23,408 nt of DNA, taken from positions 1 to 23,408 of IMG/VR virus record IMGVR_UViG_3300031630_000031, one strand, 5' to 3'. The position numbers and the translations under genes were made by a program. The DNA comes from a virus. The notes beneath the pieces are model-generated. The model was not told the DNA's origin, ran no database searches, and worked only from the letters and a program-made list of their open reading frames with translations. This document shows positions 1 to 23,408 of this stretch, one piece after another (the first letter of the stretch is position 1; each line of letters begins with the position of its first letter).

Positions 1-477
1 GATAAATGACTTTAAATCTTCGTTAAGAACTGAAGATTGTTGTGGATTTCTTTGTTCCTGTATTGGTTGTTGTTGTGTTGGTTGTTGTGTTGGTTGTTGT
101 GTTGGTTGTTGTGTTGGTTGTTGTGTTACCTGTTGAGCACCAGCTCCGAATTGAGATTGTTGTTTCATTTTCTTAGCTACCTCATCTATAAACCCTGACG
201 GTAATTCGTTTCCGAAGTCCACCGTAGGTATTGGGTTTTCTAACATTAATTTCTTAATGTTTTCAGGTAATTTAGAACTATTAATTCTGTCTTCTGACAT
301 TACGTCCCCAACTGGTCTCTGATTTGGAACTGAAGATAAAGGTTCCTTAGATTCTAACGCACTACCATCTAATTTAGAGATATCGACATTACCCGTAGTG
401 TAAGACTTATTATCTACTTTATTCATGACTTGTCTTGCCGCTATTAATGAGTTAGTTAGTGTTTCGAATCCTTTCAT
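1..477 (-). CDS. Conserved phage hypothetical protein with Gln/Pro/Thr repeat (3' end outside window)
   Basis: The open frame runs from the ATG at 477 down to base 1 without a stop, giving 159 residues of a protein whose C-terminus lies outside the window. The N-terminal 25 residues look helical (start MKGFETLTNSLIAARQVMNK). A middle segment contains LPENIKKLMLENPIP, a type of motif I associate with uncharacterised phage proteins. It is followed by a flexible stretch made of four exact TQQP units, then QQQPIQEQ. It is the last gene in the window of a minus-strand series (2458 down to 1), separated by 36 nt from the WYL-like gene, so it is probably co-transcribed with it. I do not recognise a function. 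A head-associated or scaffold-like role would fit the low-complexity linker, but that is only inference. Confidence 0.7.
   Translation of the reverse strand, partial: MKGFETLTNSLIAARQVMNKVDNKSYTTGNVDISKLDGSALESKEPLSSVPNQRPVGDVMSEDRINSSKLPENIKKLMLENPIPTVDFGNELPSGFIDEVAKKMKQQSQFGAGAQQVTQQPTQQPTQQPTQQPTQQQPIQEQRNPQQSSVLNEDLKSFI
77..124 (-). repeat. Four tandem 12-bp units encoding TQQP
   Basis: The plus strand shows four exact head-to-tail copies of GTTGGTTGTTGT. Read on the minus strand they encode Thr-Gln-Gln-Pro four times. The unit length keeps the frame, so copy number could vary without breaking the gene. It is an in-frame coding microsatellite. Confidence 0.9.
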
Positions 478-513
478 AATCTTGTTTTTAGTAAAAATAG
501 TAAACTTTTTGAA

Positions 514-891
514 TTAGTCAAACTTTGCAATCTCATATATTGAAGACATATGTTTGTCACCCGTAGGATTGAAGTACGGTCTTGCAGTTTCGAAGGTTTC
601 AGTGGTTGGGGAAAGACTATTAATTTTATCTAATCTAAATAATCTCCATCCCGGTCTATTTTCAGGAGTGTCTGACGAACCCCTTACTTGCCACGCTCTA
701 ACAACTACGTTACCCGACTTAATGTGTGGTCCCATAGCGACTGCCTCTATCTCACGATAACCTTTATTAATTGTTTGGTCACCAGCATAGTAAATTGTAA
801 TCACCTTTCGATTACGAATTGAATTTGCTAGTGCGTCACGACTAACGGCTTCTTTAATTATTATCTTTCTAAGTGAGTCTAATAGTTTCAT
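514..891 (-). CDS. WYL-like domain protein with a capsid-targeting-like N-terminus
   Basis: This is a 125-residue protein. Residues 25-95 follow the layout of a WYL fold: a strand with ITIYYAG (31-37), YREIEAVAMGPH (45-56), a strand VVVRAW (62-67), and WRLFRLDKI (82-90). I recognise this as a short phage WYL-like domain by pattern, not by search. WYL domains usually sense ligands or nucleic acid in regulators, but there is no attached helix-turn-helix here. The first 14 residues are basic/hydrophobic and end in I12-K13-E14 followed by A15, matching the T4 prohead protease site (I/L-x-E, then A/G/S). The ATG overlaps the stop of the preceding gene (TAATG at 889-893), which suggests translational coupling. 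Its promoter is probably the late-type element at 1292-1300, so it would be made late. An injected head protein is possible. Confidence 0.75.
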   Translation of the reverse strand: MKLLDSLRKIIIKEAVSRDALANSIRNRKVITIYYAGDQTINKGYREIEAVAMGPHIKSGNVVVRAWQVRGSSDTPENRPGWRLFRLDKINSLSPTTETFETARPYFNPTGDKHMSSIYEIAKFD

Positions 892-1277
892 TAAAAGTTT
901 GGGTATTGGTTTCCTTCTCCGAATTCGTTAGTGTTTGTATTTTGAGACCTAGTTAGTATATCGGTTGTTCCTCCGATAGTACCATTATCACCTTTACCTT
1001 TATTATCCCCATCGGAGATAGCATTAGGATGTGAAACCCCATACGCGTTTGAAGCGTTAAACGTATTAAACGCTACGATATTTTGTCTAGTTAATATGTC
1101 GGTTTGAGAACCAACCTTATCGTCACCTCCCTTACCCTTATCATCACCATCCGAATTCGCATTTGGGTGATTTGAATTATATTCGTCAGATATGGTACCA
1201 TCGTATTCGTTCGATGACATTAGAGCCGCTCTTTGAGCGTCACCTATTTGTGTTAATGTTTCGTTAGTGCTTGGCAT
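891..1277 (-). CDS. Acidic low-complexity protein with an internal duplication
   Basis: This is a 128-residue hydrophilic protein with no domain I know. Two copies of a roughly 31-residue block are visible, at residues 36-66 and 82-113. Both contain HPNA, SDGD, KGKG and TDILTR in the same order, with a repeat spacing of about 46 residues. The Asp/Gly-rich core (SDGDDKGKGG and SDGDNKGKGD) recalls metal-binding or flexible linker repeats but does not fit a canonical EF-hand. A late-type promoter element lies 14 nt upstream, inside the last codons of the preceding gene. The stop codon overlaps the ATG of the WYL-like gene. A decoration or internal head protein is one possibility, but the function is unknown. 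Confidence 0.7.
   Translation of the reverse strand: MPSTNETLTQIGDAQRAALMSSNEYDGTISDEYNSNHPNANSDGDDKGKGGDDKVGSQTDILTRQNIVAFNTFNASNAYGVSHPNAISDGDNKGKGDNGTIGGTTDILTRSQNTNTNEFGEGNQYPNF
939..1172 (-). repeat. Diverged direct repeat (about 93-96 bp, two copies) inside the acidic protein gene
   Basis: Copies lie at about 1080-1172 and 939-1034. The DNA copies share recognisable stretches (for example gcatt(a/t)gg(a/g)tg and the run encoding TDILTR) but have drifted, so this is an old duplication. Confidence 0.75.
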
Positions 1278-1289
1278 AATTGTCTTTTA

Positions 1290-1736
1290 TTATAAATATC
1301 TATTCATTATTTTTAACGACCTTTTAATTTCTTCCGATAGTCTACTCATATCTATCTCACCGGCAATACCGTCTTTCGTGTGTGATTTTCTATATGCGTT
1401 TTTCTTACCGGGGGTAAGGTCCGCGGCTCTTCGAGCTGACTTCTTTTGTTGTTCAATTTCCTTTCGAGCTTGATTCAATGTTTCGGTTACCCATTTACTC
1501 ATGACATCACCACCATTTAAGGAATAAGAGTCCACATCGACCTTAGGGTCTAATTGTTTAAAATCAAACACTAACCTTTTAAGTTGTTGGTATGTCATGT
1601 TCTTTTCCTCGACCAGTCTACGTAATCTCTTCATACCAACACCCTTAACGTGATTCATACGTTTAAGTGTGTCATTTAAGTGACTTAATATCCTACTCGG
1701 TATTGCGAATTTCTTATGTTGTAACTGACTATTCAT
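1290..1736 (-). CDS. Conserved phage hypothetical protein, basic and helical
   Basis: This is a 148-residue protein rich in Lys and Arg. Residues 7-60 (HKKFAIPSRILSHLNDTL, followed by a helix-rich segment with MKRLRRLVEEKNMTYQQLK) resemble an N-terminal module seen in many uncharacterised large-phage proteins: a basic IP..IL.HL helix, then a RL..L / SY..LKR segment. The middle (residues 90-120) is a charged helix with KKSARRAADLTPGKKNAYRK. The last 16 residues contain SEEIKRSLKIMN, which is strikingly like the N-terminus of the HAD-like protein at 17803 (EENIKRLMEIMN). Its ATG overlaps the preceding stop (TAATG at 1734-1738), so it is coupled to that gene. The function is unknown. The neighbours suggest a virion or head-assembly role. 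Confidence 0.7.
   Translation of the reverse strand: MNSQLQHKKFAIPSRILSHLNDTLKRMNHVKGVGMKRLRRLVEEKNMTYQQLKRLVFDFKQLDPKVDVDSYSLNGGDVMSKWVTETLNQARKEIEQQKKSARRAADLTPGKKNAYRKSHTKDGIAGEIDMSRLSEEIKRSLKIMNRYL
1292..1300 (-). promoter_or_regulatory. Putative phage late promoter element (GATATTTAT)
   Basis: The minus strand reads GATATTTAT ending 14 nt before the ATG at 1277. It lies in the last codons of the upstream gene, which would give the 1277-1 genes an internal late promoter. It matches the element found before the other late-type genes in this window. Confidence 0.55.
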
Positions 1737-2458
1737 TAATTACTTAATTTATTCATAATGTATTTTTTATCCTCGTCGGACAAATCCATTAAGTATTTTA
1801 ATTTTCTATCTAGTATTGGATTATCATCCATCTCCTCAATTTCCACCTTAGGGTTCATAATATCGGAAGACTTAGTTTTTGTTTTAAGTAGTTGGTCCAC
1901 ATACTCATCGATTTGTTTTTTTGAGATACGTTCGATAATCCTCACCTTACTTTCACTATTCGGGATATAACCCATTTTTTCCAGTCTCTCTTTAGCATCT
2001 AACTCATCAAACCCCAATTCATTTACGAAGTGAGCCAAAGCTTCCTCATAAGTTTTATTAGCGTCCATAGTATCTTCGAAACCTAATGCATCATCCATTT
2101 CGGCCTCACCCCAATATCTCCTCATATAATCCCCACTTTGAAAAGGTGGTTGTCTAGCTGACTTTGCGGTCATATTTGACGTTTTTCTAGCCGTTGTACT
2201 TACAACTCTTACGTTTTTAGGTATTTTTGATGATGGTATTGAACCGTCGAAGTCGACAATTTCTTCAATATCTGTCTCAACTGACTTTTCCGGTAACGTT
2301 TTAAAATTAGTTTCTTTAGAAAATTCACTAGCCATATCACACCATTTGGTTTTCTCCTTTTTACTCAAAGAATCGTCATTACACTGAGCGTAGAAGTATT
2401 TTTGTTGTTTTTTAGACTCGAATTTTTCGAAAATTAAGTCCTTTATTCTTTGGTCCAT
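1736..2458 (-). CDS. Conserved phage hypothetical protein with an SKKQQKYFYAQ-type N-terminal motif
   Basis: This is a 240-residue hydrophilic protein. Residues 12-55 carry FESKKQQKYFYAQCND followed by SLSKKEKTKWCDMASEFS, a pattern like the short 'SKAQQRFF' segment (DUF3008-like) that recurs in phage proteins of unknown function. Residues 80-115 are basic and probably disordered. Residues 125-240 are acidic and helical. It is the first gene of the minus-strand series and has a late-type element 19 nt upstream, back to back with the element of the plus-strand gene at 2516. No enzymatic motif is visible. Production late in infection and a virion or assembly role are inferred from the promoter type and neighbours only. 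Confidence 0.7.
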   Translation of the reverse strand: MDQRIKDLIFEKFESKKQQKYFYAQCNDDSLSKKEKTKWCDMASEFSKETNFKTLPEKSVETDIEEIVDFDGSIPSSKIPKNVRVVSTTARKTSNMTAKSARQPPFQSGDYMRRYWGEAEMDDALGFEDTMDANKTYEEALAHFVNELGFDELDAKERLEKMGYIPNSESKVRIIERISKKQIDEYVDQLLKTKTKSSDIMNPKVEIEEMDDNPILDRKLKYLMDLSDEDKKYIMNKLSN

Positions 2459-2477
2459 AGATAAAATTTGTTTTTAT

Positions 2478-2486
2478 ATAAATATC
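2478..2486 (-). promoter_or_regulatory. Putative phage late promoter element, minus strand
   Basis: The minus strand reads GATATTTAT 19 nt upstream of the ATG at 2458. It is separated by only 13 nt from an identical element pointing the other way (2500-2508). Confidence 0.6.
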
Positions 2487-2499
2487 AAACAATTTTGAA

Positions 2500-2508
2500 G
2501 ATATTTAT
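2500..2508 (+). promoter_or_regulatory. Putative phage late promoter element, plus strand
   Basis: GATATTTAT ends 7 nt before the ATG at 2516. If it acts like a -10 element, transcription would start at or very near the start codon, giving a leaderless or nearly leaderless mRNA. Confidence 0.6.
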
Positions 2509-2515
2509 TAAAGTA

Positions 2516-3565
2516 ATGAGTATAACTAATAAATATCACAATTCTGGTTCTCAGTTAGGTTTAAAACTTAACCGAGGATATTTTTATGATGTCACTCCTC
2601 AAGTAAAAAATATAACAAATATGGATTTATTGTATAGTACATCACTAGTTAACAATCACCTATCGGTGGATGTTAACCCAAACAATAAGGAATTAATTTA
2701 CCTAAGTGATTCGTCACTTGAGCCGTTAACCACCAACATATTGGGGGAGTTCGGTTACGATAATGGTAAATTCTTTAGATATAAGTTTAGACGACCCGGT
2801 AAGAGTCTATTCGATAATATACTACCTAATGGGTGGTCTATCGAAACTGTTTTAAATTTTAATAACATACCTACGGGACCATTAAGTGTGTTCTATTATT
2901 TAGGTGCCGCCCACATCGGTTTGAGAGATGTTTATGAAGATGGGGTGTTAGTTGAAGATAATAGTGAGACCCATAAAACGGATTACCTACATAATAACTT
3001 AGTTTTTGCGTTTGACGAAAATAAGAGTATTGTGGTTCGTTCGGTTAGATATATGGAGGAATGTTATGATTGTAACGGAGAACCAACAAAGGGTGAGTAT
3101 GTTTTTGAACATAAATTCAATAAACCTGTTTGTTCCAATGATGAGTCTGATTTTCTTGTGACAATTGTTTTTGAGAGGGACGGTAATATACTACAAGGTA
3201 TGTGTTCTGCATTAGATACTAAATTTATTGAGAGTACCTCTGAGAGAATGGGAACCCTTAAAATATATGTTAATGGGTTACTTTATGGTTCGATATCGGA
3301 ATACGAGGATATCATCACTAGAATAACCAAAAATACGCCACCTGTCATTGATTTCGTACAGGGATGGGGGTTTTCGGACGATTATAGATTATCGGACGAT
3401 TATAATATGGTAGGAATCTTCGAGGGGTTACAACCAAGAGGGAGATTCCATTCCGAACCATTGGAAATTATGGAAATAAGGCATAATTATGGGATTTTAA
3501 AAACTGAATACGGAATTAACGATTGTATTTCAGAGGGTTGTAGACCCAACTTCCCAAAAATCTAA
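2516..3565 (+). CDS. Putative virion/adhesin protein with a LamG-like beta-rich fold
   Basis: This is a 349-residue protein from the ATG at 2516. The frame is open 48 nt further upstream, but that would put the start upstream of the late-type element at 2500-2508, so the internal ATG (MSITNKYHNSGSQLGLKLNR) is preferred. The sequence is beta-rich. WSIETVLNF, LGAAHIGLRD and LKIYVNGLLYGSIS resemble concanavalin/LamG-type jelly-roll strands, of which the last is the most typical. Three cysteines (CYDC and a later PVC) could bind metal or pair. It begins a three-gene plus-strand run (10 and 12 nt gaps) ending with two other surface-type proteins, which supports a tail-fibre or head-fibre role. A small internal tandem duplication (tcggacgattata twice, 3374-3404) gives SDDY-RL-SDDY. 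No family was confirmed by search. Confidence 0.6.
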   Translation: MSITNKYHNSGSQLGLKLNRGYFYDVTPQVKNITNMDLLYSTSLVNNHLSVDVNPNNKELIYLSDSSLEPLTTNILGEFGYDNGKFFRYKFRRPGKSLFDNILPNGWSIETVLNFNNIPTGPLSVFYYLGAAHIGLRDVYEDGVLVEDNSETHKTDYLHNNLVFAFDENKSIVVRSVRYMEECYDCNGEPTKGEYVFEHKFNKPVCSNDESDFLVTIVFERDGNILQGMCSALDTKFIESTSERMGTLKIYVNGLLYGSISEYEDIITRITKNTPPVIDFVQGWGFSDDYRLSDDYNMVGIFEGLQPRGRFHSEPLEIMEIRHNYGILKTEYGINDCISEGCRPNFPKI

Positions 3566-3575
3566 AATAATTAAA

Positions 3576-4247
3576 ATGAGTAAAAACCCAAACAAATCTT
3601 CGAGGTTGTCGAATAGTGAAAGTGATTTAACCGTGAGAGTGAATTCTGGTGGTAAGTCAAAGACAAATTCTACTACCAGACCATCCACCGAAATATTAAG
3701 TAAATCGGATAGATGGGTTAATATTATATTTACCCCAACTACAACGACAACAACGGAATCGACAACTACGACCAACGGCAGTTATTATACTCTAATTAAT
3801 AAGTATTTTTTTAGTGACGTAATGAACGAATTAGTAGTTGTGGAGCACGACTTCTCATCCAAAATTGGTGGGGAATGGAGGTATAGTGATAGTGACATAA
3901 GATGTATTGTCAGTACCAATGTTAATGGATATGACAAGAGCTTATCACAAAGAAATTATTCGGTATCAGACGATAGTGAAGGGTCAATATCCGTTGGGGA
4001 TTCATCGATAATGTCGGGAATTACAACACAATTATCTACACATACACCTTTTAATGGTGACATTAGAGGGGTGTTTTATGACTATCATAACTTATTAGGT
4101 ACTACTCAGGATAGTTTTATTATAACGATAGAGAATGGTGTCGTAATATCAATTGTATCCTTTTCAGTCATAATATTATGTGACGCAAATGATGACGCAA
4201 CAATCACATTAATAACAACTCCGTCGTCGGAAGATTCGGATAGTTAA
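3576..4247 (+). CDS. Putative fibre/adhesin protein with a Thr-rich linker
   Basis: This is a 223-residue protein in three parts: a polar N-terminal 50 residues rich in Ser, Lys and Arg; a Thr-rich tract at residues 53-66 (TPTTTTTTESTTTT); and a beta-rich C-terminal 155 residues with alternating hydrophobic strands ending in an acidic SSEDSDS tail. Thr-rich linkers between domains are common in secreted or virion surface proteins. The last strand segment (GVVISIVSFSVIILCDA) is hydrophobic but fits a beta strand better than a membrane helix. It starts 10 nt after the preceding stop and is probably on the same transcript. The function is inferred from composition and neighbours only. Confidence 0.55.
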   Translation: MSKNPNKSSRLSNSESDLTVRVNSGGKSKTNSTTRPSTEILSKSDRWVNIIFTPTTTTTTESTTTTNGSYYTLINKYFFSDVMNELVVVEHDFSSKIGGEWRYSDSDIRCIVSTNVNGYDKSLSQRNYSVSDDSEGSISVGDSSIMSGITTQLSTHTPFNGDIRGVFYDYHNLLGTTQDSFIITIENGVVISIVSFSVIILCDANDDATITLITTPSSEDSDS

Positions 4248-4259
4248 ATTTAACCATAT

Positions 4260-4604
4260 ATGAAACATTTTATAAAAAAAAACTCACAAGAACCTGTATT
4301 AGCGGTTACGTTATATAACGACGAAAAATTCTTTAAAGAACCGTTTCAGGACAGGATTGAGAATTCAATCATAACTTTCACAATGGAAGACGATAAGGGA
4401 ACATTTAAAATTTTAAACTCCCCTTGTTTCCTAACGAAAGAAAATGGGGATTATAGTATTATCTATAAATGGTCTGAGAAGGACACATCTAAGATTGGTT
4501 CCTTTAAGGGTTATTTTACGATTGAATTTCTTAATGACGACTATGAGGTCTCAACAAAAACAATACTACCAATTAAGGAAGAATTGATTATCAATATTAT
4601 TTGA
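4260..4604 (+). CDS. Small beta-sandwich phage protein, probably virion-associated
   Basis: This is a 114-residue protein, almost all predicted beta strands. It has the sequence logic of a small immunoglobulin-like or baseplate-upper-protein-like domain: IENSIITFTMEDDKGTFKI early, then GDYSIIYKWSEKDT, then GSFKGYFTIEFLND, ending in ILPIKEELIINII. I associate this end pattern (strand, FTIEF-type strand, LPI..EL.INI) with short phage structural proteins of unknown role. It is the last of three plus-strand genes, 12 nt behind the Thr-rich protein. Its last codons overlap the -33 element of the DNA polymerase promoter (4600-4603). Confidence 0.6.
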   Translation: MKHFIKKNSQEPVLAVTLYNDEKFFKEPFQDRIENSIITFTMEDDKGTFKILNSPCFLTKENGDYSIIYKWSEKDTSKIGSFKGYFTIEFLNDDYEVSTKTILPIKEELIINII

Positions 4605-4631
4605 TAGTTTAGAAAGTATTCACTACATTTG
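4600..4631 (+). promoter_or_regulatory. Host-type (Bacteroidota) promoter of the DNA polymerase gene
   Basis: TTTG at 4600-4603, a 20-nt spacer, and TACATTTG at 4624-4631. This matches the Bacteroidota primary sigma factor consensus (TTTG or TTG, 19-21 nt, TAnnTTTG). It lies 23 nt before the first possible ATG of the polymerase gene. No GATATTTAT element is present here, consistent with early expression by the host RNA polymerase. Confidence 0.7.
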
Positions 4632-4654
4632 TACTTGAATGTTAAGGGTAATCT

Positions 4655-7561
4655 ATGCGGGTTTGCAGAGAGATAATGTCCCAAACGATAAAACAATACA
4701 TTATGGTAAGTACAGAAGAAGTAGAATCGTTCCTCTTAGGTGAGGACCCTGAAAAATATATCGTAGCGTTAGAATATGACTACAGAACTAACAAGATATA
4801 TAAGATTATTCAGGACCCTGAAAAGGGAAAATTAATCAAAACAGACACATTTACACCATTTGCATGGGTCGGAGACCTTAGAGCAAAAAACTTTTATGGT
4901 GGGTCAAAAGCCCAACAGAAAACTGCTATGACCAAAAATGGGATAACTATAGAGGCCTTAGATACTAAGGGGGATGTTCGTATGGAACAAGGACTTCGTT
5001 ATATGGTGAAATCAACCAAAACATACTCTAACTTAGTTAACTTCTTTCGTCAGGGAGGATTGGACCCATGGAATAGAGACAACTCAGATGTCATCTCAAT
5101 ACTGACACCCGTAGAGATGTTCTTAGTTCAAAAACAAAAAAGAATTTTTAAAGGGTTCGACGAATACGATGAACTACATAGGTTAGTATTCGATATTGAG
5201 ACTACCGGTCTTTCACCTGAGAATAGTAAAATTTTCCTTATTGGATTAAAAGATAATAAAGGATATGAAGAATCATTAGCCGCCGAAAATGAGGATGAAG
5301 AGAGAGAGATTATCATACAATTCTTTAATCGTATTGATAAAATCAAACCAACTTTAATCGGGGGATATAACTCAAGTTTTTTCGATTTTCCTTTCATACT
5401 TAGACGAGCGGAGATTTTAGGGTTAGACATTAAGAAGATTAGTAAGACACTTCACCCTGAGAAACCGTTAAGACAAAAAGAAGGATTTCTTAAGTTGGCA
5501 AATGAAATGGAGGATTATACCCAAACTATGATGTGGGGGTATAACATCATTGACATTGCCCATGCGGTTAGAAGAACACAAGCAATTAATTCAGACATTA
5601 AAAGTTGGAGTTTGAAATATATTACTCAGTTTATTAAGGCTGAGAAACAAAATCGTGTGTACGTTCCGGGGGATAAGATTGGTAAAACATATTTCGATAA
5701 TGGTCAGTATTACTATAACCCGACCACTGGAGGGTATAAAGAAATAGGTGACCCTGGGACTGAAAATTTACTACAGAGATTCCCAAATCAATATGAAATC
5801 AAAACGGGTAAGAACATTATAGAAATGTACTTAGACGACGATTTATATGAGACTATGGTAGTCGATGAGGAATTTAACCAAGCTAACTTTTTACTTTCTA
5901 AATTGGTCCCTACCACATACGAGAGACTTTCTACGATGGGGACGGCAACATTATGGAAGATGATAATGCAGTCGTGGTCATACAAACACGGATTAGCGAT
6001 TCCATCTAAAGGTGAGAAAAGACCATTTACCGGTGGATTATCACGTTTATTACAGGTAGGGTATTCAACAGACGTATTAAAGTTAGATTATTCATCACTA
6101 TATCCATCAATCCAATTAGTTCACGACATTTTTCCAAAGTGTGATGTGACTGGGGTGATGAAGGTAATGTTAAAATATTTCCGTGATACACGTATAAAGT
6201 ATAAACATTTAGCCTCAGAACACTACGAGTCTGACCCTAAGTTATCGTCACAATATAATCGTAAACAACTACCGATTAAGATTTTCATTAATGCTTTCTT
6301 CGGTTCTCTATCGGCTCCTCACGTATTCCCATGGGGAGATATGGATATGGGTGAACAGATAACCTGTACGGGTCGACAATATTTACGTCAGATGCTTATG
6401 TGGTTTATGGAAAGAGGTTACGAACCATTAGTGATGGATACGGATGGGGTAAACTTTGCGGTACCTGAAGGTCGTGATTCTCACACCTATATCGGTAAGG
6501 GATTAAACGGGTTAGTGAAAACCGATAAGGAATATTTTGGTTCAGAAGCGGACGTTGCGGAGTATAATGATATCTTCATGAGGGATGAGATGGGGTTAGA
6601 CACTGATGGTCAATGGCCAGCAACGATTAATTTGGCTCGTAAGAATTATGCGTTATTAACTGACACGGGTAAGGTGAAACTTACAGGTAACTCAATTAAG
6701 TCTAAAAAATTACCAACATATATTGCTGAATTTTTGGATAAAGGTCTTCGTATGTTATTAGATGGTGACGGACATGGTTTCTTAGAACATTATTATACTT
6801 ACATCGAACTAATTCACGGACGTAAAATTCCATTATCTAAGATAGCGAATAAATCTCGTGTTAAGCAATCATTAGATGAATATAAAAAACACATACTCAA
6901 GAGAACGAAATCGGGCTCATTAATGTCTCGACAGGCACATATGGAATTATTACTACAACACGACATTAAGTCGGGTTTAGGTGATACAATATATTATGTA
7001 AATAATGGTCAGAGAAAATCACACGGAGATGTTCAGAAGAAAGGTGACGTAGTTAAATTAAATTGTTACTTCATACCCGAGACTGACATTACAAAATACC
7101 CAGATAAGATAGGGGAGTACAATGTACCGAGATACGTCGCGGCGTTTAATAAAAAAATTGAACCATTATTAGTTGTATTTCCTGAGGATATTAGAGCTGA
7201 AGTTCTTGTTGAGGACCCTAATGACCGTCCTTACTTTACTAGAACACAAACTGGGTTAGTTAGAGGGTTCCCTCGTAGAGATGGGGACCAAGACACATTA
7301 GAAGACGTTCTAACGTTATCAGACCCGGAACTTAGATTTTGGAAAAGTGTTGGTATCGACCCTTATTATATGTATTTGGAGAATACTTTAGAATTGGTTG
7401 ATGTTAAGTCGACTGAGAATAACCGTAAGTTATTGGTGGACTTCACCGAAGACGCACCTAAAATACTTAATAGTGGTCAGGAGTTTCTGAAACAAAGAGT
7501 CTTACAGGAACAAAAACCTAAAGTAGTCAAACCAAAGGCTCAACAATCATTAAAATTTTAA
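4655..7561 (+). CDS. Family B DNA polymerase with 3'-5' exonuclease domain
   Basis: This is the phage replicative polymerase, 968 residues from the first ATG. ATGs at 4676 (MSQTIKQYIM) and 4703 are alternatives. AAGGG lies 8 nt before 4655 and GAGAGA 2 nt before 4676, so the start is undecided. Visible motifs: Exo I D180-I-E182; Exo II around GYNSSFFDF (N239, D244); Exo III probably Y392-D396; motif A D478 in DYSSLYPSI; motif B K542...N546..FG550; motif C D595-T-D597. Motif C reads MDTDGV, with Gly where most family members have Ser. The A-to-B distance (64 residues) is much shorter than in T4 gp43, so the fingers are compact. The protein ends in QQSLKF after a Lys/Pro-rich tail, resembling a sliding-clamp-binding peptide. 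It is transcribed from a host-type promoter and stops at the hairpin at 7567-7593. Confidence 0.97.
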   Translation: MRVCREIMSQTIKQYIMVSTEEVESFLLGEDPEKYIVALEYDYRTNKIYKIIQDPEKGKLIKTDTFTPFAWVGDLRAKNFYGGSKAQQKTAMTKNGITIEALDTKGDVRMEQGLRYMVKSTKTYSNLVNFFRQGGLDPWNRDNSDVISILTPVEMFLVQKQKRIFKGFDEYDELHRLVFDIETTGLSPENSKIFLIGLKDNKGYEESLAAENEDEEREIIIQFFNRIDKIKPTLIGGYNSSFFDFPFILRRAEILGLDIKKISKTLHPEKPLRQKEGFLKLANEMEDYTQTMMWGYNIIDIAHAVRRTQAINSDIKSWSLKYITQFIKAEKQNRVYVPGDKIGKTYFDNGQYYYNPTTGGYKEIGDPGTENLLQRFPNQYEIKTGKNIIEMYLDDDLYETMVVDEEFNQANFLLSKLVPTTYERLSTMGTATLWKMIMQSWSYKHGLAIPSKGEKRPFTGGLSRLLQVGYSTDVLKLDYSSLYPSIQLVHDIFPKCDVTGVMKVMLKYFRDTRIKYKHLASEHYESDPKLSSQYNRKQLPIKIFINAFFGSLSAPHVFPWGDMDMGEQITCTGRQYLRQMLMWFMERGYEPLVMDTDGVNFAVPEGRDSHTYIGKGLNGLVKTDKEYFGSEADVAEYNDIFMRDEMGLDTDGQWPATINLARKNYALLTDTGKVKLTGNSIKSKKLPTYIAEFLDKGLRMLLDGDGHGFLEHYYTYIELIHGRKIPLSKIANKSRVKQSLDEYKKHILKRTKSGSLMSRQAHMELLLQHDIKSGLGDTIYYVNNGQRKSHGDVQKKGDVVKLNCYFIPETDITKYPDKIGEYNVPRYVAAFNKKIEPLLVVFPEDIRAEVLVEDPNDRPYFTRTQTGLVRGFPRRDGDQDTLEDVLTLSDPELRFWKSVGIDPYYMYLENTLELVDVKSTENNRKLLVDFTEDAPKILNSGQEFLKQRVLQEQKPKVVKPKAQQSLKF

Positions 7562-7566
7562 CAATA

Positions 7567-7593
7567 AAAAAGGGAGACAGTGTCTCCCTTTTT
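7567..7593. terminator. Bidirectional hairpin terminator between convergent genes
   Basis: A perfect 12-bp stem (AAAAAGGGAGAC with GTCTCCCTTTTT) around an AGT loop, with A-run and T-run flanks on both sides. It follows the polymerase stop by a few bases and lies about 20 nt beyond the stop of the opposing neck gene, so it can serve both strands. Confidence 0.88.
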
Positions 7594-7612
7594 ATATAAA
7601 ATAATATTAATG

Positions 7613-8716
7613 TTATATTGCCGTAAATGGTCCTGTGAAAGGTCTATATTGTAATGTCTTATTTAAGTTTTCAGCTTCACTAGCTCTTCTTTCTAACATT
7701 TTGTCAGGTCTTAATCTCTCTAACCGTAATTGTAGTTCTTCGACTAATTTAGACTTTTCATCTTTACCCTCAGTTAAAAGAGAATCATATTCTAATGAAA
7801 GTTCCGAGTCTGGAGTCTTTAAGTTACCACCAAATTTACCTCTAACTCTACCTAACGATTCCTTACAGGTCGCTATGAAATATTTTCTAACCCAATTCTG
7901 TGCTGGCTTATTGATTGATTCCCATGTTAATTCTTCGGTCTCGACATCAGACGGTAGTTTAACTACGTCAGGATTATCTGCCATACATTTCACTCTATCC
8001 TCGGTATTATAATACCAATACCATACTTTATCTCTATTCAATGATTGAGACCCAAAATCGAACTTACCTCCAGGAACATTCATTAAATGAATATATTTTC
8101 CACCATCAGGTGCTGCGGTTACTCGATAAGTTAGGTCACCACCGATTATCCTATTTTTTAAATTTCTATCTTGGAGTCTTAGTAATATGTCGAATGCTGG
8201 CATCATATGCATACCACCCTGAATTCCCATTTGAGTGAATCCACCTCCACCTCCCATACCACCACCGGCCATACCACTACCCATGAATGGGTCGATTAAT
8301 GACTCGTTAAGTTCTGCTCGGTTAAACCATAATAATTCGTTAAGTTCCCTACCTTTTGGTATGTGATACATCTGTTGCCCTGACACCAATTCAATATAAT
8401 CTTTCTCTAAGACCCAATCACCACCTGTTTGTAGTCCCACGATTTTAGAGTACGCGTATGTGAATTGAGTTTCGTAATCCACACTTCTAGTTGTGAATGC
8501 TCTGGCTAGTGATTCTTCGTCAACGTTAAGTCCGTTTAGGGAGGTCCATTGAGATTCGATTAACCAATCCTGTATGTATTGTTCGTACTCACTCAACGAT
8601 AATTCAAGTAATGAGCCCATTTGGTCCTCATCTAATTCAACTGACCGAATAGGAGCGCCTAAGAGGTGTAATACCTGCTTATAAAGTTTTGCCTTATTTT
8701 TAGTGTTAATACTCAT
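7613..8716 (-). CDS. Neck protein, T4 gp13-like (head completion/head-tail connector)
   Basis: This is a 367-residue protein. Residues 12-50 (LLGAPIRSVELDEDQMGSLL, then a helical ..SEYEQYIQDWL) follow the N-terminus of gp13-like neck proteins, where LGAP..IELT..Q...... is typical. Further family-like segments are DYIELVSGQQMYHIPKGREL, FDILLRLQDRNLKNRI and WYWYYNTED. A Gly/Met-rich loop interrupts the fold at about 144-172 (GGGMGGGGG), which I have the impression is a recurring feature of this family. In T4, gp13 joins gp14 to seal the portal and prepare for tail attachment. Here gp14- and gp15-like genes lie 4-5 kb away on the other strand. A late-type element sits 14 nt upstream. The assignment is by pattern and not by alignment. 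Confidence 0.75.
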   Translation of the reverse strand: MSINTKNKAKLYKQVLHLLGAPIRSVELDEDQMGSLLELSLSEYEQYIQDWLIESQWTSLNGLNVDEESLARAFTTRSVDYETQFTYAYSKIVGLQTGGDWVLEKDYIELVSGQQMYHIPKGRELNELLWFNRAELNESLIDPFMGSGMAGGGMGGGGGFTQMGIQGGMHMMPAFDILLRLQDRNLKNRIIGGDLTYRVTAAPDGGKYIHLMNVPGGKFDFGSQSLNRDKVWYWYYNTEDRVKCMADNPDVVKLPSDVETEELTWESINKPAQNWVRKYFIATCKESLGRVRGKFGGNLKTPDSELSLEYDSLLTEGKDEKSKLVEELQLRLERLRPDKMLERRASEAENLNKTLQYRPFTGPFTAI

Positions 8717-8730
8717 TGTGTATTTTATAT

Positions 8731-8739
8731 ATAAATATC
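8731..8739 (-). promoter_or_regulatory. Putative phage late promoter element
   Basis: The minus strand reads GATATTTAT followed by ATATAAAATACACA and the ATG at 8716. It lies in the 29-nt gap after the stop of the 8746-9573 gene, giving the neck gene its own late promoter. Confidence 0.6.
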
Positions 8740-8745
8740 TTTGTT

Positions 8746-9573
8746 TTAAATAAACTTTAAAATGTTACGGATTATATCTAAGTCTTCATTTAAAAGGTCA
8801 TTTCCTCTTTGCCATTTTATTCCCGTATTAAGAATTAAATATGAACCATTTTTTTGTAATTTACATTTTTTTGAATCGGCTAAAATAATTTTTGACCCAT
8901 TCACAAACGCAATGAAATTCGTACTATATCCTTTTATATTACCCTTTCCGATTCCATCAATGAAATGTCCGATTCTACCTTCAGATATCCCCGAAAATGG
9001 TTTTACTTGTATTGTGTAAGTTGGTATTGTAATTACGTTTTGATAAGCGACTACATCTACCCCGTCACTCATATCTATCCCTACTCCGTCACCACCCACT
9101 TTCTCAATGGTTAGACCATTAAATATTGGGCAACCATCTAATAATTCCACCGATTTGGTTTCAGTTTCTTCACCTTTACTTACGGTATTAGTTATAATTG
9201 GTACTACAAACCTTAAATAAAGTTCCCCGTCCTCAGAAAATAAAGAATCAATGTCCTTAATCACCAACGACTTTAAATCCTCTATAAGTTTAAGGGAAGG
9301 ATTATTTGGGTCTAAATCGTAGTACTCTATCAATCGAGCCCATAACTTAATATTGGTGTTAATCCTGTTAATTATTCCATGCCACTTCCCATCGATAGTG
9401 GTTGCCCCCTCATACCTCTTGTCGTTAAATATGGTTCTACTTAACGGTCGGTACGTATCCATTACGATACCCCATATGAATTTTTTCCACTCACCATTAA
9501 GTACTATCTCAGATGCCCTATTCCAATATGACGATTCTGACGACTCGTTAATTAATATTTTTAATCTTCCCAT
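8746..9573 (-). CDS. Unknown late protein with a T4-like capsid-targeting N-terminus
   Basis: This is a 275-residue protein I do not recognise. It starts MGRLKILINE followed by SSESS, so residue 10 is Glu in an I-x-E/S context. This is the position and sequence type of the T4 internal-protein targeting peptide (MKTYQEFIAE, cut after E10). The body has a helical first half (residues 15-115, with KKFIWGIVMDTYRPLSR and WARLIEYYDLDPNNP) and a beta-rich second half (135-245) with conserved-looking Gly (GGDGVGIDMSDGVD). No catalytic motif is obvious. An AGTATTTAT element, one variant of the late motif, lies 14 nt upstream. The next gene on the strand is the gp13-like neck gene. An internal head protein is the best guess, resting mainly on the N-terminus. 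Confidence 0.7.
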   Translation of the reverse strand: MGRLKILINESSESSYWNRASEIVLNGEWKKFIWGIVMDTYRPLSRTIFNDKRYEGATTIDGKWHGIINRINTNIKLWARLIEYYDLDPNNPSLKLIEDLKSLVIKDIDSLFSEDGELYLRFVVPIITNTVSKGEETETKSVELLDGCPIFNGLTIEKVGGDGVGIDMSDGVDVVAYQNVITIPTYTIQVKPFSGISEGRIGHFIDGIGKGNIKGYSTNFIAFVNGSKIILADSKKCKLQKNGSYLILNTGIKWQRGNDLLNEDLDIIRNILKFI

Positions 9574-9587
9574 GTGATTTCTTTTAT

Positions 9588-9596
9588 ATAAATACT
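9588..9596 (-). promoter_or_regulatory. Putative late promoter element, AGTATTTAT variant
   Basis: The minus strand reads AGTATTTAT, 14 nt before the ATG at 9573. It keeps the TATTTAT core of the late element with a changed 5' end. Confidence 0.45.
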
Positions 9597-9638
9597 TTTA
9601 TAAGTGTAAACAATTTTTAAAAAAAAGGTAGGTTTAAG

Positions 9639-9669
9639 TTTGTAGTGATGGGAATTTTTATTATCTTTG
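9639..9669 (+). promoter_or_regulatory. Host-type (Bacteroidota) promoter of the DUF6011-like gene
   Basis: TTTG at 9639-9642, a 19-nt spacer, and TATCTTTG at 9662-9669, a full match to the Bacteroidota primary promoter consensus. The ATG follows 23 nt later, the same distance as for the DNA polymerase gene. Confidence 0.75.
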
Positions 9670-9692
9670 TAGTGAACCTAAAATAGAAAATC

Positions 9693-10451
9693 ATGACAAC
9701 ATCCTCTTTCATCTCAGAATACAACGGTAGTAACCCATTCTTAAATTCAGTTAAAAACGGTTACGCAAAGTACGGACGTTTAACTTCGGCACAAGTAATC
9801 GCCGTTGATAAAATCAGAAATGGTATGAAGGAAAAGGTTAAGTCTATGGCGCCAATCGAGGTTCGTGAGAACATCAAACAAATAATGGATTATAAAGGAA
9901 CTAATAAGTTCATATCTGACCTTCAGTCTAAATATGATAAATATGGTCGTCTAACTGAAAAACAAATCGACGCTGGGTTAATGGCGATTAATAGAAAGGT
10001 TCAGAATAAAATGGTAGAGCCGATGACATTAACAGGTAAAAACACTATACGTATTCGTCAGTATATTGCTCGTCAAATCAAAGAGGAGAAAGATTTAAAA
10101 TTCCTACCGATTCAAGTTGATGTTACTCACCTAATCGGAGCGTCTCGTAAAGCGATACACCTTAGAGGTAAATTATCTACAGTAGTTGGGGTTGAATGTC
10201 GTTGTTGTGGAAGAGCGTTGTCAGATAAACTGTCAATGGCTTCAGGGATGGGTAAAACTTGTGCAACTAACACCGGATTGAAATATCTAAAGGACGAGTC
10301 TGACGTGGTGAGATTTAATGTGGACTTAGCTAAGAGAGTCGAAGAAATTGGTTCTTTCGACTTTTGGATTCCTAAATCTCAAGTCCAAGAATGGGAAGGT
10401 CTTTATTCTATTGTTCTTAAATCTCAATTTAAGACTTATGTTACTCAGTAA
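9693..10451 (+). CDS. DUF6011-like zinc-binding protein with two N-terminal KYGRLT modules
   Basis: This is a 252-residue early-type protein. Two similar modules open it: residues 14-36 (NPFLNSVKNGYAKYGRLTSA) and 71-93 (NKFISDLQSKYDKYGRLTEK). The same pattern appears at the N-terminus of the SNF2 helicase encoded at 11068-12822. Residues 166-196 contain C169-R-C171-C172-G-R-A-L, then S..SGMGKTC190A, matching the DUF6011 pattern (C..CGR.L.....S...G.GP.C), a predicted small zinc site. Residues 95-165 between them are basic and mixed. The gene has its own host-type promoter and overlaps the convergent 10441-11052 gene by 11 nt at the stops. A DNA- or replication-associated adaptor is plausible. 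The function is unknown. Confidence 0.78.
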   Translation: MTTSSFISEYNGSNPFLNSVKNGYAKYGRLTSAQVIAVDKIRNGMKEKVKSMAPIEVRENIKQIMDYKGTNKFISDLQSKYDKYGRLTEKQIDAGLMAINRKVQNKMVEPMTLTGKNTIRIRQYIARQIKEEKDLKFLPIQVDVTHLIGASRKAIHLRGKLSTVVGVECRCCGRALSDKLSMASGMGKTCATNTGLKYLKDESDVVRFNVDLAKRVEEIGSFDFWIPKSQVQEWEGLYSIVLKSQFKTYVTQ

Positions 10452-11052
10452 TTGTAATGATGATTTGGTTCCCTTCTTTAATAATCTTATGATTAGAAGG
10501 GATTAGGTCCGAGTAGTATTTTAAGTAAAAATCCACAGTCTCATTACTTTCCTTAATTAGGGTCGTCTCCTCCAATGGACTAATTATTGGATTAATCTGA
10601 TAATCAATATCGTCAGATTCGTAATTCCTAAAATCCCTATCGGTCATATCTAACTCATTGTACGTTCCCTCATCAGTAATACCTTTTGCGACATCATACT
10701 CAGTGTATCCATATATTTGACCCTCATACGTGTCGACACCGTAACCACTCCATGATACGGTAACCTCAACATCAAACGCCTTTTCGACAGGGTTTCGGTT
10801 AAAGGATTCGTCATCATAATTGGTAGTCTTCGAGGTTTGAAAAGCCCCCATAATTTTATCCATTAATTCACCGTCTTTCCAACTTAACCCAGAACTATGT
10901 AATAACTTCGTTATCATTCCCAATTGTCTATCGTCAGAATAGTCGAATTCTGTAACGCCACGACTCATTAGATAAACAGAAACCATTTTAGTTAATTTCT
11001 GAAACCTAAGGTTATCCACCTCTTCTTTAATCGTTTGTCTAAGTTTTCCCAT
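10441..11052 (-). CDS. Unknown protein with a possible capsid-targeting N-terminus
   Basis: This is a 203-residue acidic protein with no domain I recognise. It begins MGKLRQTIKEEVDNLRFQKL. Residues 8-10 are I-K-E, at the same position as I-N-E in the 8746-9573 product, although the next residue is Glu rather than a small one. The centre (95-140) is rich in Tyr, Asp and Gly (WSGYGVDTYEGQIYGYTEYD). The C-terminus ends in a short amphipathic strand (QIIITITE). It lies 15 nt after the helicase stop on the same strand. It could be read through from the helicase promoter, or use an AGTATTTAC sequence (11057-11065) that weakly resembles the late element. The stop overlaps the convergent gene. Confidence 0.65.
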   Translation of the reverse strand: MGKLRQTIKEEVDNLRFQKLTKMVSVYLMSRGVTEFDYSDDRQLGMITKLLHSSGLSWKDGELMDKIMGAFQTSKTTNYDDESFNRNPVEKAFDVEVTVSWSGYGVDTYEGQIYGYTEYDVAKGITDEGTYNELDMTDRDFRNYESDDIDYQINPIISPLEETTLIKESNETVDFYLKYYSDLIPSNHKIIKEGNQIIITITE

Positions 11053-11067
11053 ATTAGTAAATACTCA

Positions 11068-12822
11068 TTACTTATCGTTTTTCATAACTTTTAATAGGTC
11101 ACTCATTAATGAAGAAGACATATCATCAGTTTCATTATCCCCCATTACCGTTTCAATCACATTTTTCTTTCTCTGCAGTATGTCATATATAATCATTTCA
11201 ATGGTATTTTCAAATACCGGATAGAAAACGGATACATTGGATTTTTGTCCGTAACGATATGCCCTATCTTCTGCTTGTGCGTGGTCTGAAGGTACGAATG
11301 ATAGGTCATTAAAAATTACTACCTCAGCAGCGGTTAACGTAATCCCAACACCAGCAGCTTTAATATTACCAACAAAAACCGTAGTCTTATCGTCGTTCTG
11401 AAACTTATCTACGGACTCTTGTCTCTTTTGTTTAGACATTCTACCATCTAAAGTTACGGAACGTTTATTATATTTCCACGCTATTTCCTCTAGCGTCGCA
11501 GTAAAATTGGTAAAAACAATCACTTTCTTTCCTTGGTCAAGAGCTAAGTCAATAAGTTCATAGGTGGAGTTTAATTTAGACTCGGCAACAATTTGTCGTG
11601 CCATCATTAACTTAGAAAGTCTAAGAGCTAACGACTTCTTTGAATCTGGGTTTGTCTCCCATTCTATATATGCCCCGATTTCTCGTTGATATTCTTTAGA
11701 CTGTAGGCTTAAGTAGATTGGTGTTATAATTTTTTCAGGTAAGTCTAAGATGTCATCTTTTAACCTACGAAGTACGTGTGGCTTAATTCTATCCCTTAAT
11801 TCTTCTAAATTAGATGCTCCATTTACGTTCCACACCCTACGATGTCCCGCCATAAACTGATACCCATCACAATAACGTTTTACGTATCCGGCCCAATTAA
11901 TAGTTAATGGTGAACCCACTATATGTAATAGGTTAAAGTAGTTAATCGGTCTAGATGTCATTGGGGTTCCGGTTAATAACCATACTTTACCCACCTGACC
12001 AACTAAGTGATTAACCAATTGTGTTCGTTTTGCTTGTTTGTTAGATATATAATGAGCTTCGTCTATTAGTATTAAATCAAACCCCTCATCAAGGAATTTA
12101 GACTTTATTTCGTCGTCGCTCTTTTTAGGTATTGCATGGAAGTTTTTAATGATGTCGTAGTTTATAACTACAAACTTACCATCGTCCCATTTCTTACCTT
12201 CCACTATCCCAACAGTTTCTTCCGTATACATCTGAATTTCTCGTTTCCAATTGATTTTTAAAGATGCGGGACAAATAACTAATATTTTTTGAGCCCCACT
12301 CTCAATTGCTGCTATTACCGCTGAGGTTGTCTTACCTAACCCCATGTCGTCAGCTAATATATATTTATCATTACCCAAAAGTTTAACTATTGCCTCTTTT
12401 TGGTGTTCCATTGGTGGTCTATGGTCGTAAGGGCTCCAATCAACCTCAACAACCCGCTCATTACTGGAAATGATATGGGACTTTGGAACCCATATAAATT
12501 CCATAGGGGACTTTTCTATTATTTTACCATAAATATGATACGCTTTATCGGTTTGTGCTAATAATTTTTCGATATATATTTGAGGTGGAGAGTTTGGTAA
12601 TAACCTTTCCTCTCTTAATTTTTCCCCAAAATACGGGTCTATGTCAACCCATTTACGAGCAACCTTAGGGGTTTCCGTATGGTTCTTTATTATGTATTCT
12701 GCTTGTGAGCGCGAAGTTTTATATCCTTTAGTAAAGAAAAGTTTCTCTTTACAGGATAAGATGTAGTTATTACCACCTTCGTAAGTTTTTAGGATTTCAA
12801 TTGCCTTTTGTTCTGGAATCAT
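11068..12822 (-). CDS. SNF2-family DNA helicase/translocase (UvsW/SMARCAL1-like role possible)
   Basis: This is a 584-residue superfamily 2 ATPase. Walker A is DDMGLGKT (158-165, K164); DEAH is at 254-257; motif III is TGTP (284-287); the second RecA lobe has VIVFTNF (434-440), AGVGITLTAA (490-499) and QAEDRAYRYGQ (516-526), with R520 and R523 as likely arginine fingers. The YRYGQ ending is diagnostic of SNF2-type proteins, including annealing helicases such as SMARCAL1. Its compact size and lack of extra chromatin domains fit a phage recombination or replication-restart enzyme, comparable in role to T4 UvsW, though the family is not the same. Residues 17-46 resemble the KYGRLT modules of the DUF6011-like protein. 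A near-consensus host-type promoter lies just upstream. Confidence 0.93.
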   Translation of the reverse strand: MIPEQKAIEILKTYEGGNNYILSCKEKLFFTKGYKTSRSQAEYIIKNHTETPKVARKWVDIDPYFGEKLREERLLPNSPPQIYIEKLLAQTDKAYHIYGKIIEKSPMEFIWVPKSHIISSNERVVEVDWSPYDHRPPMEHQKEAIVKLLGNDKYILADDMGLGKTTSAVIAAIESGAQKILVICPASLKINWKREIQMYTEETVGIVEGKKWDDGKFVVINYDIIKNFHAIPKKSDDEIKSKFLDEGFDLILIDEAHYISNKQAKRTQLVNHLVGQVGKVWLLTGTPMTSRPINYFNLLHIVGSPLTINWAGYVKRYCDGYQFMAGHRRVWNVNGASNLEELRDRIKPHVLRRLKDDILDLPEKIITPIYLSLQSKEYQREIGAYIEWETNPDSKKSLALRLSKLMMARQIVAESKLNSTYELIDLALDQGKKVIVFTNFTATLEEIAWKYNKRSVTLDGRMSKQKRQESVDKFQNDDKTTVFVGNIKAAGVGITLTAAEVVIFNDLSFVPSDHAQAEDRAYRYGQKSNVSVFYPVFENTIEMIIYDILQRKKNVIETVMGDNETDDMSSSLMSDLLKVMKNDK

Positions 12823-12840
12823 AAACGCATATTATGTTAT

Positions 12841-12871
12841 AAAAGATAAAGCTTAGAATAAACATAATCAA
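12841..12871 (-). promoter_or_regulatory. Near-consensus host-type promoter of the helicase gene
   Basis: The minus strand reads TTG (12869-12871), a 20-nt spacer, and TATCTTTT (12841-12848), one mismatch in the final base of TAnnTTTG. It lies 18 nt before the helicase ATG. Its -33 side is only 2 nt from the divergent late element at 12874-12882, so the two promoters probably exclude one another. Confidence 0.5.
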
Positions 12872-12873
12872 TA

Positions 12874-12882
12874 GATATTTAT
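12874..12882 (+). promoter_or_regulatory. Putative late promoter element of the neck/tail genes
   Basis: GATATTTAT ends only 4 nt before the ATG at 12887, which again would give an mRNA starting at or inside the first codon if the element is a -10 site. A start a little further downstream cannot be excluded, but the next in-frame Met is at codon 11. Confidence 0.5.
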
Positions 12883-12886
12883 TATT

Positions 12887-13399
12887 ATGGGTAAAAAGAA
12901 ACAACCGATAAACAGGATGAATAAGTTTTTTTCTTACGATGATTTCGATTTGGAGTTGTCGATGGGAGAGGAGTGGTTGCACGGTGACATGAATTTCACA
13001 ATGGTGTTATTCCGAGTTGATAAGAGTAAATCTGTCGACGACGTCTACGGGGAATCAGGTAAGGGTGAGATTAAATTCTTCCCACCAACCGAATTTAAAG
13101 GATATGTACAAATAGCCGGTCCTGATAATAAAACCTACTCAAACGGGTTAGGTCGTTATTTAGAGCCGGGTAATATGACCGTATCAATTTATAAACACCA
13201 TTTGGAGGAAGAAGGAATTGATATTTCTTATGGTGATTACGTTGGTTATTACGAAACAGAAGATAAAGTACGTTATTATGAAGTCGCAAACGACGGGAAG
13301 GTAACGTCAGATAATAAACACACATATGGAGGATTTAAAGCGTTCTATAGAACTATTTTATGTACACCAGTAAGTGAGGACCAATTTAAGGGAATGTAA
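12887..13399 (+). CDS. Neck protein, T4 gp14-like (tentative)
   Basis: This is a 170-residue protein. The C-terminal third (ISYGDYVGYYETEDKVRYYE, then HTYGGFKAFYRTILCTPVSE) has the layout of the C-terminal part of T4 gp14 (GDLIYFP...FEINWVEP....): a 'YGD.V.Y...E..RYYEV' strand pair followed by a loop and a 'FYRTI.C.PV' strand. Such proteins sit at the head-tail joint. It is immediately followed (2-nt gap) by the gp15-like gene, reproducing the T4 14-15 order. The residue Met11 could also act as a start if the mRNA begins downstream of the first ATG. The assignment relies on order and short motif similarity. Confidence 0.65.
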   Translation: MGKKKQPINRMNKFFSYDDFDLELSMGEEWLHGDMNFTMVLFRVDKSKSVDDVYGESGKGEIKFFPPTEFKGYVQIAGPDNKTYSNGLGRYLEPGNMTVSIYKHHLEEEGIDISYGDYVGYYETEDKVRYYEVANDGKVTSDNKHTYGGFKAFYRTILCTPVSEDQFKGM

Positions 13400-13401
13400 T
13401 T

Positions 13402-14670
13402 ATGTCACTACCAAAGAAAGTTAAAAAGGATATTAATGCATATCCAACGAAAACGTTATTAGATAGAAGACAGGAAATGTTAGAGCAGATAACGAATCAA
13501 GATACTAACCTTCCTGAGTCGGTAATGCACGAAGATTTGGATTTAGGTATGTTAGAATTCGTTAAAGAACACTTAACGTTCAATACCGATGGAAACCCAG
13601 TGAATTTTGTGGATAAGATTTTATCCTTACAAAGATGGGCTGAACTATCAAGTACGTGGGAGTTCACAGACAAAGAAGAAAAGATACAAATACCGTTTAT
13701 TGTGGTGGTTAGAAAACCTGAAGTACCATATGGTTCAAATCCCGCTTTGATGTATACGATACCTGACAGACAAACATTCTTCTATAGAAAGGTTAGTACG
13801 TGGGACGGGAATAGATTAGGTGCGGACATCTATAAAATACCTCAGCCAGTACCGGTGGATTTATCTTTCGAAGTTGTTGTGGTATGTAATAGAATGAGGG
13901 AACTTAACAGTTTTAATAAAAAAGTGATGCAGAAATTCTCATCAAGACAGGCGTATACTGTAGTCAAAGGTCATTATATTCCAATCGTATTATCATCAAT
14001 CGCTGACCAATCACAGATAGACGCAATTGAGGGTAGGAGGTTTTATCAACAAACATACTCATTCCAAATGCAAGGGTTCTTAATGGACGAAGAGGAGTTT
14101 GAGGTGGTACCTGCGGTTGATAGACAAATGGTTATGATAGAATCAAGTTTTTCCCCATCTAAGGGTTCTGCGGTTAAAATAGAAAAAATAATTAAATCTA
14201 ATATTGAGGTTGAGACCAACACCTTTGTTGGTGATGGTACAACAACAACATTTAAAGTTCAAAAGAAGATTAACACACTTTTCTATGTGGAGATAAATGG
14301 GTTAGTACAAAGATTAGGTGTCGATTATATACATAACGGAACTAGTTCTAATATTATTTTTCTTACTCCACCACCTAAAGATTCGGTTGTGAGGGTAACA
14401 TATACATATGATACTGATTTCACAACTAACGATAATAAGGTACTTACAGTGTCTAACCAGTCATTTGATTTTGATGATACAACATTAGAGTTTAATACGG
14501 ACTTTCCGATAGATAGTATCATACTTTTAGACGTTGGTGGATTACTACAACTTGAAGTCGACTACTATACATATGAAAAAGGCACAACTAAAATAGTGGT
14601 TAACGAGATACCACCAATTCAAGGGTCTAATGGGGTTAAAATGTCCGTAGTATATCTTAGGACGATTTAA
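13402..14670 (+). CDS. Tail terminator/sheath-stabiliser, T4 gp15-like, with two C-terminal beta domains
   Basis: This is a 422-residue protein. Residues 90-240 resemble T4 gp15: a strand with VPVDLSFEVVVVCNRMREL, a helix with FNKKVMQKFSSRQAY, then IPIVLSS, and RRFYQQTYSFQMQGFLMDEE (compare RRRIEWSLTFEVNGWMYPP in gp15). T4 gp15 caps the tail tube and sheath for head joining. It is longer than T4 gp15 (272). The extra C-terminus holds two related beta units: 274-335 (FVGDGTTTTFKV, LFYVEINGLVQ, GVDYIHN) and 350-422 (DFDDTTLEF, SIILLDVGGLLQ, VDYYTYEKG). Such GDGTTTTF/VDY domains are frequent in phage fibres, so this neck protein may carry surface decoration. It ends 4 nt inside the opposing small gene. 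Confidence 0.75.
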   Translation: MSLPKKVKKDINAYPTKTLLDRRQEMLEQITNQDTNLPESVMHEDLDLGMLEFVKEHLTFNTDGNPVNFVDKILSLQRWAELSSTWEFTDKEEKIQIPFIVVVRKPEVPYGSNPALMYTIPDRQTFFYRKVSTWDGNRLGADIYKIPQPVPVDLSFEVVVVCNRMRELNSFNKKVMQKFSSRQAYTVVKGHYIPIVLSSIADQSQIDAIEGRRFYQQTYSFQMQGFLMDEEEFEVVPAVDRQMVMIESSFSPSKGSAVKIEKIIKSNIEVETNTFVGDGTTTTFKVQKKINTLFYVEINGLVQRLGVDYIHNGTSSNIIFLTPPPKDSVVRVTYTYDTDFTTNDNKVLTVSNQSFDFDDTTLEFNTDFPIDSIILLDVGGLLQLEVDYYTYEKGTTKIVVNEIPPIQGSNGVKMSVVYLRTI

Positions 14671-14825
14671 CTCTCTCCGTAGATATCCGTCTTGGGTTTA
14701 CAATTCTCCTCAATTAACCTCTCAACGTGATTAAACATCTTTAAACCCTCTTTATTACAATGGGTCTTAAGTAGTTTATGATGGTATTCTGATATCTTAA
14801 TGTTTTTAATTGGTTTATCGCTCAT
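14667..14825 (-). CDS. Small ribbon-helix-helix-like DNA-binding protein
   Basis: This is a 52-residue protein from the ATG at 14825 (MSDKPIKNIKISEYHHKLLK). A longer frame to 14867 exists, but its extra residues only translate a repeat-rich leader. The pattern is a short strand (IKNIKIS), a helix (EYHHKLLKTHCNKEG), a turn, and a second helix (KMFNHVERLIEENC), the size and layout of MetJ/Arc-type ribbon-helix-helix proteins. It is the only minus-strand gene inside the tail module. It faces the sheath gene divergently, with GTATGAAAAAA repeats between them that might be its operator, and its stop overlaps that of the gp15-like gene by 4 nt. It could regulate sheath or its own expression, which is inference only. 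Confidence 0.5.
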   Translation of the reverse strand: MSDKPIKNIKISEYHHKLLKTHCNKEGLKMFNHVERLIEENCKPKTDIYGES

Positions 14826-14833
14826 AATATGTG

Positions 14834-14862
14834 GTATGAAAAAAGTATGAAAAAAAACATAC
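14834..14862. repeat. Two GTATGAAAAAA direct repeats plus an inverted CATAC
   Basis: GTATGAAAAAA at 14834-14844 and GTATG plus eight A at 14845-14857, followed directly by CATAC (14858-14862), the inverse of the repeat head. The spacing (11 nt, about one helix turn) and the position 9 nt upstream of the RHH-like start suggest an operator. Simple AT-rich slippage is the alternative. Confidence 0.5.
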
Positions 14863-14909
14863 ATCATATAAATATAATATTTTTTAAAAAGTCTTTTGGG
14901 AAAAAGATA

Positions 14910-14918
14910 AATATTTAT
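14910..14918 (+). promoter_or_regulatory. Putative late promoter element of the tail sheath gene
   Basis: AATATTTAT, one base from GATATTTAT, 41 nt before the sheath ATG at 14960. The leader between them is almost purely A/T, without a Shine-Dalgarno sequence. Confidence 0.5.
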
Positions 14919-14959
14919 AGTAGTAAAGAAATAAATTACATAAAAAAAAATATTTTATA

Positions 14960-17749
14960 ATGGCAAATTCTAACAGAGTTTTCGTCTCACCGGGTGTATA
15001 TACATCAGAAAAAGACTTGAGTTACGTATCTCAAAGTGTAGGTGTATCTACTTTAGGTTTAGTAGGAGAAACAAAAAAAGGTCCCGCATTCGAACCCGTA
15101 TTAGTTTCGGGTTACAACGAATTTAAAACGTTGTTTGGCGGACAATCACCTGAGAAATTAGGAGAAACATTAAAGTACCAATTACCGTACTACGCAAAAT
15201 CATTCTTAAATCAATCATCACAATTATTTGTGACGAGAGTATTAGGGTATTCTGGGTATGATGGTGGTGATGCACACGCAATAAAGACAATCGCCAATAT
15301 AGACATTTCAACTATTTCATTAGGAAGTAGTGTTGAACATCTTATTGACTTATTACCATCAGGTAGTTTGGATTTAACAGGGGGACCTGCAATAACCGAG
15401 TCATTTGAAATGTCTAACGGGACAATTAAAACGGCTTTAGACTTCATAAACGAATCTATTTCGGGTGGTGACTTAACAACTTCAGTAGTTGTTGGTCCTA
15501 ATTTCATTGACCTTAGTTCATATGTTAGCACTTCAGTGTTCTCAATGTCTAATGCGTCTTGGGCATTCCAATCATTAAATAGTAATACTTTAAATGAGTC
15601 AGGAATTTCTTACTCAGGTGGGTTATTTGATGATAACGGAACAATTAAATTTAAATTACATATCCAAACTATCACCGCTAATAGATTTTCAGAGGCTCAC
15701 GACAAAACAGTGGCAATCTTAAGGTCAAGAGCGGAGTATAATGGCGATGTATTAACACATAAAGTAACGTCGGACGTTACATTAACAAGTACTCAAATTA
15801 ATGTTGAGTCTGATTCAATGGCTGACTTTAAGTTAGATGTTTCTTCAGGTTCTCAATCATTCCAATTTACGTGTAACTTAAGCTCTTCTTCTAAGAAGTT
15901 CTTAACTAAGGTTATTGGTGAAGGTGCTTACGACAAGAACCCTGACCTTTATCCTTTATATGTGGATAAGGTTTATGATAACTACTTAACGTGGTTAGGA
16001 TTAACAGGTAAAGTAAAAGGTTTATCGACTGGAATATTAGAAAGCGTTTCTGACGGTGGAGACTTTAAAGAGTCATACACGTCATCAGTAACTCCTTATG
16101 TTGTTTCAGAAGTAAGAGGTGGGTTAGTTTCTGACTTATTCAGATTCATCACTATCTCAGACGGAGATTCATCAGCAAAAGAAGTTAAGATTTCTATTGT
16201 TAATATTAATATCGAGAAACAAGAATTTGACATTGTAGTAAGAGACTTCTTCGATACGGATGCGAGTCCTATTGTTATTGAAAAATTCTCAAGATGTTCT
16301 ATGAATCCTGAAGTACCGGGTTATGTTGCTAGAAAAGTGGGAACATCTGATGGTGAATACGAATTAAAATCTAGATACGTTATTTTAGAATTAGGATTAG
16401 AAGCACCTTCAGATTCTGTACCAGCTGGTTTCAGAGGTTATGAAGTAAAAGACTACGGTTTTAATACGGCATCTAACTCAGACATTCTTTATAAATCAGA
16501 ATATTACGTGGCAGGTCAAACGATAGGAGTTGATTCTAACGGTGATGCAGTTCAGGTAAATGCTGATAAAGTAAGAAAAGTTTATATGGGTATCTCTAAC
16601 ACAGTTGGATTTGACCCTTCATTCTTTGAATTTTCAGGGAAATCAATTCAAGGTGAAACGACTAAAGGATTTCACTTATCATCACAAGCGGATGGTAATG
16701 AATTCGTTAAGTCACCTGAGAATTTTGAAATAACAGAAGGTAACTTTATTAAGTTATCTGCCTGTAAATTCACATTGGCACCTGTAGGTGGACACGATGG
16801 GTTTGATATTTTCAGAAAAGAAAGAACAAATAAAGACCAATATATGATTGGTAAGAATTCATATAATAACTCAGGTTTTAATGCTAACGTAGGTGAGTCT
16901 GATTATTATGCGTTTTTAGACGGGATTATGACATATAGAAATCCTGAGGCTATCGACATTAACTTATTCTCAACACCAGGGATTAACTTCTTCGACCACT
17001 CTTCGTTAGTTGGTGAAGCAATTGATATGGTAGAACAAGAAAGAGCAGATTCATTATATATCATCGATTCACCAAACAGAGACACTGTAGATGAAATCGT
17101 AGATGATTTAGAAGATATCGGGTTTGACTCTAACTATTCAGCTACGTACTGGCCTTGGATACAAGTAAGAGACACTGAAAATTCAGTACAAGTATATGTG
17201 GCTCCAACAGGAGAGGTTTTAAGAAATATAGCATTAACGGATAACATTGCCTTTCCATGGTTCGCATCTGCGGGTTACCAAAGAGGTTTAGTTAATTCAA
17301 TTAAAGCGAAAAAGAAGTTAACTTTAGACGAGAGAGATACACTATATAGTAATAGAATTAATCCAATTGCTACGTTCTCAGATGTAGGTACTATTATTTT
17401 TGGTAATAAGACATTACAGGTTAGAGAATCGGCATTAGATAGAATCAACGTAAGAAGATTACTATTACAAGCTAGAAAGTTAATTTCTAACGTGGCGGTG
17501 AGATTATTATTTGAACAAAATGATGATGTCGTGAGAAACGAATTTCTAAGTTTGGTTAACCCAATATTAGAAGGAATTAAGAAAGAAAGAGGTTTAACAG
17601 AATTTAAGGTTGAGGTATCGTCTTCACCTGAAGATATGGATAGAAATCAATTGTCGGGTAAGATTTACATCAAACCAACAAGAGCACTTGAGTTTATTGA
17701 CATCGAATTCTTAGTGACTCCTACAGGAGCATCTTTCGAAAACATTTAA
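14960..17749 (+). CDS. Contractile tail sheath protein (T4 gp18-like)
   Basis: This is a 929-residue protein. The N-terminus (FVSPGVYTSEKDLSYVSQSV, then GLVGETKKGPAFEPVLVSGY) and the FVTRVLGYSGYDG strand are typical of phage tail sheath proteins. The C-terminal part from about 680 has the conserved sheath core: YWPWIQVRD, APTGEVLRNIALTDN.AFPWFASAGYQRG, INPIATFSDVGTIIFGNKTLQ, INVRRLLLQARKLISNVAVRLLFEQ, and a final strand pair IYIKPTRALEFIDIEFLVTPTG that exchanges between subunits in known sheaths. It is larger than T4 gp18 (659), the extra length lying in the middle (about 110-650), where additional outward-facing beta domains are expected. Its leader has a late-type element and a terminator follows the stop. 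It encodes the outer contractile tube and is probably very highly expressed. Confidence 0.96.
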   Translation: MANSNRVFVSPGVYTSEKDLSYVSQSVGVSTLGLVGETKKGPAFEPVLVSGYNEFKTLFGGQSPEKLGETLKYQLPYYAKSFLNQSSQLFVTRVLGYSGYDGGDAHAIKTIANIDISTISLGSSVEHLIDLLPSGSLDLTGGPAITESFEMSNGTIKTALDFINESISGGDLTTSVVVGPNFIDLSSYVSTSVFSMSNASWAFQSLNSNTLNESGISYSGGLFDDNGTIKFKLHIQTITANRFSEAHDKTVAILRSRAEYNGDVLTHKVTSDVTLTSTQINVESDSMADFKLDVSSGSQSFQFTCNLSSSSKKFLTKVIGEGAYDKNPDLYPLYVDKVYDNYLTWLGLTGKVKGLSTGILESVSDGGDFKESYTSSVTPYVVSEVRGGLVSDLFRFITISDGDSSAKEVKISIVNINIEKQEFDIVVRDFFDTDASPIVIEKFSRCSMNPEVPGYVARKVGTSDGEYELKSRYVILELGLEAPSDSVPAGFRGYEVKDYGFNTASNSDILYKSEYYVAGQTIGVDSNGDAVQVNADKVRKVYMGISNTVGFDPSFFEFSGKSIQGETTKGFHLSSQADGNEFVKSPENFEITEGNFIKLSACKFTLAPVGGHDGFDIFRKERTNKDQYMIGKNSYNNSGFNANVGESDYYAFLDGIMTYRNPEAIDINLFSTPGINFFDHSSLVGEAIDMVEQERADSLYIIDSPNRDTVDEIVDDLEDIGFDSNYSATYWPWIQVRDTENSVQVYVAPTGEVLRNIALTDNIAFPWFASAGYQRGLVNSIKAKKKLTLDERDTLYSNRINPIATFSDVGTIIFGNKTLQVRESALDRINVRRLLLQARKLISNVAVRLLFEQNDDVVRNEFLSLVNPILEGIKKERGLTEFKVEVSSSPEDMDRNQLSGKIYIKPTRALEFIDIEFLVTPTGASFENI

Positions 17750-17760
17750 AATTAAACATA

Positions 17761-17791
17761 AAGAGGGGAGGAATACCTTCCCTTTTTTTTT
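17761..17791 (+). terminator. Hairpin terminator after the sheath gene
   Basis: An 8-bp stem AGGGGAGG/CCTTCCCT with one G-T pair, an AATA loop, and a nine-T run. It begins 12 nt after the sheath stop and ends 12 nt before the next ATG. Confidence 0.85.
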
Positions 17792-17802
17792 AAAAATACA
17801 AT

Positions 17803-18654
17803 ATGAAAAAAGTTTTATTAGAAGAAAACATTAAAAGATTGATGGAAATTATGAACGTCGAAGTAACCGAAGGGTTTGACGACGAAGGTAATCCTGATTT
17901 TAAATACTATGCTTTTGATTGGGATGATAACATTATGTTTATGCCGACGGAAATTATGGTATCTACTTTTGGTGACCAAGAAATAGGTATGGGTACGGCT
18001 GATTTCGCCGAGTATAGAAGTAAAATAGGAAAAGAAAACTTTGACTTTAAGGGTCATACTATTACTGGATTCGCTAAGGAACCATTTATTAATTTTGGAC
18101 CTGAGGGTAATGAACAATTCGTTAAGGATTCTTTAGTTGCGAAAACAGGACCATCATGGGATGATTTCGTAGAATGTATTAATGGAGGTTCAATCTTCTC
18201 AATTATAACCGCAAGGGGACATAACCCTGAGTCACTAAGAGACGGAGTAGAGGAGATAGTTAAGGCTGGTAAGGCGGGACTATCGTTCGAATCGTGTGTT
18301 AGTTCATTAAAAAAATATAAGGGAGTAATAGAAGGAGATAACGAACAAATGTTCCGAGAATATTTAGATATGTGTGAGTTCCACCCTGTATCTTTCGGTA
18401 AAGGTAGTGCTGCTAATCCTGAAAAGGATAAGATTATCGCTTTAGACGGATTTATTAAACACGTTAATAAATTATCTGACGAATTAAAGATGACAATGGA
18501 ATTGGAAAATGATATCCATAATAACTTTGTACCGAAGATAGGTTTTTCAGATGATGATAAGGCTAACGTAGATAACGTGAAGCAATATTTAGATGACAAA
18601 GGAGATGATAGTGTTAATGTATATTACACTAAAGACAATAAAGTAAAAATGTAG
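17803..18654 (+). CDS. HAD-superfamily phosphatase-like protein with a basic/acidic N-terminal peptide
   Basis: This is a 283-residue protein. HAD motif I is YAFDWDDNI (D39, D41), with Asn43 where Thr or Val is usual. Motif II is SIITARGH (T136). The likely motif III lysine lies around K208-K210, and motif IV is GFSDDDKAN (D250, D251). All key positions for an Asp-based phosphohydrolase are present, so activity on a phosphorylated metabolite, nucleotide, nucleic-acid end or protein is plausible; the substrate is unknown. The first 23 residues (MKKVLLEENIKRLMEIMN, then VEVTE and G24) look like a removable targeting peptide: V-T-E/G is close to the T4 prohead protease site, and EENIKRLMEIMN reappears at the C-terminus of the 1290-1736 product. 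It sits between the sheath and tube genes with no obvious promoter of its own, so it may depend on terminator read-through. An injected enzyme is possible. Confidence 0.85.
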   Translation: MKKVLLEENIKRLMEIMNVEVTEGFDDEGNPDFKYYAFDWDDNIMFMPTEIMVSTFGDQEIGMGTADFAEYRSKIGKENFDFKGHTITGFAKEPFINFGPEGNEQFVKDSLVAKTGPSWDDFVECINGGSIFSIITARGHNPESLRDGVEEIVKAGKAGLSFESCVSSLKKYKGVIEGDNEQMFREYLDMCEFHPVSFGKGSAANPEKDKIIALDGFIKHVNKLSDELKMTMELENDIHNNFVPKIGFSDDDKANVDNVKQYLDDKGDDSVNVYYTKDNKVKM

Positions 18655-18853
18655 ATTTTATCCTTACTAGTATATACTAGTAATATTTATATATTTATTA
18701 TTAGATATTATAAATACTGGTATTATTATATGTTTTATACTGGTATACTAGAAATATGTAGATTTAAAATCACAATGTCAAGTAAGATTGAATATATTTT
18801 ACAAACACTTGATATTTATAAGTAAATAAAAAAACTAATTAAAAAACAATACA
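18649..18853. promoter_or_regulatory. AT-rich intergenic region with palindrome and repeated ACTRGTAT half-sites
   Basis: About 200 nt with no credible gene. It contains a perfect 20-bp palindrome (18664-18683, TTACTAGTATATACTAGTAA), two further copies of ATACTGGTAT (18714-18723, 18737-18746), the second running into TATACTAG, and a 10-bp repeat ATGTAGATTT (18649-18658, 18756-18765) bracketing the block. It ends with a late-type element at 18811-18819. A multi-site operator, an origin-like element or an mRNA-stability structure are all possible. Confidence 0.5.
18811..18819 (+). promoter_or_regulatory. Putative late promoter element of the tail tube gene
   Basis: GATATTTAT, 34 nt before the ATG at 18854. 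As with the sheath gene, the leader is long and A-rich and ends ACAATACAATG. Confidence 0.6.
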
Positions 18854-19342
18854 ATGGCTGATTTATTAATGAAAATGCCTGTTCCATACGAACCAAAGAA
18901 AAAGAACAGGTTTATTTTAAGATTCCCGTCTTCGTTAGGTATTAACGAATGGTACGTAAGTACAACCGCAAGACCCTCAGCGAATATTGGGGCAGTAGAG
19001 ATTCCTTTCTTAAATACTTCAACATTTGTTGCTGGTAGATTCAATTGGAATACTCTTAACGTGACGTTTAAAGACCCAATCGGTCCTTCAGCTGCACAAG
19101 CACTAATGGAGTGGTTTAGATTACACGCGGAGTCTGTTACAGGTAGAATGGGATACGCAGCAGGATACAAAAAGGATATCGAATTAGATATGTTAGACCC
19201 AACAGGGGTTGTTGTAGAAAAATGGATAATCCAAGGAACGTTCATTACTGACTTAAACTTTAACGACCTTTCTTATTCAGACGAAGGTTTAGCTGACATT
19301 TCAGTTACGCTTAGACCTGATAGATGTATTTTAGTTTATTAA
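18854..19342 (+). CDS. Tail tube protein (T4 gp19-like)
   Basis: This is a 162-residue protein, almost exactly the size of T4 gp19 (163). Family features: an N-terminal basic segment then FILRFPSSLGINEWYVSTTARPS, VEIPFLNTSTFVAGRFNWNTLNVTF, a helix in AAQALMEWFRLHAESVTGRMGYAAGYKKDIELDMLDPTG, and WIIQGTFITDLNFNDLSYSDEG followed by a strand ending in the C-terminus. It polymerises into the rigid inner tube beneath the sheath. It has its own late-type element and a strong terminator, consistent with high-level separate expression. Confidence 0.95.
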   Translation: MADLLMKMPVPYEPKKKNRFILRFPSSLGINEWYVSTTARPSANIGAVEIPFLNTSTFVAGRFNWNTLNVTFKDPIGPSAAQALMEWFRLHAESVTGRMGYAAGYKKDIELDMLDPTGVVVEKWIIQGTFITDLNFNDLSYSDEGLADISVTLRPDRCILVY

Positions 19343-19370
19343 TTTTATAACGGCCATAAATAAATTATAT

Positions 19371-19398
19371 AAAGCCCACTTAATTGTGGGCTTTTTTT
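19371..19398 (+). terminator. Strong hairpin terminator after the tail tube gene
   Basis: A 9-bp perfect stem AAAGCCCAC/GTGGGCTTT, a TTAATT loop and a T run. It begins about 28 nt after the tube stop. Confidence 0.9.
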
Positions 19399-19449
19399 AT
19401 GCTTTACAATTAAGTCTTATGGTTTATATTTTAAATAAAACAAGATTAT

Positions 19450-20196
19450 ATGAACGATGATAATTATAGAATGGAAATTGCGTTTGACGTAATACCACTA
19501 CCGTCAGAAGGAGTGTTTTACGCGAATAAAAAAGATTCTATTAAGGTTTCTTACTTAACTGCGACTGATGAGAACATCTTAACGTCACAAAACTTAATTA
19601 AGTCTGGTAAGGTCATTGATGAGTTATTACGGGCTAAAATCTTAGATAAGGATATTACAGTGGAAGAATTACACGAGTCAGATAAAGAAGCTATCTTACT
19701 ATGGTTAAGAAATACGGCCTACGGTTCTATGATTACGCTAGTGGTGACCGACCCTGATACTTCGGAACAGGTTGAGGTCGAATATGACTTACAAAACGTG
19801 AAATACAAAAAACTAACTATTAGTTCAGATTCGGAAGGGTTGTTCGAATATAAATTATCAAGTGGTAAGGATATTAAATTCCGTTTTTTAAATACTAAAG
19901 ACCTTGAAGAGTTAAACCAAATGGACGACCTCTATAAAGATATGGTTATCAAGCCGACAATTACTAAACGATTGGAAAAAATGATAATAGATGTTGACGG
20001 AGAGAGGGACCCGATGAAATTATCACACATAATTCAATTCCTACCTATTAAAGATTCACAACACTTCAGACGATTTGTGTCTGATAATACTCCAGGTCTT
20101 AACAAGGAGGTAGAGTTAATTCTACCTTCAGGAAAAAAAATACAGACGTTTTTTGGGTTTGGACCAGAGTTTTTTCGTCCTTTCTACGGACTATAA
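19450..20196 (+). CDS. Baseplate hub assembly protein, T4 gp26/gp51-type
   Basis: This is a 248-residue protein. LPSEGVFY (17-24), IKVSYLTATDENILTSQNLI (31-50) and GKVIDELLRAKI (53-64) match the N-terminal pattern of T4 gp26-type baseplate proteins (LPS.G..Y, ..PLT..DE..L.....). The middle has the beta segment VEVEYDLQNVKYKKL. The C-terminal third is helical and ends ILPSGKKIQTFF.FGPEFFRPF. A hub-assembly chaperone role is likely. The 3' end overlaps a second open frame in the +1 register, which continues to 20362. The overlap holds an eight-A run (20133-20140) and a six-T run followed by C (GAG TTT TTT CGT, about 20167-20175). Confidence 0.82.
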   Translation: MNDDNYRMEIAFDVIPLPSEGVFYANKKDSIKVSYLTATDENILTSQNLIKSGKVIDELLRAKILDKDITVEELHESDKEAILLWLRNTAYGSMITLVVTDPDTSEQVEVEYDLQNVKYKKLTISSDSEGLFEYKLSSGKDIKFRFLNTKDLEELNQMDDLYKDMVIKPTITKRLEKMIIDVDGERDPMKLSHIIQFLPIKDSQHFRRFVSDNTPGLNKEVELILPSGKKIQTFFGFGPEFFRPFYGL

Positions 20197-20224
20197 AGCA
20201 GTACAATTACAGGAAACTTATTAT

Positions 20225-20362
20225 ATGGCAAAGTATCTAAATTTTTCTTATTTAGATATTATGTCTATGCCTGTATTTGAGCGAAAATTTTTACTCAATA
20301 TGTTAGTCGAGGAAAAGCAAAAAGAGACGGACGGATGGGAAAATAGTAAAAAGGCTAACTAA
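20225..20362 (+). CDS. Small protein or frameshift extension of the gp26-like protein
   Basis: From the ATG at 20225 the product is 45 residues (MAKYLNFSYLDIMSMPVFER followed by KFLLNMLVEEKQKE...). The frame is open back to 20120, so it overlaps the gp26-like gene by up to 77 nt in the +1 register. The sequence pattern (aromatic-rich helix, SY.DI..MP...RKF.L..L) looks like the C-terminal part of tail/baseplate chaperones, and in other phages I would expect it directly after the gp26-like C-terminus. It could be made by a +1 shift at TTT TTT C, or by re-initiation at 20225, which has AGGAAA 9 nt upstream. Which one cannot be decided here. Confidence 0.6.
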   Translation: MAKYLNFSYLDIMSMPVFERKFLLNMLVEEKQKETDGWENSKKAN

Positions 20363-20385
20363 TCCACTTTAAAAAATCATCATTA

Positions 20386-20394
20386 GATATTTAT
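20386..20394 (+). promoter_or_regulatory. Putative late promoter element before the tape-measure-like gene
   Basis: GATATTTAT, 35 nt before the ATG at 20430. A small hairpin (ACCAC-TAAT-GTGGT, 20401-20414) lies in the leader between them and could hide or expose the start. Confidence 0.6.
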
Positions 20395-20429
20395 TGTTAT
20401 ACCACTAATGTGGTTTAAAAATATTAACT

Positions 20430-22307
20430 ATGAGTAAACTAAGCGACATCCAAAAAAAAGTTAGTAATGGAAAGGTTCTAACCAACGCGGAAACCATTTA
20501 CATGATGGAGGAACTGCAAAAAAAGTCAGGTAAAACATTGAAGGATAGTGGTGATGGTTATGGTTCTATAGTTAATAAGTTAGGGGATGCGAATAGCTCT
20601 ACATTGAAATGGAATAAAAATCTGGGGAATGTTGCGGATACCGTATTAAAGTTAACTAACATTCTTTCAAATGTGGATTTAACTTTTATTCAAAAAACAA
20701 CACAATCCCTTAAACTTGCGATGGAGGAGATAATCCAACCGATTATGAATATCGACCAAGCGTTGAGATATGAGATTAATTCCAAGATGGGGATTACGGG
20801 GGAATTAGCTCGTAATATTAGGTCTGAAATGGTCGGAGTAGCCAAGGACACTATGGTTTATGGTGTGGGGTTGGAGGATATAAACTCTACTTATATAAAA
20901 ACTATTTCCACGTTAGGTAGAGCAATACCATTATCTAAAGGGTTGTTAACCGATTTAACATTATCTGCGAAGGCTGCTGGGGTTTCTTTTGAAGCTGCTG
21001 GTGAATTCACGGGTAATTTAGAAGGATTGGGTATTGGGTTGGTAAAGGGTCCTAAAATTTTAACCGATATGAGTGAAACGGCTAGGAGTATGGGACTTAA
21101 CAGTATGTCGTTCATTGAGGACGCAACCAAAAACTTACAATTAGTAAATACTCTCGGGTTTAAAGGGGGTATTGATGGATTCACAAAAATAGCTGCGAAA
21201 GCATCATTAATTAAATTTGATTTATCATTGGCGGCGTCTAAGGCGGAGAGTTTGTTTGACCCTGAAAATGCGATTGAAATGGCGGCACAACTTAACGTTT
21301 TGGGTGGTGATTTTGGTAGGTTGGGTAATGCTATTGACCTTATGTTTATGCCGACAAATGATATGAATGGGTTTACGGAGCAAATAATGGAGGCTCAAAA
21401 ACAGTTTGTATCGTTTAACGAGTCAACACAAGAGTTTGAGTCGTCACCCTTAGATTTAAGGAGAGCTCGAGAGTTCGCTAAGGTGATGGGTAAAGACGTC
21501 GGAGTAGTGATGAAGGAAGCTAAATCCGCAGCACGTAGAGACATGATAAAGGATAAGATATCTTTTATGCCTAATATGTCTGAGGAAGATAGAGAATTAG
21601 TTGCTTCGTTAGGGGTTTTAAGTACCGACGGTCAGGTGACTATTAACGGACAAGCGATTGCGAGTATGGATAATGATGAACTTACCAAATCTATCAGTAT
21701 GTTAAGACAGGAAGATAAGAACGGTAAGATGAGTCAAATAGATATATTAAGAGAGCAGATGAACATATCGACTGCGGCGAATAACTACTTAAAAAGTATT
21801 GCATTTAATATGGGAGCATTTGGTGATGACGGGGGGTTATTTACTCTATTTGGGGATGACTTAAATGATTTAGTCTATAATATGACCGATAAGACTGGTG
21901 ACGTATTTAAATCCCTTTCTAAATCTATTGAAAACCAAGATGTTAAAGGTATTATGACCATTCTATCGTCTAATGCTGGTCTTGAAAACGAGTCACTTGG
22001 ACCATTAAGGGATTTTATGTCTAAGATAACGATACCACTCGAACAGATGGGAATAAATGTTAAGGACATTTGGGGTTCAAAAGTCGCGGGTAAAGAAGAT
22101 GGAGCGGTGACTAAATTAAAATCTCAGGAGAATGAGATGAGGATTCGGAATGAGGAGAAAAGTAATACTCCAGTCCAACTAACGGTTAATAACTCATTTA
22201 ACGGTAAGGTTCAGAGTAGTGACCTTTTGAAGTCTCAGACGGATGGGGTTAAGAAAAGGATTTTTGATTTGTCGAGTAATATACCATACACCTATGAGAG
22301 AGAATAA
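20430..22307 (+). CDS. Tape-measure-like tail protein
   Basis: This is a 625-residue, mostly helical protein. Residues 178-202 (LSAKAAGVSFEAAGEFTGNL, then EGLGI) have the heptad-like pattern of phage tape-measure repeats (AA..G.S.EE.A....L..LG). Several Ala/Gly/Ser-rich helices precede and follow. A charged C-terminal third ends with KRIFDLSSNIPYTYERE. If the length sets the tail, about 0.15 nm per residue would give roughly 95 nm, which is in the range of T4-like tails (gp29 has 590 residues). It is located directly after the tube and hub genes, as expected. No lysozyme or peptidase motif is visible. Confidence 0.75.
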   Translation: MSKLSDIQKKVSNGKVLTNAETIYMMEELQKKSGKTLKDSGDGYGSIVNKLGDANSSTLKWNKNLGNVADTVLKLTNILSNVDLTFIQKTTQSLKLAMEEIIQPIMNIDQALRYEINSKMGITGELARNIRSEMVGVAKDTMVYGVGLEDINSTYIKTISTLGRAIPLSKGLLTDLTLSAKAAGVSFEAAGEFTGNLEGLGIGLVKGPKILTDMSETARSMGLNSMSFIEDATKNLQLVNTLGFKGGIDGFTKIAAKASLIKFDLSLAASKAESLFDPENAIEMAAQLNVLGGDFGRLGNAIDLMFMPTNDMNGFTEQIMEAQKQFVSFNESTQEFESSPLDLRRAREFAKVMGKDVGVVMKEAKSAARRDMIKDKISFMPNMSEEDRELVASLGVLSTDGQVTINGQAIASMDNDELTKSISMLRQEDKNGKMSQIDILREQMNISTAANNYLKSIAFNMGAFGDDGGLFTLFGDDLNDLVYNMTDKTGDVFKSLSKSIENQDVKGIMTILSSNAGLENESLGPLRDFMSKITIPLEQMGINVKDIWGSKVAGKEDGAVTKLKSQENEMRIRNEEKSNTPVQLTVNNSFNGKVQSSDLLKSQTDGVKKRIFDLSSNIPYTYERE

Positions 22308-22332
22308 TAATATAAGGAATATTTAATAATAT

Positions 22333-23408
22333 ATGTCAAATCTAAGTTTTACAAATACAGAGATAATTAGAAAACAACTTCTAATTAGAAACCTATCTGA
22401 CTCTTATGGGTATAGTGCGACGTTGCCTAAAAATTTTACGGACGGAGACTATTCAGTACAAAATACTAGTAATTTATCAGTTACCCCACAATTAGATGTT
22501 GTTGAGGTAGGGTCGGGAATACAACCTGCGGTGTCGGGGTTAAACATTTACGGACCCGAAGAATACGCATTTCATAGTGTGTCGAGTGTGATTAACGGAT
22601 TGGGAACTACTTTAAATTATTTCGATAGTTTTACTATTAGTTCTAATGTTGGTGGTTTAATTTCGATAGTGAGTGATGGTGCCGAAACCGCTGAGGGGGA
22701 TAGTACCATGGTTAGAATTGCGAGAGCGGAACTACAGGGGTTGGTGTTAGAAACTATGGGTGTTAAACTAAAGAGTTCTACGTTGGGTAGAATTAATGTG
22801 TTGGAGGCATTTAGTAATCCTGATACTGCGATGGGACTATTAACTGGTAGGGAACCACTTATTGAGAGAGATTATCAAATCACGGTGCCGGGTAGTCCAA
22901 TTACTAGAGCTGCGGAATACATCGGGAGAGTTTCAGGTGTTGAATTGCCCGTATCATACATACCGGGAGAGTTCTTCGAGAGTAATGTTGAGAAAGGTGG
23001 TGTTGAGAAATTTATAGATAAGGCAAAAGAACTTACGGGTAAAATCTTAAATTTAGATTTTAGTAGTGGTAAAAAAACATATAGTCAGAAGTTACTACAA
23101 TATACTTCAGGAGGACAAAAATCGAGATTATTTAAATCGGTAAATTATAACAAATACCAACCAAACTTTGACTCTTCGACAGACGGAGTGGTCAATAAAG
23201 CAATTGGATTTGTACAAGGACTAATCGGGTTAGACCCACCAGACGGAAAATTCTACATAGGGAGTGATACGGTGGACCCTGGGACGTTATTTACGTTCGA
23301 CAGTAAGTCTACATCGGAAAAGGGATATATGGTCTCAGGACCGTCCCGAATGGTTAAAGAATTTGAGGGTATCACACCTTTAAACACTTACCCTGAAAAT
23401 GGTAGGAA
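22333..23408 (+). CDS. Putative tail/baseplate structural protein (3' end outside window)
   Basis: The frame starts MSNLSFTNTEIIRKQLLIRN at 22333 and stays open for 358 codons to the end of the window. It is 25 nt behind the tape-measure stop and is probably co-transcribed; a weak AATATTTAA lies at 22318-22326. The sequence mixes helices (RIARAELQGLVLETMGVKLK) and Gly/Ser-rich loops with several PGSPITR/PVSYIPGEFFE segments, the style of hub or baseplate proteins. I do not recognise a specific family. Position right after the tape measure suggests a hub or tail-tip protein. Confidence 0.65.
   Translation, partial: MSNLSFTNTEIIRKQLLIRNLSDSYGYSATLPKNFTDGDYSVQNTSNLSVTPQLDVVEVGSGIQPAVSGLNIYGPEEYAFHSVSSVINGLGTTLNYFDSFTISSNVGGLISIVSDGAETAEGDSTMVRIARAELQGLVLETMGVKLKSSTLGRINVLEAFSNPDTAMGLLTGREPLIERDYQITVPGSPITRAAEYIGRVSGVELPVSYIPGEFFESNVEKGGVEKFIDKAKELTGKILNLDFSSGKKTYSQKLLQYTSGGQKSRLFKSVNYNKYQPNFDSSTDGVVNKAIGFVQGLIGLDPPDGKFYIGSDTVDPGTLFTFDSKSTSEKGYMVSGPSRMVKEFEGITPLNTYPENGR

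Follow-up and report, generated by a model that had tools for sequence, protein, structure and literature searches.

Introduction

The literature on bacteriophage T4 describes the internal proteins IPI–III and Alt as bearing a capsid-targeting sequence that is cut by gp21, with leaders of 10–19 residues for the internal proteins (IPs) and 6 for Alt, and identifies Ip1–3 as injected anti-restriction proteins (PMC9026906, PMC5694885, PMC12373910, PMC3012670). For SPN3US and phiKZ, a published account gives a similar picture of a Glu-directed prohead protease, many ejected head proteins and propeptides with more than one site; SPN3US, however, cuts at A-x-E and its propeptides are mostly longer than 100 residues, whereas the leaders considered here span 7–23 residues and end in hydrophobic-x-E (PMC5694885). 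In phage P1, according to one report, 30 N-terminal residues of DarB are enough to direct a reporter into the capsid (PMC9024508); DarB is one very large protein, and its likeness to the leaders here is one of principle. The cargo-leader principle is already known from the T4 IPs and P1 DarB, and what may be new in the phages described here is the scale and the presence of several tag classes; a search of the open-access PMC literature found no description of these leaders, and one may already exist.

We analysed a 23,408-nt stretch of DNA from an uncultured T4-like phage (IMG/VR record IMGVR_UViG_3300031630_000031, positions 1–23,408; hereafter the window), which is a fragment, as is its 66-kb parent contig. 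A DNA search of named phages with the window gave no match. A first-pass annotation had proposed that four of its proteins begin with T4-like capsid-targeting peptides. Our analysis indicates that these N-termini are probably prohead-protease-cleaved capsid-targeting peptides, forming a multi-class variant of the T4 device; as in the T4 IPs and Alt, each leader is short, N-terminal and ends in hydrophobic-x-Glu. The case is built from sequence, namely conservation of the site, exchange of leader types on one protein body, the protease found in relatives, the site in the capsid protein and a shared promoter-like box.

Results

Four N-terminal leaders in the window

All four open reading frames were found with the N-termini described for them, and Glu indeed falls exactly at residue 10 in two, 9573(-) and 11052(-). 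The proposed cargo genes, their leaders and two context genes are as follows.

514–891, minus strand: WYL-domain protein, 125 aa, proposed head cargo (ORF; Pfam; AlphaFold model)
850–891, minus strand: leader of the WYL protein, residues 1–14, MKLLDSLRKIIIKE; proposed cut after Glu14, before Ala15 (Glu conservation)
8746–9573, minus strand: protein without assigned fold, 275 aa, proposed as head cargo (ORF; orthologues in G002, G017 and G018)
9544–9573, minus strand: its leader, residues 1–10, MGRLKILINE; proposed cut LINE|S after Glu10 (resembles the capsid protein's LINE|(A/S))
10441–11052, minus strand: protein without assigned fold, 203 aa, proposed as head cargo (ORF; orthologues at 33–38% identity)
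11023–11052, minus strand: its leader, residues 1–10, MGKLRQTIKE|E, Glu10 (site kept among relatives)
14960–17749, plus strand: tail sheath, context (PHROG tail sheath, E 6e-60)
17803–18654, plus strand: HAD-like phosphatase-fold protein, 283 aa, proposed head cargo (ORF; invariant Asp; fold)
17803–17871, plus strand: leader of the HAD protein, residues 1–23, MKKVLLEENIKRLMEIMNVEVTE, ending VTE|G at Glu23 and Gly24 (23/23 conservation)
18854–19342, plus strand: tail tube, context (PHROG tail tube, E 9e-26)

Gene starts are those of the longest ORF, with preference for ATG; in the related contig G018, this simple rule placed the start 11 codons upstream of where it probably lies. The description of the peptides as T4-like stands for their [hydrophobic]-x-E type of ending and not for the T-even targeting text, as no MKTYQEFIAE-like sequence occurs in the window. 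Visual comparison showed no resemblance of any of the four leaders to that peptide, which places them outside the T-even IP leader sequence family.

Conservation of the proposed cleavage sites

The WYL-like character of the 125-aa protein is supported by its fold: the Pfam WYL score (20.0 bits, E 7e-4) lies slightly below the cut-off of 21.8, and the AlphaFold model matches the WYL domains of PafBC, DriD, BrxR and CapW with a probability of 1.00. The protein, which has no match among named phages, consists of one helix and one WYL domain with no DNA-binding part, lacking the N-terminal helix-turn-helix of WYL transcription regulators. Among relatives collected with six peptide patterns, one of which spans the site, all 59 distinct family sequences carry an [LIV]-x-E with a free middle residue at residue 13/14, and none has Asp in place of Glu. 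Glu is invariant in all 34 aligned relatives, and within the first 34 residues only M1, L3 and E14 are invariant. In the model, residues 2–26 form an uninterrupted helix whose first half is the leader, so that the proposed cut would lie inside a helix, which counts against cleavage. As a guess at function, the WYL domain could titrate the nucleic-acid signal of, or pair with, host WYL defence regulators such as BrxR and CapW.

The HAD-like assignment is likewise upheld by the fold, since D39, D41 and D250–D252 are invariant in 23 family sequences, giving a DxD and an acidic motif IV on a Rossmann-like fold, and HAD phosphatases head the VIA-align list for the model (best Z 9.0); Foldseek by itself found nothing below E 0.001, and the protein matched neither PHROG (E 0.01) nor Pfam (E 0.1). 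All 28 family sequences that are distinct in their first 60 residues carry hydrophobic-x-E-G (27 [LIV]-x-E-G and one M-K-E-G), with Asp replacing Glu in none, and ahead of this fixed site stand leaders of differing types, 7–23 residues long. Glu23-Gly24 is invariant in 23 of 23 aligned sequences, with no other invariant position before residue 31, and the leader lies outside the fold at low model confidence (residues 2–33, pLDDT <50). A profile of the family, run against 84,980 species genomes, found one distant match, in a metagenome bin, which leaves no leaderless cellular HAD family for contrast. We would guess that the protein dephosphorylates a host nucleotide or signal.

For the other two proteins, a scan of the collection found orthologues in the parent contig only, and further orthologues were found instead by reading related contigs, giving four viruses, two of which (G017 and G018) are mutually close. 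In all four, 9573(-), for which PHROG at E 0.01 and Pfam at E 0.1 gave no match, keeps hydrophobic-x-Glu10 (LINE, LLTE, LITE and LIME), and 11052(-) keeps IKE, ITE, ITE or LSE at residues 9–11, one of the peptide patterns used to scan for it spanning the site.

The motif taken alone, which was picked after the fact, is weak and near chance or marginal. [IL].E[AGSE] occurs in 4 of the 23 window genes against 0.89 in shuffles of residues 2–40 (P=0.009) and [ILV].E[AGSE] in 4 of 23 against 1.45 (P=0.054), and an early [ILV]xE with any residue after Glu in 7 of 23 against 5.5 expected from shuffles (P=0.29). Among 47 gene families (genes of the parent contig with orthologues in at least three other records), there are seven in which all members carry the motif within their first 28 residues, and the four proposed cargo families belong to these. 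Under a stricter test, which required a single alignment column to hold Glu in 85% or more of the members, only the HAD family and 731(-) pass; the WYL, 9573(-) and 11052(-) families fail because their site shifts by one residue in the alignment.

These counts bear on the possibility that hydrophobic-x-Glu is simply common in the Lys/Glu-rich N-termini of A+T-rich genomes, its conservation being ordinary constraint. The near-expected number of early [ILV]xE genes speaks for it, as do the pooled [LIV].E counts by position, which carry little signal, and two further families, 731(-) and 17983(+) of G001, which keep the motif in all members and bear no other sign of cargo. Against it stand the isolated invariant positions of the WYL and HAD leaders, for whose sites chance is already unlikely, and as an account of the whole we consider it very improbable. 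What carries the signal is conservation of the sites and the sharing of leaders; the bare motif does not.

Protease and capsid protein in relatives

The expected gp21-like protease of the S77 family was found in relatives, including the near relative G017, and not in the window record or its parent, both fragments; because 14 control genomes likewise gave no match, the window search on its own is uninformative. An S77 protease scored above the Pfam cut-off in 32 of 55 distinct relative records, some near-identical to each other, and in 21 of the 28 records that were found via the WYL protein and searched. In G017, whose HAD and WYL proteins are 78% identical to those of the window, a single contig encodes orthologues of the four proteins together with a protease resembling T4 gp21 and a gp23-like capsid protein in which LINE|A stands where expected. 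In 12 aligned proteases (the 10 of 32 fetched loci that passed an ORF filter, T4 and Flavobacterium phage immuto), T4 His85 and Ser140 and a Glu at T4 residue 9 are invariant. The major capsid protein of the relatives, whose gene is missing from the window record, is gp23-like (E 1e-24); in each of the 10 records in which it was read, one being G017, LINE|(A/S) lies at residue 60. In the relatives, as in T4, an S77 protease accompanies a capsid protein with a site that it would cut.

Hydrophobic-x-Glu is frequent in amphipathic helices, and the leaders could instead be uncut docking helices that bind the scaffold, the tail or another phage protein, with Glu kept for a salt bridge. In both the HAD and WYL models, the first residues are predicted helical, the WYL leader continues into the helix of its domain, and the HAD gene sits between the tail sheath and tail tube genes, all of which would suit such a role. 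A docking helix fits less well with HAD leaders that vary in length and type while hydrophobic-x-E-G stays fixed just ahead of the fold, with the lack of any Glu-to-Asp replacement in the two families, or with the match between these sites and that of the capsid protein, and we regard it as unlikely.

Leaders shared by unrelated proteins

As in T4, one leader can stand on unrelated proteins, here in G004, G007, G035, G049 and immuto. Pairs of different families sharing an N-terminus numbered 12 in G004, 37 in G007, 11 in immuto, 88 in G049 and 48 in G035, against 0–2 internal-window control pairs in each, although some pairs, among small clusters, are P-loops, Rossmann folds or signal peptides rather than tags. 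One such test is conservative, since its largest protein family is a single-linkage cluster of 254 proteins. In T4, the top pair was IPII/IPIII (control genomes were partial: T4 1–148000, crAss001 1–99000 and phi14:2 1–50000). The window's own group (G001, G017 and G019) showed no excess, with 1 pair against 1 and 0 internally, and G015 and G008 had 0 and 1 pairs.

In G035 and G049, records of 261–317 kb, a few leader types recur across tens of proteins that are unrelated to one another. Such reuse of similar peptides, on dozens of unrelated proteins in large relatives, suggests that many proteins are loaded into the head. Unlike T4, with its three IPs plus Alt, these phages have several tag classes, and 7–11% of genes in G004, G007, G035 and G049 match one, as judged by regular expressions that were written after seeing the data and so fitted to it. 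Class II has two sites exactly 13 residues apart in 31 of 37 picked proteins; a 23-residue leader of this class gave a single weak match to named phages (E 0.8), which was not used. Some tagged proteins of the large relatives resemble cell-wall hydrolases (Peptidase_M23, Phage_lysozyme, SLT).

A promoter-like box before tagged and virion genes

A promoter-like RTATTTATA box precedes the sheath, tube and neck genes, the window's parent contig included. In the window, copies lie at the following positions.

1291–1299, minus strand: box ATATTTATA before 891–1277, the gene just upstream of the WYL gene
9587–9595, minus strand: box GTATTTATA, 22 nt before the start of 8746–9573
11056–11064, minus strand: variant box GTATTTACT, 12 nt before the start of 10441–11052
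14911–14919, plus strand: box ATATTTATA before the tail sheath gene, itself just upstream of the HAD gene

The form [AG]TATTTA, which was defined after seeing the data, the same four genomes serving both for its discovery and for its test, precedes 23/36, 13/23, 24/37 and 14/25 tagged genes against 67/333, 38/178, 72/347 and 85/325 other genes; the parent contig is not among these four. In G001, the box stands before 17 of 62 genes, including genes not known as structural. The T4-type late box TATAAATA showed no clear excess before tagged genes.

Discussion

By analogy with T4, the tagged proteins would be targeted, cut, packaged and injected. They would be made together with the late virion proteins; the leader would bind the prohead scaffold core, so enclosing the protein; a T4 gp21-like (S77) protease would cut after hydrophobic-x-Glu in the same wave as the capsid LINE|(A/S) cut; and the freed proteins would remain in the head and enter the host along with the DNA.

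For uncultured T4-like phages, some >300 kb and probably of Bacteroidota, we see an even chance that interchangeable leader classes, some with two sites 13 residues apart, form a general head-address system that loads tens of accessory proteins per head (polyphosphate kinase, HAD phosphatases, wall hydrolases and WYL domains). If so, the virion would carry much of the phage's takeover and counter-defence set, acting before any phage gene is read, and the N-terminus alone would reveal which unknown phage proteins ride in it, narrowing a mass of hypothetical genes to a few proteins that act early and are probably anti-defence factors. A further gain would be new leaders for loading phage heads beyond E. 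coli phages.

The idea is directly testable in a cultured relative, phage immuto (NC_055915) on Flavobacterium, which has an S77-type protease gene with MNNPLLINVTPFKGLLTE|S, a capsid protein with IVSE|A and two leader types common to unrelated proteins, ENFDLKKFLVENKLT.NSKLL.E and KKQILSEQF.RMQ.LAGIITE. It differs in that these leader types are its own and no gene is annotated between sheath and tube. Four of the six proteins with the two shared leader types are coded at 103.8–118.9 kb, immediately upstream of the genes for terminase, portal, protease and capsid.

This placement argues against a last alternative, to which we give the least credence, in which the leaders address proteins elsewhere in the cell (host membrane, replication compartment or host polymerase) and are unconnected with heads. 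That several tag classes exist would accord with such addresses, and wall-hydrolase-like tagged proteins need not act from the head; the cutting motif, the S77 protease in most records found via the WYL protein and the box common to sheath, tube and neck genes favour head targeting instead.

Structure searches with two immuto proteins against solved structures gave no usable match, and the annotation of gp077 as an adenosyltransferase was not confirmed by Pfam. Another immuto protein, gp087, has a leader-like N-terminus and is annotated as an NT5C nucleotidase (Pfam NT5C, 23.8 bits; cut-off 24.8).

Conserved sites at four N-termini

The first-pass annotation had proposed that four window products begin with short leaders ending in hydrophobic-x-Glu, of the kind cut by the T4 prohead protease gp21, and reading of the open reading frames recovered all four N-termini as described (a slash marks the proposed cut throughout):

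514-891 (-), WYL-like protein
8746-9573 (-), protein 9573(-)
10441-11052 (-), protein 11052(-)
17803-18654 (+), HAD-like protein

Taken as a bare motif, these N-termini stand out little: it occurs in 4 of 23 window genes, against 0.9–1.5 in shuffles depending on the pattern used. Across the 66,453-base parent contig IMGVR_UViG_3300031688_000009 (G001), of which the window is positions 8291-31698 at 99.99% identity, the motif was kept by every member in 7 of 47 families, the four among them; a stricter single-column test on the same families was passed by the HAD-like protein and 731(-) only.

From the best 80 of 230 relatives of the HAD-like protein, 38 loci were read, yielding 28 sequences distinct in their first 60 residues. 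Directly before the conserved core, the site reads [LIV]-x-E-G in 27 of these and M-K-E-G in one, preceded by leaders of different types and of 7 (MKRRIKE/G) to 23 residues. When 23 sequences were aligned, E23-G24 was invariant, with no other invariant position before residue 31. The predicted structure has pLDDT <50 at residues 2–33 and a fold starting near residue 34, so that a cut after Glu23 would leave the modelled fold whole. The HAD-like identity assigned at first pass held, with HAD phosphatases topping the structural list (Z up to 9.0) and the best rows aligning from residue 29–32; Foldseek by itself was weak for this model. A distant homologue occurs in five named huge-phage records, of which four were read: three have a leader of the HAD kind, FDQFIRE/S, ELFLNE/N and NQFLE/N (hydrophobic residue F), and the fourth is without one.

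Viral contigs yielded 183 relatives of the WYL-like protein, of which the best 80 reduced to 59 distinct sequences. Each of the 59 carries [LIV]-x-E at residue 13 or 14, with K, N, S, C, Y, V, L or T as the middle residue; three fail the strict regular expression solely because their start codon is GTG. Only M1, L3 and E14 are invariant within residues 1–34 of an alignment of 34 sequences. Matches of the predicted model to the WYL domains of PafBC, DriD, BrxR and CapW (probability 1.00) bear out its WYL-like identity. In this model a single helix spans residues 2–26, which would argue against a clean cut, or imply a helix that frays.

Glu10 of 9573(-) is kept in all four viruses compared (MGRLKILINE/S, MKKLSMLLTE/S, MKKLSMLITE/S and MKNLSMLIME/K), including the near relative G017, whose orthologue has ~130 extra residues after the leader. 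The 11052(-) sites are TIKE, RITE, RITE and ILSE at residues 9–11, at an overall identity of merely 33–38%. Since G017 and the related contig G018 are near each other, the evidence for both proteins comprises fewer than four independent cases.

A gp21-like protease and its probable capsid substrate in relatives

A Pfam Peptidase_S77 (T4 gp21) search of 16 and then 40 records, one searched twice, matched 33 of 55 distinct records, 32 over the cut-off; some of the 55 are near-identical, and negative records may be fragments. Within the second set, matches occurred in 21 of 28 records found through the WYL-like protein and 8 of 12 found through another G001 protein. The gp21-like protease that the first-pass annotation had asked for is present in relatives, G017 included; the window record and its 66-kb parent, both fragments, gave no S77 match. 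Ten of these proteases aligned with T4 gp21 and gp070 of immuto, a cultured Flavobacterium phage (NC_055915), keep T4 His85 and Ser140, together with a hydrophobic residue ahead of the Glu at T4 position 9; PMC9026906 names LIE-9 as a gp21 sequence fitting the gp21 cleavage logo.

The capsid protein adjoining the protease is homologous to gp23 (E 1e-24 to T4 gp23 chains), and its N-terminal part ends in LINE/A or LINE/S at residue 60 in all ten records read (six, plus G017, G021, G035 and G049). T4 gp23, which is cut after residue 65, has FLTE/A at the equivalent place. LINE/S is also the end of the window's 9573(-) leader. On a single contig of 63.9 kb, G017 encodes the protease, the capsid protein and orthologues of all four proteins, its HAD-like and WYL-like proteins being 78% identical to those of the window.

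Seven records (G031, G032, G033, G048, G049, G050 and G051) gave two S77 candidates at first look, one being scored as a match. The second is possibly a diverged protease paralogue; such a paralogue is reported for SPN3US (PMC5694885).

Leaders shared by unrelated proteins

Proteins of at least 90 residues were stripped of their first 35 and sorted into families by the remainder, and between-family pairs with similar N-termini (ungapped BLOSUM62 score at least 45) were counted at residues 2–31 and at internal positions.

Between-family pairs at residues 2–31; 36–65; 61–90
Five pooled contigs: 144; 5; 2
G004: 12; 0; 0
G007: 37; 2; 1
G049: 88; 2; 0
G035: 48; 0; 2
immuto: 11; 0; 0 (signal peptides account for one or more of these pairs)
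T4, first 148 kb: 2; 1; 0
crAss001 and half of phi14:2: 1; 1; 0
Window's group, G001, G017 and G019: 1; 1; 0
G008: 1; 0; 0
G015: 0 pairs

The top T4 pair was IPII/IPIII, so the test detects a known case. Four main leader types were distinguished:

Type I, KYLITESQ or GKFIITEEEK
Type II, KKIVRLTESDLxRLVKRVIxEQ
Type III, NLxENIxRIKExMGLxxE
Type IV, NLQETIRKVLKE

Among 37 class II picks, 33 have at least two [LIV]-x-E within residues 1–36; in 31, two sites are spaced by exactly 13 residues, most often at positions 9 and 22. Patterns for the classes, written after seeing the data, tag 23/201 genes in G004, 36/369 in G007, 37/384 in G049 and 25/350 in G035, and 0.4–2.1% when applied to residues 61–92 in these records; the comparison phages gave 3/225 (T4), 1/96 (crAss001), 0/61 (phi14:2) and 3/215 (immuto, whose own leader types differ). 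Leaders are exchanged on one and the same body, both in the HAD-like protein and in a protein with the text YMFFSN. The leader of the latter is of class II in G004, G035 and G049 but resembles class IV in G007 and G015, and hydrophobic-x-E precedes the body in 5/5 records.

A scan of 54 tagged proteins found ten Pfam families with one member each, some under cut-off, including polyphosphate kinase 2, Peptidase_M23, Phage_lysozyme and SLT. The polyphosphate kinase 2 (G007 25806-26906(+), 366 aa) carries a class III leader and is extended by a long stretch at the N-terminus, its domain beginning at ~residue 124, some 55–110 residues further along than in the majority of solved relatives. In immuto, a leader-like N-terminus is also found on an NT5C-like protein, so phosphatases may be recurring cargo.

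Also in immuto, gp071 (123578-124660) contains EHFIAE/A, close to the T4 leader end, and the region at 103.8–118.9 kb, just upstream of the head genes, encodes four of six proteins of two shared leader types along with leader-like gp087. In G001, 41434-42111(+) encodes a 225-aa product whose class III-like leader shows hydrophobic-x-E in 5/5 members (orthologues in G003, G007, G008 and G015); it is a candidate for a fifth tagged protein in the window virus.

A putative promoter box before tagged genes

The box [AG]TATTTA was sought within 60 nt upstream of tagged and other genes, and was enriched before the former in four large records.

Genes with the box: tagged; other; P; tagged with a 40-nt upstream gap; other with such a gap
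G007: 23/36; 67/333; 1e-7; 10/12; 36/122
G004: 13/23; 38/178; 7e-4; 8/9; 24/80
G049: 24/37; 72/347; 7e-8; 16/18; 40/131
G035: 14/25; 85/325; 3e-3; 9/11; 43/121

Tagged genes with the box numbered 2/4 in G008 and 1/2 in G015, samples too small to tell. Within G001, the box lies within 70 nt of 17 of 62 genes, including sheath, tube, neck, 9573(-) and, as a variant, 11052(-), and also precedes genes without a known structural role; the WYL gene is directly 3' of one box-bearing gene and the HAD gene 53 bases behind another. A longer form, RTATTTATA, occurs in G004, G007, G035, G049 and in the window:

9587-9595 (-), box
14911-14919 (+), box
1291-1299 (-), box

In the four large records it lies upstream of tagged genes, mostly 12–16 or 20–28 nt from the start codon; if it is a promoter, messages would have very short or no leaders. 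The T4 late box, TATAAATA, reads TATTTATA when reverse-complemented. As read from sequence, the pattern is consistent with expression alongside virion genes from this putative promoter.

Capsid targeting as the probable role

According to PMC9026906, T4 leaders of 10–19 residues direct proteins into the core, residues 4 and 7 being the chief ones in targeting and 8 and 10 the chief ones in cutting, and Asp at position 10 blocks cutting with targeting unaffected; PMC12373910 describes the leader as the sole common part of T4 Ip1-3, which inhibit different type IV restriction enzymes. None of the 28 HAD and 59 WYL sequences has Asp at the site, which fits selection for cutting. Given the T4 precedent and these Asp-free sites, the four leaders probably serve capsid targeting with cutting. 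T4 already offers an example of the device, and P1 and SPN3US have it in another form; our search of open PMC papers found no report of these phages using several leader classes on tens of proteins in each genome. As to cargo function, our guess would be that the WYL-like protein is a decoy for host defence regulators and the HAD-like protein a phosphatase acting on a nucleotide signal.

The window, 23,408 bases from an uncultured virus, also encodes tail sheath, tail tube, baseplate hub, head-tail adaptor (neck), DNA polymerase and an SNF2-type helicase, and contigs encoding a relative of its WYL-like protein reach 326 kb. The closest cultured capsid proteins to that of the relative G008 belong to phages of Microcystis, Flavobacterium (immuto) and Rhodothermus (34–43% identity over 57–67% of the length), and the host of the window virus is likely a member of the Bacteroidota. 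The protein encoded upstream of the WYL gene, at 891-1277(-), contains a repeated HPNAxSDGDxKGKG-type stretch.
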